Shown piece by piece: positions 1 through 64,000 of a stretch of DNA of 64,000 nt (position 1 is its first letter; every line of letters begins with the position of its first letter). The stretch spans positions 769,001 through 833,000 of the forward strand of contig OZ037903.1 of assembly GCA_964035575.1 (NCBI GenBank), read 5' to 3'. The position numbers were made by a program, and so were the translations under genes. This DNA is from Rhynchopus sp. YZ270_cl-10. Taxonomy: Eukaryota > Euglenozoa > Diplonemea > Diplonemida > Diplonemidae. The notes beneath the pieces were generated by a model, which saw only the letters and a list, made by a program, of their open reading frames with translations, was not told the DNA's origin and ran no database searches.

Positions 1-1
1 T

Positions 2-361
2 GTGTTAGGTGTTGTTGCGTTTTCTCTTGCGCATGTACATCATTTGTATTTGTTTAGAACGTCGTTGGGGTATACAAATGGATATGCAGCGTTTGTGGTG
101 TCCGCGAACTTCCTGGTCCACTCTGTGTTCGGGACGTACTCTTTGGTGCTCTATCGCAACACAGGGTCGCTGCTCTGCACCGCTGTCGCGCACTCCATGT
201 GCAACGCGCTCGGCGCACCCTCCCTCGACTTCGTCCGCAGCTCCCACCTCACAACCTGGCAGAAGGTGCAAATAGGCATTGGGCACATAGGGGGTATAGC
301 AGCGTTCTGCTATGGTGTGTCGCGGGTGGCGGAGTTGTTCCCGAAGAATTATATCCAGTGA
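2..361 (+). CDS. RCE1: CAAX prenyl endopeptidase, RCE1 type, C-terminal part
   Basis: The reading frame is open at the left window edge, so only about the last 119 residues are present. RCE1 is an integral ER-membrane protease that removes the last three residues of prenylated CAAX proteins such as Ras-like GTPases. Two of its intramembrane motifs are visible: F-x3-H in FSLAHVHH near the start of the fragment, and H-x3-N in AHSMCNALG about 55 residues later. The spacing and the text GTYSLVLYRNTGSL between them fit eukaryotic RCE1. The EE-x3-R motif should lie upstream, outside the window. The stop is TGA at 359-361. Bacterial CPBP proteases share these motifs, but the HVHH and HSMCN wording favours RCE1. 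Confidence 0.75.
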   Translation: MLGVVAFSLAHVHHLYLFRTSLGYTNGYAAFVVSANFLVHSVFGTYSLVLYRNTGSLLCTAVAHSMCNALGAPSLDFVRSSHLTTWQKVQIGIGHIGGIAAFCYGVSRVAELFPKNYIQ

Positions 362-741
362 GGATGTGGGGGGAGGGGGATGGGGCTGTAGAGAGGGTAA
401 GTAGATTTCTGAGATTAACAAATAGTAATGTATCGGGTATTGTTTTTGTTTGTGTTGTGCCCGATTTTTTTTCTTGACAAAAAACGAAGAAGATATGTAC
501 CAGGTCAGTGACAAAATACCTGACAAAAGGTGGTGGGTTTTGCCATCTAATGAGGAGGCTGTTCTCATACCCTGAAACGAAATAACTCCGTTTCTCTTCC
601 TTCATATCCTCAAGCTGGTCCCTTTTCGCTGACTAAGCATGAGTGGCTTGGGTTCATCTTACAAACTTTCCCTTCATTTTCCTCTTATCTTTGATTCCTT
701 TCTCATCTCCCAGACAGGCAGGGGGTGGTGTGTGGTGACAA
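362..741. other. Intergenic spacer with a stem-loop repeat
   Basis: Non-coding spacer between the CAAX protease and the PPR gene. It contains a member of the dispersed TAAGC-loop-GCTTA stem-loop family at about 630-670, followed by a T/C-rich tract and AG dinucleotides at 714-720. These could serve as the spliced-leader acceptor of the next gene. Confidence 0.5.
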
Positions 742-4534
<3,793 letters not shown>

Positions 4535-4736
4535 GCTGCTTGCGGAGAGTTGCAGAACAGAGCGTGACTGTGATCTGATGACAGACACAGCCAGACGTTA
4601 CGACACAACGAGAACTTCTTTTTCTGAATGAACAACAAAAAAAGCAAAAACTGTAGTGCAAACAGTTACGTTGGCTCATTGAAAACAAAAAAAAAACAAA
4701 GCAAAATCGGGGGGGAGAGAATGGCCAACGGACTGA

Positions 4737-5387
<651 letters not shown>

Positions 5388-5624
5388 AGAGGTGATCAAT
5401 TCTGTTCTGTTCTAGCAGATCAGCGGGGATAGTCAAAATCTTCACAAAAAAACAAAAAACAAAACAAAAAACAAAAAACATAAAAAAAAACTGAAAAACT
5501 CAAAAAAAAAACGCGTTCTCCACCCACCCACCCCCCCCACCAACTTGCCATCACACCCCTTCACCCCCCACTCAACAACCCCCTCCCCATCCCCCATCCC
5601 CCTTCCCTCAAGACCACACACCCA

Positions 5625-6053
5625 ATGTTCTTTGGCGGAGAGGGTCGTATCTTGGGTATATTCTTTTTGGGGACTGCGGCGTGTTATTATTTGTTTGAGG
5701 GGAGGATGAAGGCGACACGAGCACTTGCAAACAAGGCTGCAGCTGCGGCGAGCATATGCTATGTATCCGCACCCAAAGAGGCCACAGAGGTGCTTGCCAA
5801 CGGGCTTATCAGCGAGAAGCTTGCAGCCTGCGTGCACGTCATCCCACAGGTAACAAGTGTATACACCTGGGAAGGCCGTGTGGAGCGTGACAAGGAAGAC
5901 CTCCTCATGATAAAGACGCGCACAGAGCTGGTGGACGACCTGATCACCTTCGTCAAGAACACACACCCCTACACAACACCGGAGGTCATCTCGGTCAAGC
6001 TTGAGAATGGCTCCCCCGAGTATCTGAAGTGGTTGCAGGATGTTACAGAGTGA
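5625..6053 (+). CDS. CUTA: CutA1-like divalent-cation tolerance protein
   Basis: 142 residues. After a hydrophobic N-terminal segment (residues ~8-24, ILGIFFLGTAACYYLF) comes a complete CutA1 fold. The family landmarks are the opening strand ICYVSAPKE, the segment LISEKLAACVHVIPQVTSVYTWEG, then EDLLMIKTR and HPYTTPEVISVKLENGSPEYLKWL. CutA1 proteins form very stable trimers linked to copper and other divalent-cation tolerance; in animals a CutA isoform with an N-terminal membrane segment helps anchor acetylcholinesterase. The N-terminal segment here could anchor the protein or act as a targeting signal. It is a single-exon gene, with the stop TGA at 6051-6053. Confidence 0.9.
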   Translation: MFFGGEGRILGIFFLGTAACYYLFEGRMKATRALANKAAAAASICYVSAPKEATEVLANGLISEKLAACVHVIPQVTSVYTWEGRVERDKEDLLMIKTRTELVDDLITFVKNTHPYTTPEVISVKLENGSPEYLKWLQDVTE

Positions 6054-6406
6054 GGTAGAGGGAAAGGATCCCTTCTGGGGATCTATCGTTAACGGTTTGA
6101 AAAAAAGCAGATGTGTGTTGTGTGAAAAGATAAGAGAATGTTCATCTTTCACAAAGGCATTTTAAAGATGAGGATTCGTCATTTAATGGAGAAATGCTTG
6201 CCAAATGTGTTGTCCCCTATTCGTGCTTTTCTTAGAGAGTATAGAGTATTTCTTTCATAAAATGCTCGATGGTTTTTTTTTTTGCGGTATCGCGAAGTAC
6301 TAGAAGTTTCAGATTTTCTCTTTTTTTGGATTTTTGTTTTTTTTTTTTTCGTTTTAGTTACCCCACAATGAACACCCACCTGCAGACATACAAGACACAA
6401 ACAACC

Positions 6407-7634
6407 ATGGGAAAGCCAGGAGGTAAGGGATTCGGCGGGAAAGGGGGTAAGGGGGGTAAGGGAGGTAAAAAAGGAGGCAAGGGATTTGGCGAGCCCGATC
6501 CGCCGGAGGAGCTCCAGCTTGCGGGAACCTATATCCATGCGGCAGAAGATCAGATGATTGCGAAGAGCGCGTACACAGAAACGGTATGTGCCCTGTTTGG
6601 GCTTCAGTTTTGATTTTAAAAAAATGCCAACCTCGAAATTGATGTAGGGCTGCATGGTTGGGGTTCGGTACACCGGGTGAAAAGGTACACCTGTTGCGAG
6701 AGGGCTTTGTATTTCAAGTCGGTTAAAATGAAGCAAAAAACAATAGTATTGTTCCAACATGAATGATTTTTCTATGAAGAGAGTGTTGTTCTGATGTCCA
6801 AAAAAAAGAAGTTTTCAAGTGTCAATAAAAAAACACCTTACCTTGCTCTCAACACAGGTGCCGAAATTCAACTGCTTCGTGTACAAACAAAATAAAACGA
6901 AATTGGGGAAAATAGACGAAATTTTGGGGCAAATCAAGGACGTGCATTTCTCAATTATCCCGATCGCAGGTGTTGACGCAAGCTCTTTCAGCGAGGTATG
7001 TTATGGGGCAGTGCCTTTGGGCATCAGTGATCAAATGGTCACTGGAGTTTTTTGGACGACGCCGGGAGACCTCAGCGATTGTCAGTACAAAAAAAAAAGG
7101 GGGTGACTGTGCGCCTGCTCATAGTTTCCCAAATGCAACACTCCGGGTCAGTGCCTGCGTCCCAGAGGCGTTTTGCACTATCAACTTTACAGTTTCTTTG
7201 ATTTATGTTACAACTACACATTAACTTATGCTGAACGCACCATATATTTGGGCCATCTATGAACGGGGGAGAGGTTTTTTCACTCGCTCTCAGTAAACTC
7301 TCACAGGCACTCACCGCCTGTTGCGTGTCTCACGGAGACAATCATAGATGGTCCAATATTCCTCAGGAAATACTCCCCCCAAAAAAAAAAACCACCCCCC
7401 ATCGTGATTCAAAACGCCATACCACATACTACCACACAGGGTGACGAATTCTACATCAGCACTACACAGTTCACACCGCTCTCCCGGTTCACCGCCCCGT
7501 CCGGCGGTAAGAAGGGTGGTAAGGGCAAGGGCAAGGGCAAGGGAGGAGGTAAGGGTGGTGGCAAGGGAGGAAAGGGAGGTAAGGGAGGAAAGGGCAAGGG
7601 AGGAGGCAAGGGGTACTCCAAGGGAGGTTGGTGA
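6407..7634 (+). CDS. GAR1: H/ACA ribonucleoprotein subunit Gar1
   Basis: Exons 6407-6583, 6858-6995 and 7440-7634 (all phase 0, GT-AG) give 169 residues. The core, LAGTYIHAAEDQMI followed by VPKFNCFVYKQNKTKLGKIDEILGQIKDVHFSI and GDEFYISTTQFTPLSRF, is the conserved Gar1 beta-barrel of the H/ACA snoRNP that makes pseudouridine in rRNA. In most eukaryotes the flanks are RGG repeats. Here both flanks are glycine-lysine (GGK) repeats with no arginine, covering about the first 28 and last 45 residues. An in-frame ATG at 6368 would add 13 residues; 6407 is chosen because ACCATGG is the better context and the GGK tract begins there. Intron 1 carries a dispersed repeat and intron 2 is 444 nt. Confidence 0.88.
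6631..6730 (+). repeat. Dispersed repeat, CTTTGTATTTCAA family, in Gar1 intron 1
   Basis: Similar sequence recurs at about 16139-16200, 25876-25950, 32700-32800, 40321-40420 and 48325-48425. Shared words are GAAATGGATG, GCATGGTTGGGGT, GGTACACCGG and GGCTTTGTATTTCAA. Three of the six copies lie in introns (Gar1, amidohydrolase, aromatic amino acid hydroxylase). The 3' part here, TTGCGAGAGGGCTTTG, matches the arm and loop of the perfect hairpin at 47778-47844. Confidence 0.6.
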
Positions 7635-8861
7635 TAGACCAATAGTCAGACCCACCTTTTTTTGCACCCCCTCCCCCCCCTCATCCTAACTCCCCCCACC
7701 CCAACCCCTTTTAGTTGACCACCAACCCTTACAAAAACCCCTATCTGTGCTTTTGTGTGTTGTCCCTTTTTGTCAACCACTTCGTTCATGCCCAGTGTCC
7801 AATTCCCCCTGAATCCCCACCCCTCCCAAAAAAAAAAAAAAACTACACCCCACGTTTTCCGGTTATGTTCGCCTGAGAAACACCTCACCATTTTTCGAAG
7901 AAACCTGACAGTTTCTCCCCCCCCCAATTAAAGACCTTCTGCAGTTTTTCTTATATTTTGTATTTTTTTTTTGTTGTTTTGTTTTGTTTTTAGAAACTGT
8001 GCAGTTGATATATTGTGTAATGTTCTCTGAGACGTTCATTGTATCAACTCCACCTTGTTAGGTTTTAAACCATCGTTTTTTTCTATACCCTTAGTTCTCA
8101 AAAAAAATCTGTTACGATGGCTAAGTAAATGAGAGGCTTAGGATCATCAATTTTTCTGTTGAAGCGGTCCGAATAAAGATATTTTAAGTTGAATCAATAA
8201 AACTCTGTATTTTTTTTTTCTCCCGTTGAATGACTAATGTCTTAACTCGAACCGATTCTGTGCTTTAAAATTGCAGAAAAATGAAGTAAAAAAAATGCAA
8301 GGTCTGTTCCCCCCCCATGGTAAAAAAAAAAGTGCAATAAAAATCAAAAAAGGTAAAAAAAGAAATACAGTTGAATCAGAAAGCTGTCAAATCACGAAAG
8401 GAAGAAAAAAAAAAAAGGCTGAGTAGAGAGGGGTTACGGTTACGATTACGTTTACGATTGCGATTACAACGGCAACAAGAGTTGGGTATAGTCTTTTTTT
8501 TCAAGCCCACTCAGTTCATCACTCCCTCCGCATGAAAACTTTCTTTTTTCAAAAAAAATAAAAAAAATAAAAAATGGCGGGAGGGGAAAGGGAGGAACAA
8601 AAAACAACACAAAAAGTACATCACAAAGTATGCCTTCCCTTTGTTCCAAGAGCAAGAATTCAAAATCAGATGAACTAAAAAAACAAAACTTGACGATTCG
8701 AATTTTAGGCAAACAGTTTTTTTGTTATAAAAAAAGCAAGCGCTACAGAAGAAAGTACAAAGAAACAAAAAAAGGGCGGCGGGCACGTTCCATTTGATCA
8801 AGATAAGCAATGCGGCACACAACTTCTCAACGAATGGGTCATTCGCACCACTTCGGTCAGC

Positions 8862-9042
8862 ATGATGAAACATTATCTACCAGCTACTAGAACTGACAGC
8901 TTTGCTTGAGGATACTTTCATCTGTTCGATGGGTCTTACTGAACACCTTTTCTTGCCACGCTTCTGCATCAAAACGGAGTGCAAATTCTACTGTGCGTGT
9001 CTGCTTATAGCGTGACTCAGTGGGAAACGCTCCGGAGATGTT
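8862..9042. repeat. Direct repeat copy A (~180 bp)
   Basis: Near-identical to 9443-9622: both run from ATGATGAAACAT through TACCAGCTACTAGAACTGAC to ACGCTCCGGAGATG. Small indels separate the two copies. I see no terminal inverted repeats or coding content. Confidence 0.75.
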
Positions 9043-9442
9043 GGTGTTCGCTGTGTCGCCTCCACACCCTGCAGTTCATGATGACAACCTATCCTAAGAT
9101 TCTTCTTTCCCCTTATGAAAGCCTCGAGAAACGAGGTCTTTTTGATTCTACCCATTCTTGACAGTTATCCCTGGCTGAGACAACACGCACACTTTCCCCT
9201 TCCTTCCTCTTGCACATGATGATACAATTTACAGCTACATTACCAACTGCTTTTGCGCATGAGGATAACTTTCTTCAATGGTTCGATGGACTGACACAAC
9301 ACACACCACAACAACACACTTTCCTTTGCAGTGTCCACCCGCATCCAATACCTGATGTGTGCTGTCTTGTGCCATATTAGGCTTCGCTTGTTGGGGAGAT
9401 ACACCACACGATGTTCACGGCACACAGCTCCACCCCATGCAA

Positions 9443-9622
9443 ATGATGAAACATATCTACCAGCTACTAGAACTGACAGCTTTGCTTGAGGATACTTTCA
9501 TCTGTTCGATGGGTCTTACTGAACCACCTTTTCTTGCCACACACTTCCGCAAAACGGAGTGCAAATTCTACTGTGCGTGTCTGCTTATAGCGTGACTCAG
9601 TGGGAAACGCTCCGGAGATGTT
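9443..9622. repeat. Direct repeat copy B (~180 bp)
   Basis: Second copy of the segment at 8862-9042, in the same orientation, about 580 bp downstream. It ends shortly before the leader region of the gene at 9803. Confidence 0.75.
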
Positions 9623-9802
9623 CCCTCTTTGGACTACCTTTTCTCACTTCATAAGGCACATCCCCCCCCGACACACTTGGTTAGGCGCACATCACAACCA
9701 CCCTGCAGTGGTCCACCCTACCCTACTCTACCCTACCCCATCCCCACCCCTCCTCCACCTCTGAATCTAATCACACCACCACACCATCACAGACTTAGTA
9801 AA

Positions 9803-10180
9803 ATGCTGCGACGTTCGTACCCTGTATTGGATGCGTTGAGCAACCGATGGGAGACAGCAACAATGCTGAACACGGGAGGTACCCCACGTATTAACAACTC
9901 GCCACAGCACATTGTGTATGAGAGGAAGAAGAAGGCGTACGTCCTGGCAGACAACATGGCGCTGCGTCGTCAGCGCATCATGAACTACCGCGAATGGCAG
10001 ACAGTCCCTGTACTGTACGACATGGTTGACGACGGCAAGCAACTCTACCACCAAGACATGTCCGCAGAGCAGACCGTTGCACGTCACCGCGACGGTGTCG
10101 CCGCCCGCCGCTACCTCAAACAAAAAGAGTACAAAGAGGAGAGACGTCAAGCATGGGAGCGAGAAACAGCGACGGCATGA
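9803..10180 (+). CDS. Unrecognised 125-residue basic protein, possibly mitochondrial
   Basis: A single-exon frame, starting MLRRSYPVLDALSNRW and ending in a charged helix rich in K, E and R (RRYLKQKEYKEERRQAWERE). Codon use is GC-rich like the flanking confirmed genes, and an AG at 9796-9797 within a pyrimidine-rich stretch suits trans-splicing. I recognise no domain. The amphipathic, arginine-containing N-terminus could be a short mitochondrial presequence, and its neighbours at 10394 and 11420 (a calcium uniporter subunit) make a mitochondrial role plausible, but this is inference. Confidence 0.65.
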   Translation: MLRRSYPVLDALSNRWETATMLNTGGTPRINNSPQHIVYERKKKAYVLADNMALRRQRIMNYREWQTVPVLYDMVDDGKQLYHQDMSAEQTVARHRDGVAARRYLKQKEYKEERRQAWERETATA

Positions 10181-10393
10181 GGTTAATGGTTAATCTACAT
10201 TATTTGGGGTATTTGGGGGAGGGGGGGTGATTCTTGGCGTGCATTTTGGCCACCACAAAACATAGTCTTCTCTTTTTACCTCCCCCACTTCACTCTACAC
10301 ATTTTTCTAATTTAATGCACCTTGCATGCTATATTCTGCTGTAAATTTATCAAAAAAAAACTCCACAAATTCCAGACGGACTTTTTTTAGACA

Positions 10394-11198
10394 ATGAAGC
10401 GGGCAATCTCATCACCACCCCGACAAGCATGCGCACAACAGCACCGTGCGTATTGGTTCGACAGATTTGTGCGCAACCCTACCTCTGGTGGAGGACAGAG
10501 TTTTGAGAAGTTCTGTGGGGCGGGAATTACCAGGCGCCCGGGTCTGGGGCGGCGTGTGAAGGAGATGGACGTCTTTTTTGGAAACATCCCTAACTACTAT
10601 GAAATGGAAGATCGGGCGATGTTTGACCGCAAGACGCTTGAGCCCGACAGGATCAGAGCTCCTTGCGGCGAAATCCCGGACGTCGAAACCTTCTTGGAGC
10701 GTGCCGATGTAACCAAATTCGACCTCACAGAGTACTCAGACCAATTTGAAGGCTGGGACGACATGATGACCTGCTCGTACATGGAAATGGTGTACAAAAA
10801 GGGTATCCCAGCTCGCCCCGCACAAAAGATCTTTGCCGCCCGTGAGCTCTACAATAACGGCCATATTTTCCATAAGAGGTCTCAACATGACATCCGCGCC
10901 TGGGCCAAGAAGCGTGGATCGACACCACCGTTCCCTGAGAATTACTACCCCCATATGAGGTATGTGAGGATCCTTGAGAATTTTTTCAACATTGTGTTCC
11001 CCAAACTCCTCCATAACCTCGCTGATGGGGTTTTTCAAAGTTTTCGGAAATATTTCGATACGACGCGATTTTTTTTTCAAAAAAAACATCAACAACAACA
11101 GAATTGCAAAGTACCGCGAGGTCCTTCAGGAGGCGCAGACGACCGGAACAAAGCTTGCATCGTGGGAACGCATGCGACACGCAGCTAACAACCGATAA
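10394..11198 (+). CDS. Unrecognised 220-residue protein, two exons
   Basis: Exons are 10394-10959 and 11102-11198, joined by a GTATGT-CAG intron in phase 2, giving MRIAKYREVLQEAQ across the junction. Reading straight through the intron instead gives low-quality sequence, which supports splicing. The protein starts MKRAISSPPRQACAQQHRAYWF, resembling a mitochondrial presequence. Its middle is rich in aromatic and acidic residues (FFGNIPNYYEMEDRAMFD, YSDQFEGWDDMMTCSYMEM), and it ends with a basic helix. I recognise no family. The style resembles the lineage-specific extra subunits of euglenozoan mitochondrial ribosomes or respiratory complexes, which is a guess. A TTTTTTTAG precedes the ATG by five bases. 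Confidence 0.68.
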
Positions 11199-11419
11199 CT
11201 CCCCTATTCTCTCCCTCCTCTCCCCCCCTCACACACAAATGACTACTCAACAGTCGGGACGAACGAAACGGAAACGACATCCTCTGATGTGGATTTTGAT
11301 ACGGAAAAAAAAAGCTGCCACCTTTTCCCCCCCACCCTTCTCAACACCCCCCTCACCGAACCTACAAACACCAGCCAGCATACACAAAACCCCCCCTTCC
11401 CTTTCCCTTTCCCTCCAAA

Positions 11420-12112
11420 ATGGGTGGTTCGGATTTAATGAGAACGCTAGGCAAACGCCAGGCGTGTTCTATGGTGAGGTGTTGGATTCGTGGATCGGGA
11501 CACGAACGTGACCGGATTGGCTATCCTGCGTTTCAACGTAAATGTGTAGAGTTGGGTGTGTTGCCTGAAGACTGCGAGGCACTGCTGAGACGCCTGGAAC
11601 GCAGTGGGACGGTGATGTACACTGATGGTGTAGTGCACATCAACCCTAACGACCTTTTTTCGAAGGTCCAAGGGGTTATTGGCATTAAGGAGGAGCTTCC
11701 AGTGGAAAAACGGATACGTCTGCTTGAGGAAAAGCTGAAGGCGTTAGACGCAGAGAAGAGCGAGGTGGACCAGAGAATGGAGGCGAACAGACGGAAGACC
11801 TGGGCTAGGGTGGCGGCGTACTGTGGCGGGCAGATGTGGCTGTTTGCGCGGTTCACCTTCGTTGACTTTGAGTGGGATATCATGGAGCCCATCTCCTGGC
11901 TTGTTGTGCAAGGAAATGCAGTCATCTTCTTCGCCTTTCTCTGGCGCTATGGGGTCGAACACTCCTTCGAACGATTTGATGAAGTTCGCGTCTCCCAAGT
12001 CCTCGTTAAAACATACGACGCATACGGCTTCGACTTTGAATCCTGGGTCAACACCCGCAACGAATTGAAAGCTCTAAGCTACCAACGGGCAGAAGGTCTT
12101 CAGGGACTCTAA
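11420..12112 (+). CDS. MCU: Mitochondrial calcium uniporter pore subunit (MCU family)
   Basis: 230 residues. The diagnostic selectivity-filter motif WDIMEP is at residues 152-157, equivalent to W-DIME-P of human MCU, between two membrane spans (about 136-151 and 158-176, ISWLVVQGNAVIFFAFLW). Upstream, GYPAFQRKCVELGVLPEDCEAL and SGTVMYTDGVVHINPND match the conserved MCU matrix domain, followed by a coiled coil (KRIRLLEEKLKALDAEK). MCU forms a tetrameric Ca2+ channel in the inner mitochondrial membrane. The protein is shorter than animal MCU and has little N-terminal presequence. Trypanosomatids have several divergent MCU paralogues forming a hetero-oligomer; which one this matches I cannot say. 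Single exon; the ATG at 11420 follows a long pyrimidine tract. Confidence 0.87.
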   Translation: MGGSDLMRTLGKRQACSMVRCWIRGSGHERDRIGYPAFQRKCVELGVLPEDCEALLRRLERSGTVMYTDGVVHINPNDLFSKVQGVIGIKEELPVEKRIRLLEEKLKALDAEKSEVDQRMEANRRKTWARVAAYCGGQMWLFARFTFVDFEWDIMEPISWLVVQGNAVIFFAFLWRYGVEHSFERFDEVRVSQVLVKTYDAYGFDFESWVNTRNELKALSYQRAEGLQGL

Positions 12113-12725
12113 AGAGATGAGAATCTGAACGGCATATTCAACGATTTTTTGTTGTAGATTTTTTTTCTTTGCAAAATTTACGGCAAAAAAAGAAGCTGAA
12201 CAATATAACTGTAACAAACAAAAAAAAGTGGAGTTGGTCTGTGTGGGAGGGGGAGGGTGATGCAAGGTGGGTTTTCTGCCTGGGTTGAGGGGAGAGAAAC
12301 CAACTGCAATTTTATTATACAAAATAGTAGTGCAGACCGCTTTTTGTGTGGGCGTATACACAAATCCAACGGATTAACAAAATAAAAATAAGGGGGGGCG
12401 GGGAGGAGGGGGGTGTCTTTTGTAACAAACAAAAAAGGTGTTACAAAAGTCTGTAGTAACGTTTCATTCTATTTTTTTCCTGTTTCAGTGGGTTAAAAAA
12501 AATGTAAATATTAGGGGCGCGATTTTTCTATTTGTTACCTTTCCCCCAGCCCCTCTCTTCCCTATGTTCTCCTTCCCCTTTACATTTCCCGCACAAAAAA
12601 AAGGTTGTGTACGTGCGTTTTTGCGTTTTTGCGCTTTCAACTTTCCCCCTTTCCCCTTCCCGGTTACTCTCTATACCACAGGACATTTGTGCTCTACATA
12701 TTTCCTACACATTCGCAAGCGAACA
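12113..12725. other. Intergenic spacer, nothing recognised
   Basis: Poly-purine and poly-pyrimidine runs. The frame of the following peroxidase stays open through much of this stretch, but composition and lack of similarity mark it as leader. Likely spliced-leader acceptors are the CACAG near 12682 and the TTCAG near 12488. Confidence 0.4.
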
Positions 12726-14003
12726 ATGAAGTGTGCCACATACCTGTGTCTGCTGTTGGTGGCAAGCACCGTCCTCAGTGTCGATGCACAGAGAACCCGC
12801 CGTCCACGCCGTACACGTGCACCACGTCCCACACCGGAGCCTGTTGCCACAGACCCGCCAGTGCCACCAGTGACATCTGCACCAGCATCAGTTCCGCCAG
12901 TTGTGCCTGAGACCAACGCACCAGACACGAACACGCCCGTCGTGCCTGAGACAAACGTGCCCGAGACAGACGCACCAGTTGTGCCTGAGACCAACGCACC
13001 TGCAACTAACGCACCAGACACGAACACACCTGTCGTGCCTGAGACATCTGTGCCTGAGACAAACGTGCCCGAGACTGACGCACCTGAGACAGACCGCGAC
13101 TTCGGTGACTCACTGACTCTCCCCGGACAGAGCATCCTGGAGTCTGTGCGGGAGCAGTACCTGGATGTGGTGGAGGCGCTGGTGGCGTTCATTGAGAGCA
13201 GCCCTTCGTCGATGCGGCCGCTGCTGGTGCGCCTTGCGTGGCACAGCTGTGGACAGTTCAACGGTGCTGCGATGCCGATTGGGGGGACGACTGGCGGGTG
13301 CATCAGAACGACACCGGAGAACGCGCTGCCCGACAACGCAGGGGTCGACGTGGCCACGGAAGCACTTGAGCCGGTGAAGGCAGCGTTTCCGTTCATCACC
13401 TACGCAGACCTGTACCAGCTTGCAGGCAACACCGCCCTTGAGTACATGGGAAGCCCGTCGCTCTTCTTCCGCCCAGGACGCCGTGACTTTGTGGCCCCTT
13501 CTGAGACGGACCTGCGCTGTGTGGACGAGGCAGAGCGCATGCCGCTGAAGCACATCAACAACGACGCCTTCCCTCACCTTGAGACACTTGACTACTTCTT
13601 TGCGAAGTTTGGTGAGCTTGGGTTCTCGCTTGACACGGACGCAGATGCACTCTTCAAGATGGTTGCACTGATGGGTGGCCACCAGATTGGCGCAATGCAC
13701 CTTGAGATCAGCAACAACGAGGGCCAGTGGACGACGAACAACCTCGAGTTCGGCATCGAATATTTCTTCAATTTGGAGAACGGACCGTGGGGTGTGGATA
13801 CTCAGGAGTCCGACGGCACAGACATCCAGTACCGTGGTGGACCCCGCCCCCGCTTCATCATGCTCCCGATCGACATGGTGATGCGTGCAGACAGGAGACT
13901 GCGCAACATTGTGCGTGCCTTCTCCACCGACCGTGCCCTCTACGAGACACACTTCGTTGCTGCATGGCGCCAGCTCCAGGAGAACGGTGTTGACTTTGCA
14001 TAG
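12726..14003 (+). CDS. Secreted class I haem peroxidase (ascorbate/cytochrome c peroxidase type) with Pro-Thr stalk
   Basis: 425 residues. Residues 1-20 are a signal peptide (MKCATYLCLLLVASTVLSVDA). Residues ~22-125 form a low-complexity stalk of VPETNAP and TNTPVVPET repeats, probably glycosylated. The peroxidase domain follows. Distal-side residues are R169, W172 and H173 in RLAWHSCGQF. The proximal haem ligand is H319 in ALMGGHQIGAMH, and the downstream FNLENGPWG matches the class I fold. Class I peroxidases reduce H2O2 using ascorbate or cytochrome c and usually sit in mitochondria, plastids or cytosol. An exported form on a mucin-like stalk is unusual and suggests defence against external peroxide. 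The electron donor cannot be read from sequence. Single exon. Confidence 0.88.
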   Translation: MKCATYLCLLLVASTVLSVDAQRTRRPRRTRAPRPTPEPVATDPPVPPVTSAPASVPPVVPETNAPDTNTPVVPETNVPETDAPVVPETNAPATNAPDTNTPVVPETSVPETNVPETDAPETDRDFGDSLTLPGQSILESVREQYLDVVEALVAFIESSPSSMRPLLVRLAWHSCGQFNGAAMPIGGTTGGCIRTTPENALPDNAGVDVATEALEPVKAAFPFITYADLYQLAGNTALEYMGSPSLFFRPGRRDFVAPSETDLRCVDEAERMPLKHINNDAFPHLETLDYFFAKFGELGFSLDTDADALFKMVALMGGHQIGAMHLEISNNEGQWTTNNLEFGIEYFFNLENGPWGVDTQESDGTDIQYRGGPRPRFIMLPIDMVMRADRRLRNIVRAFSTDRALYETHFVAAWRQLQENGVDFA

Positions 14004-14172
14004 TGCTTCTGTTACTCCCACGCGTTCTGCACCCCCTCCGCCCCCAGTGTACGCTTCGTCATAGCGGCAACGTGCACACCCAGCTTCACCCCCCAGGAGT
14101 TGGGCTCCTCCATGAACGGCGTAGCCGTTGCCCCTTTTTATTATTTATTTAGTTGCTCTTTTCGCTTTTTGT

Positions 14173-14205
14173 TGTGTGTGCACGAGAGGCACATTCATCC
14201 AACAA
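14173..14205 (+). repeat. Stem-loop repeat, TGTGC-type stem
   Basis: TGTGTGCACGAGAGGCACA forms a TGTGC/GCACA stem and is followed by TTCATC. Relatives lie at about 54070-54112, 58166-58195, 59430-59470 and 63976-64000. The loop ACGAGAG is the same as in the TAAGC-type family. Confidence 0.65.
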
Positions 14206-14635
14206 ATTTTCTTTGTTTTTCGTATCAACTGCACTCATGTGCGGAATTTTATTTTTTTTCAAGCAAAACTTTCTTGTTTTTGTTTTCAAGGTGATGATAA
14301 GCACTGTCTTAGGTTCATCTTACGATTTTTTCTTTGTTTTCCTTTATCTTGAGTGGGTTCATTGCCCCTCAAGGGAACTCCGTATCACCTCTTTTCGCAA
14401 CACATGTCTGCACGGGTGTCCACTTATCCTTTTTTCCCCCTCTCAATATTAATAAGCAAGAGTTTTACTCTTTTGCAACTTCTTGAAAGCATGAACACTT
14501 TGAGCGTCGTACGACGTGAGGATAAAATTTATCCAAAAAAAAAGAACTCATTTTCTCGCACGCACGAATCCTGGCCCGACCAGATGACTGCAGATGCGAA
14601 AACCTTTTACCATTCACTTTGTGGGCTGAAGTGCG

Positions 14636-14749
14636 CGGTGGGGTCCAGCCTCTGAGCTGGAGTCAAACGGGAGCCTCAACTAGAGGGTGTGACCACACCC
14701 GCTAGTTGAGACTCCAGCTTTTGGTCCAGCTCATAGGGTGGACCCCACC
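14636..14749. repeat. Foldback (MITE-like) element
   Basis: An imperfect inverted repeat with nested arms. CGGTGGGGTCCA pairs with TGGACCCCACCG at the ends; inside, GAGCTGGAGTC pairs with GACTCCAGCTTTTGG, CTCAACTAG with CTAGTTGAG, and GGGTGTG with CACACCC at the centre. The termini resemble those of the foldback at 18043-18218 (CGGTGGRGTC), suggesting one family. Confidence 0.7.
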
Positions 14750-15299
14750 GTGTGTTAGAGGAACGTAGGGGGAACCCTTTTATTTCAACGCATCTCATCG
14801 TACCCTGTACGGTAACGCCCAATCAACGCAACAGACACCCCTCATCTCCTTCATTCGAGAAGGGCAGTCTCTTCCCCCTTTGGGCTATGTTTGCCATACC
14901 ACGCCCCTCTGCGTCTCCTCTATGTCACCCCGGAAAAAATTACGGAAACAGCGAAAATTAAAAAAAAGGCCCCTTGCCTGGCAGCTTGCACGACGCCATT
15001 TTTTTTCGGAAAAAGGAAAACTGGCGCATTTTTGTTTACTGTGCTCCTGTCTTTGCTAACAGCGGTCGTTTTTCTACTTCATGGAACAACCTAAAATAAA
15101 AGTAGCTTCCCCCCCTTTATTTCTCTCTTGGCTGTGGTGGAGCGCCTTTAAAAAGCTTAAGTGGTGTGGCTGAAAGGGGGGTGCGATAAAGTACTATGAA
15201 GTGCGATAAAGTGCTGTTTGGGGTCGTCAGCCACACTATTAAGATGATCTTTACCCCCTTTCCCCACCCAATTTTCAGGGGAAAAAAACACCAAACGAA

Positions 15300-16827
15300 A
15301 TGCACGTCCAATCGAAGCCGACGTGTTCATTGTTGTCTCGCCTTGCTTTGGCGGCAGTGACAGGGTTTGTTGCACGTGTCGGTGGTGTGCAGGGGTATCC
15401 ACTGCGCTCTTTGGCAGCTTTTGTGGCGCTGTTTGGGAAGCCTGCAGAAGTGGGTGCGCTGAAGGATGTGCCGTTGGTGCTCTTTGTGATGTACTTTGTG
15501 AAGTACTATGGGTCGAAGTGGGCCTTCGTGGAGTGGCTGGAGAGCGAGGTGGCGGAGGACGCTATCGACGCAGACCGGCCGATCATCGATGCACACCACC
15601 ACCTTGTTTCCGTTCCCACCCAGGCGGCACAACGGGGCATGCCGGTACCAGCGTTTCTGCCAAGCAATGTGTTGAGCACGATGTTCGCGTGGTCCGACGT
15701 CTTCACCTTCCTCCTGCCGCGTGACTTCGGAGATTCCTTTGGGTCGGCAGCGCGCAACCCCTTCTTCCTGACCTACTTCTCCAAGGAGTACGTCGACGAC
15801 ATCAACAATGCGTACCCGGTACCAACGGGGAAGAAGGGGCACAACGTCCAAAAGACTGTCTACATGGAGTGTGGCTGGAAGGATGCCAACGTCGCAAGAG
15901 GTTTAGAGAAGGTGGGTGAAGTGCAGTTCGCATATGACCAAGGTGCAGCCGTGGCTGCCTCGAAGATCAAAGTGTGCGACAAGGTCGTCGCCTCAGCGGA
16001 GTTGACCCTTGGAGAGGGGATCGAAGAGTGCCTTATTCAGTACGCAAAGCGGGGAGTCACAGGTATGTTTTTTCAACAGTCGCAACTAATTTTTACCCAC
16101 ACTAACTTTGTCATGCTTCCATGGGGGTTGCTTTTTATCAGATGTTAACCTCGAAATGGATGGTTGGGTTCGCGAGAGGGTATTTCAAAATTTATTTCAT
16201 TTGCAAACACCTACAGGAATCCGCCACATGATCGCCTCCACCGCAAAGGAGATGAACCAGGTGACCCTGGTGCCTGCACACCTTCCTATGGACGCTGCCT
16301 TCCGCAAGGGGTATGCGTTGCTGGCAAAGTACAATATGTCGTTTGACACATGGTGCTTCCAGAACCAGCTGCTGGAGCTGGCGGATCTGGCCGAGACGTT
16401 CCCGGATGTGGTGATGATTGTGGACCATGTGGGCGGGCTTATTACGAAGGAGGGGTACCTGGGGTCTGCTGAGGAGCGGTATGCAGAGTGGTTGACAGGG
16501 TTGACACGTTTGAGCAAGCTGCCCAACGTTCGCTTGAAGGTGTCGGGCCTGCCGATGCACCTCGCCTTTGGGCACGTCTTTGCGTACAAAAAGACACCTC
16601 CCACCTCTGCACAGCTTGCAGAAGCGTGGAAGCCGTACCTTCTCAAATGCATTGAGCTCTTTGGGGCTAACCGCTGTATGTTTGCCTCCAACTTCCCGGT
16701 CGACAAACTCTGTGGATCATTCACCCTCATCTTCAACGCCTACAAACTCGCAACAAAGGACCTCACAGAGGAGCAAAAACACTACGTCTTCTACCAGACT
16801 GCTGCAGAGACATACCATATGCAGTGA
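15300..16827 (+). CDS. Amidohydrolase-2 family metal-dependent hydrolase
   Basis: Exons 15300-16062 and 16217-16827, with a phase 1 GTATGT-CAG intron, give 457 residues. The family's TIM-barrel starts at IIDAHHHL (about residue 95), whose HxH is the first metal-ligand pair. Other landmarks are the junction segment GVTGIRHMI, VTLVPAHLPMD, VMIVDHVGG (metal/active-site His) and NRCMFASNFPVD (active-site Asp). Relatives hydrolyse lactones or decarboxylate aromatic acids (COG3618, Amidohydro_2); the substrate here is unknown. The first ~80 residues, with a hydrophobic stretch at about 33-75, are extra compared with bacterial homologues and may be a targeting or anchor segment. The 154-nt intron contains a piece of the dispersed CTTTGTATTTCAA-family repeat. 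Confidence 0.85.
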
Positions 16828-17172
16828 GAAGGTGTGGTTTTGCGAGCTTTTAGGAAATGCCTCAAAAAAAGTGAGGAATCTGTGGAGGAAAAGATGGGTG
16901 GGGAAGAGGTAGTGGGACGGCGTTGTGTCTGGGGCGCACCAGCCTCAGGTGAGGTGAGAGAGGTTGCTCAGTGTGTATTAGTGCACCCCCTTTTTTTTCT
17001 CAATAGGGTATGTGGGTGCCCATTCGTCTTTCAAGGTTTTATTTTTTTTTTTTGATGCCTGCACGCAGGGTTTTATATAGGAATTTTTTACTGAACAAAC
17101 AGGGGCAAAAACTGAGGATTCATTTTTTCTCACCCACCCACCCAAAATCAAAGCTGTTTCGATCGTTTCAGT

Positions 17173-17785
17173 CAGGGTTCTAGGTCCAAAAAAAAATAAG
17201 GGAAACGGAAAATGTGTTTTGAAAAAAATTTTCCGCGCTGCGCGCGGAAAATTACTACCCCAGCCCTAAAAAATTGATGCTACCCACACGTAACGTCAAG
17301 TCGAATACATCCTTCGCATAATGGAAAGGGATAATCCGATTCTCAACGAACTGCCGGACAATCTCCTAGGGGAGATCATCCAAGAATGTGTGTCACGAAA
17401 GAATCGTGCACTCGAACCTCACCTATGGTGACGATGATCTGTGACAGTCGCCTATCTAGATCGACTAGAAAAGCTCCATAAAGATTTTTTTATTCAGGAG
17501 CAGGGGCTTATATAGCGTCACCCAAAGGTTCCTGGCGAAGCCACGGTACGCAACATTTTTAAAAAATGTTGACATAAAATGGCACTGACGTTAGTAATTA
17601 TCGTCAGTTTCCGTAAATTTTACTTAGGTATTTTGCTAAAACGAAAGTTTCTGGCGAAGCCACGGTACGCAACATTTCAAAAAAATTCCCTTAAAATTGC
17701 ACATATTTACAACCAAACTATGTCATGGGAGGGTGGTTGCAATCTTGCGCCGCAGGCGCACGGTACGCTACTTTTTCTTTCGCCA
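17173..17785 (-). mobile_element. Decayed partial copy of the non-autonomous DNA transposon at 43893
   Basis: Begins with CAGGGTTCTAGGTCC at 17173 and runs about 610 bp in inverted orientation relative to 43893-44761. Shared segments include the palindromic TTTTCCGCGCTGCGCGCGGAAA, TCTCCTAGGGGAGATC-like text, and two copies of GGCGAAGCCACGGTACGCAA. After about 17785 similarity is lost, so the other terminus is missing or replaced. It contains no transposase frame. Confidence 0.7.
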
Positions 17786-18042
17786 TGCTGTATGTTTCCT
17801 TTTGCCACCGGGCCGTCCTTCCATTTGCCCGGGCTGTGGTTTCTTCGGTACGTATTTCTTTGGCATTTTGTGTTTTTTTCCTGTTGTGGCGGGTTCCTAC
17901 GTCACGAGTCGTGTTCTAAGCCAGTAAAACGCCAAAAAAAAAAAATTTTTTTTTTTTAGGTCCGAAAAGGGGAATTTTTTTTTTTTTTTTCAATAACTGA
18001 GGATTGCCCTCAGTTCTGACCCCCTATATAAAAGTCTGCCTG

Positions 18043-18218
18043 CACGGTGGAGTCTGACCAGCTTGGCCTGAGGCCAAACCGGACTCACTCCCGGGTCCGG
18101 CCAGGCCGGACTTCAGGGGTCTGGTTGGCCGGACCCCTGAGTCTGCCTGGCCGAACTCAGGGGTCCGTCCTTTAGTCCGGCCAAAAGGGTCCGGCCATTT
18201 TGGTCAGACTCCACCGTG
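18043..18218. repeat. Foldback (MITE-like) element with 18-bp terminal inverted repeats
   Basis: CACGGTGGAGTCTGACCA at the left end is the exact reverse complement of the right end at 18201-18218. The interior is GC-rich and made of short inverted CCGG/GGCC words (GTCCGGCC, GGCCGGAC), so almost the whole 176 bp could fold back. GTCTGCC occurs just outside both ends and may be a target duplication or part of the flanking repeat. Confidence 0.75.
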
Positions 18219-19020
18219 TGCGTCTGCCGATGAACGGTGAGGCGTTTGCGCATTTTCAACTTCTCTTTTTTTTTTTTTTTTTGCCATTTTCCAACCTACT
18301 GGTTGTTAATATGCTGGTTGTTTTCTCTCTCTCTCTCTTACCCGTTGTGAGCAGTCTCATACGCTGGAGGAGACTTACACACTCTTTCACTTTTAAAAAA
18401 TTGGTGTGACCGAAATGCAACTTTGGTTCTTTGTTGTTGTCTACGTCTGCAGAGGCGTTTGCACGAGAAAGCACCCTCCCTTTCTAGATGCATGTTCACG
18501 TGAGATGCTCATCTTTCACATTTTCTTTCTTGAAAGTATATGAATCTAATTTCTTTTACACCACAACGTCTATTTTATGTCTCTACGACGGTCACCATGT
18601 TAACCTCCCTCGTGGTATCCGTGTGCATGCCAATGAATGTGCTCTCTGGGTGTATTCGATAACCCTCGGAGTACCAATGCCTGTCCACCGGTGTATGGTG
18701 GGGGCGTTTGCACTTTTTCAGCGTCTCTTTTATGTCTCCACGCAACACCATGTGGTAAATGTGCTTTTTTTTTCTCCCCCCCTCCCCTTTTCCCCCATTT
18801 CCCACCCAACGAAAAAACGAGTTGTTTCCCCCCGATAACAACTGCAACCCGCCACAACGAAATAATGACCCCCTCAACCTCCTTTTTTTCAAACAACCTT
18901 CCCCCCCCTCCAACCCCCTACCCTCCGTCCCTCCCCCACCCTTCACCCTGGAAAGGGGGGGGGTATTGCTCTTTCTCCCCCTCTCCTCCCCTCCTTTCCT
19001 CTTCTCCTCCTCTGCCCGCC

Positions 19021-19644
19021 ATGGCCACTAACCTCCCTGATCGGGTGAACAGTCTAAAGGAAAGACTAGCAGCGTTGGGATCCGTCAGGCCTGAAGGGAT
19101 CTGTTGTGTCCATCCCGCTGTTGAGATGGTGGACGGACGGAGGGAGGGGTGGGAGGCGTTGGCTGAGGTTAAGGCGTGCGAGGCGGAGATGTGCGTACGC
19201 TCTGGAGAGAGAAGGAGTTGTGTTGTACGGCAAAATGTTTTGACCACCCTAAGAGAGAGGAGGGAATGGGAACAGCATATTTTGCGGCAGACGTTGCAGC
19301 ATTCGGCAGAGTATATAGAAAAGGTGGAGGTGCAGAAGGCTGATGCGTTGGAGAAGCGAACCTCAGCGCAGGAAACGCTGGCTCAATTGGAGGCTGCGTT
19401 GACGCACGCAAAGGAAACCTATATTGAGCGTTCCCGCGATTTTGATGCCCAAGAAAGCGTTTCGAAGCAATCCATGCACCGGCACCTCACCTCGCAGATC
19501 GAACGGCATGATTCATTCAACAAACTGCGCAGCGCGCGTTCAGACACCTACGCGATAATGCAGGCCCGCAGGGAGGTGCTTGAAAAAGAGAAGGCAGAGA
19601 TGGCGGTGACTATGCGTATCTACGCTTCGGGGGGGTTGCCTTAG
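19021..19644 (+). CDS. Coiled-coil protein, 207 residues
   Basis: Single exon from MATNLPDRVNSLKERLAAL to ASGGLP. Nearly all of residues 60-200 is charged alpha-helix with heptad-like spacing (LRERREWEQHILRQTL, ALEKRTSAQETLAQLEAAL, REVLEKEKAEMAV), so a coiled coil. No enzymatic motif is visible. The all-helical layout and length would suit a cytoskeletal or flagellar component; SF-assemblin-like proteins have similar size and style, but I do not see a convincing match. The frame is open upstream; 19021 is chosen because CCATGG gives a good context right after the pyrimidine-rich leader and the upstream translation is low-complexity. Confidence 0.72.
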   Translation: MATNLPDRVNSLKERLAALGSVRPEGICCVHPAVEMVDGRREGWEALAEVKACEAEMCVRSGERRSCVVRQNVLTTLRERREWEQHILRQTLQHSAEYIEKVEVQKADALEKRTSAQETLAQLEAALTHAKETYIERSRDFDAQESVSKQSMHRHLTSQIERHDSFNKLRSARSDTYAIMQARREVLEKEKAEMAVTMRIYASGGLP

Positions 19645-19751
19645 ATTGTATTGTATTAGTAGACCTTTTTTGATTTTTTTTTTTTTTTTTGGACTTTCTT
19701 TTAACACACCACTCATTCCAGGCAAACGAGAGAAAAAAGAAAACAACAACA

Positions 19752-21600
19752 ATGCGCAGGTGCACCCGTGTTGCGACTGCTGCCCGTGTGTGCAGGGCGG
19801 AGGCCACCGTTGCCTCCTCGATTGCACAGGCGTCGGTCTCCCCCGTCGCTGCGGCGACCTTCCAGCAGCGTTGGGCGTCTGCGGGAGCAGACAGCTTCAA
19901 GGCCACCCCCCTTGTGGGCCATGTGCACAGCATTGACGGAACCATCGCAACCGTCGCCCCCGCAGGTGTGGGTGGCTCTGCGTCGTTCAACTCCGTCGTG
20001 AAGATCCAGACCTCGAAGGAAACCGAGAAGGGTGTTGCGCACGCAGTCGTCTTCAACTTGAACAAGGACGGATCCATCGGTGTCATCCTGCTTGACAACA
20101 CCGACGCCGTGCGTTCCGGCCAGCCCGTCTACGCCACCGAGGAGCTCCTCAAGATCCCCGTCGGATTCGGAGTGCTCGGCAAGGTCATCAACCCCCTGGG
20201 CCACGTGATCCCCACCAGCGCCATCCACCGCTCCCGCCCGCTCTTCGAGGAGGAGATTGGACAGGTGGACGTGCCCGCACCCAACATCATCCAGCGTCAG
20301 CCTGTCAACTACAACATGACCACCGGATTCAAGGTTGTCGACACCATGATCCCCATTGGTCGTGGACAGCGTGAGTTGATTGTCGGAGATCGTCAGACCG
20401 GAAAGACCTCGATCGCCGTGTCGACCATGATCAACCAGGTCCGCGTCAACCAGCAGACCCTGCGTAAGAACAACGTTGTGTCCGTGTACGTGTCTGTCGG
20501 ACAGCGTTGCTCCAACGTTGCGCGTATCTACCGTCTGCTCGGTCTGTACGACGCACTCCAGTACTCCGTCATCATGGCGGCGACTGCTGCCGACCCCGCC
20601 GGTCTGCAGTACCTTGCACCCTTCTCTGGAGTGACCATCTGCGAGAAGTTCCGTGACGCAGGACGTCACTCCCTGATTGTGTACGACGATCTGTCCAAGC
20701 AGGCCGTGGCGTACCGTCAGCTGTCGCTGCTTCTGCGTCGTCCCCCGGGTCGTGAGGCCTACCCCGGTGACGTTTTCTACCTGCACTCCCGTCTGCTCGA
20801 GCGTGCCGCCATGATGTCCCCCGGTATGGGAGGAGGGTCCCTGACCGCCCTGCCCATCGTTGAGACCCTCTCCAACGACGTGACCGCGTACATTGTGACC
20901 AACGTCATCTCCATCACCGACGGACAGATCTACCTTGACGCCAAGCTCTTCACCGGAGGACAGAGGCCCGCCGTCAACATCGGTCTCTCCGTGTCGCGTG
21001 TCGGATCGTCCGCACAGAACAAGGCGATGAAGGGAGTGTCCGGAGACATGAAGCGCATCATCTCCGAGTACCGTAAGCTCGCAGCCGACTCCGTCGGAGG
21101 ACAGTCGATCGTGTCGCTCGACATGGTGCGTGGATCGCGTTTCATTGCGATGTTCAACCAGAAGGGACCCTCCTACTTCCTTCACGCCATCGTCGCGCTG
21201 TACGCATGCCTCCACGGACACATGGACGAGGTTAAGCTGAACTACATCAAGTTCTACGAGTACCTCCTTGTGCACAAGGACCTCTCGATCCTGTACAACA
21301 ACGCGCACAACAAGTTCTTTTACATGTACGTGACGTCCCTGAACTACCTGGTGCGTTTCTTCACCTTCAAGTATGTCCATTTTTTTTTTTCTTCTTGCAA
21401 CAAATATTTATATCCAACAATTGTACCAACCCCCCTCACCCCACAGGAACGACGGTCTGAGAGGAGAGCTCGACTCGATGCTGAAGTCGCACACCTCCAT
21501 CTTCCTGACCCACTACCAGTCCCGCATGAACCTCATCAAGTCCGACAAGGAACTGGTGGCACTTAAGAACCTGTTGTACTCGTGCAAGCGTGCCGTCTAA
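19752..21600 (+). CDS. ATP5F1A: Mitochondrial F1-ATP synthase subunit alpha
   Basis: Exons 19752-21370 and 21447-21600 (GTATGT-CAG, phase 2) give 590 residues. A mitochondrial presequence (MRRCTRVATAARVC) and a long N-terminal extension precede the beta-barrel (GHVHSIDGTIATVAP). The Walker A motif GDRQTGKT begins at residue 212, and the segments DDLSKQAVAYRQ and SLLLRRPPGREAYPGDVFY are diagnostic of alpha. The C-terminal domain (LLVHKDLSILYNNAHNKFFY, then KNLLYSCKRAV at the end) is of the divergent euglenozoan type rather than the animal or plant type. In trypanosomatids the mature alpha subunit is proteolytically cut in two; whether that happens here cannot be read. This gene gives the strongest taxonomic signal in the window. 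Confidence 0.97.
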
Positions 21601-23203
21601 GCATGTCCTTTCTTACCCCCATTTTTCATAGTTCGGGGTCCCCCACCCATACCCCCCACCCCAACCCCGGAACAAATCCCCATATATTTTTTTACCGTCA
21701 TCGATCAAAATTGGGCTTTAAAAAAACGGGAAAATGGAAGAAAAAAAAACAAAACAGAAACCATCCTGATGGCCCGAGTTGAGGCTTGGGGTAGAAGGGT
21801 GGGGGGTTTTTTAGAAGATGGTTGCATCTTTTCAAAAGTTTTTCTTTTTTTTAAAGGCGGGTGTGAGGGGGGGTCTTGGGCGTTGGGTGGGTTGTAGTGA
21901 TATCCTCACAAAGCGAGGGGAGAGTGGAAACAAAAAAACAAGGGGGAAATACGACAAAAAAATGGGTGAACCGAGCGATACCTTTGTGTGTTTTTTTTTG
22001 TTGGGTAGAGGTGGGTGGGAGGGAGGGGTGTGTACCTCGTTTTTTATATCACGAACGTTTTCTCTTATCCTTTTTTAAAGGGAGGGGAGGGAAAGGGAGA
22101 GGTGAGTTCCCGTGCACATCTCGCAAAAAAAAAAGCAAAAAAACAAAAAAAAAAATACAATTTTAGACCGCCAAGGCATTTTATACAGGGGAGTGAATAG
22201 GGGGGCTTGAAACGTAAAAAAAAAGTTAAAAAAAAACAACAACGAGAAGGGACGCCAAGTTTGCCAATCGGGGTGTAGATGTTTTGTGTTATTTTTTTAT
22301 TTTTTATTTTTTTGCGGCTGGCATTTTTTGGGTCTGACCAAAAAAAATTATTTTCATCTTCAACTTTTCATTTCAGGTATTTTTTTCTCTTTTTTTTTGC
22401 TGCATCTGCAATGCATCGAGAATTTAGCTATTTTTCAAAAAGGATACTTGTCTTTTCCATTTTTTTTTTTCGTGCCCAAACAATTTTTTTTTATACCCCA
22501 AATACCGCGAAAAAAAGCAAACAAAAAGCACCCCAACCCAAAAAACAAAACAAAACAAAAAACGCGTGGATGACAACAAAAAAAAAGGGTTTTTATATTA
22601 TTTTTGGTGGAGGGGGCAAAGAGAGGGGAAGTCGCGCACACGCCTCTTCTTTTTCTATACAAAAATAATGGTTTTTTTTAAAACGTTCAATCAATTTATT
22701 GAATGCGTATGTTGAAATACGTAACGTCCTTTGGCACATAAATCTCTGCCTGTTTCCTCTGGTGCGTTTTTTATGTGATGAGGTTGAAAATTTGTGTACC
22801 ACATTGGTTCAAATATCAATGAAATACCGAACTCCGCAGTTGGATAACCGAGGAATTCTGGTGTCTGCGTCTGTAGGGGCGTTTGCACGTTCAGCTTCAC
22901 TCATGATCAGTGCACATTCCTCCGGAGGCCCAACTTGAGCTGGGCTGGGTGCGGCAGGATTCAGCGAAAACCCCCAAAACCTACAATATTATAAGCCCCT
23001 ACACAGCACAGTGCTTGCAGCTCCACATAGCCTCACAGGGAAGAGGACCCCAGCCAGAACCATCGCAGAACGGAGGGACTGCAGAAACGCCAATAACCAC
23101 GTTTTTCGAGCATTTGTTCAGGGTTGAAACCCTGCAAAATGGGGTATTTCTTGTCCTCCACACACCACACACAGAGCTCAGAACACAAAACCACAACAAA
23201 CAA
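21601..23203. other. Intergenic region, homopolymer-rich, nothing supported
   Basis: Long A, T and G runs with low-complexity frames. A copy of the GTCTGCG/GGCGTTTGCACG repeat lies at about 22862-22905. The last 200 bp are the leader of the LRR gene, with the frame open but not protein-like. Confidence 0.4.
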
Positions 23204-24562
23204 ATGGACGTGCACTTCGAGGATTTCAAAGCGAATCAGCACACAGTCGAGGTGGGTGCAGATGACACAGCGGAGGACATGCGGCGGAAGGTGGCGTCTG
23301 CAGCGGGGTTGCCTGAAGACAGCTTTTGCATGCGTTTCGGAGACGAAGCGATGGGCGAAGGAGCGGACATGACGCAGCTGAGTGCTGGTGACACAATCAT
23401 GCTCACGACGTCGAAGAAGTACGAAGCTGTTGCAGCGCTTCATGCGTTGGGTGAGACAGACCTGACGACAGAGAGGTTAGAGGAGGTGTTGGAGGACGAG
23501 GAGGTGGAGAATCCTGAGGTGGCGTGTTTGCTTCTGCAGGCGGAGGTTACTACTGCCATTCCTCATGTGTTCTTGGCGAATACGTCGTTAACGCGACTTG
23601 ATCTGAGTGCTGTGTCCTTTGTGACGCAGATAGGAGACTGGTTTCTTTCGGATTGCCCCTCGTTAACAAGTATTGATCTCTCTGGGTTGAACAACGTGAC
23701 GGTGATTGGCAGTAACTTTCTTTGCAGCTGCCTATCTTTAACCACCCTGGATCTGACATCACTCAACAGTGTGACGCAGATCGGGCGCTCTTTTCTTACC
23801 CACTGCGAAGCTTTAACCACCCTGGACCTGGCACCATTCAACAACGTGACGGTAATCTGTGGTGAATTTCTTTCCGGCTGCAAATCTTTAACCTCCGTTG
23901 ATCTGACACCGCTCAACAATGTTACGAGGATTCAGAGTTACTTTATTTCCTGCTGCGAATCTTTAACCACCGTGGATCTGACACCACTCAGCAATTTGAC
24001 GCACATAGAGAACTCTTTTCTTTCCCGCTGCGATTCGTTAACCACCGTGGATCTGACACCACTCAACAACGTGAAGGTGATTGGCTTTGAGTTTCTTTCC
24101 AAATGCAAAGCTTTAACCACTCTAGATCTGACATCGCTCAACAATTTGACGCGGATACAGGACTCTTTTCTTTCCGGCTGCGGAGCTTTAACCACCGTGG
24201 ACATGACACCACTCGACAAGGTGAGGGTGATTAGTGGTAGATTTCTTTTCGACTGCAAATCTTTAATGAACGTGGATCTGACATCATTCAACAATGTTAC
24301 GATGATTGGGAGTTACTTTCTTTCCGGATGCGAATCTTTAACCACCCTGGATCTGACACCACTCAAAAGGGTGGAGAAGGTTGGTTGGGATTTTTCTCAC
24401 TGCACTTCGTTGACGAGTATTTACCTTTCCGGCTGCAGCAGTGCTGTGTCCAACACAGTAAGGGAGAGCGAGAGGCTGAGGCATCTTGTGGTTGAACGTC
24501 CGAAACGCAGCAGAGACGAATCCCCCGAGCAAGCCCGCAAACGACAGGGACACGCACAATGA
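23204..24562 (+). CDS. Ubiquitin-like domain plus BspA-type leucine-rich repeat protein
   Basis: 452 residues. Residues 1-70 look like a ubiquitin-like beta-grasp domain (MDVHFEDFKANQHTVEVGAD, then the helix AEDMRRKVASAAGLPED and FGDEAMGEGADMTQL). After a helical linker (70-125), about twelve 25-residue leucine-rich repeats fill residues ~128-415. Their consensus is SLTTLDLTPLNNVTVIG followed by FLSGC, with a conserved cysteine at each turn, resembling BspA/LRR_5 repeats. The tail is basic and polar. Repeats of this kind bind proteins; no catalytic motif is visible. The ubiquitin-like head suggests an adaptor in ubiquitin signalling, which is inference. No signal peptide, so probably cytosolic. 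Confidence 0.83.
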   Translation: MDVHFEDFKANQHTVEVGADDTAEDMRRKVASAAGLPEDSFCMRFGDEAMGEGADMTQLSAGDTIMLTTSKKYEAVAALHALGETDLTTERLEEVLEDEEVENPEVACLLLQAEVTTAIPHVFLANTSLTRLDLSAVSFVTQIGDWFLSDCPSLTSIDLSGLNNVTVIGSNFLCSCLSLTTLDLTSLNSVTQIGRSFLTHCEALTTLDLAPFNNVTVICGEFLSGCKSLTSVDLTPLNNVTRIQSYFISCCESLTTVDLTPLSNLTHIENSFLSRCDSLTTVDLTPLNNVKVIGFEFLSKCKALTTLDLTSLNNLTRIQDSFLSGCGALTTVDMTPLDKVRVISGRFLFDCKSLMNVDLTSFNNVTMIGSYFLSGCESLTTLDLTPLKRVEKVGWDFSHCTSLTSIYLSGCSSAVSNTVRESERLRHLVVERPKRSRDESPEQARKRQGHAQ

Positions 24563-25041
24563 CAACGTGGTGTGCTGGTGGGAGGCAAGGGTGTAAATAA
24601 GGTCTGGGGGTCCGGGAGTCGGGAGTCGGGAGTCGGGAGTCGGTTATTTACAGTTGCTAAGAAGGGGGTGTATGCACTATGCACCCTCTGGAGAGGGTCA
24701 AAAGTGCTCGAACAGGATTTTTTTTTTGGATCTCCTTGTTTCCATGATGCGGTAACCTTTGGGAAATGGCCAGTTATTCGGCCACAGGGGGGAAGGAGGA
24801 GACAATGAGGAATGAGGTGGGCACTGAAAAATGAAAGGGTCGCGGGTTTGCGGGTTTGCGGGTTTGCGGAATAAAGCATTATTTCCTGTATTTGCAACAA
24901 ACCCAACATCCCGCCACATTGATTGCCTCCACCGCAAAGGTGTCACATGCTCTTCTTCTATCTCCCCTCTGCCCTCTCCCATAGAAATCCTTATCCATCA
25001 TCACTTCCTTTTCAGACGAAAAAAGAGAAAAGTAACATAAA
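24563..25041. other. Intergenic spacer with two short tandem repeats
   Basis: GGGAGTC is repeated about four times near 24613-24642, and GCGGGTTT about three times near 24842-24868. Otherwise featureless until the leader of the next gene. Confidence 0.6.
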
Positions 25042-26877
25042 ATGAAGTCCGCACTTCGCACCATGTCACGTCTCCCGGGGAGACGTTACAAGACGATGGA
25101 GGAAACTATTGCGGCAGCGTACAATGACAACACAAGCGGTGCAGAGGGGCCGGACAGGCACACAACACAGCTGCAGTTCTCGATTGACAACAGGAAGCCG
25201 GGGAGTTTGTTTGACATTTTGCAGCCGTTTAAGGACCATGAGATCAACTTCACGTCGATTACGACGAGGCAGTCGCCGGATCAGCAGAATTTGAGTGCGG
25301 TGACGGTGTTCGCTGATATTGATGGGCACATTGACGACCCGAGTGTGAAGCGTGCGCTTGACGCAGTGCGCAAGCAGGCGCTGCACTACCAGCTCATCCA
25401 GTCGTGCACGACACCGTGGTACGCAACCAACATTGCCGACATCGACAAATTTGCGGTGGAAACGCTTGCTGCAGGTGGCGAGCTCACCTCCGACCACCCC
25501 GGCTTCAGCGACCCTGAGTACAGACAGAGAAGAGACATGATTGCCAACATCGCAAAGAAGTTTAAGCACGGTGATAAGATCGCGACCATCCCATACACTA
25601 AGGATGAGAACAAGACCTGGGGTGTCGTCTGGGAGCGTCTCATGGAGCTCTACCCAACCCACGCATGCAGGGAGTTCAACTACAACTTCACCCTCATGGT
25701 TGAGAACTGTGGGTACAGACCCGACCAGATCCCCCAGCTCGAGGTTTGTCCACTTTTTTTTTGTTTTGTTTGAAATATTGTTGTAATAGTATAGTTACCA
25801 CATTGCAAGCTACACTGTCGTTTGTTTTGTTTGTATTTTTTTTTTTTTTTTCAGGAAACCCCAAAGCATTGGGGCCCACCCACGGTGCACCAGTCATGTA
25901 TTATAATAAGGTACAGGCTTTGTATTTCTATTCAGTCGTATTAAAGGATCGCACTAAAATTCCTGATTGTGTCATATTCTCTAGGGATAAGGTGTGTCGG
26001 TCCTAGCCTTTTCCTTTTTTTCGGGTGAATCTACCGCTTGATGGGCGAGGTGGGCGAGGGTCAATTGTAACAACACACACAAATCATACAGGACATTTCG
26101 TCGTACCTGAAGTACCGGACCGGATTCAGCATTAGACCCGTCACCGGTCTGCTGACCCCCAGAAATTTCTTGAACGCTCTTGCGTTCAGGGTGTTCCACT
26201 CCACACAGTATGTCTCCTCCCATCCCCACCCCCCTCCTCTTTTCCACCTACGTCAAGCGCAAACACGGTGTCACCTAAAGCAACACTTCGACACCTTTGC
26301 AGCATAGCACAACTCCACCTTTACTCCTCTACCCTACCCTACCCTATCCACTCTTAGGTACATCCGCCACGCATCGGAGCCTCTGTACACCCCCGAGCCT
26401 GATGTGGTGCACGAGCTGATGGGGCACGCAGTGCTGTTTGCTGACAAAGACTTCGCGGACTTCACGCACGCAATCGGGATGGCGAGTCTGGGTGCGAGCG
26501 ACGAGATGATTGGCAAGCTTGCGTCGTGCTACTGGTTCTCTGTGGAGTTTGGTCTGTGCCGTCAGGAGGGCCAGGTGCGTGCGTACGGTGCAGGTCTGCT
26601 TGGCTCCTTTGGAGAGCTCAAGTACTGCCTCGGTGGCGACGAGGAGAAGCCTGAGTACATCGACTGGAAGCCCGAGGTGGCAGGAGTGACCGAGTACCCG
26701 ATCACCACCTTCCAGCCGAAGTACTTCGTGGCCGACTCCTTCAAGGACGCAAAACACAAGATGCAGGAGTACTCGATGTCCTTCCCCAAGCCCTTCACCC
26801 TTGAGTACAACCCCTACACCCACACCGTCAAGACCGTCACCAAGAACAGCGAGGCATACCTCAAGGGAGAGTGCTAG
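25042..26877 (+). CDS. PAH: Aromatic amino acid hydroxylase (phenylalanine 4-monooxygenase type)
   Basis: Exons 25042-25743, 26092-26207 and 26358-26877 (GT-AG; donors GTTTGT and GTATGT) give 445 residues, close to human PAH. An N-terminal ACT regulatory domain (about residues 42-110, [20 protein letters not shown]) precedes the catalytic domain. Landmarks are [21 protein letters not shown], the iron ligands H291 and H296 in HELMGH with E336 in WFSVEFGLC, and ASLGASDE. It is a tetrahydrobiopterin- and Fe(II)-dependent enzyme that makes tyrosine from phenylalanine; tyrosine or tryptophan hydroxylase activity cannot be excluded from sequence. Residues 1-17 ([17 protein letters not shown]) could be a weak targeting peptide. 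Intron 1 (348 nt) carries a dispersed repeat fragment. Confidence 0.94.
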
Positions 26878-26977
26878 AAAAAGTGGAGAGAACGAACCTT
26901 GTGAAATTATGTACTTTTGATGGGGTGGGGTAACCCCTCTGGCAATGAGGAGAAAAAAAGTAACGTTTTTTTTGTTT

Positions 26978-28473
26978 TCCCAACCTTCCTGTATACACGC
27001 GTCAGCAACCAATACAGGTAGTGTATTGAAATGATTCTGGGGGGGGGTAAGGGGTCTAATTTTAATTTCGTCGATTTTGAGAAAAATTTTGGCCAAAAAT
27101 GGGCCCCACGTATAAGGAACCGGGCTCATATTTCTCAAAATTTAAGTGGTCAAAAAATTGTCCAATTTTCCGAAATGACCCCACCGCTGCACGGGCGGAG
27201 CCCAAAAATGCAAATAAGCCACTTTTTCCCAACCTTCCTGTATACACGCGTCAGCAACCAATACAGGTAGTGTATTGAAATGATTCTGGGGGGGGGTAAG
27301 GGGTCTAATTTTAATTTCGTCGATTTTGAGAAAAATTTTGGCCAAAAATGGGCCCCACGTATAAGGAACCGGGCTCATATTTCTCAAAATTTAAGTGGTC
27401 AAAAAATTGTCCAATTTTCCGAAATGACCCCACCGCTGCACGGGCGGAGCCCAAAAATGCAAATAAGCCACTTTTTCCCAACCTTCCTGTATACACGCGT
27501 CAGCAACCAATACAGGTAGTGTATTGAAATGATTCTGGGGGGGGGGTAAGGGGTCTAATTTTAATTTCGTCGATTTTGAGAAAAATTTTGGCCAAAAATG
27601 GGCCCCACGTATAAGGAACCGGGCTCATATTTCTCAAAATTTAAGTGGTCAAAAAATTGTCCAATTTTCCGAAATGACCCCACCGCTGCACGGGCGGAGC
27701 CCAAAAATGCAAATAAGCCACTTTTTCCCAACCTTCCTGTATACACGCGTCAGCAACCAATACAGGTAGTGTATTGAAATGATTCTGGGGGGGGGTAAGG
27801 GGTCTAATTTTAATTTCGTCGATTTTGAGAAAAATTTTGGCCAAAAATGGGCCCCACGTATAAGGAACCGGGCTCATATTTCTCAAAATTTAAGTGGTCA
27901 AAAAATTGTCCAATTTTCCGAAATGACCCCACCGCTGCACGGGCGGAGCCCAAAAATGCAAATAAGCCACTTTTTCCCAACCTTCCTGTATACACGCGTC
28001 AGCAACCAATACAGGTAGTGTATTGAAATGATTCTGGGGGGGGGTAAGGGGTCTAATTTTAATTTCGTCGATTTTGAGAAAAATTTTGGCCAAAAATGGG
28101 CCCCACGTATAAGGAACCGGGCTCATATTTCTCAAAATTTAAGTGGTCAAAAAATTGTCCAATTTTCCGAAATGACCCCACCGCTGCACGGGCGGAGCCC
28201 AAAAATGCAAATAAGCCACTTTTTCCCAACCTTCCTGTATACACGCGTCAGCAACCAATACAGGTAGTGTATTGAAATGATTCTGGGGGGGGGTAAGGGG
28301 TCTAATTTTAATTTCGTCGATTTTGAGAAAAATTTTGGCCAAAAATGGGCCCCACGTATAAGGAACCGGGCTCATATTTCTCAAAATTTAAGTGGTCAAA
28401 AAATTGTCCAATTTTCCGAAATGACCCCACCGCTGCACGGGCGGAGCCCAAAAATGCAAATAAGCCACTTTTT
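26978..28473. repeat. Tandem satellite, six copies of a ~249-bp unit
   Basis: Six near-identical head-to-tail units run from CCCAACCTTCCTGTATACAC to AATAAGCCACTTTTT, starting about 100 bp after the hydroxylase stop. Units differ mainly in one G-run length, which implies recent homogenisation. The repeated frames of 60-81 codons on both strands are a by-product. The reverse complement (GGTGGGGTCATTTCGG and following) resembles diverged sequence at 35.4-35.9 kb. Confidence 0.95.
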
Positions 28474-30708
28474 GGTTTCATTGAAATGATGCGGCTGACA
28501 CTGAGGAATTATGGTTTACGGCGTCCCATTGAGGGGGCGAACCCTTTTTAATTTTTTGTTCTCTTGAAATGTGTAATTTCATGTTTTCGCGAAAAAAATA
28601 CGAACTGATCCTACAAGGGTTGAAGGAAGGTGTGTGGAAAACAATAATAACAAGAACAACTAATTGCTAAGAAAAAAAATGGGGTGTGCTGTGGATAACT
28701 CCGCGCGATTTTCGAAACCACCATAGCATCCTGGCGATTTTCTGGAGGTGCTGATGTGACGATGCCTGGTGCGATCGACGACGTGTTGTCGTCTGTGCAT
28801 TATGTGTTCCTTCGGCACTGCTCTGATGACGACGACGATGCGTGGGAGCCTGTGGACGACTACGAGCTGGAACATGCCGAGGCCGCCCGAGCGAATGGTT
28901 ATCGAGCCTGCCGAGACTACGTCCAATAACGCGATCGAGCAGATGGTGCTGGACGAAGAGGACAGCCCCACTGTTTAAAAGTTTCAGATGCAGGCATCCC
29001 AGTGGGTCCAGCGTACGAAGAGCGTTTTAGCATACCTGCAGAAGAGCAGAATGCTGGCGTGTTGTAGATTATATTTTTTTCAGAGTGGAGTTCCACAGCA
29101 CACCCGGTTTTTTTTCCGATAGCAATTACTTGTTTCTTTTTTATTCCACAAAACATGAGAAAAATACACACAACACACAGAAAATGCGCAAAAAAAGGGG
29201 TGTTTACTCATCATTCCTATTTTATTTTTTATGTACACGAGTTCAAAACCCCCTGTTCTGACAGTGATGTTAGTTACAAAGGTGACCAAAGCACAATAAG
29301 TGCTTAGATTCATCTTACAAAAACTGTTCAGTTTTTGTGTTCCCAAAATGATGCCTTTTTTTTCCATATGTTTGCGTTCAGATCTCGCTTGAACCCTTTT
29401 TTGCAGGTTAGCACCCTAGCCATAGATAGTGATATGCCTTTGGCTGTCCAAAAGGGGGTCAGAAAACAGGGGAAAAACGTGTGAAATGTACTTTTTTTTG
29501 GTTTTGTTCTTTTTTATATGGTGACGAAGCAACAGGGGGCTCATTTTACCAGCATTTATTTCCTGATTACAGTCAGCAATTGCCAAATGACAACACTCTG
29601 GGGTGCGATAACCCGCGGAGTGTCAGTGAAAGCAAATAGGTTCCCACACATCATTCTCTTCCCTCTACCCCCCCTTCCTGCAAACCTCTTTCAGCACTGT
29701 TAAACCAATTTCCCGAATCTTGTGTTTTTGTACTGCAAAAATAGTGGGATTTTTTTTTGGCACCTTTCATTGGTCGACCGAAGAAATGATTGTGGAAGTT
29801 GCTCTGTCAGCTTTAACAGTAAAAAAATCTCCCTTTTTTTGCGTAACAAATGCACTGAAGAAGAAACGAAACTGTTCTAGCAGTTTTATCAAAGAAAAAA
29901 ACAGGGTCGAGAACGGCAGGGTGTTAGCTAATTTCGAACTTTCCGGAGTTTTTTTAAAAGGAAAAACGATATCAACCACATACTTGAGACCTATTCTAAC
30001 AAACTAAGTCGAAAATAAACAAAAACAAACAGCTTTGTAACGGCATGCGAGCTTCAATAATGGGGGCATGGAAAAATGCTTGGGATCCTGAAGCAAGCCT
30101 TGCAATTATTTTCACTGGAACCTACCGGGGTAGGCGTGACGCTGACTACGCGGTAGTTATCGGTAGCCATTCAAAATAATAATAAAATGAGGGCCATCCC
30201 TCGCTTTTGTGGCGCATGTACGCTAGCAAATTCACTTTTTATTTATTTTTTATTTGGTGTGTTCTCCCTCTCTCTCTCTCTACACATACGTTTTCGCCTC
30301 AAGGTCAATTCTGTGTATTGTGGTTCCCAAGAAAACCACCCCATTTTTTTTTTTTTTGAAGGCTCGTAAAAGATTCAAGAGCTGCTTCTTTGTGAACAAA
30401 AATAGTAAATAATAATCAAACCAGGGGGGTCGATCTTCACTTTATGCCCTCGTGTTTCCGTGTTTTCGTTTGATTGGTATGTTTTGTCTGTGAATTTTCA
30501 TGTGTGTCTTTTTATGTTTTCTTTGCTGGAAATTGCTTTCTTTTTCGAGTGCAGCGATGTTTACCAGGAAGGCAAACAACAAAGCAGATTCTCATTGCGA
30601 CGGTGAAGAAAAAGAGGAGAAAAAAAGGTGGGTGGGGAGAACATTTATGTATTGCAGCACAACACAGCGTTTAGATGCGGACCTAAGAATTGAGCAGCTT
30701 CAATAGAG
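28474..30708. other. Intergenic region, mostly low complexity
   Basis: No convincing gene. A GC-richer island at 28760-28990 is listed separately, and a stem-loop family relative lies at 29281-29330. The rest is homopolymer-rich DNA. Confidence 0.4.
28762..28929 (+). other. Possible short coding remnant or exon
   Basis: Within AT-rich DNA this island has gene-like GC content. One frame reads 55 codons from MPGAIDDVLSSVHYVF through CSDDDDDAWEPVDDYELEHA to a TAA. It could be a small gene, an exon whose partners I cannot find, or a relic. No family is recognised. Confidence 0.2.
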
Positions 30709-30725
30709 GACACCCGAGTCAGCTT

Positions 30726-30782
30726 TGCACCGTTACTTCCCGCAGGTGCAAAGTGTTAAGGTTGGAGTCTAGAAACACCTTC
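30726..30782 (+). promoter_or_regulatory. Conserved hairpin upstream of membrane protein gene 1
   Basis: CTTTGCACC and GGTGCAAAG form a perfect 9-bp stem around a 13-nt loop, followed by GTGTTAAGGTTGGAGTCTAG. The same hairpin and tail lie about 130 bp before the start of all three paralogues. In copies 2 and 3 a second hairpin (TCACAC/GTGTGA) precedes it, also followed by GTGTTAAGGTTGGAG. Confidence 0.5.
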
Positions 30783-30863
30783 TTTCACCCCACCCTCTGA
30801 CACACCCTCTCACTTTTACTCACACATCACACAGGTTCTTTTCTTGAATCACCAGCAAACAAG

Positions 30864-31592
30864 ATGGGTATCCGTTACACAACTTTGTACTTTGTGTTTT
30901 GCTTAGGGGTCTTGTGTACGACGTATGTCTTGGTGCATTTGCACATCGTCCGGTTTAGATATCCTTGTGGAGATGTGCATAACAGTGAACTGGGAGACCA
31001 CCGTTGTTGGGACACATTTGATGGGCTTCCGTTGGTTCTCAGGGATTATGAGGAAGGCTGGATAACAGACGGGCCTGGGACGGAGGCAGGGACGTTCCTC
31101 TTTCTTGAGTATCTTGAGGTGAACGCAACAGCTGACGGCTGCCGTCCGATGCTGGCGCTGTTGTCACAAGAAAGTGACCGGCCGAACGAAGCCATATCAG
31201 GGTCATGCAACAGGGACTTCGTCTGTTCCTACAACTTCACCTCGGACAAAAATGACCTCATTTTGATGCACGCCGGGGAGGACAGGACATTAGGCTTCGG
31301 CAACTTACCACGCTTTGGCGAGGACACCTGCACCATCACCATCACTGCAGTCCGTGCTCTCTTTGGAAGCAGCAGAAGAAGAGAAGCCCTGAACGAGATG
31401 GTGTGGGAGATTCTGGCAGGCATCCCTTTTGGGTTATCGATCGTGTATTGGTGTCTGTTGTTCCGTACGTGCCGTACGCTGTTTGAGGATGAGTTGAGTT
31501 TGGACACATTCAAATGCAAGCGTGACGACCAAGAACAACAGGTGACGTACCAGCAGATGGACGAAGTGGTAGTGGAAGGGGGGCGGATATAG
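30864..31592 (+). CDS. Lineage-specific two-span membrane protein, paralogue 1
   Basis: 242 residues, single exon. A hydrophobic segment at 7-27 (signal anchor) is followed by a 150-residue domain with six cysteines (35, 48, 93, 115, 121, 156) and sequons NAT (87) and NFT (124). A second membrane span lies at 181-200 (WEILAGIPFGLSIVYWCLLF), and the tail is polar (KRDDQEQQVTYQQMDEV). The even spacing of cysteines and the sequons suggest a disulphide-bonded, extracellular or lumenal domain between two membrane anchors. I recognise no known family. Two paralogues lie at 33358 and 40979 within segmental duplications, so it belongs to an expanding surface-type family. Confidence 0.85.
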   Translation: MGIRYTTLYFVFCLGVLCTTYVLVHLHIVRFRYPCGDVHNSELGDHRCWDTFDGLPLVLRDYEEGWITDGPGTEAGTFLFLEYLEVNATADGCRPMLALLSQESDRPNEAISGSCNRDFVCSYNFTSDKNDLILMHAGEDRTLGFGNLPRFGEDTCTITITAVRALFGSSRRREALNEMVWEILAGIPFGLSIVYWCLLFRTCRTLFEDELSLDTFKCKRDDQEQQVTYQQMDEVVVEGGRI

Positions 31593-32285
31593 GGGGGGTA
31601 AAATTCGGTCGGGCTTTGTCAGTTTTTTTTGTTATACTCCGGATCCTATAGTGTATTTGTTGACAACTAAGCTGGCCCATCAATCGAAGCACCCCTTTGT
31701 GTTGAATGGAATGTGTCGTCGTTTTGAGGTTGCGGGACCACAAAACACCTTTACTTCAGAGTTTCAGTTCATTCTCCAACTCATTCCTCCATTCTTTACG
31801 CACACACAGCAAACTCATTTCGATAACGACAGTAGAAATGAATGCACAGTGGGCCATATTCTCATTTTTGTCTCTCAAGTTTGGTCTATTTTTCGGCAAA
31901 AAAAACCACAACGGCTTCGGCCGAACGTTGAGTACAGACCCTCGTTACTCATCAAGGTGGGTACTAGGCGATTGTGGGTACATGTACAACAACAAATAGC
32001 ATTTTATTTCACAAATAATATCGATTCCAAATGCCTTCGAGCGACATTGTGCATACCCCGCTTGGTAGGGGCTTGTCGAAACGACAACAACAAAAAAAAG
32101 TGAAGGAATTTTCTGTTGGTCAGTGCGCATAATGCATGCGACCCACCTTTGTGCTCTAGATTCACTTTTTAAACCCCGCCTTTCTTTTCTTGTGTCTGCG
32201 TCCGTGAGGCGTCAGCACTTTCGACTTCTTGTATTTTTTTTCTGTGTGCCTGTATCCGGGCCGCTATCGCTCACAACATATTACA

Positions 32286-33202
32286 GTTTAGGGTGATTTT
32301 TCCCCCCCATTTTTCCTTTTCGTTCTTTTTTACGTAAGCCCTTTCTCTGCTCCCAGGTTCGTTCTTTCGGAGGTAAACGAAACATTCCTCTTCGTATCAT
32401 TTGCTTTGCTTTTATTTTATCCTCCTCACGGGGCCTCCGGTCCATTGGCGCACCCGGACTTATTGTCTACGACTGTCGCCCAGTTTGTACGTACCCGCGC
32501 TACACTATGCACATGCTCGAACACGTCATCGTACGTGCCAAAATTACGAACTCCGGCTGGGGAAATGACATCATCCCTGACAACAGGCTTGGGGAAGCCT
32601 GCGTACAATGTAGCTCCGCCCTAACGAATATGATAAGGTGACTAAGCACGAGAGGCTTAGGGTCATCTTATAAACTTTTCTTTTATTTTGAGTAGGACAT
32701 ATCAGATGTAAACCACGAAATGGATGTATGACTGCATGGTTGGGGTCCACCCCGGTACACCGGTCATGCCAATGTACACTTTGTATTAAGTCAACTTTCT
32801 TTTTTTGTTCCTGAGAACTCAAAAATTCCAGGAAGAGGGTGGAGGGTCCACGGACCAAATATTATTGTCTGAGTTAACCCTAGACTTAGACTGGTTGTAA
32901 CCTGCACATTCCGACATGTGCAATTCAGCTAGTGATGATACGCGACACATATATACTGGTGTACCCTTCCCCAGGTCACCTACCCAAGCTCCATTTGTAG
33001 TAAGTGGAAATAGTCAATCATTACACACCACCTTAACGTGAAGGGCAAAATAAGTCCAAAAAAAAGGGAAAATAAAAAAAACGCTTTGTTACCCCCCTCC
33101 CCTCATCTCACCAACATTATTCGGTCCACTCACACCTCTGTGTGAGTGTTAAGGTTGGAGGGTTCTATAGTATATGGTATCCCTTTCCGTTCCATTCATC
33201 AT
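32286..33202. repeat. Duplicated 5' flank of paralogue 2
   Basis: Matches 40205-40821 upstream of paralogue 3 almost base for base, except for the 260-bp insertion at 32421-32680 that copy 3 lacks. It includes the CTTTGTATTTCAA-family repeat at 32700-32800. Confidence 0.8.
32421..32680 (+). mobile_element. 260-bp insertion ending in a stem-loop, short retroposon-like
   Basis: The orthologous site in the duplicate at about 40290-40310 is empty. The insertion is flanked by TTTTAT on both sides (32415-32420 and 32681-32686), one copy of which is present at the empty site. Its 3' end is the stem-loop TAAGCACGAGAGGCTTAGG plus TCATCTTATAAACTTTTC. A diverged relative of its last ~120 bp lies in the PKA-R intron at about 47250-47333. 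No long frame, so non-autonomous. Confidence 0.7.
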
Positions 33203-34755
33203 GACACCCGAGTCAGCTTTGCACCGTTACTTCCCGCAGGTGCAAAGTGTTAAGGTTGGAGTCTAGAAACACCTTCTTTCACCCCACCCTCTGACACACC
33301 CTCTCACTTTTACTCACACATCACACAGGTTCTTTTCTTGAATCACCAGCAAACAAGATGGGTATCCGTTACACAACTTTGTACTTTGTGTTTTGCTTAG
33401 GTGCCTTGTGTACGACGTATGTCTTGGTGCATTTGTTCATCATCCGGTTTAGATATCCTTGTGGAGATGTGCCTAATGGTGAATGGACAGACCACCGCTG
33501 TTGGGACACGTTTGATGGGCTTCCGTTGGTGCTCAGAGATTCTGAGGAAGGCTGGATAACAGACGGGCCTGGGACGGAGGCAGGGACGTTCAACAGTCTT
33601 CACTATCTTGAGGTGAACGCAACAGCTGACGGCTGCCGTCCGATGCTGGCGCTGTTGTCACAACAAAGTGGCCAGCCGAACGAAGCCATATCAGGGTCAT
33701 GCAACAGGGACTTTGTCTGTTCCTACAACTTCACAGAGGACAAAAACGACCTCTTGTCGATGCACTCCGGGGAGGACAGGACGTTAGGCTTCGGCAACTT
33801 ACCACGCTTTGGCGAGGACACCTGCACCATCACCATCACCGCCGTCCGTGCTTTCTTTGGAAGCGACAGGAAAAAAGAAGCCCTGAACGAGATGGTGTGG
33901 GAGATTCTGGCAGGCATCCCTTTCGGGCTATCGATCGTGTATTGGTGTCTGTTGTTCCGTACGTGCCGTACGCTGTTTGAGGATGAGTTGAGTTTGGACA
34001 CATTCAAACGCAAGCGTGACGACCAAGAACAACAGGTGACGTACCAGCAGATGGACGAAGTGGTAGTGGAAGGGGGGCGGATATAGGGCAACTAAGCTGG
34101 CCCATCAATCGAAGCACCCCTTTGTGTTGAATGGAATGTGTCGTCGTTTTGAGGTTGCGGGACCACAAAACACCTTTACTTCAGAGTTTCAGTTCATTCT
34201 CCAACTCATTCCTCCATTCTTTACGCACACACAGCAAACTCATTTCGATAACGACAGTAGAAATGAATGCACAGTGGGCCATATTCTCATTTTTGTCTCT
34301 CAAGTTTGGTCTATTTTTCAGCAAAAAAAGGCTTCGGCCGAACGTTGAGTACAGACCCTCGTTACTCATCAAGGTGGGTACTAGGCGATTGTGGGTACAA
34401 CAACAAATATCATCTTATTTCACAAATAATATCGATTCCAAATGCCTTCGAGCGACATTGTGCATACCCCGCTTGGTAGGGGCTTGTCGAAACGACAACA
34501 ATATAGTGGAGTTCATCCTCGGGTGTCTACACTAATGCAACCAAGTTTTCAAAAAATAGTGAAGGAATTTTCTGTTGGTCAGTGCGCATAATGCATGCGA
34601 CCCACCTTTGTGCTCTAGATTCACTTTTTTAACCCCGCCTTTCTTTTCTTGTGTCTGCGTCCGTGAGGCGTTCGCACTCAACTTGTATTTTTTTTCTGTG
34701 TGCCTGTATCCGGGCCGCTATCGCTCACAACATATTGCAGTTGAGGGTGATTTTT
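33203..34755 (+). repeat. Segmental duplication, unit 2
   Basis: Second copy of the block at 30709-32285. Its 3' flank lacks the 31593-31662 segment and has an extra ~58 bp at about 34502-34560. Confidence 0.8.
33358..34086 (+). CDS. Lineage-specific two-span membrane protein, paralogue 2
   Basis: 242 residues, clearly the sister of the product at 30864: same membrane spans, same six ectodomain cysteines and the same two sequons (NAT, NFT). Differences cluster in the ectodomain (VPNGEWTDHR for VHNSELGDHR; FNSLHYLEV for FLFLEYLEV; EDKNDLLSMHSGE for SDKNDLILMHAGE). The C-terminal span and tail are nearly identical. No family recognised. The 5' leader is the same as in paralogue 1, including the hairpin at about 33220-33275, so both are probably expressed in the same way. 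Confidence 0.85.
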   Translation: MGIRYTTLYFVFCLGALCTTYVLVHLFIIRFRYPCGDVPNGEWTDHRCWDTFDGLPLVLRDSEEGWITDGPGTEAGTFNSLHYLEVNATADGCRPMLALLSQQSGQPNEAISGSCNRDFVCSYNFTEDKNDLLSMHSGEDRTLGFGNLPRFGEDTCTITITAVRAFFGSDRKKEALNEMVWEILAGIPFGLSIVYWCLLFRTCRTLFEDELSLDTFKRKRDDQEQQVTYQQMDEVVVEGGRI

Positions 34756-34789
34756 TCCCCCCGTTTTCCCGTTCACATATTTTCACGGA

Positions 34790-35340
34790 TCGGAAAAGTA
34801 CTTTGCCCAAAAGTAAAGTACTTTTCCAAAAAAAAAAGTACTTGAAGAAAAAAAAGTACTTTTTTTTTTTCTGTGCAAAAATTGTACGGAGGAAAAAAAA
34901 AAAAAAGTACTTTTTTTTTTCCCGTCAAAAATTCATAGGTTTCGAACGCGCGTTCGCGTTTTTAGGGCGTTTTCGAGTGCGCGTTTGAAAAATGAAAAAA
35001 AAAACGCGCGTTCGGAAAAAACGAGAAAAAAAACGCGCGTTCGGAAAAAGCGAAAAAAAAACGCGCGTTTGAAAAACGAAAAAAAACGCGCGTTCGAAAA
35101 AAACGAGAAAAAAAACGCGCGTTTGAAAAACGGAAAAAAAAAACGCGCGTTCGAAAAAGTGGAAGCCTCATGTTTACGTGGGGAGGTTTTTCGAACGCGC
35201 GTCGAAAAAGTGGTTTTTTCGAACGCGCGTCCAGTTTTTCAAACGCGCGTTCGAAAAAACCACTTTTTCGAACGCGCGTTTGAAAAGAAAAAAAAAAACG
35301 CCCTTTTTTTTTTACGCGCGTCCGGCTTTTCGAACCAGTG
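34790..35340. repeat. CGCGCG palindrome array, copy A
   Basis: Built from AACGCGCGTTCGAAAAA and variants separated by A or T runs, with AAAAGTACTTTT palindromes at its left side. It contains a core block (about 35153-35335, from GTGGAAGCCTCATG to GTCCGGCTTTTCGAAC) that recurs at 36619-36801 and 37329-37512. Long lysine/arginine-rich frames on both strands are artefacts. Confidence 0.85.
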
Positions 35341-36205
35341 GTCGCGCTAATTATGGGGAAAAATGGGGAAAAAATGGATTTCGGGTACGGAAAAACGTTC
35401 CTTGAAAAGGTTAGCTGGGGAGGCCCGGAAACCCCGTTTTGTGGCATTTCCGGGCCAATCCCGGCTTGTGGTGGGGTATATACGGAAAAATGGACAAAAT
35501 TTTAGTGACTTAAATTTTCGCAAAATATGAACCCATACTCGTAAACAAGGGTCATTTTCAGGAAAATTCGGAAAATTCCGAGATTTGGAAGCAATTTTTC
35601 TCCTGAAAATCAGTGGGTTTTCAGCCCCAAAACATACCGCGATTGGAATTTCCGGAATCCGTCCGCGCTGTGGTGGGGTCACTTTGCCGAAATGGCCATT
35701 TTTTTGGTTTTGGTCAAAATCCATGTGGGTAAAGAGGGCCAATGTAAATCCCACAACCAGATTTTCTCTCCCTGATCCTGACGTCTTGCAACATGAAAAT
35801 GCGCGAAAACACCGGCATTTGCATTTCCAGAATTCGTCCGTTCTGTGGTGGGGTCAATTTGCCGAAATGGACAAGTTCTTGGTTTTGGTCAAAACCCGTC
35901 AGTGTAAGGTAAAGGGGGCAAGTGTTTGCCTGTAGAAACTGGAAGGGAACAGGCAGCGCCGCAGGCGCACGGTAACCAACTTTTTTTTTTTTTTTTCCTT
36001 TTCTTTTTTCTCCTCTTTCTTTTGACTTTCCGAGCCAATTGCGTTCCACGGCGGGGTCACATGTATATGCAAGCCCACTATGTGGTGGTCTTACTCAACA
36101 ATATTAGAACTTCTGGTTTCTTAATGAAATCCCCGTACTGCAAAAAAAAAAACGTTCCTACCAAAACCCCCAAAAATCCCGGGATGAGGGATGGACTTTA
36201 GCGCG
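35341..36205. other. Diverged satellite-like sequence between CGCGCG arrays
   Basis: Two diverged ~100-bp copies (about 35643-35730 and 35814-35915) share CTGTGGTGGGGTCA, TTGCCGAAATGG and TTGGTTTTGGTCAAAA, and resemble the reverse complement of the 249-bp satellite. At 35954-36065 lies a module with GCGCCGCAGGCGCA and CACGGCGGGGTCACATGT that recurs at 39738-39850. Confidence 0.6.
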
Positions 36206-36925
36206 AGCTCTGTTTCGAACGCGCGTTTTTTTTTTTTTTTTTTGCGCGTTTTTTTTTTTTTTTCATGTGCGCGTTTTCCGATTTTGGATTTGCGCGTTTT
36301 CGATTTTCGAACGCGCGTTCGAAACCTATGAAAATTGTACGGAGAAAAAAAATAAAAAGTACTTTTTTTTTTCCAGTGTTCTAAATTTTTTGTACAGAAA
36401 AAATAAAAAGTACTTTTTTTTTTTTCAAGTACTTTTTTTTTTCCTGTACAATTTTCATAGGTTTCGAACGCGCGTTCGCGTTTTTTAGGCGTTTTCGAGT
36501 GCGCGTTTGAAAAACGAAAAAAAAAAACGCGCGTTCGGAAAAAACGAGAAAAAAACGCGCGTTTGAAAAAAGCGAAAAAAAAACGCGCGTTTGAAAAACG
36601 AAAAAAAAAAACGCGCGTTCGAAAAAGTGGAAGCCTCATGTTTACGTGGGGAGGTTTTTCGAACGCGCGTCGAAAAAGTGGTTTTTTCGAACGCGCGTCC
36701 AGTTTTTCAAACGCGCGTTCGAAAAAACCACTTTTTCGAACGCGCGTTTGAAAAAAAAAAAAAAAACGCCCTTTTTTTTTAACGCGCGTCCGGCTTTTCG
36801 AACGCGCGTTTTTTATTTTTTTTGCGCGTTTTTTTTTTTTTTTCATGTGCGCGTTTTCCGATTTTGGATTTGCGCGTTTTCGATTTTCGAACGCGCGTTC
36901 GAAACCTATGAAAATTGTACGGAGA
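36206..36925. repeat. CGCGCG palindrome array, copy B
   Basis: Same construction as copy A. It is bounded on both sides by inverted GTACTTTTTTTT and TTTCATAGGTTTCGAAC boundaries, so the whole unit is roughly self-complementary. Confidence 0.85.
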
Positions 36926-37626
36926 AAAAAAATAAAAAGTACTTTTTTTTTTCCAGGGTTCTAAATTTTTTGTACAGAAAAAAAAAAAGTACTTTTTATT
37001 TTTTCTCTCCGTACAATTTTTGATGGAAAAATAAAAAGTACTTTTTTTTTTTTCAAGTACTTTTTTTTTTCCTGTACAATTTTCATAGGTTTCGAACGCG
37101 CGTTCGCGTTTTTTAGGCGTTTTCGAGTGCGCGTTTGAAAAACGAAAAAAAAAACGCGCGTTCGGAAAAAACGAGAAAAAAAACGCGCGTTCGGAAAAAA
37201 CGAGAAAAAAACGCGCGTTTGAAAAAAACGAAAAAAAAACGCGGGTTTGAAAAACGAAAAAAAACGCGCGTTCGAAAAAAACGAGAAAAAAAACGCGCGT
37301 TTGAAAAACGGAAAAAAAAAACGCGCGTTCGAAAAAGTGGAAGCCTCATGTTTACGTGGGGAGGTTTTTCGAACGCGCGTCGAAAAAGTGGTTTTTTCGA
37401 ACGCGCGTCCAGTTTTTCAAACGCGCGTTCGAAAAAACCACTTTTTCGAACGCGCGTTTGAAAAGAAAAAAAAAAACGCCCTTTTTTTTTTACGCGCGTC
37501 CGGCTTTTCGAACGCGCGTTTTTTATTTTTTTTGCGCGTTTTTTTTTTTTTTTTCATGTGCGCGTTTTCCGATTTTGGATTTGCGCGTTTTCGATTTTCG
37601 AACGCGCGTTCGAAACCTATGAATTT
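36926..37626. repeat. CGCGCG palindrome array, copy C
   Basis: Tandem neighbour of copy B with the same core block at 37329-37512 and the same inverted boundary words. It differs in the number of CGCGCG units in its left half. Confidence 0.85.
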
Positions 37627-37649
37627 TGATCAGTCTAAATGGGAGCCAA

Positions 37650-38873
37650 TTACCCCCCCCCCCTTTAGGTGGGGGCAAAACCTTCAGGACGGGTGAGGCA
37701 TTTTGACTTTTTTGGACTTCCGCGCAAAGTACCCACAAACCACCCCTCATACCCACCCAGAAATGGGTCAGAAACACCCTGTGACCCGAAAATCCATGCT
37801 AAGGGCGACTCAGAATATGAAAAAATGCAAAAAAATAGTGAAAAAGTGGCCTTTTGACGGTTTTGGCCATGTTGGGTAAAATGGCCATTTTTGGACAAAA
37901 AAATCAAAAAAACAGCAAAATTTCGACGTCATGACAGCTGCTTGGGCACAAACCTACCCCAGGGAGGTCCTGTGAGTCCATTCCGACCTGTTTTGGACAC
38001 TTTAGGTACTTTTTTTGGCCGTTTTTTGGTGTTTTTAGGTCAAAAAATACCCTGGACTTTACCCTGGACGTCCCTGGGCCGCGACTTGCGCCCTGCTTTC
38101 AGACCCACTCTGGGCCAAAAAATGGGTGAAAACCCCCGAAAAAGCACTCCGGGAACCCAGATAGTTCCAAATATCCACTAGAAACCCACCCAAACACCTC
38201 AAAAACATGCCAGAAAATATTTTCAAAAACACACTTTTTTCAAAAAGTTCATCTGGGCAGGTTCCATAATGACTTATTTGAAAAAGTGTGTTTTTAAAAA
38301 TATTTTTCTGGCATGTTTTTGAGGTGTTTGGGTGGGTTTCTGGTGGATATTTGGAACTATCTGGGTTCCCGGAGTGCTTTTTCGGGGGTTTTCACCCATT
38401 TTTTGGCCCAGAGTGGGTCTGAAAGCAGGGCGCAAGTCCGGTCCGGGGATAGTCCGGGGATAGTCCGGGGATGTTTTTTGACCTAAAAACACCAAAAAAC
38501 GGCCAAAAAAAGTACCTAAAGTGTCCAAAACAGGTCGGAATAGACTCACAGGACCTCCCTGGGGTAGGTTTGTGCCCAAGCAGCTGTCATGACGTCGAAA
38601 TTTTGCTGTTTTTTTGATTTTTTTGTCCAAAAATGGCCATTTTACCCAACATGGCCAAAACCGTCAAAAGGCCACTTTTTCACTATTTTTTTGCATTTTT
38701 TCATATTCTGAGTCGCCCTTAGCATGGATTTTCGGGTCACAGGGTGTTTCTGACCCATTTCTGGGTGGGTATGAGGGGTGGTTTGTGGGTACTTTGCGCG
38801 GAAGTCCAAAAAAGTCAAAATGCCTCAAAAAAATAGGGGTTTTGCCCCCACCTACCCCCCCCCCCTTGAGGGT
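37650..38873. repeat. 1.2-kb foldback with ~570-bp inverted arms
   Basis: The left arm (to about 38248) and right arm (from about 38275) are near-perfect reverse complements around a short centre (GGCAGGTTCCATAATGAC). The ends carry GGTGGGGGCAAAACC and its complement. The arms differ in a local CCCTGGAC versus GTCCGGGGATA iteration and in a few substitutions. Both arms contain the same frames, which are non-genic in style. Confidence 0.9.
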
Positions 38874-38926
38874 CATATTCGGGTTTTGGGGGTAATATAA
38901 GGGGGGGGGGGGTAATAGACACCTAC

Positions 38927-39230
38927 CTGTGTACCTGTGTACGTGTGTACGTGTGTACGTGTGTACGTGTGTACGTGTGTACGTGTGTACGTGTGTACGT
39001 GTGTACGTGTGTACGTGTGTACGTGTGTACGTGTGTACGTGTGTACGTGTGTACGTGTGTACGTGTGTACGTGTGTACGTGTGTACGTGTGTACGTGTGT
39101 ACGTGTGTACGTGTGTACGTGTGTACGTGTGTACGTGTGTACGTGTGTACGTGTGTACGTGTGTACGTGTGTACGTGTGTACGTGTGTACGTGTGTACGT
39201 GTGTACGTGTGTACGTGTGTACGTGTGTAC
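38927..39230. repeat. GTGTACGT microsatellite, about 38 units
   Basis: An 8-bp unit is repeated without interruption over about 300 bp. It alternates purine and pyrimidine strictly, so it is a strong Z-DNA candidate. Because 8 is not a multiple of 3 and the unit has no stop in any frame, every frame on both strands is open. Confidence 0.97.
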
Positions 39231-40204
39231 CGTATTTGCGGGTTTGCGTATACCTGGGTACCCACGGTACCCGGTACCAATGGGATATTTTGGTGATCCC
39301 CAAGGCGATTTGCGGCCAGGCACGCCCACCTTAGTGGATTTCTTCACCTAAATTTAAAAAAATCCCTGCTCAGCCCCTCTCGTCCTGGGCTGGACGTTAA
39401 ATCGCATCCGGGGTCCCTTTTGTGGCACTCCTCCTGGAACTCTATGAAGGTCTGACCTGAGGGTAAAAGGTGCTGGGAATGCTACCCTGGGTGCCGAAGG
39501 CAGGCACATTACATGTGCGGAGGGACCTCTGGAGCCCGAGCCAGTGAAGCCCCCTAGGAAACTGGGGTACGGATTGGAAGAGACCTTGCCGGTAGCCGGG
39601 AACCCTCCCTGGGCTAGTACAATGATGAAGTGAGTGTACCCAGTACCCAATGCCGTGACTTCATTGGCTAACAACGGAAAACACCGGCAAAATCAGGTGG
39701 AATATACATAAGTACATCACGGGGGGTAGGGAACAGATAGCGCCGCAGGCGCATGGTACGCAACTTTTTTCTTTTTCTTTCCCCTTTTCTCTGCTTTCTT
39801 TTGATTGCACGAGCCGATTGCTCTCCACGGTGGGGTCACATGTGTGTCCACAGCAAATCCTTAAGGATTTCCTTCTACGTGGGACCACCTAAAGGGGGGG
39901 GGGGGGGGGGTAATAGACACTGAAAAATCTCGTATTTTCGGATTTTGGAAAAAGGGGGTAATATAAGGGGGGGGGGGGGGGGTAATTGGCTAGGGGGGGG
40001 TAATTGGCTCCCATTTATACTGATGAAAAAAAAAAAAGTACTTTTTTTTTCGAAAAGTGAAAAAGTACTTTTTTTGACCAAAAAATATCACTTTTTAAAA
40101 AAGTACTTTTCCGAACCGTGTATTTTGTCAAAAAAAACGGCCCTGAAATAACCTGCCTGCGTCTGTTGCAAGTTATGTAGGGACAAAAACCCCCCATTTT
40201 TTCT
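39231..40204. other. Spacer with a GC-rich island, repeat module and poly-G tracts
   Basis: A GC-rich, gene-density island at 39360-39680 has no frame I can assign. The GCGCCGCAGGCGCA module lies at 39738-39850, G-runs of 16 or more at about 39894-39911 and 39967-39982, and AGTACTTTT palindromes at 40037-40110. Confidence 0.5.
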
Positions 40205-41706
40205 TTCGTTCTTTTTTACGTTAGCCCTTTCTCTGCTCCCAGGTTCGTTCTTTCGGAGGTAAACAAAACATTCCTCTTCGTACCATTTGCTTTGCTCTTA
40301 TTTTATTTTGAGTAGGACATATCAGATGTAAACCACGAAATGGATGTATGACTGCATGGTTGGGGTCCACCCCGGTACACCGGTCATGCCAATGTACACT
40401 TTGTATTAAGTCAACTTTCTTTTTTTGTTCCTGAGAACTCAAAAATTCCAGGAAGAGGGTGGAGGGTCCACGGACCAAATATTATTGTCTGAGTTAACCC
40501 TAGACTTAGACTGGTTGTAACCTGCACACATTCCGACATGTGCAATTCAGCTAGTGATGATACGCGACACATATATACTGGTGTACCCTTCCCCAGGTCA
40601 CCTACCCAAGCTCCATTTGTAGTAAGTGGAAATAGTCAATCATTACACGCCACCTTAACGTAAAGGGCAAAATAAGTCCAAAAATAAAGGGAAAAGGAAA
40701 AAAAACGCGTTGTTACCCCCCTCCCCTCATCTCACCAACATTATTCGGTCCACTCACACCTCTGTGTGAGTGTTAAGGTTGGAGTCTAGAAACACATCCC
40801 TTTCCGTTCCATTCAATTCATCATGACACCCGAGTCAGCTTTGCACCGTTACTACCCGCAGGTGCAAAGTGTTAAGGTTGGAGTCTAGAAACACCTTCTT
40901 TCACCCCACCCTCTGACACACCCTCTCACTTTTGCTCCACATCACACAGGTTCTTTTCTTGAATCACCAGCAAACAAGATGGGTATCCGTTACATAAGTA
41001 TGTATTATGTGTTTTGCTTAGGGGTCTTGTGTACGACGTATGTCTTGGTGCATTTGCACATCATCCGGTTTAGATATCCTTGTGGAGATGTGCCTGAGTA
41101 CTCCCCGCGGATTAAGGACTTGCCAGACCTCCGCTGTTGGGACACGTTTGATGGGCTTCCGTTGGTTCTCAGAGATTATGAGGAAGGCTGGATAACAGAC
41201 GGGCCTGGGACGGAGGCAGGGACGTTCAACAGTCTTCACTATCTTGAGGTGAACGCAACAGGTGATGGCTGCCGTCCGATGCTGACGCTGTTGTCACAGC
41301 ACCCTGGCCGGCCGAACGCCCGCATATCAGGGTCATGCAACAGCGACTTCGTCTGTTCCTACAACTTCACAGACGAGAAAAACGACCTCTTTTTGATGGA
41401 GTCCGGGGACGACAGGACGTTAGGCTTCGGCAACTTACCACGCTTTGGCGAGGACACCTGCACCATCACCATCACTGCAGTCCGTGCTCTCTTTGGAAGC
41501 GACAGAATAAAAGAAGCCCTGAACGAGATGGTGTGGAAGATTCTGGCAGGCATCCCTTTCGGGGTGTCAATTGTGTATTGGTATCTTTTCATCCGGCTTG
41601 TCCATGACCTGTATCCACAGCAGTTGACTTGGGACACATTCAAATGCAAGCGTGACGACCAAGAACAACAGGAGACGTACCAGCAGATGGACGAAGTGGT
41701 AGTGGG
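40205..41706 (+). repeat. Segmental duplication, unit 3
   Basis: Matches 32286-34086 (5' flank plus gene) without the 260-bp insertion. Similarity ends at the stop codon region, so the 3' flank was not duplicated or has been replaced. Confidence 0.85.
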
Positions 41707-41710
41707 GTAG
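40979..41710 (+). CDS. Lineage-specific two-span membrane protein, paralogue 3
   Basis: 243 residues, the most diverged of the three paralogues. The first membrane segment (with ISMYYVF) and the C-terminal one (WKILAGIPFGVSIVYWYLFI) are kept. The ectodomain has an insertion (VPEYSPRIKDLPDLR) near the first cysteines. The segment after the second span is different (RLVHDLYPQQLTWDTF), and the tail ends VVVG. The ectodomain cysteines and the two sequons are conserved. The leader, including the hairpin with the CTTTGCACC stem at about 40840, is shared with the other copies. Function unknown. Confidence 0.85.
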   Translation: MGIRYISMYYVFCLGVLCTTYVLVHLHIIRFRYPCGDVPEYSPRIKDLPDLRCWDTFDGLPLVLRDYEEGWITDGPGTEAGTFNSLHYLEVNATGDGCRPMLTLLSQHPGRPNARISGSCNSDFVCSYNFTDEKNDLFLMESGDDRTLGFGNLPRFGEDTCTITITAVRALFGSDRIKEALNEMVWKILAGIPFGVSIVYWYLFIRLVHDLYPQQLTWDTFKCKRDDQEQQETYQQMDEVVVG

Positions 41711-42182
41711 CAATATGTGCTACTTAGTCTGGGTTTTTTATATTCGTCAGCCTCTGTGGTAGTTCTCTGAGGCTATGGGTAACAAGAAACGGATCTTACG
41801 TTCCCCCGAGCTCTGAGTGTGGACACACTGTCACGAAGGCTTTGTATTGCAAAGTTACATCTGTTTTCTTTTTTATTTCTACTACGCTCGCATTTTTAAT
41901 TTTTTTGTTGTTTTTTGTTGATGTGTACTTCAATTAGTGATGATACGCGACATAAAGATCCTGGTGAGTCACCTTTAACTTCATTTTTGTGAAGTGGAAA
42001 CTGTCAAATCATTGCCATTACACACCAACCCTATATACCCCCCCCCCTCAACTCTTTCCCCCTAGTCGGGGCGAAAAGAAAGTACAAAAGCCTCCACACC
42101 TCCGCCCTCCACAACATTTACTCACCTACATCCCCCCTCTTTCTCACCCCCCTCCTCCTCCTCCTCAGGTGGGTGTGTCCCA
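41711..42182. other. Spacer with a dispersed repeat fragment
   Basis: Sequence at about 41928-42030 (TAGTGATGATACGCGACA and GTGGAAA-TGTCAA-TCATT text) is a diverged copy of 32919-33040 and 40540-40655. The last 80 bp are a pyrimidine tract ending in CCTCAGG, a probable spliced-leader acceptor for the next gene. Confidence 0.5.
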
Positions 42183-43595
42183 ATGGAGACTACACTAGAA
42201 ATGCCGTGCTTTCAGACGGAAAGCTTCAAACACCTTATCGCAGGAGACCTGGAAGGTGTGCTGCGTGAACAAGAAGTGTCACCTGCTCCACATGGCTTTA
42301 TGGAAGACGCAATCAACCTCAACCGGAGCTCCGCGATACGCAGTTCACACACACGGACCGCACCACTCTACAAAGTGCCTGCTGCAGTCCTGGACCACTA
42401 TTACGGCGACCTCCTCCACCCCCAAGAAGGCACCGACAAAGGCCGTAGCTCGAACCTCCCAAAGCCAACGCAACGTCAATCCGACGCTTTGTCGTCCTCC
42501 TGCTTTGTAAAACGCAGTTGCGTTACAAAACCAAAAGAACGTAGTATACCAACCGGGCCCTTCCGTGATAGGGTATTACCCATTTTGAAGACTTCCTATA
42601 AGGTGAACAAAATGCGGCAGGAGAGAGCAGAGCGGGCGTCCCCACCGCTGTCGCTGCATCATACGATCAGCGGATGTCCTGGAGGGTATGAGGAGTTCTC
42701 TGATGCCTTGGATAAGTTTATGCGTACCATTGAGTGTCAAGACCTAGGTGCGGCCTGGTCGAAACTGACCAAATGGATAGGACAGTTTCACCTCGATGCG
42801 AAGCGTGATGCTATAGAAGAAACCCTTGCCGAATTAGTAAAGAAGATCCCATTGTACGTGGAAAACCCCCTCCGGCACAGCCTAGTCTTCACCATTCTCG
42901 ACCAAATGTTACAGCTCTTGGTTCTCGAGCACCCTCTTCTTGCACAGCATATTGAGACCCTCCACAAAGAGATTCTAGCGTACTCCTTTGTGAACTATCA
43001 GCAGGAGGGTGCAGAGGTGGACACTGCAGCCACTACAGTGCGTATCGCGACACTGAAGGATCAACAGAGTGAACAGACCCTGCGTGACGCTATCAAGAGA
43101 CGTGCTGACAGCAAAATGCAGGTACAACGTAAAGGTGTTGCGACGTCTTTGCACTGCAATAGTTTGGTGAATTTACAGGATTTCTATAGAACATTTAAAC
43201 CCTATTATGAAGCGCTTGACGAAGCCCAGAAGGACTTTCGTTCCAAGGTGAACGACATCGTTTACATCGAGGAGTGTACTGGCAAACGCATGCAAATCGG
43301 TGAAAGAACAGTTTCCTATTGGAAGCGGCATCTGAAACGGCGTATTCTGCGTGCGTGGCGTCTGCTGTGCACAAATCGACGTCAAATGCAGGAGCAAAAA
43401 AAGGAAAAAGAGCAGGTAAAAGAACTACAACAAGAGGTAAAACGACTTCGCTCTGATCTCAGAGAAGAGGCACGGAAAAAGACTGAAGAGGTGACCCAAC
43501 TGAAAGAGCGCATCGCGTCTTTTGAAAGCGAAATGGCGACAGCGGAACGTCTTGTCACCTCCCTAAAAGACAGATTGGCGGCAACCAAGAAGTGA
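42183..43595 (+). CDS. Unrecognised 470-residue protein with C-terminal coiled coil
   Basis: Single exon. Residues 1-150 are polar and probably disordered. Residues ~170-300 are helical and globular-looking (FSDALDKFMRTIECQDLGAA, VENPLRHSLVFTILDQMLQL). Residues ~375-400 contain SYWKRHLKRRILRAWRLLC, a basic, tryptophan-bearing helix reminiscent of Sfi1- or IQ-type centrin/calmodulin-binding helices. The last 70 residues are a coiled coil (EQVKELQQEVKRLRSDLREE). This layout suits a flagellar or centriolar structural protein, but I cannot name a family. There is no signal peptide or membrane span. The start at 42183 follows a long pyrimidine tract and AG. Confidence 0.8.
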   Translation: METTLEMPCFQTESFKHLIAGDLEGVLREQEVSPAPHGFMEDAINLNRSSAIRSSHTRTAPLYKVPAAVLDHYYGDLLHPQEGTDKGRSSNLPKPTQRQSDALSSSCFVKRSCVTKPKERSIPTGPFRDRVLPILKTSYKVNKMRQERAERASPPLSLHHTISGCPGGYEEFSDALDKFMRTIECQDLGAAWSKLTKWIGQFHLDAKRDAIEETLAELVKKIPLYVENPLRHSLVFTILDQMLQLLVLEHPLLAQHIETLHKEILAYSFVNYQQEGAEVDTAATTVRIATLKDQQSEQTLRDAIKRRADSKMQVQRKGVATSLHCNSLVNLQDFYRTFKPYYEALDEAQKDFRSKVNDIVYIEECTGKRMQIGERTVSYWKRHLKRRILRAWRLLCTNRRQMQEQKKEKEQVKELQQEVKRLRSDLREEARKKTEEVTQLKERIASFESEMATAERLVTSLKDRLAATKK

Positions 43596-43892
43596 GAAGG
43601 GTCACAAACTCTGTTGTTGTGCTTCCGGCCGTCGTTGGTGATTGGCTGTGGTGCCTGCATCTCAAACTCCGCGGTGGGTGGTGGTCGGAGTTGAGTGGTT
43701 CTCGTGTTCTCCATTTTGGGCCCAGTCCATGTCTCAGGAGACACATACAGTGTCGTTGTCACCCCCGCTCCAGATCCGTATTGCCGTCCTTGCCGTTTCT
43801 AGCGTCGCCTGTTGGGGGGTTTTTTTGTTGCTGAGGTGCCATGGTTTTTAGTTGCGCTTTTTTATTTTGGTGTCTGGTCCGGAGGCATTTGT
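43596..43892. other. Spacer before the transposon
   Basis: Nothing recognised. It ends with the target-site duplication CATTTGT at 43886-43892. Confidence 0.4.
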
Positions 43893-44761
43893 CAGGGTCC
43901 TAGGTATAGTATACGGAAAATGTGTAACACATTTTCCGTTAAATCCGGTTTTTTTTTTTTTTTGGGGGGGATTTCATTTTTTTGGGGGGTAGTACCCAGG
44001 TGCCCCCCAAAAAATAATCCCAGAAACCGTGGGTCCCTCCTACACTCACTCACAACAGAATTTTTTGCTACCCAAAAAAATCTCAATTTCCCCTACAAAA
44101 ATGCTCGCATTCAGAAGGAAAAGGAAGCATGCATCCTGGCGAAAGAAAAAAAGTAGCGTACCGTGCGCCTGCGGCGCAAGCTTACAACAACCCTTCCCAT
44201 GACATAGTTTGGCTGTAAAAAAAGTGCAATTTTAAGCGTATTTTTTGGAAATGTTGCGTACCGTGGCTTCGCCAGAAACTTTCGTTTTAGCAAAATACGT
44301 AAGTAAAATTTACGGAAACTGATGAGAATTACTAGCGACCGTGCCATTTTATGTCAACATTTTTATAAATGTTGCGTACCGTGGCTTCGCCAGGAACTTG
44401 GGCGAACCTAGATAGGTCCCCTGCTCCTGAACAAAGAATACAAAGTGTATCTTTGTGTCGCTTTTCTAGTCGACTGTCACAGATCATCATCATCATCATC
44501 ATAGGGGTGAGGTTCGGGTGCACGATTCTTTCGTGCCACACATTCTTGGATGATCACCCCTAGGAGATTGTCCGGCAGTTCGTTGGGAATCGGGTTATCC
44601 CTCTCCATTATGCGAAGGATGTCCTCGACTTGACATTACGTATGGGTAGCATCAATTTTTTGGGGCTGTTGTGGGGTAGGAATTTTCCGCGCGCAGCGCG
44701 GAAATTTTTTTTCAAAACACATTTTCCGTTTCCCTTTTTTTTTTTTGGACCTAGAACCCTG
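43893..44761. mobile_element. Non-autonomous DNA transposon, hAT-like ends, complete
   Basis: The left end CAGGGTCCTAGGT and right end ACCTAGAACCCTG are inverted repeats. The element (869 bp) is flanked by CATTTGT at 43886-43892 and 44762-44768; if the terminal G is shared the duplication could be the 8-bp GCATTTGT typical of hAT. CAGGG/CCCTG termini also fit hAT. The interior has no transposase frame but carries the GCGCCTGCGGCGC palindrome, two TGGCTTCGCCAG words, a TCA triplet run and a GGAAAATGTGT hairpin near the left end. A decayed partial copy lies inverted at 17173-17785. Confidence 0.85.
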
Positions 44762-45036
44762 CATTTGTACATTTTGTTTTTTTTTTTGTTTCCACAATTA
44801 GCCCTTTTCCTATCGGAGAGTGTGTTTTTGCTCTCCTTTTTTGCAAGACTTTCCAGTCTTTCAAAGTTAGTTTCTCTTCACCCTCTCGACAACGTCTTCT
44901 TCTTGAACAGACGCCCCAAAATCAAAGTTGGCGATTTGCAACAAAATCTTCACCCCTTTTTAACTCTTCCTTTTCTCCTCATCCCTGCACATCTTTACAT
45001 CATCAGACAGGAAACAACTTGGGAGGGCAGGGGCAA
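44762..45036. other. Leader region of the PKA-R gene
   Basis: T- and C-rich with candidate spliced-leader acceptors CATCAGACAG (45001-45010) and GGGCAG (45025-45030). The frame is open but not protein-like. Confidence 0.4.
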
Positions 45037-47508
45037 ATGGCGAACCTACAGCAGATCTATAAAAGTAGCTGTGGCGAGTTGGGGATCAAGGCGAATTCCA
45101 AGCTGATGGGGATGCTGCCTGATAGCGGGACCTTGGAGACTTTGGACTTAACGTCGAACATGATTGGGAACAAGGGGCTTCTTGCGTTGTTGAGTGTGAT
45201 TGATGCTTGCCCTGATATGCAGGTTTTGTGTTTGAACGGGAATATGCTGGCGTCGCCTGTCATCAAGGACCTAGCAGCCAAGCTCCGTTCACACAAACGT
45301 GTGAAGTCGATTGACCTCTCGGACAATGACATCCGTCTTGCCGGTCCCGACCTGGTCGACCTCCTGAAGCAGAACCGCGGCATCGTGGACCTGAACATCA
45401 CCGGCACACACCTGCGCCCCCTCTTCGTCAACCTCATCACCATGCAGCTCAAGAAGAACGTCGCAGCGGGAGGTGCTTCCGAAGCTCCACCCACCGCAAG
45501 CACACCGCAGGCTCAGGAGACAGCACGCAACCCCGAGCCTGCTGCAGACGCACCACCACCCGCAGCAGCAGCAGAAACACCAGCGGCGCCCGAAGAAACC
45601 AAACAGGACGCACCTGCAGCAGAACCTGCAGCAGAGCCGGCACCCACACCTGAACCTGAACCCGTTGCTGAGGCACCTAAGGAGGAGGTTGTCCCTGAGG
45701 TTGCTCCCGAGGCAGAAGCCAAGGAAGAGGTAAAGGAAGAGCCAAAGGAAGAGGCCGTTGCACCAGCGGAAGAGACACCTGCAAAGGAAGAAGTGTCCGC
45801 GCCAGAGGCAACAGAGGCAGCACCCGAGACAGAGGCGGCTCCCGAGGCAGTAGCGGAGCCAGTGGCAGAGGCACCCGAGGCAGTGGCAGACGTCGCCCCC
45901 CCTGCAGAAGAGACACCAGCCCCAGAGCCTGAGGCTGCAGAGGCACCTGCAAAGGAAGCCCCTGCAGAAGCTGAGCCAGTGGCAGAGGTAGAGACAAAGG
46001 CAGTAGCAGAGACTGAGGCAGAGGCAGCCCCTGAAGCAGACGCAGATGCAAAGGCCAAGGCAGAGGAGGCCGAGAAGGCTGAGAAGGCCAAGGAAGAGGC
46101 CAACGCAGAGGTGAAGGAGGAGGCCAAGGCAGAAGAGGCTGAGAAGGTAGAGAAGGCCAAGGAGGAAGCCAAGGCAGAGGCGAAGGAGGAGGCCGTACCC
46201 GCACCGGTGGAGACCACAGAGGATGCGTTCGGAGGCTTCAACGACGGGCAGGCCTCACCTGTAGAGTCGCCCACCGGTGCAGGAGGGTTTGGCGACTTTG
46301 GGTCGTTCGATGACACAGCGAACCAAAACATCTTCACGACAGACCACACTGCGGAGCTGCCGAAGGTGGACAGGCCACCGAGCGCGCCTGGCGGTGGCCT
46401 GGGCGAGCCACGCGGGGCAACGAGGCGGGCGACGGTGTGTGCGGAGGCGTACTCGGAGACGCAGATCGATTCGTTTGCGCCGGATAAGTTTCCGAAGGAG
46501 GATGAGGTGCAGAACTTCTTATCGTCTGCGCTTGAGACGAACCAGCTGTTCAACCATCTCGACGACTACGAGGTACAGGTGGTCATCGACGCACTCAAGG
46601 AGGAGACCGTCACGGCAGGGGCGAACCTCTTCTCGGAAGGCGACGCAGACATGGAGCACTCCTACCTCCTCAAGGAGGGCACCATCGTTGTCTCCTCCGG
46701 CACAAGCAAGACAGAGACAATGAACAAAGGCAGCTTCCTCGGCGAGGTCTTCCTGCTGTACCCGCAAACCTCCACGGAGACTGCCAAGGCGGAGACGGAC
46801 TGTGTGCTGTATTCGATCAACCGCAAGACGTTCAAGTTTATTCTGCATTCTGCGTCGAAGAAGAAGCGTGCCAAGTACGAAGGCTTCTTGATGAAGGTGC
46901 CGTTCCTGTCGATGCTCAAGAAGGACCAGATCCTGCTGCTCGCAGATGCGCTGAAGTCGACACAGTACGAGGCAGACGACACGGTCATCAAATACGGCGA
47001 GGAAGGCAACTGGCTGCACATCGTTGTCGAAGGCACCGTCAAGGTCATCGGACGCGACGCTGACGACAACAAGATTGAGGTCTGCTCCTTCACCGTCGGC
47101 GACTGTGTCGGCGAGTTGGAGTTCCTCAACCAGCACAAAACCGTTGCCGACGTTCTTGCAGAGGGCAAGTATGCTAACACAAAACCCTACCCCCCTCACA
47201 CACAGATTTTTTCACCACAGTTTTAAGTGTCACAGTAATTCCAACAATTTAAGACATCATCCCTGGCAACAAACTTGTGGAATCCAACGCAGCTGTTGCT
47301 CCTATTCATCAGGGTCATCTTATAAACTTTTTCTTACTTGACACCCACACCAAACAACCTTTGCAGGGTAAGAACCGCGAAGATGAACCGACGCCACTTT
47401 GAGATGTGCATGGGACCGGTTATTGACATTCTCCGCAAAAACGCAGACAAGCTGGAGGTCTACTCCTACTACCGGGATACACTCGCGAAGGCACGTGAGA
47501 AGGCGTGA
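45037..47508 (+). CDS. PKA regulatory subunit, euglenozoan type with N-terminal LRR
   Basis: Exons 45037-47168 and 47367-47508 (GTATGC-CAG, phase 2) give 757 residues. Residues 1-145 are ribonuclease-inhibitor-style leucine-rich repeats (LETLDLTSNMIGNKGLLALL, VKSIDLSDNDIRLAGPDL), as in trypanosomatid PKA-R. A huge Ala/Glu/Pro/Lys linker covers about 150-405. An inhibitor-site sequence RRATV lies at 463-467, then two cyclic-nucleotide-binding domains. Their phosphate-binding cassettes read GEVFLLYPQTSTETAKA (from residue 569) and GELEFLNQHKTVADV (from 692); the glutamate is kept but the cAMP-phosphate-binding arginine is absent in both. Trypanosomatid PKA lacks this arginine too and answers to purine nucleosides instead of cAMP, so the same is likely here. 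The partner catalytic subunit is not in the window. Confidence 0.9.
47250..47333 (+). repeat. Diverged copy of the 260-bp insertion element inside the PKA-R intron
   Basis: GACATCATCCCTGGCAACA and the end AGGGTCATCTTATAAACTTT align with the last ~120 bp of the element at 32421-32680. The 5' arm of the terminal stem-loop is missing. It sits just before the 3' splice site and supplies the T-rich tract. Confidence 0.6.
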
Positions 47509-49387
47509 TGTTGATAGGCTATAGTCGTGGAGAGGAGGAGAGAATGACGTGTCTGCTTCCTACTGTGGGTGTGAGGCGAATACGGTAGGTAAATACAAAA
47601 AAAGGGCAATAAAAGAAAGAAACCCAAGAGATATTGCTCAACCCCCATGTTTTTGTTTTTTGGTTGAAGTTGGTAGAATGACTAAAGGCTACCCTATCTT
47701 TGCCAGCTCTTTGTGTTTTTTTGGCATGGTGGGTCAGTCGGAGGTGTCGGCTTTAACAACTACCATTTTTTTCCAGAAAAAAAGTAGAGTTGAAATGCAA
47801 AGCACTGTTCACGAGAGGGCTTTGCATTTCAACTCTACTTTTTTCCCCCCGCGTCCCTTCTTTGCGTAATTGTCCAATGTAGTAGGTGCTGTTTGTTTAT
47901 ATAATGTTTTCACATAATCCCCACTCATAGTGAGATTGTACCAGTTCATTTTCTTGTTTTATTTAATCCCAAACACGAAACGATTCCCTCCCTTTGGAAA
48001 CACACAAAAAAAGTGGGTATTTTTGCAGAATTATTTCAATAAAAAAAAACACTTCAAAAATAACGAAAAAAAGAAAATAAAAAAAAGACGGGCTTTACAG
48101 TCCGTTTCAATGAGAAGAGAGGACAGCGGAAAAAAGAAAGGCAAGAAAGAACAAAGGTACAGTGAAGACTGTAGATGACAGCTACACTGATTTCAACAAA
48201 TTATCAAAAGGAAAAAAGGTATCCGCATATAGAAGAGGGCCGTTTGCAATTGTATCCTACGTTTTGTGAAGTGAAATTGAATGATACCGCTTTTGGGTTC
48301 TGTTGGAACACTTTGACGTTATATTAATGGATGTAGGTGTGTATAATTGGGATCCACCCCCGGTACACCGATTATGTACAAAGGAACACTGTCAAGCGGG
48401 CTGTTGTATTTCAAATAAACTATGTTTTTTGGTTGTTTGGGACGCATGCGAGACTTCGTCAAATAAAAAAAATAAGTATCTCTTTTTCTCTTGAATTTTT
48501 TTTGTTGTTATTTGCGCATCTGCGCCTCTCTCTACAAAATGTGTTAATATGCGCTTTTCTCACAGCGGTATTCAATGTGTTGCAAAGTTTTCTTTCTTCG
48601 TGCTTCTCGAGAATGGTTCATTACAGCAAAGCAAGAAAAAAGGAAGGCACATTCATCAAATTGTGAAGCATTTTTTTTTTTTTCTAAGCATGAGCTCGAC
48701 TGAGCGATGCGTTTTAAGCACGTTTCAACTACTATTTTTTTTTGTGACAACTGCCTTGCAAAGGTTGTAGGGGAGGAAATGAAAACATATCTGAGTTGTG
48801 CCCGAATTTTTTGGTGTGAGCGATGTAAACACGACACAACTTATTCACAGAAAAGTTTTTGATTTTGTCCCTACACACTCCACAAAAATCCGGTGCGATC
48901 AACGAAAAATTCTTTTTCTGATTTCGTTTCTTTCTTTATCAGACTAGCTTAAACTCAGATAACAGTTTTTATTTCTGCCACAACTTACGTGAGGCAGGCC
49001 CTCCCCCTCTCTCTCCTTTCCCACCTACACTGAGACAAAATAAAATTTCCCCGTTTCTAAAAAATGCGGTTGCAAAATTTCCAACAAAGAAGGGACGTTC
49101 GCAACGAACGTTACACCTCTTCCTCCTTCCCCCCTTCCCATTATCCTGGGGAATGAAGAAAGAGCACCCCCCTCTTTTTTCTTTCCGGTGATTTTGCATA
49201 GGGAATTTTTTGTTTTGTTTCAAAACCCCAAAAAAACTATATTTTTTTTCCTCCATTTCTTCCCGCATTCCCTCCCTTTCCGAAAACAAAAGAAAAAAGG
49301 CGAACACAAGAAAAAGAATTTATTGATTCTCCCCTACCTTACCCCCACCATACCACCACCACCCTTCCCTACAGACAACACAATGCA
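47509..49387. other. Intergenic region with a perfect hairpin and repeats
   Basis: Contains the 26-bp hairpin at 47778-47844, a CTTTGTATTTCAA-family relative at 48325-48425, and GAGCTCGACTGAGC-type sequence at 48690-48735 that resembles 50832-50875. No convincing gene. Confidence 0.45.
47778..47844 (+). repeat. Perfect 26-bp stem hairpin with ACGAGAG loop
   Basis: Positions 47778-47803 and 47819-47844 are exact reverse complements; the 15-nt loop is ACTGTTCACGAGAGG. The 3' arm GCTTTGCATTTCAACTC matches the dispersed CTTTGTATTTCAA family and the loop matches the other stem-loop families. As RNA it would be a stable precursor-microRNA-like hairpin. Confidence 0.85.
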
Positions 49388-49406
49388 ATGCAGCCCCACC
49401 ACCTAA
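49383..49406 (+). promoter_or_regulatory. Overlapping upstream ORF at the ankyrin gene start
   Basis: ATGCAATGCAG holds two ATGs in different frames. The first gives only seven codons (MQCSPTT) before TAA and overlaps the main start at 49388. Scanning ribosomes meet the short frame first unless the spliced leader is added between the two. Confidence 0.35.
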
Positions 49407-50437
49407 GCCTTGCCAACTGGGCAGCTGCCTTCCTTTTCCTCTGTTTCTACGGCTGTGGATACCCTATAGGCTTGGTACGCCTTGGGACTACCTTGCATGC
49501 AAGCAATGCTGCAGCACACACCTTGATAGAGGGGCAAGAGGCATTGACGAATGTGACGATGCTTCTGGAGCGGTGCAGAGAGGGGATGCGGGTGCGGGCA
49601 GGGCCGTTGTTGGGGACCGCATCGTATTTGAAGAATGAAAGCTTTTTGCGGCCGTTGCGTTCGTTGGGGTGGCGTGATGTTGCGACCAATCGAAGCGACA
49701 AACTGCTTTCCGCGCTTCGCAGTGGCGACAAACGCGCTGCATTACACTGCGTCTCTCATGACTTCGGTGGTGGCGATGTCTCCATGCTTCGCCTCCACTC
49801 TGAACACCAATACACCACACTCCACGTTGTTTCCAGCCTCCACGGTGCTTCAAAGGTTGCATTCAAAATGGCACATGCCTACCCAGGGTCATCTGAAGTA
49901 AGAGATCGTTGGGGATTCACCGCACTCCACACCGCAGCCGCTACAGGGAGCTGGGCTGCCGTAGGAGGGCTGTTGAGTGCAGGGGCAGACCCCTTTGCGT
50001 TGACAGATGCAGGGTGGAGTCCGCTTCTCTTCGCATTCTCTGCGAAGCATGAGAACAGTGGAGAGGTCTTCCTTTTGCTTCGAGCGGCAGTGCATGCAAG
50101 GTTGGACGCAGCACGCATCATCGCAGCAACGCTCCTAGGGGGCAAAGGAGGGATCGAAGAGGACCGTGCAGGATGGGTTTCGTTGGATGTGTTGCGTAAG
50201 CACGGCGCAAAGAGTGTGCTGCTCGCAATCCCTTCCGTAGTAGCCCTCAAAGCGGATGCACAAAAGAACGCCCTCCGTGGCTTCCGTCTCGCCCTCGCCG
50301 AGGACACAGAAGAGGGTGTCAGCACAACGGATCTTGCGGCAGTGTTTATTGCGTGTGGTGGTCTGTACGAGGCAAGACACTCACGTAGTGCGCGTCTCCG
50401 TGCGTGGCTTGGGGAGCTTGCACGTCCAATGGGGTGA
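49388..50437 (+). CDS. Ankyrin-repeat protein with N-terminal signal or anchor
   Basis: 349 residues, single exon. Residues ~8-32 are hydrophobic (LANWAAAFLFLCFYGCGYPI), a signal peptide or anchor. Ankyrin repeats occupy about 125-230, clearest in RWGFTALHTAAATGSWAAVG with LLSAGADPFALTDAGWSPLL. Preceding text (YTTLHVVSSLHGASKVAFKM) looks like another repeat. The remaining C-terminal 120 residues are helical, possibly degenerate repeats. Ankyrin repeats mediate protein binding; combined with a signal segment the protein may act in the secretory pathway or at the surface. A short overlapping upstream frame starts at an ATG at 49383 and stops at 49406, which may reduce translation from 49388. 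Confidence 0.8.
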   Translation: MQPHHLSLANWAAAFLFLCFYGCGYPIGLVRLGTTLHASNAAAHTLIEGQEALTNVTMLLERCREGMRVRAGPLLGTASYLKNESFLRPLRSLGWRDVATNRSDKLLSALRSGDKRAALHCVSHDFGGGDVSMLRLHSEHQYTTLHVVSSLHGASKVAFKMAHAYPGSSEVRDRWGFTALHTAAATGSWAAVGGLLSAGADPFALTDAGWSPLLFAFSAKHENSGEVFLLLRAAVHARLDAARIIAATLLGGKGGIEEDRAGWVSLDVLRKHGAKSVLLAIPSVVALKADAQKNALRGFRLALAEDTEEGVSTTDLAAVFIACGGLYEARHSRSARLRAWLGELARPMG

Positions 50438-50897
50438 GTGGGTTAGTGTAGGTCGCAGCTGGGGGGGAGGTGGCCAAGGAGAGAGGCTTGGTGCATCTTA
50501 GCATTGATTGACTATTCAGCCTGTGCCGGGGTAGAGTTTCTCCTTTTAAAAATTTCTCAGAAAAAAAAAAAAAAGAAATGTTCTTCCAGTACACAACGAC
50601 CCCCTAATTCCCATTTTTTTTGAAATTTTTTGAGCAATTCGCAGTTCTCTTTTCACGTTTGTCGTAGCTGAGCTATGATTGCACTTTGGGTCCCACAGAT
50701 TTTTGCATGCTAACGATCGTGCGAAATTATAGCCGGCTTAGGCTGGGGTATAAAGAGGTCTGCCGAGAGGTGAGGTTGTGAACCGTCCTCCGTTCTCGTA
50801 CGGTACGGACCACTCACACCCTCCCACCCTTTTGCATGAGCTTGACCGAGCTTCGTTTTAGGACGTTTCTCCACAATCTTTCTCCAGACAACATAAG
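50438..50897. other. Spacer, nothing firm
   Basis: A weak stem-loop-family relative lies at about 50478-50500 (GAGAGGCTTGGTGCATCTTA). GCATGAGCTTGACCGAGC at 50834-50851 resembles 48690-48710. The CCAGACAACATAAG before the ATG may hold the acceptor. Confidence 0.4.
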
Positions 50898-52716
50898 ATG
50901 CCACGGCATAGAAATGTGGGTCGTTGTGATGACCTGGATGACGACCTAGACGCAGCGAAGGGTGAGTACGATGACGACTACTTGGATGAGTTTGACGATA
51001 AGGAAGACAGACGCATCGACCCCGAGGATGACTGCGCATACACAAAGAAGGAGTTCATCCTGCAGTACGGCGGGACACGTGAGTGGGATGCAGCACGCTC
51101 AGAGTTCGCAGCTAAGGAGACGCAGGTCAACAAGAAGGTGGGAATGCCGAAGGATGACCAAGAGCTTCTCCAGATGCATAAGAGTATGAACCCCCCCTTT
51201 TTTTTCGTTTTTTTTTTTGGATCACGTTGCTGATGTGCGATAACGATTGTAGTGACGGACAAAAGAGGTTTGGGATAAGCTTCTAAACCCTTTTCTTTTT
51301 ATGGCCAAATTCTATTATACCTTCTATTCAGTAGAATAGTTGGTATATGAAACAATCGCTTTATGGCCAAAAATGAGTTTTTTTTTTAAACCCCTCACCC
51401 ATCTACAGAAAGCGGCATCACAGCCCTCTCTGAGTTGCATTCTGTGAAGATATCGTTTACCCCAAAGACCTCTGGTGGCAATTTGATGACCTATAGTGGA
51501 GGTGATCTCTCTGTGGCAAAGGTGGAGGAAGGGTTGAAGGTGTTGCTGAAGGAGGTGAAGGATGAGAACGCAAAGCGGGAGACACTGAAGAAGGAGATGG
51601 CGGCGATGAACGGACAGAACGTTATGGAGGGGTGGCCGACGTTGGACACGCAGAAGCCGATGACGGTGAGCTACGACATCGACAAGAGCGTGCACCACGT
51701 CATCGAGGGGAAGCTTGCAGACGTCAACAAACGCCTCAACTACGGCAAGAACGAAGTCGCCGCCTACGACCCTGCCACCAAGCAGCTCATCGGCGACACG
51801 TTCCTCTGCATCCCCGCCAAGTTCGACGCCTCCACAGTCATCACCATGACCGGCCCCTCACACAAAGTCAAAGCCGGCGTCTCCACCTTCAACTCCTTCC
51901 TTAGTCACTTCAAAATCATAGGCAACGTTAGAAAGGTAACCCGCTCGGATCAGGCACCCAAACCAAAGCCAAAGGTATGCCCCCTTTGCAACTTTTTACC
52001 TTCGTTGTACATCATTTCCCATTTTTTTAACAATCCCACAGGCCAAGAAAACCGAACCCGAGAAAAAACCCCACGAACCAAAAGGAGTCGTTTCTGGCAA
52101 GACCAAAACACCACCGAAGCAGGACCTGGGACGGGGCACCACCGAGGTCCCTTCCATGCAGTCTGGACGAGGCGCGGAGCTTGACCCTGCAGGGCGTGGT
52201 GCTGGGGTAGATACGGCTGGCCGCGGGGGACCTGTTGGGGTCTCACCAGCAGAAAGCTCCGGCCGCGGCGGGCCTGTTGGCGTCGCACCAGCAGAAAGCT
52301 CTGGTCGTGGTGGACCTATTGGGGTTGCAGCGACCGAAAGCGCAGGGCGGGGTGCAGGGGTGGTGGTGACAGCAGAGCCCTCTGCTGGACGAGGACAGGG
52401 TGTCGACACTGCTGCCACTGGACGCGGCACAAGCCTCCCCGACACACCACCACCACCTGCTGCAGGACGTGCCGAACCTACCGCACCACCAGCACAGCCC
52501 TCTAGCAAAGCCACCACAACACCTACCCCTGAAACACCACCACCCTCCTCAGGACGTGGTACAGGCCTCCCCGACAAAGCCCCATCCAAAGGCCGTGGAG
52601 GAGTCGACATGAGCCAACCCAACGCAGGACGAGGTGCAGGAAGAGGCGCACCCCCTGCAAAAGAAACCCCCGAAAGCCACGTCGTGAAAGAGCAGAGGGA
52701 AAGGAAACGTCATTGA
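50898..52716 (+). CDS. Protein with AYTKxEF-YGG-EW motif and C-terminal SGRG repeats, three exons
   Basis: Exons 50898-51183, 51409-51974 and 52042-52716 (donors GTATGA and GTATGC) give 508 residues. The N-terminus is very acidic (DDLDDDLDAAKGEYDDDYLD). It is followed by RIDPEDDCAYTKKEFILQYG and GTREWDAA, a short motif I recall from uncharacterised proteins of many protists; its role is unknown to me. The middle (about 100-285) is a helical, globular region without a recognised fold. The C-terminal ~220 residues are disordered, with about a dozen SGRG or AGRG units (SGRGGPVGVAPAES repeated), typical of RG-rich RNA-binding tails and arginine methylation sites. Intron 1 (225 nt) holds a degenerate stem-loop repeat at about 51258-51296. 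Confidence 0.78.
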
Positions 52717-53166
52717 AAGGAAATTTCATCTCGTTTCTGGCGGGGGGAATGGGAGAAGGGGGGGGAATGAAAGTGAAAAATGAAGTGGGGGAGGGAAAAA
52801 ATTGATTTCAAGGGCACACCCCCGGAGGCGAGGGGGAAGGGAGGTATTCTAAATGGTATCTCTCTTTTTTCTCGTCGTGATGAAAGAAAAAAAAAATCTA
52901 TAAAAAAACGAAGAAATAAAAATATACACCAAGAAAATCCCTATCCTATCTACATCGAATTCGCGGGTGCGGAGTGTTCTGATTTCATTTTTCTTTTTTT
53001 GCACTTTCTTTTTTTTTTCACCCACCCGTTTCCCCCTTTGAATCGAAGTTGAATCCACATCCCCCTTTTTCTTTGCAGTAGATGAGTCTGTCTGGCTTAC
53101 CGCGCCCTTCCCCTTTCCCCTCTCTTCCTCTATCTCATCCCTTATCTCAGGCCTTTTTTTCATTAA
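52717..53166. other. Spacer, nothing recognised
   Basis: Purine-rich then pyrimidine-rich; CTTTGCAG at 53072-53079 and ATCTCAGG at 53144-53151 are possible acceptors for the next gene. Confidence 0.4.
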
Positions 53167-53775
53167 ATGGGAGGGCTTGGGTCCACCCTGATTGGCTGTA
53201 AATGTGAACCAGAGGATGCGGATGAATGTTTGCCTGAGGTGTTATTGCCGTCGTCGGTTCTGGCACGGCACTTGCTACCATTTTTAGAACCATCCACGAT
53301 GCTCTGTGTGTTTGGCAACGTCTGCCGGGCCTGGGCCTATGTGGTCCGGAAAAGCAGTAGAATGTGGCTGGATGGAAGGTTTATTAGTGGATTTCAGTCG
53401 GTTTTGCGGGCAGATTTGGTGTTGCAGTGGTCTGCTGGGAGTGCCTCGGGGTTGTTGCAGTCACAGCATGAAGTAGGTTGCTCTGAAGATCTCAAGAGCA
53501 AAACCCTAACACGAAAAGGGGTCGGAACGAGCATGACCTGCCAACGTCTCAGCGCCTGGCTTGCCTCACGCACCACCGACGCACATCACAACACCGTCAA
53601 AACCTGGGTACAACTCCTTGCCACAGAAGCACCAGCAAATATAGACCTCTGGGCAGCCATGTCCCATTGGTCAGATGGCGCCACCGTCGCCACAGACCGC
53701 CTCGTTGAACTCCGTATGGGTGGAGAACATATCTGTTCCCTCAGACTCTTCTGTTGCAACACCACTCCACGATAA
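53167..53775 (+). CDS. F-box-like protein, 202 residues
   Basis: Single exon. Residues ~23-65 resemble an F-box: VLARHLLPFLEPSTMLCVFG followed by NVCRAWAYVVRKSSRMW, with the usual LP..hL..hL....h....VC+.W...... pattern. F-box proteins bind Skp1 and bring substrates to SCF ubiquitin ligases. The C-terminal part shows no recognised substrate-binding repeats. The start MGGLGST is compatible with N-myristoylation. Codon use is gene-like up to the stop at 53773-53775. Because no repeats follow, extra downstream exons cannot be excluded. Confidence 0.65.
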   Translation: MGGLGSTLIGCKCEPEDADECLPEVLLPSSVLARHLLPFLEPSTMLCVFGNVCRAWAYVVRKSSRMWLDGRFISGFQSVLRADLVLQWSAGSASGLLQSQHEVGCSEDLKSKTLTRKGVGTSMTCQRLSAWLASRTTDAHHNTVKTWVQLLATEAPANIDLWAAMSHWSDGATVATDRLVELRMGGEHICSLRLFCCNTTPR

Positions 53776-54593
53776 AAATTGTCGGGGAAAAATGAAGTGA
53801 AACCATGTGATGAAAAGTCTGCAGGGTTGCGAGGAGAAGGGCACATATTGGGTCTTTGAGTATACCAAACAAAGCCCGGTTTTTTTGATAACATTTTTTA
53901 ATATGATTCGTTTCCTTTTTTCTCTTTTTTTTCTGTACAGACTTTGGTACTCCAAATGGTCGATTTTTTTCTTTTTTTTTCAAGTGGCGAGGCTTGTACT
54001 CAGTTTATCAACCTTTTCCTTTCCCTTTTTCTTCAGAGCGTGCTCCAGCGCGACAACGATAGTGGTATAGATGTGTGTGCATGATGAGGCAACATTCATT
54101 TTCCAAAGTTTTCTTTTCTTCAGAGCAGCCGGGTCTCTCCTCAAAAAGCCTCGAAGCGCTTCAGTATTTCCAGAGTTTTCGATGATGTGGACACAGTCAG
54201 TGATACGCATCTTCCAAATTATCCTTTTTTCCAAACTTTTAAACGATTCTCATATGGTGGTGGATGAGCCCTCGTGACCGTCTTGCCTCTATTTACGGTT
54301 TTTTTCACATAAAAACGCGACGATATCATTTTTTTCTGTTCGGTTCTTTGCTGTGTTACCGTTTTCTGTCGTGCTATACAAAAAAAATATATATTGCCTC
54401 GCCCTTTTTCTGTTCTCTTGTTGTTCTTTGCTCTTTCCTGTCCTTTTTTTTTCTTCTTTTTTTTTCTTTTTTTGTGCCAATTTCACAACATTCACAAAAA
54501 TAAAGGACTCTTTTATAATCTCAACCCCCACTACCACACCCTCAAAAAAAAAATCACACAAAAACCAGACAAACCACAACACAAAGAGACACA
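53776..54593. other. Spacer with a TGTGC-type stem-loop relative
   Basis: Homopolymer-rich. GATGTGTGTGCATGATGAGG at 54070-54089, followed by ACATTCATTTTCC, is a degenerate stem-loop family member. The last 60 bp are an A/C-rich leader. Confidence 0.45.
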
Positions 54594-56678
54594 ATGAGGG
54601 CCATGATTCTCACTGGATGCGCAGTGCTTTCAGTGGCACAGCTTCCAGTAGACCCAAAGGCACCTAACAACACTACGGGGGTGAGACCGCCACCACACAA
54701 CGCAACGTTGCCTATGCCCTTCCCCAAGAACACAACTGACCCAAACGCACCGCCACACCCACCTACCACTGGGGGCATCGTCCCGCCTTGGATGACGAAC
54801 GGTACAAACCACACTGCCCCGTGGCCTGCCCCATGGCCAATGCCGCCTACGAACTTCACGTTCCCCTCAATGAACCACACAAACGGATCGTGGCCGTTCC
54901 CTCCACTGTTCAATATGACGAAGCCGAATGTCACAATGCCGTCGGTGTGCATGTGTGATGCGTCTGGGAGTAACGGGAAGAGTGGAAGCAAGTCGAAGAG
55001 TGGAAGCATGGGGAAAGGGGGTGGGCCTGCATCACCCAGTCGTGGCAAGTCCGGCACCTCAAACGGCATTCTTGATAAGATTGCAGAGCTTGCAGAGCAA
55101 TGTCTCTGCCTCGCTGGTGGCAGCCAAGGCATGAAGGCACCCCCACGTCAGCAGTGTGCCGGAGGCGTCGCCAACCTCATCGAAGATGAAAAGTCGCAGT
55201 GCTGCACACAAAAGAATGTGGGCTGCCAGCCCCCCGCTCGCTACAACTGCAACGGAACAGCTGTGGAAGTGTCGACCTGGGAGGAGGACCGCCAGAGGTA
55301 CTGCTGCGAACGTGAAATGGTGGGCTGCGACTTCCTCGAGATGCCTGTGTTCGACTGCCAGTGGGTGGATGCAGAGAAGCCGTGGACAAAGAACCACGCA
55401 GCATACTGCTGTGAGAAGGAGAACCAACGCTGCCCCGACGCAGACGAGGTGAAGAGTGAGGAGGAGAAGGAGACGTGCCGCCGCCTTGAGGAGGCAAGTC
55501 TGCTGAAGGACACAACTGCGGAGATGACGCAGAAGTGCTGCAGGGGCTTCGACAAGGGTTGTGCGTCTGAGCACGACTGCTTCTCCGACACGGACTTTGA
55601 ACTGTGGGACGCGAAGAAGCGCACCTTCTGCTGCCGTGACAAGGACGTGGGATGTGCTTGGCAGTGCGACAACGCGGCTGTTGAGGGGGGCGAGCTTCTG
55701 GAGGACCAGGCAGACTTCTGCTGCGAGACGAAGGGGATGTGCACAGACGCGTGGCACGCTGCACAGGAGCAGATGGACGCTGCAGAGGAGGAGGTTGAGA
55801 AGCAGGCTGGCCGCGCACCCCGCAAGTTCCGCATCAAGATTGAGGGCAGTGCCGAGGAACTGCTTGGGGGTCCGAAGAAGCTGCTGGCACTGTACCGTTG
55901 GGCGATCATGACGGCAAGCCCCGAGCTGATGATGGACCCTTCGCTGTTCGACCTTGAGCACATTGGTGTTCTGATGGCAAACCTGACTGTGCCACCGAAG
56001 GACAAGGAGGACAAATGGGGTGTGCGTTGCCCCCGCTCATGGAACAAGGAGATGCACGGCGACGAGAACAACCGCACACACGTGCACAAGAAGAACGTCG
56101 CCTCACGCTACGGTGCGGCACTCGCCACCTCGAGCAGCGGTATGTACGTCGACTACACGCTTGACCCCTCTGCCACTACGGCTGCAGCCGACATTGCTGC
56201 GCAGACTGCCACTGGCACCCTTGGCGACGGCAGTGGCCAGGACCTCAATGTCATTGAGGGCCAGCAGGAGCTGAGCACTGCAGCAATCCCTGTACCCACT
56301 GTTGCTGTGCGGGTTGTGTCGGAGGAGGACGACGACGACTCTTCGGACAAGGCGCTGATGATTGTGTTGATTGCGCTGGGCACGCTGTTCCTGTGCTGCA
56401 TCATTGCGGCATGTGCCTTCTGCCTGCTGTGCAAGAAGAAGGGCGACAAACAACCCAAGGAGCAGCAGCAGGAGAAGCAGGAAGACTTCGACGACATGCA
56501 GTACCCCACACCACAGAAGGCAGACAGCCCCGTCATGGGGCAACCGGTCCAGCCTATGCAGCCGATGCAGCCTCGCGAGCAGGTATGTCCACATGATGCT
56601 TTCCTCCCTCACCACCTCTTCTTGCAGAACCCCCTCAAGGAAGTCTTCCCCGAGGTGACCAAAGGGGAGAGAGTCTAA
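54594..56678 (+). CDS. Type I membrane protein with Cys-rich ectodomain, paralogue 1
   Basis: Exons 54594-56582 and 56628-56678 give 679 residues. A short signal peptide (MRAMILTGCAVLSVAQ) leads into a Pro-rich region with many N-x-T/S sequons. Then comes a Cys-rich ectodomain of five similar units of about 30 residues: a Cys (often DC or NC), a Trp in several units, then CC and a Cys 5-6 residues later (for example CQWVDAEKPWTKNHAAYCC). A helical domain (LLALYRWAIMTASPEL) and a linker follow, then a membrane span at about 593-615 (ALMIVLIALGTLFLCCIIAA) and a cytosolic tail ending near LKEVFPEVTKGERV. It is a surface glycoprotein; similar CC motifs occur in uncharacterised dinoflagellate proteins as far as I recall. 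The 45-nt intron has no stop in frame, so unspliced mRNA would add 15 residues. Confidence 0.85.
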   Translation: MRAMILTGCAVLSVAQLPVDPKAPNNTTGVRPPPHNATLPMPFPKNTTDPNAPPHPPTTGGIVPPWMTNGTNHTAPWPAPWPMPPTNFTFPSMNHTNGSWPFPPLFNMTKPNVTMPSVCMCDASGSNGKSGSKSKSGSMGKGGGPASPSRGKSGTSNGILDKIAELAEQCLCLAGGSQGMKAPPRQQCAGGVANLIEDEKSQCCTQKNVGCQPPARYNCNGTAVEVSTWEEDRQRYCCEREMVGCDFLEMPVFDCQWVDAEKPWTKNHAAYCCEKENQRCPDADEVKSEEEKETCRRLEEASLLKDTTAEMTQKCCRGFDKGCASEHDCFSDTDFELWDAKKRTFCCRDKDVGCAWQCDNAAVEGGELLEDQADFCCETKGMCTDAWHAAQEQMDAAEEEVEKQAGRAPRKFRIKIEGSAEELLGGPKKLLALYRWAIMTASPELMMDPSLFDLEHIGVLMANLTVPPKDKEDKWGVRCPRSWNKEMHGDENNRTHVHKKNVASRYGAALATSSSGMYVDYTLDPSATTAAADIAAQTATGTLGDGSGQDLNVIEGQQELSTAAIPVPTVAVRVVSEEDDDDSSDKALMIVLIALGTLFLCCIIAACAFCLLCKKKGDKQPKEQQQEKQEDFDDMQYPTPQKADSPVMGQPVQPMQPMQPREQVCPHDAFLPHHLFLQNPLKEVFPEVTKGERV

Positions 56679-57732
56679 GAAGGCGCTCAACAGCTCAGCA
56701 GAGAAAGAAAAATGTGAGGCGGGGTTTCTTTTCAAGTTCCGCTTTCCACCCGATTATTCTAGGGTGGTAATTATTGGTCATTTTTTTTTCTCTTTTTTCT
56801 TCGATTTTCCCGCTTTTTGTAGCTTTGTTTTGTTGGAAATGCACCTGCGAAATAATAACAATAACCTAGAATGCAAAAGAAAAAAATGTAAAGCAGAAAT
56901 GTGTTTGTCTTGCAGACCCTTTTTTTTCTTCTTTTTTTGTGCGCAGTTTCCCTTCTTTTCCCCTTCTCCTCCCGTGCGCGTGTGTTGACTGTTCTCAAGT
57001 GTTCTCGTTTATTTAGCTATTGAGTTAGGTGACCAAGCAGAGAGAGGATTAATGGCATCGTTCTCAATTTTTTTTTTCCTCTCTTTTGTTTGAGAGAACA
57101 TTCCTGGGTTGAAGGCATCCAGAAAAGAGGCTTTAAACACCGCACACCAGCTCCCTCCCCTTCTTAACACATCCTAGCAATAAAAGCAAGATGTGTGTTG
57201 AGAATACCTCATTGTTAGGTCAAAAAAAAAAATGCACCAGCTTTCTGAGCAAGAGGTTTCCTAATGTTTCCTTACGAAAAAAATATGAAGAAGAAGAAAA
57301 AAAGAAAATACAACAAAAGTGAGAATACCGTGAAAGGTCCCCAAAAATTCCCGTGGATTCCCTGGATCCGGGGGGTGCTTAGCGAGTTTTCAAAAAACAT
57401 TTTTTGATAAAATGAGATTTGTAATTTGTTAAGATTTTGGACCTGTGGAGAAGGTAGAAAACACAGGAAACTCATCGTATTTTGTTTTTCTTTTGAAAAA
57501 TTTGCCCCCCTAAATCAGGGTAGCAAAAATACGCAAAAAAAAAGAGCAACGAACGACACCTATTTTGTTTGGGTGTGATTATGGTTTGAACTAACAAAAA
57601 AAAAGGTCTTCAGAAAGAAACCAACCATCCTTTCAAAAACATGCCGACCAACGAACCGGCCAGAACATGTTGATGAGGGTCTCTGCTTCTCTGGGCGTCC
57701 TTCCGACATTTTTTTTTTTTTTTTTTGCGAAG

Positions 57733-57832
57733 GAGTCTGAGCATCTGAGGCTTAGGATCATCTTACCAACCTTTTTATGATTTCTATTTTGAGATGACTA
57801 AGCACGCCTTACGTTCATCTTATAAACTTTTT
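57733..57832 (+). repeat. Two successive TAAGC-type stem-loop repeats
   Basis: GAGCATCTGAGGCTTAGG with ATCATCTTACC, and ATGACTAAGCACGCCTTACG with TTCATCTTATAAAC. Both keep the 3' tail TCATCTTA; the second has a shortened loop. Confidence 0.6.
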
Positions 57833-58344
57833 TAGGTGACCTTTTCAAGACTAACAGATATACACAAGAGGCACGTGGTCAGACCAAAGTTCACAAATTT
57901 CTTCACGAACCTTTGCCACACCTTCAACGGTATACCGTCTATTTAAAAAAAAACACCGTTTCAAAAAATACCCCTTCGGTGTACAACGTGGACAGCTCTT
58001 GTCTATTGTGACCAATGTGGTATTTTGTTTCTTTTTTTTTTCGTTGATACACAAAAAGGTTCCAATCCATCTCGTTGGGACTTGCAGTTTTCTGTGGTGG
58101 AGTGTTTATGCACACCTCCCCCCCTTCACCACATTTTTGATTTGATTTATGTGGTTTTTTTTAAAGATGTGTATGCAAGGCACATTCATCTTTGAACCCC
58201 CTTTTTTTTTGTTCGGTTTTCCTCACCGAAACCGTGTTCCACCTATTGCGAGTGGCCCAGCTTTCAATGGGGGTGTGTACCATGTGTGGGCGTTGCTCTG
58301 CAGGTGTTTGATGCAAAGGTTTAATGCAAAAACAGCCAACATTA

Positions 58345-58384
58345 TGTAAGCACGAGAGGCTTAGGGTCATCTTATAAACTTTTC
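58345..58384 (+). repeat. TAAGC-type stem-loop repeat, canonical
   Basis: TAAGCACGAGAGGCTTAGGG followed by TCATCTTATAAACTTTTC, identical over this stretch to the 3' end of the insertion at 32421-32680. Confidence 0.75.
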
Positions 58385-59389
58385 TTAGGTGGCCATATCA
58401 TTTGGCGAGGTAAAACGCATTTTTACGGGTGGTAATATTAATCCATTTGCTGAGAAAATCCACCGTTACTATGAAATGCATCGTTTTCCCCCAAATTTTC
58501 TTAGAAAAAAAATAAAAAATAGTGGCGACCGAGTACGAGAGAGGCGTAGGTTCGTCTTACAAAACGTTTTTTTCTTTAGTTCAGTGCCTGTGTCTGCTGG
58601 GTGTACGGTGAGATGTGTTGTACTTTCACCTTTTTCTTTAACAACAGCGCTATCCATGCCTTCCGGGCCCCCAGAGGGCTGATCTAAAAAAGAAAAAAAC
58701 TCTGTACCTTCCGTAGTACAAAGGCTTCGGCCAATTGATATAGGTTCCCCAAGCGGGTCCTTAGGCGATTGTCGACACAACAAAAGAAAGTAACCATTAT
58801 GAGAGGGGAGAAGCTTCTTTTCCTTAGTCCCAGGAGGTGTTAGGTGATGTACCAACCAGATTGTCTGCCACTACAAATCACTCGCAATTATATAAACCCC
58901 CCCCCCCCCCCCCCCGTCCCCCATAGGGCCAACCCACCTCATTATATTATCCCCACTGAACAAAAGAAGGCTACACGCTATTTTGTTTTTCTCTTTTTCT
59001 GTCTTTTGAATTTGAAAAAAGCCTTTTTTGTGGGTGAATTTTCCCTGAGGAAACTCCTTTCCCCTATTTTGAGCCCTCAGTTTTTTTTTTCTCAAAAAAA
59101 AAGTACATTGTACGGTGTTCTAGTTATGTTTTCTCCCCCCTTTCTTGGCTATGAAGCCATAGTCATAATATATGTTTCTAAGGGTGAAGACTGTTTCTGT
59201 TTAGTGAACTTTGCTAAACAAGGCTTCGGCCGAACACGAACAAAATAAAATAAACGACCAGACCAGAGGCATCAAACCCGCTGCCACAACTCTTCATGAG
59301 CTGTGCCGTCTGTATGAAACAACTGAACCTATAGGTAGAAGTGTTTTGAACAGACAGAACCGTGTTTTTTTTTTTTTTTTTCTTGTTTG

Positions 59390-59470
59390 GTGACTAAGCA
59401 AATGAGAGGCTTATAATCATCTTATAAAGATCTGTGTGCACGAAAAGCACATTTCATCTTTCATAGTTTT
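59390..59470 (+). repeat. TAAGC-type and TGTGC-type stem-loops back to back
   Basis: TGACTAAGCAAATGAGAGGC with TCATCTTATAAAG runs directly into CTGTGTGCACGAAAAGCACA with TTTCATCTTTC. The junction suggests one element inserted at the tail of the other. Confidence 0.65.
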
Positions 59471-60665
59471 TTTTTTTTCCTTTTTTGATTGGATCTTGAC
59501 TAGCCTCGTGGGACGTCTTGCGTCCCAATGGCGTCTTGCAACCATCAGCTTCGCCTTCCTTTTTAACTTAGTGATATTGTCCGGCTATTTGCAAAAACAA
59601 AAAAAACAAAACCATTAAAAAACACCAACAACATGCAGTATGTTGTTACTATCGTATTTGTCCATCGTTATCCTTTCTTTCCCTCTCTCTTTTTTCTTTT
59701 TTTGCGTGTCGATTTTTTCATATCTTCAACCAATGAACTAACTCGAAAGAAAGGCAGAGTGGGACACGCATCCTTGGATCTACACTATTGCCAAAAAAAA
59801 AATCGTTTCTTTTTTTTTTTTTGATTTTTTATTTTAAACTGATGGTGCCAGAGCTTAGTGCCTACGCCACTATCCAGAGTGCGAACGATTGCTGCCATGC
59901 TATAGTACAAACCATTGTGCACATCATCGCTAAAGTTAATGAAAGAAAGCTTGTTGTATTGCCCAAGGCATTTCCCCCTTGCAAGGACAACAACAGGTAT
60001 TTCCCGTACGATAACGATAGCGGACACAACGTGAAGTATATTTACGTATTCACGTTTGCTCTTTCGTTGGTTGGTGTGTGATGTAGCAAGGCGTTTCCAC
60101 TAAAGGAACGCCCTGAGAGAATACCGCAGTGCAGTTTAGCTCATTGTGCTCGGTGGTGCAATGTGTGGAAAATGACGGTCGCTACTGTGGATGGTTTGTG
60201 GGCGTGTGTGGGAGCATTGTTCATGATTTTCCGTGGCTGTTTCTCAGTGCACGTCGGTGTTTTGCAGTAAGTAAAAATACTTCATTTTTTTCTTTTTTGT
60301 TTGAGACATCCTCTCCCCTTTTTGACCCCGTTTCCTCCAGAAGTTGAAGTCAGCAAAGTACCACAGCAATGATGATTGCAGAGATGGCCTTCATTGGTTC
60401 CACACAGGTTTTCAAAAAAAAAAGTCGATTATTTGATGCGGGACCACCGTGGTACAAGGACGTGTTATCTTAGTGTGACCCGTACTTTCCCAGAAGCAGG
60501 GTAAACCGCAAGTCCTGTAGCATCTTGCAAAGAACGAAAAACAAAACAACAAAAAAAGAAACCATCAGTTCAAACGAAACAAAAGTAAATATTTTTTTTC
60601 TATCATGTTGTACGACGTCTGCTCCCACCCTGTAACGCACATCCTCATACAGATTCACATCTACA

Positions 60666-63410
60666 ATGCATTCTTTTGTACTGATTTCATGTGCGGCGCT
60701 TTCAGTAGTGCAGCAGTTGCCCAACGGGACTGTTGTGGGGCCACCAACAAACGGAACCAACAGTACCGGACCCATGCCTATGCCCATGCCACCGCAGAAC
60801 GGCACTAACCACACCGGACCCAGGCCCATGCCTCCCCAGAATGGTACCAACAGCACCGGGCCCAGACCCATGCCGCACCAGAACGGAACCAACAGCACTG
60901 GACCCATGCCTATGCCCGTGCCTCCCCAGAACGGCACTAACCACACCGGACCCAGGCCCATGCCTCCCCAGAATGGTACTAACAGCACCGGGCCCAAGCC
61001 TATGCCACCGCAGAACGGCACCAATGGCACCGGACCCAGACCCATGCCGCACCAGAACGGCACTAACCACACTGGACCTAAGCCCATGCCACACCAGAAT
61101 GGAACCAACGGTACTGGACCCAAGCCTATGCCACACCACAACGGCACCAACGGCACCGGACCCAGACCCATGCCACACCGGAACGGAACCAATGGTACTG
61201 GACCTAAGCCCATGCCGCACCAGAACGGCACCAACAGCACCGGACCCAAGCCCATGCCAAAGCCGCATCAGAACGGCACCAACCACACTGGACCCAAGCC
61301 TATGCCACACCAGAACGGCACCAACAGCACCGGACCCAGGCCCATGCCGCACCAGAATGGAACCAACGGTACTGGACCTAAGCCCATGCCAAAGCCGCAT
61401 CAGAACGGCACCAACCACACTGGGCCCAAGCCTATGCCACACCAGAACGGCACCAACGGCACCGGACCCAGACCCATGCCACACCAGAATGGAACCAACG
61501 GTACTGGACCTAGGCCCATGCCAAAGCCGCATCAGAACGGCACCAACCACACCGGACCCAAGCCTATGCCAAAGCCGCACCAGAACGGCACCAACGGCAC
61601 CGGACCCAGACCCATGCCGCACCAGAATGGAACCAACGGTACTGGACCCAAGCCCATGCCAAAGCCGCATCAGAACGGTACCAACCACACTGGACCCAAG
61701 CCTATGCCACACCAGAACGGCACCAACGGCACCGGACCCAGACCCATGCCACACCAGAATGGAACCAACGGCACCGGACCCAAGCCCATGCCAAAGCCAG
61801 ACCAGAACGGTACCAACCCGAAGGGTGGAGACAAGGCACCGAGGACACCTTGCTCGGGAAGCGCAAAGGGCTTTGGTGAGACTGAGCGTGACGTGTGCTG
61901 CACAGAGAAGAACGTGGGCTGCAAGCCCCCCACCCGCTACAACTGCAACGGAACAGCTGTGGAAGTGTCGACCTGGGAGGAGGACCGCCAGAAGTACTGC
62001 TGCGAACGTGAAATGGTGGGCTGCGACTTCCTCGAGATGCCTGTGTTCGACTGCCAGTGGGCGGATGCAGAGAAGCCGTGGACAAAGAACCACGCAACGT
62101 ACTGCTGCGAGAAGGAGAACCAGCGCTGCCCCGACGCAGACGAGGTGAAGAGTGAGGAGGAGAAGGAGACGTGCCGCCGCCTTGAGGAGGCAAGTCTGCT
62201 GAAGGACACAACTGCGGAGATGGCGCAGAAGTGCTGCAGGGGCTTCGACAAGGGTTGTGCGTCTGAGCACGACTGCTTCTCCGACACGGACTTTGAACTG
62301 TGGGACGCGAAGAAGCGCACCTTCTGCTGCCGTGACAAGGACGTGGGATGTGCTTGGCAGTGCGACAACGCGGCTGTTGAGGGGGGCGAGCTTCTGGAGG
62401 ACCAGGCAGACTTCTGCTGCGAGACGAAGGGGATGTGCACAGACGCGTGGCACGCTGCACAGGAGCAGATGGACGCTGCAGAGGAGGAGGTTGAGAAGCA
62501 GGCTGGCCGCGCACCCCGCAAGTTCCGCATCAAGATTGAGGGCAGTGCCGAGGAACTGCTTGGGGGTCCGAAGAAGCTGCTGGCACTGTACCGTTGGGCG
62601 ATCATGACGGCAAGCCCCGAGCTGATGATGGACCCTTCGCTGTTCGACCTTGAGCACATTGGTGTTCTGATGGCAAACCTGACTGTGCCACCGAAGGACA
62701 AGGAGGACAAATGGGGTGTGCGTTGCCCCCGCTCATGGAACAAGGAGATGCACGGCGACGAGAACAACCGCACACACGTGCACAAGAAGAACGTCGCCTC
62801 ACGCTACGGTGCGGCACTCGCCACCTCGAGCAGCGGTATGTACGTCGACTACACGCTTGACCCCTCTGCCACTACGGCTGCAGCCGACATTGCTGCGCAG
62901 ACTGCCACTGGCACCCTTGGCGACGGCAGTGGCCAGGACCTCAATGTCATTGAGGGCCAGCAGGAGCTTGTCACACTTGTGACCGACGTTCCTGCCAACT
63001 CTTCTACTTCCGGCACTTTCACCTCTGAGAGCGACGACTCGAGCTCCTCCAAGAACACAACTATTGCGATTATTGCGGCTGTGATTGCGACTATTATGTT
63101 GGTCCTGATTGTCATTCTGGTTGTGTTCACGTGCAGGCGCAAGCAGCAGCAGCAGAAGCAGGAGGAGGAGATGGGACAGCAGCAGAAGGTGAAGGAGATG
63201 GAGGAGTGGACTCCGAGCAGCCGTGCGTCTGGTTCGCCCGTTAACGTCGAGCGCATTGAGCAGGTATGTCACCCATACAGTATTTGACAGGAAGTGCCCA
63301 CTCTTTGATAACCCACCCACGCATCCACCAACCCTCACACACAGAACCCGTTGGACGATGTCTTCCCCGAGTCTCCGAAGTCCGGAGCAGGTTCCAGCGG
63401 TCGTGTCTGA
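60666..63410 (+). CDS. Type I membrane protein with N-glycan repeat stalk and Cys-rich ectodomain, paralogue 2
   Basis: Exons 60666-63263 and 63345-63410 (GTATGT-CAG) give 887 residues. A signal peptide (MHSFVLISCAALSVVQQ) is followed by about 24 units of 14-16 residues, QNGTNGTGPKPMPH with H, S or G at the second sequon and an optional KP. Most units hold two consecutive N-x-T sequons, about 45 in all. After this stalk comes the same five-unit Cys-rich domain as in paralogue 1, then a membrane span (TIAIIAAVIATIMLVLIVIL) and a tail rich in Q, K and E. From 61933 to 62966 the DNA aligns with 55237-56270 without indels and almost without substitutions, whereas the ends differ. A heavily glycosylated cell-surface protein; ligand unknown. 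Confidence 0.87.
60745..61815 (+). repeat. In-gene tandem repeat encoding QNGTNxTGPxPMP units
   Basis: About 24 units of 42 or 48 bp. The longer units carry an added CCAAAGCCGCA segment (KPH). A higher-order pattern (short, short, long) is visible from about 61200, which suggests expansion by unequal exchange of multi-unit blocks. Confidence 0.9.
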
Positions 63411-64000
63411 TCGATGCGCATTATTTTTGTTGTTTCCGCCACTGCGATCAATTCCTGACCCCCACCTACCCTCCCAGTTCTAAATATTTCGGGTGCCTGT
63501 ATCCACGGACACAATGCACCCCCTTTCAACAGCGAAACCGTTTGCTTTTTTTTTCAAACAGAACAGCAAACCAAACTGCTTTGTTCCTATTAGTTTGCAT
63601 CGTACCGCGATGTGTCAGCAAGGAGTATTTCCGTTTGTTTGACAATGCGCCGTTGTTTGCGGCGCATTTTTTCCTTTCAATATGTCCTTTTAAATTGTGT
63701 TTCTGCTTTTTTTCAGCGTGCATATCCTATGTCATGAATTTAAAATTTGAATTTACAAAAATACCTCAATTTTTTACAAAGTGCAATTGTCCCACCTTAT
63801 TTATTTTTGAAGTGAGTAACAGAAACTTTCCCACAATGAGGAACAAATGGGGCTTTGCATTTAGTGTTGTCAGAGCGGTGTTAGTCATCTTTCAAAGCTT
63901 TCTCTTTCTTCCGCGGAGTTCAGTGCCTGCTGTCAGCTTTGGCTAGATGTTGGCACTCTCAACTTATCTTTTCTTAGATGTGTGTGCACGAGAGGCACAT
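63411..64000. other. Intergenic DNA to the window end, with a stem-loop at the edge
   Basis: No gene supported. GGGGCTTTGCATTTAG at 63850-63865 is a fragment of the CTTTGTATTTCAA family. At 63976-64000 a TGTGC-type stem-loop (TGTGTGCACGAGAGGCACAT) runs off the window. Confidence 0.5.

What the first reader, a model, noticed from the sequence alone, without database searches (positions are those of the whole stretch)
32638..64000. Dispersed stem-loop families share a loop and tail while their stems covary
Two recurrent short elements have the form stem-ACGAGAG-stem-tail. One reads CTAAGC-loop-GCTTAG plus (G)GTCATCTTATAAAC; the other TGTGC-loop-GCACA plus TTCATCTTTC. A third, at 47778-47844, has a perfect 26-bp stem around the same ACGAGAG. 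Different but internally complementary stems with a constant loop imply selection on RNA structure, not simple copying. I found about a dozen TAAGC-type members (including 630, 8118, 14291, 32638, 57733, 57796, 58345, 58527, 59390) and about five TGTGC-type members, all on the + strand, the same strand as all genes. They lie between genes or in introns, never in a confident coding exon. Possible roles: 3' recognition hairpins of short retroposons, or conserved RNA processing signals near acceptors.
Basis: partly seen in the sequence, partly recalled or inferred. Interest (0 to 1): 0.75.

Follow-up and report, generated by a model that had tools for sequence, protein, structure and literature searches.

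The report
Retrotransposon tail hairpins, one strand only
The repeated little hairpins are the tail ends of a selfish copy-and-paste element in a diplonemid-like protist; in the sequence sampled most copies are just the roughly 45-letter tail and lie on the same strand as the genes, which is unusual and may point to a one-way insertion process.

Summary
The hairpins are real. The TAAGC type (family A) is the 3' tail of a non-LTR retrotransposon (LINE): a copy elsewhere in the same 152-Mb genome encodes an endonuclease-reverse transcriptase whose stop codon lies 10 nt before the hairpin. The window holds a 5'-truncated copy at 32420-32680 with an empty site at a paralogous locus. The palindrome at 47778-47844 belongs to another family, D. 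Of 78 sampled family-A copies 70 stop at the hairpin's 5' base. Two-sided stem changes exceed shuffles, but one-sided decay dominates. All 26 matches in unselected sequence lie on the coding strand; 45 of 45 kinase genes near a marker share its strand; T-run targets are strand-balanced. Decidable LINE-A reverse-transcriptase ORFs are 13 sense, 0 antisense; five other RT groups 10 and 14; seven more 21 and 4, so strand bias varies between elements. Best reading: stringent-type LINE tails, mostly reduced to tail-only copies, laid down in one direction. LINE identity is strong; recognition and directional insertion are inferred.

The parts
32420..32680 (+). 5'-truncated LINE-A copy: last codons of ORF2, short 3' UTR, family-A hairpin and start of the T-rich tail
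   Evidence: empty site at the paralogous locus 40284-40316
32635..32681 (+). family-A hairpin (TAAGC type) and tail inside that copy
628..672 (+). family-A hairpin copy
8116..8157 (+). family-A hairpin copy, diverged
14288..14333 (+). family-A hairpin copy, weak
47308..47333 (+). LINE-A-related copy: tail present, 5' part of the hairpin missing; sequence like the end of ORF2 at 47253-47295
57730..57776 (+). family-A hairpin copy
57792..57833 (+). family-A hairpin copy
58346..58385 (+). family-A hairpin copy
58524..58573 (+). family-A hairpin copy, weak
59389..59433 (+). family-A hairpin copy
14170..14200 (+). family-A2 (TGTGC type) hairpin
54068..54102 (+). family-A2 hairpin, diverged
58164..58192 (+). 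family-A2 hairpin
59427..59460 (+). family-A2 hairpin
63975..64000 (+). family-A2 hairpin, cut by the window end
47778..47844 (+). palindromic (fold-back) copy of the 3' end of family D, 26-bp stem

Best explanation
The hairpin plus tail is the 3' recognition end of an endonuclease/reverse-transcriptase LINE (here called LINE-A) of a diplonemid-like protist. Inferred mechanism: the LINE protein binds the 3' stem-loop of its RNA, the U-rich RNA end anneals to the A-run of a nicked or open antisense strand at a T-run, and reverse transcription starts there. Most sampled products end at the 5' base of the hairpin, so the template is either a free hairpin RNA of about 45 nt or the cDNA often aborts there; either way tail-only copies accumulate. 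Copies appear in the sense of the polycistronic gene clusters, which I attribute to a strand-directional primer (lagging-strand Okazaki ends, if replication runs with transcription, or the transcribed strand). Shown: the LINE, its 3' end, truncation, the sharp 5' end, T-rich context, strand bias in the sampled data. Inferred: protein binding, priming mode, cause of the bias.
For: An ORF of 1454 aa with Pfam RVT_1 (4.9e-24) and Exo_endo_phos (1.6e-13) ends 10 nt before the hairpin. Its C-terminal 60 aa match 150 scored of 421 candidate places, in open frames from 1462 aa down to 35 aa, as expected from 5' truncation and decay. Two empty sites: L002 against two copies of a host repeat, with TTTTTTTC on both sides of the insert, and the window's long copy against the paralogous locus, with CTTTTATTTT on both sides. 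Flanks of one copy match each other better than shuffled pairs (42 pairs, p 0.002). 70 of 78 copies stop at the hairpin base; of 1038 exact hairpins 212 continue 8 nt further upstream. Strand: 26 of 26; adjacent listed places within 100 kb on one strand: A 80/83, A2 30/30, LINE ORF ends 23/23, control repeat 21/41; kinase genes 45 of 45; LINE-A RT ORFs 13 to 0, 14 of 27 undecided.
Against: Only two family-A empty sites were found, and their duplications are T-rich, so their length is uncertain. The parents of A2 and of families B, C, D, E and H were not found. Family B breaks the strand rule in 7 of 67 cases. Of the other RT groups five are mixed (10 sense, 14 antisense) but seven lean to sense (21 and 4), so a sense lean is not special to LINE-A and could have a general cause. 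Strand domains rest largely on A, A2 and LINE-A places themselves; the independent gauges are the coding score and the kinase genes. Nothing here separates insertion bias from very strong early selection, or transcription from replication.
Confidence: 0.82

Rival explanations
1. The strand bias comes from purifying selection: insertions happen in both orientations, but antisense copies are removed because they disturb polycistronic RNA processing.
For: Leishmania SIDERs show a sense excess of about 4-fold that differs by compartment (PMC2689281, passages seen), which fits selection on transcripts. Family B shows a partial bias (60 of 67), and seven other RT groups lean to sense (21 and 4).
Against: The bias is strict in copies with long open frames, hence young (23 of 23 adjacent LINE ORF ends; 13 of 13 decidable LINE-A RT ORFs). 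Long ORFs of five other RT groups occur antisense as often as sense (10 sense, 14 antisense), as does a control repeat (21 of 41 adjacent places on one strand; 3 of 12 on the strand of the nearest A).
Confidence: 0.35
2. The hairpins are host RNA-processing signals (trans-splicing, polyadenylation or termination elements) placed between genes.
For: Sense-only placement in the sample and a pyrimidine-rich tail.
Against: The same sequence is the LINE's own 3' end, copies have empty sites, lie several to a gap, are followed by YAG no more often than other T-runs and change mostly on one side of the stem.
Confidence: 0.05
3. The copies are mobile non-canonical introns (introner-like), whose paired ends and sense-only orientation would follow from splicing.
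For: Hemistasiid diplonemids have short non-canonical introns whose ends pair (PMC12621601, abstract and results section read).
Against: No A or A2 copy in the window interrupts a predicted coding segment; flanks are T-rich; the Biopterin_H gene of the window reads with GT-AG introns (my reading).
Confidence: 0.03
4. The copies are single-strand DNA transposons or hairpin-ended elements (REP-like or Helitron-like).
For: Short hairpin elements with strand bias.
Against: An RT/endonuclease ORF ends at the hairpin, longer copies are 5'-truncated, and the two empty sites show T-rich duplications.
Confidence: 0.02

Closest known systems
Stringent-type LINEs with a 3' stem-loop (zebrafish ZfL2-1/ZfL2-2; eel UnaL2 by recall) and SINEs sharing that tail
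   Same: An ORF2 with endonuclease and RT, a short 3' stem-loop, 5'-truncated copies. In ZfL2 the protein is reported to recognise the stem generally and the loop specifically (PMC4176376, abstract seen).
   Different: Here most sampled copies are tail-only, about 45 nt, with no 5' head; the 3' end is T-rich; copies lie on the gene strand.
Leishmania SIDERs (truncated ingi-like retroposons)
   Same: Euglenozoan, truncated retroposons in intergenic regions of directional gene clusters, sense excess (PMC2689281, passages seen).
   Different: SIDERs are longer (several hundred nt, recalled) and about 4-fold sense-biased, with an antisense excess between polyadenylation and trans-splice sites; here 0 of 26 family-A copies in unselected sequence are antisense.
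Human L1 orientation bias in genes
   Same: A LINE with an orientation bias attributed largely to the insertion process (PMC5717806, abstract seen).
   Different: L1 is biased against the sense orientation, through transcription-coupled repair; here the bias is towards sense.
Endonuclease-lacking group II introns (RmInt1)
   Same: Insertion into the template of the lagging strand, with possible nascent-strand priming, is thought to be the main pathway (PMC5010178, abstract seen).
   Different: Bacterial ribozyme; LINE-A carries an endonuclease domain. The parallel is to a possible mechanism, not kinship.

Membership tests
APE-type non-LTR retrotransposon (LINE) | ORF with reverse transcriptase and AP-type endonuclease domains | tested here: met
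   PF00078 at 674-883 and PF03372 at 90-291 of the 1454-aa ORF
APE-type non-LTR retrotransposon (LINE) | 5'-truncated copies with a constant 3' end | tested here: met
   Open frames from 1462 aa downwards around the same C terminus; series window, L008, L015, L017, L002 with one 3' end
APE-type non-LTR retrotransposon (LINE) | Target-site duplications | tested here: inconclusive
   Two empty sites with T-rich duplications; flank match above shuffles, p 0.002 for 42 pairs; low complexity leaves the length open
APE-type non-LTR retrotransposon (LINE) | No long terminal repeats | not tested
   Only 357 nt upstream of the ORF2 start of one copy were fetched
Stringent-type LINE/SINE tail | 3' stem-loop shared by the LINE and its short copies | tested here: met
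   Same hairpin in L051 and in tail-only copies
Stringent-type LINE/SINE tail | ORF2 protein binds the stem-loop and needs it | not testable with these tools
   Needs binding or retrotransposition assays
SINE | A 5' head derived from a pol III transcribed RNA (tRNA, 5S, 7SL) | tested here: not met
   70 of 78 copies show no LINE sequence before the hairpin base and have T-rich flanks there; no Rfam family at gathering score in the window
SIDER | Trypanosomatid retroposon signature sequence | not tested
   No search for the signature was run
Diplonemid non-canonical intron | Interrupts coding exons | tested here: not met
   No A or A2 copy overlaps a predicted coding segment of the window
Diplonemid non-canonical intron | Is removed by splicing | not testable with these tools
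   No RNA reads are held

The most novel reading that the evidence does not exclude
A LINE family, and perhaps several short retroposon families of the same genome, integrates only in the direction of polycistronic transcription (or of co-directional replication), so that chromosomes carry a strand map written by insertions; and its 3' hairpin alone, about 45 nt, behaves as one of the shortest retroposons, with roughly 15,000 copies (26 per 264 kb, scaled to 152.4 Mb).
Probability: 0.45. Interest if true: 0.78.

Novelty: new variant of a known kind. Interest (0 to 1): 0.62.

Why it matters
A near-absolute sense bias in a LINE, present in copies with long open frames and absent from some other reverse-transcriptase elements of the same genome, would be a natural experiment on what decides the direction of target-primed insertion: replication fork, transcription or selection. 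The tail-only copies show how little RNA a LINE machinery may need to mobilise. In practice the copies mark gene-cluster direction, and repeats of about 45 nt are easily missed by ordinary repeat annotation (my judgement).

Tried and rejected
Rfam scan of the window: no match at gathering scores. Family F as an unbiased control (12 sense, 5 antisense) was set aside because its reverse complement begins related repeats, as the termini of a transposon would; a host repeat and other RT families were used instead. Target sequence as the cause of the bias: runs of 8 or more are 284 T and 263 A in the sense strand; T-runs of 7 or more away from elements are 371 sense and 374 antisense with like flanks. 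Smooth LINE truncation as the source of the short copies: rejected by the sharp 5' end. Covariation per copy: modest. Two other LINEs: L037 contains the 3' end of one, L052 stopped short of its stop codon and had no match to the short-family profiles. One search was a first comparison whose output was cut.

Rows left out and controls in full. Search listings show only the first 100 places or the best 150. One search used 100 of 100 A, A2 and control rows, 99 of 100 B rows and 124 of 150 LINE rows (contigs with two or more); its control repeat was on the strand of the nearest A in 3 of 12 cases. One search used 127 of 131 kinase rows, of which 45 had a marker within 100 kb, and as markers all 150 LINE and 100 A2 rows, 50 of 100 A rows, 32 of 100 rows, 49 of 100. 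One search used 146 of 150 RT rows and a subset of markers. At 150 kb (sense, antisense, undecided): LINE-A 13, 0, 14; the five groups of 1364, 1329, 1320, 1862 and 1322 aa together 10, 14, 28; the seven groups of 1747, 3381, 1597, 1890, 2034, 1057 and 986 aa together 21, 4, 28; the 1505/1803-aa group 0, 0, 14. I put the five groups forward as the mixed ones after seeing the result. In one search the orientation of L001-L030 was partly set from family A itself, so only its column for the window and L031-L050 is independent; the coding signals of L048 and L041 are weak. Slid controls reach 3 to 10 two-sided cells against 14.

Full report
What was checked. The window lies in a 152-Mb assembly of 126 contigs. 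Coding signal in the window lies on + (1768 against 115), the ATP synthase alpha-like gene looks trypanosomatid-like to me (recalled, no call), and the relatives of the retrotransposon found below include many Diplonema papillatum proteins, so I treat the host as a diplonemid or near relative. Diplonema genes are reported to be co-transcribed in groups, to carry spliced leaders, and to lie among many transposable elements (PMC10161547, passages seen).

Genome-wide the two cores occur 2479 and 318 times exactly, with no match to the reversed control patterns. The hairpin is larger than described: AAGGTGA and TCATCTT close the base, with one G-U pair in family A; 1 of 200 and 0 of 200 shuffles fold as well as the A and A2 sequences. 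The perfect palindrome at 47778-47844 is the 3' end of another repeat, family D, with its inverted copy in front.

What it is. Most pairs of copies share only about 60 nt, but a few extend upstream in a graded series: the window's copy at 32420-32680, L008, L015, L017, L002. The upstream part is the C terminus of a protein. Searched through the genome it matches 150 scored of 421 candidate places, many in an open frame of 1462 aa, others in shorter frames. One such copy, L051, has an ORF of 1454 aa with AP-endonuclease and reverse-transcriptase domains; its stop codon is followed by 10 nt, then the family-A hairpin and TTTTCTTTT. So the hairpin is the 3' end of a non-LTR retrotransposon. Two insertions could be compared with empty sites. 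In L002 the insert sits in a host repeat that is uninterrupted in the window (28.4-28.7 kb, minus) and in L035, with TTTTTTTC on both sides. The window's long copy sits upstream of one of three paralogous genes; the paralogous locus at 40284-40316 is uninterrupted, and CTTTTATTTT flanks the insert on both sides. Flanks of one copy resemble each other more than shuffled pairs do (42 pairs, mean common stretch 5.2 against 4.7, p 0.002), although T-rich sequence makes this a soft test.

Tail-only copies. Of 78 copies, 70 show no detectable similarity to the LINE beyond the hairpin base and 8 do; in the unselected part it is 24 and 1 of 25. Diverged copies could hide a short extension, but among exact hairpins, too, 212 of 1038 continue 8 nt further upstream and the rest do not match there exactly. 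A smooth loss from the 5' side would not pile up at one point, so either a free hairpin RNA of about 45 nt is the template, or cDNA synthesis often aborts just after the hairpin. I cannot separate these. The density in unselected sequence, 26 matches in 264 kb, suggests about 15,000 copies; this is an extrapolation.

Covariation. On an alignment fitted to the model, 8 of 13 pairs show two-sided changes against 2.7 in shuffles, and 14 cells against 3.1, while slid versions of the structure reach 3 to 10 cells; 91.4% of cells pair against 89.4% in shuffles. Without the copies chosen by their 3' arm, 16 two-sided changes (8.4 expected), 14 of them still pairing, stand against 107 one-sided changes. 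So the structure covaries between lineages, as A against A2 shows, while single copies mostly decay. I read this as selection on active masters, not on each copy.

Strand bias. In the window and 20 unselected 10-kb stretches, oriented by coding signal, family A is 29 sense to 0 antisense by sequence profile and 26 to 0 by covariance model; A2 8 to 0, B 15 to 1, C 4 to 0, D 21 to 1, E 13 to 0, H 8 to 0, F 12 to 5. Adjacent listed places within 100 kb share a strand in 80 of 83 cases for A (the three changes lie between blocks), 30 of 30 for A2, 23 of 23 for LINE ORF ends, 52 of 61 for B and 21 of 41 for a control repeat; B is on the strand of the nearest A in 60 of 67 cases, the control in 3 of 12. 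As an independent gauge of gene direction, kinase genes lie on the strand of the nearest A, A2 or LINE marker in 45 of 45 cases within 100 kb. Reverse-transcriptase ORFs of LINE-A are 13 sense and 0 antisense by neighbouring markers, 14 undecided. The other RT groups differ: five together are 10 sense and 14 antisense (28 undecided), seven together 21 and 4 (28 undecided), one undecided throughout (14). So a strict bias is not a rule for all retroelements here, but neither is LINE-A the only group that leans to sense. The target does not explain the bias: T-runs are about equally common on both strands and have like flanks.

Reading of the bias. Copies with long open frames, hence young, are as strictly sense as the rest, and some other long RT ORFs are found antisense as often as sense; I therefore favour a directional insertion step over later selection, at about 0.45. 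The antisense strand must supply the primer: Okazaki ends would do so if replication runs with transcription, and such priming is considered for endonuclease-lacking group II introns (PMC5010178, abstract). Transcription-coupled repair, invoked for human L1, works in the opposite direction (PMC5717806, abstract). LINE-A has an endonuclease domain, which tells against a purely nascent-strand model; its activity is unknown.

Known or new. 3' stem-loops recognised by their LINE protein are known (PMC4176376, abstract), and sense-biased truncated retroposons are known from Leishmania, at about 4 to 1 (PMC2689281, passages). In the searches, judged by their listings of 8 to 20 titles, I saw no paper on such elements in diplonemids or on a near-absolute sense bias in a LINE; the library holds open-licence papers only, no preprints and few subscription papers.

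Noticed in passing
window 6619-6725, 25854-25939, 32701-32804, 40321-40424, 48308-48423: Family D, a dispersed repeat of about 125 nt ending in TTTCAACTCTACTTTTT, 21 sense to 1 antisense in unselected sequence; the copy at 25854 lies in an intron of a Biopterin_H (aromatic amino acid hydroxylase) gene.
   Followed up: partly
window 34502-34549: Family B copy (TATAGTGGAGTT...CAAGTTTT) whose empty site is preserved at the paralogous locus 32083-32106; insertion without a clear target duplication, in an A-rich site. Family B is on the strand of the nearest family A in 60 of 67 cases.
   Followed up: partly
window 7145-7193, 22859-22902, 32191-32230, 34650-34689, 63918-63971; 47703-47771: Further sense-biased short families E and H (13 to 0 and 8 to 0), whose 3' ends resemble each other (AACTTCACTTTTT); parents unknown.
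   Followed up: no
window 26975-28473: Six nearly identical tandem copies of a 249-bp unit; a related repeat interrupted by a family-A copy in L002 occurs in both orientations elsewhere (658 exact core matches).
   Followed up: partly
contigs C1-C31 of the genome: Marker strands fall in long blocks; in the listed places many contigs change once from minus to plus, as if transcription ran outwards from an inner switch point. C1 and C2 have several blocks.
   Followed up: partly
window 4082-4531 and 4890-5384: Two neighbouring genes for ubiquitin fused to ribosomal protein S27a, with the same predicted fusion protein.
   Followed up: partly
window 30864-31592, 33358-34086, 40979-41710: Three paralogous ORFs of 242-243 aa; their flanks served as empty-site controls.
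   Followed up: partly
window 54594-56678 and 60666-63287: Two paralogous ORFs that share a cysteine-rich part; the second carries a long Asn-Gly-Thr-rich repeat array.
   Followed up: no
L037 4-2961 and L052: Another LINE family (1597-aa frame at C4:1605057) that in L037 ends next to a leucine-rich-repeat-like sequence; its listed RTs were 4 sense, 0 antisense, 1 undecided.
   Followed up: partly
window 38924-39230: About 38 copies of an 8-base unit TACGTGTG in a row.
   Followed up: no
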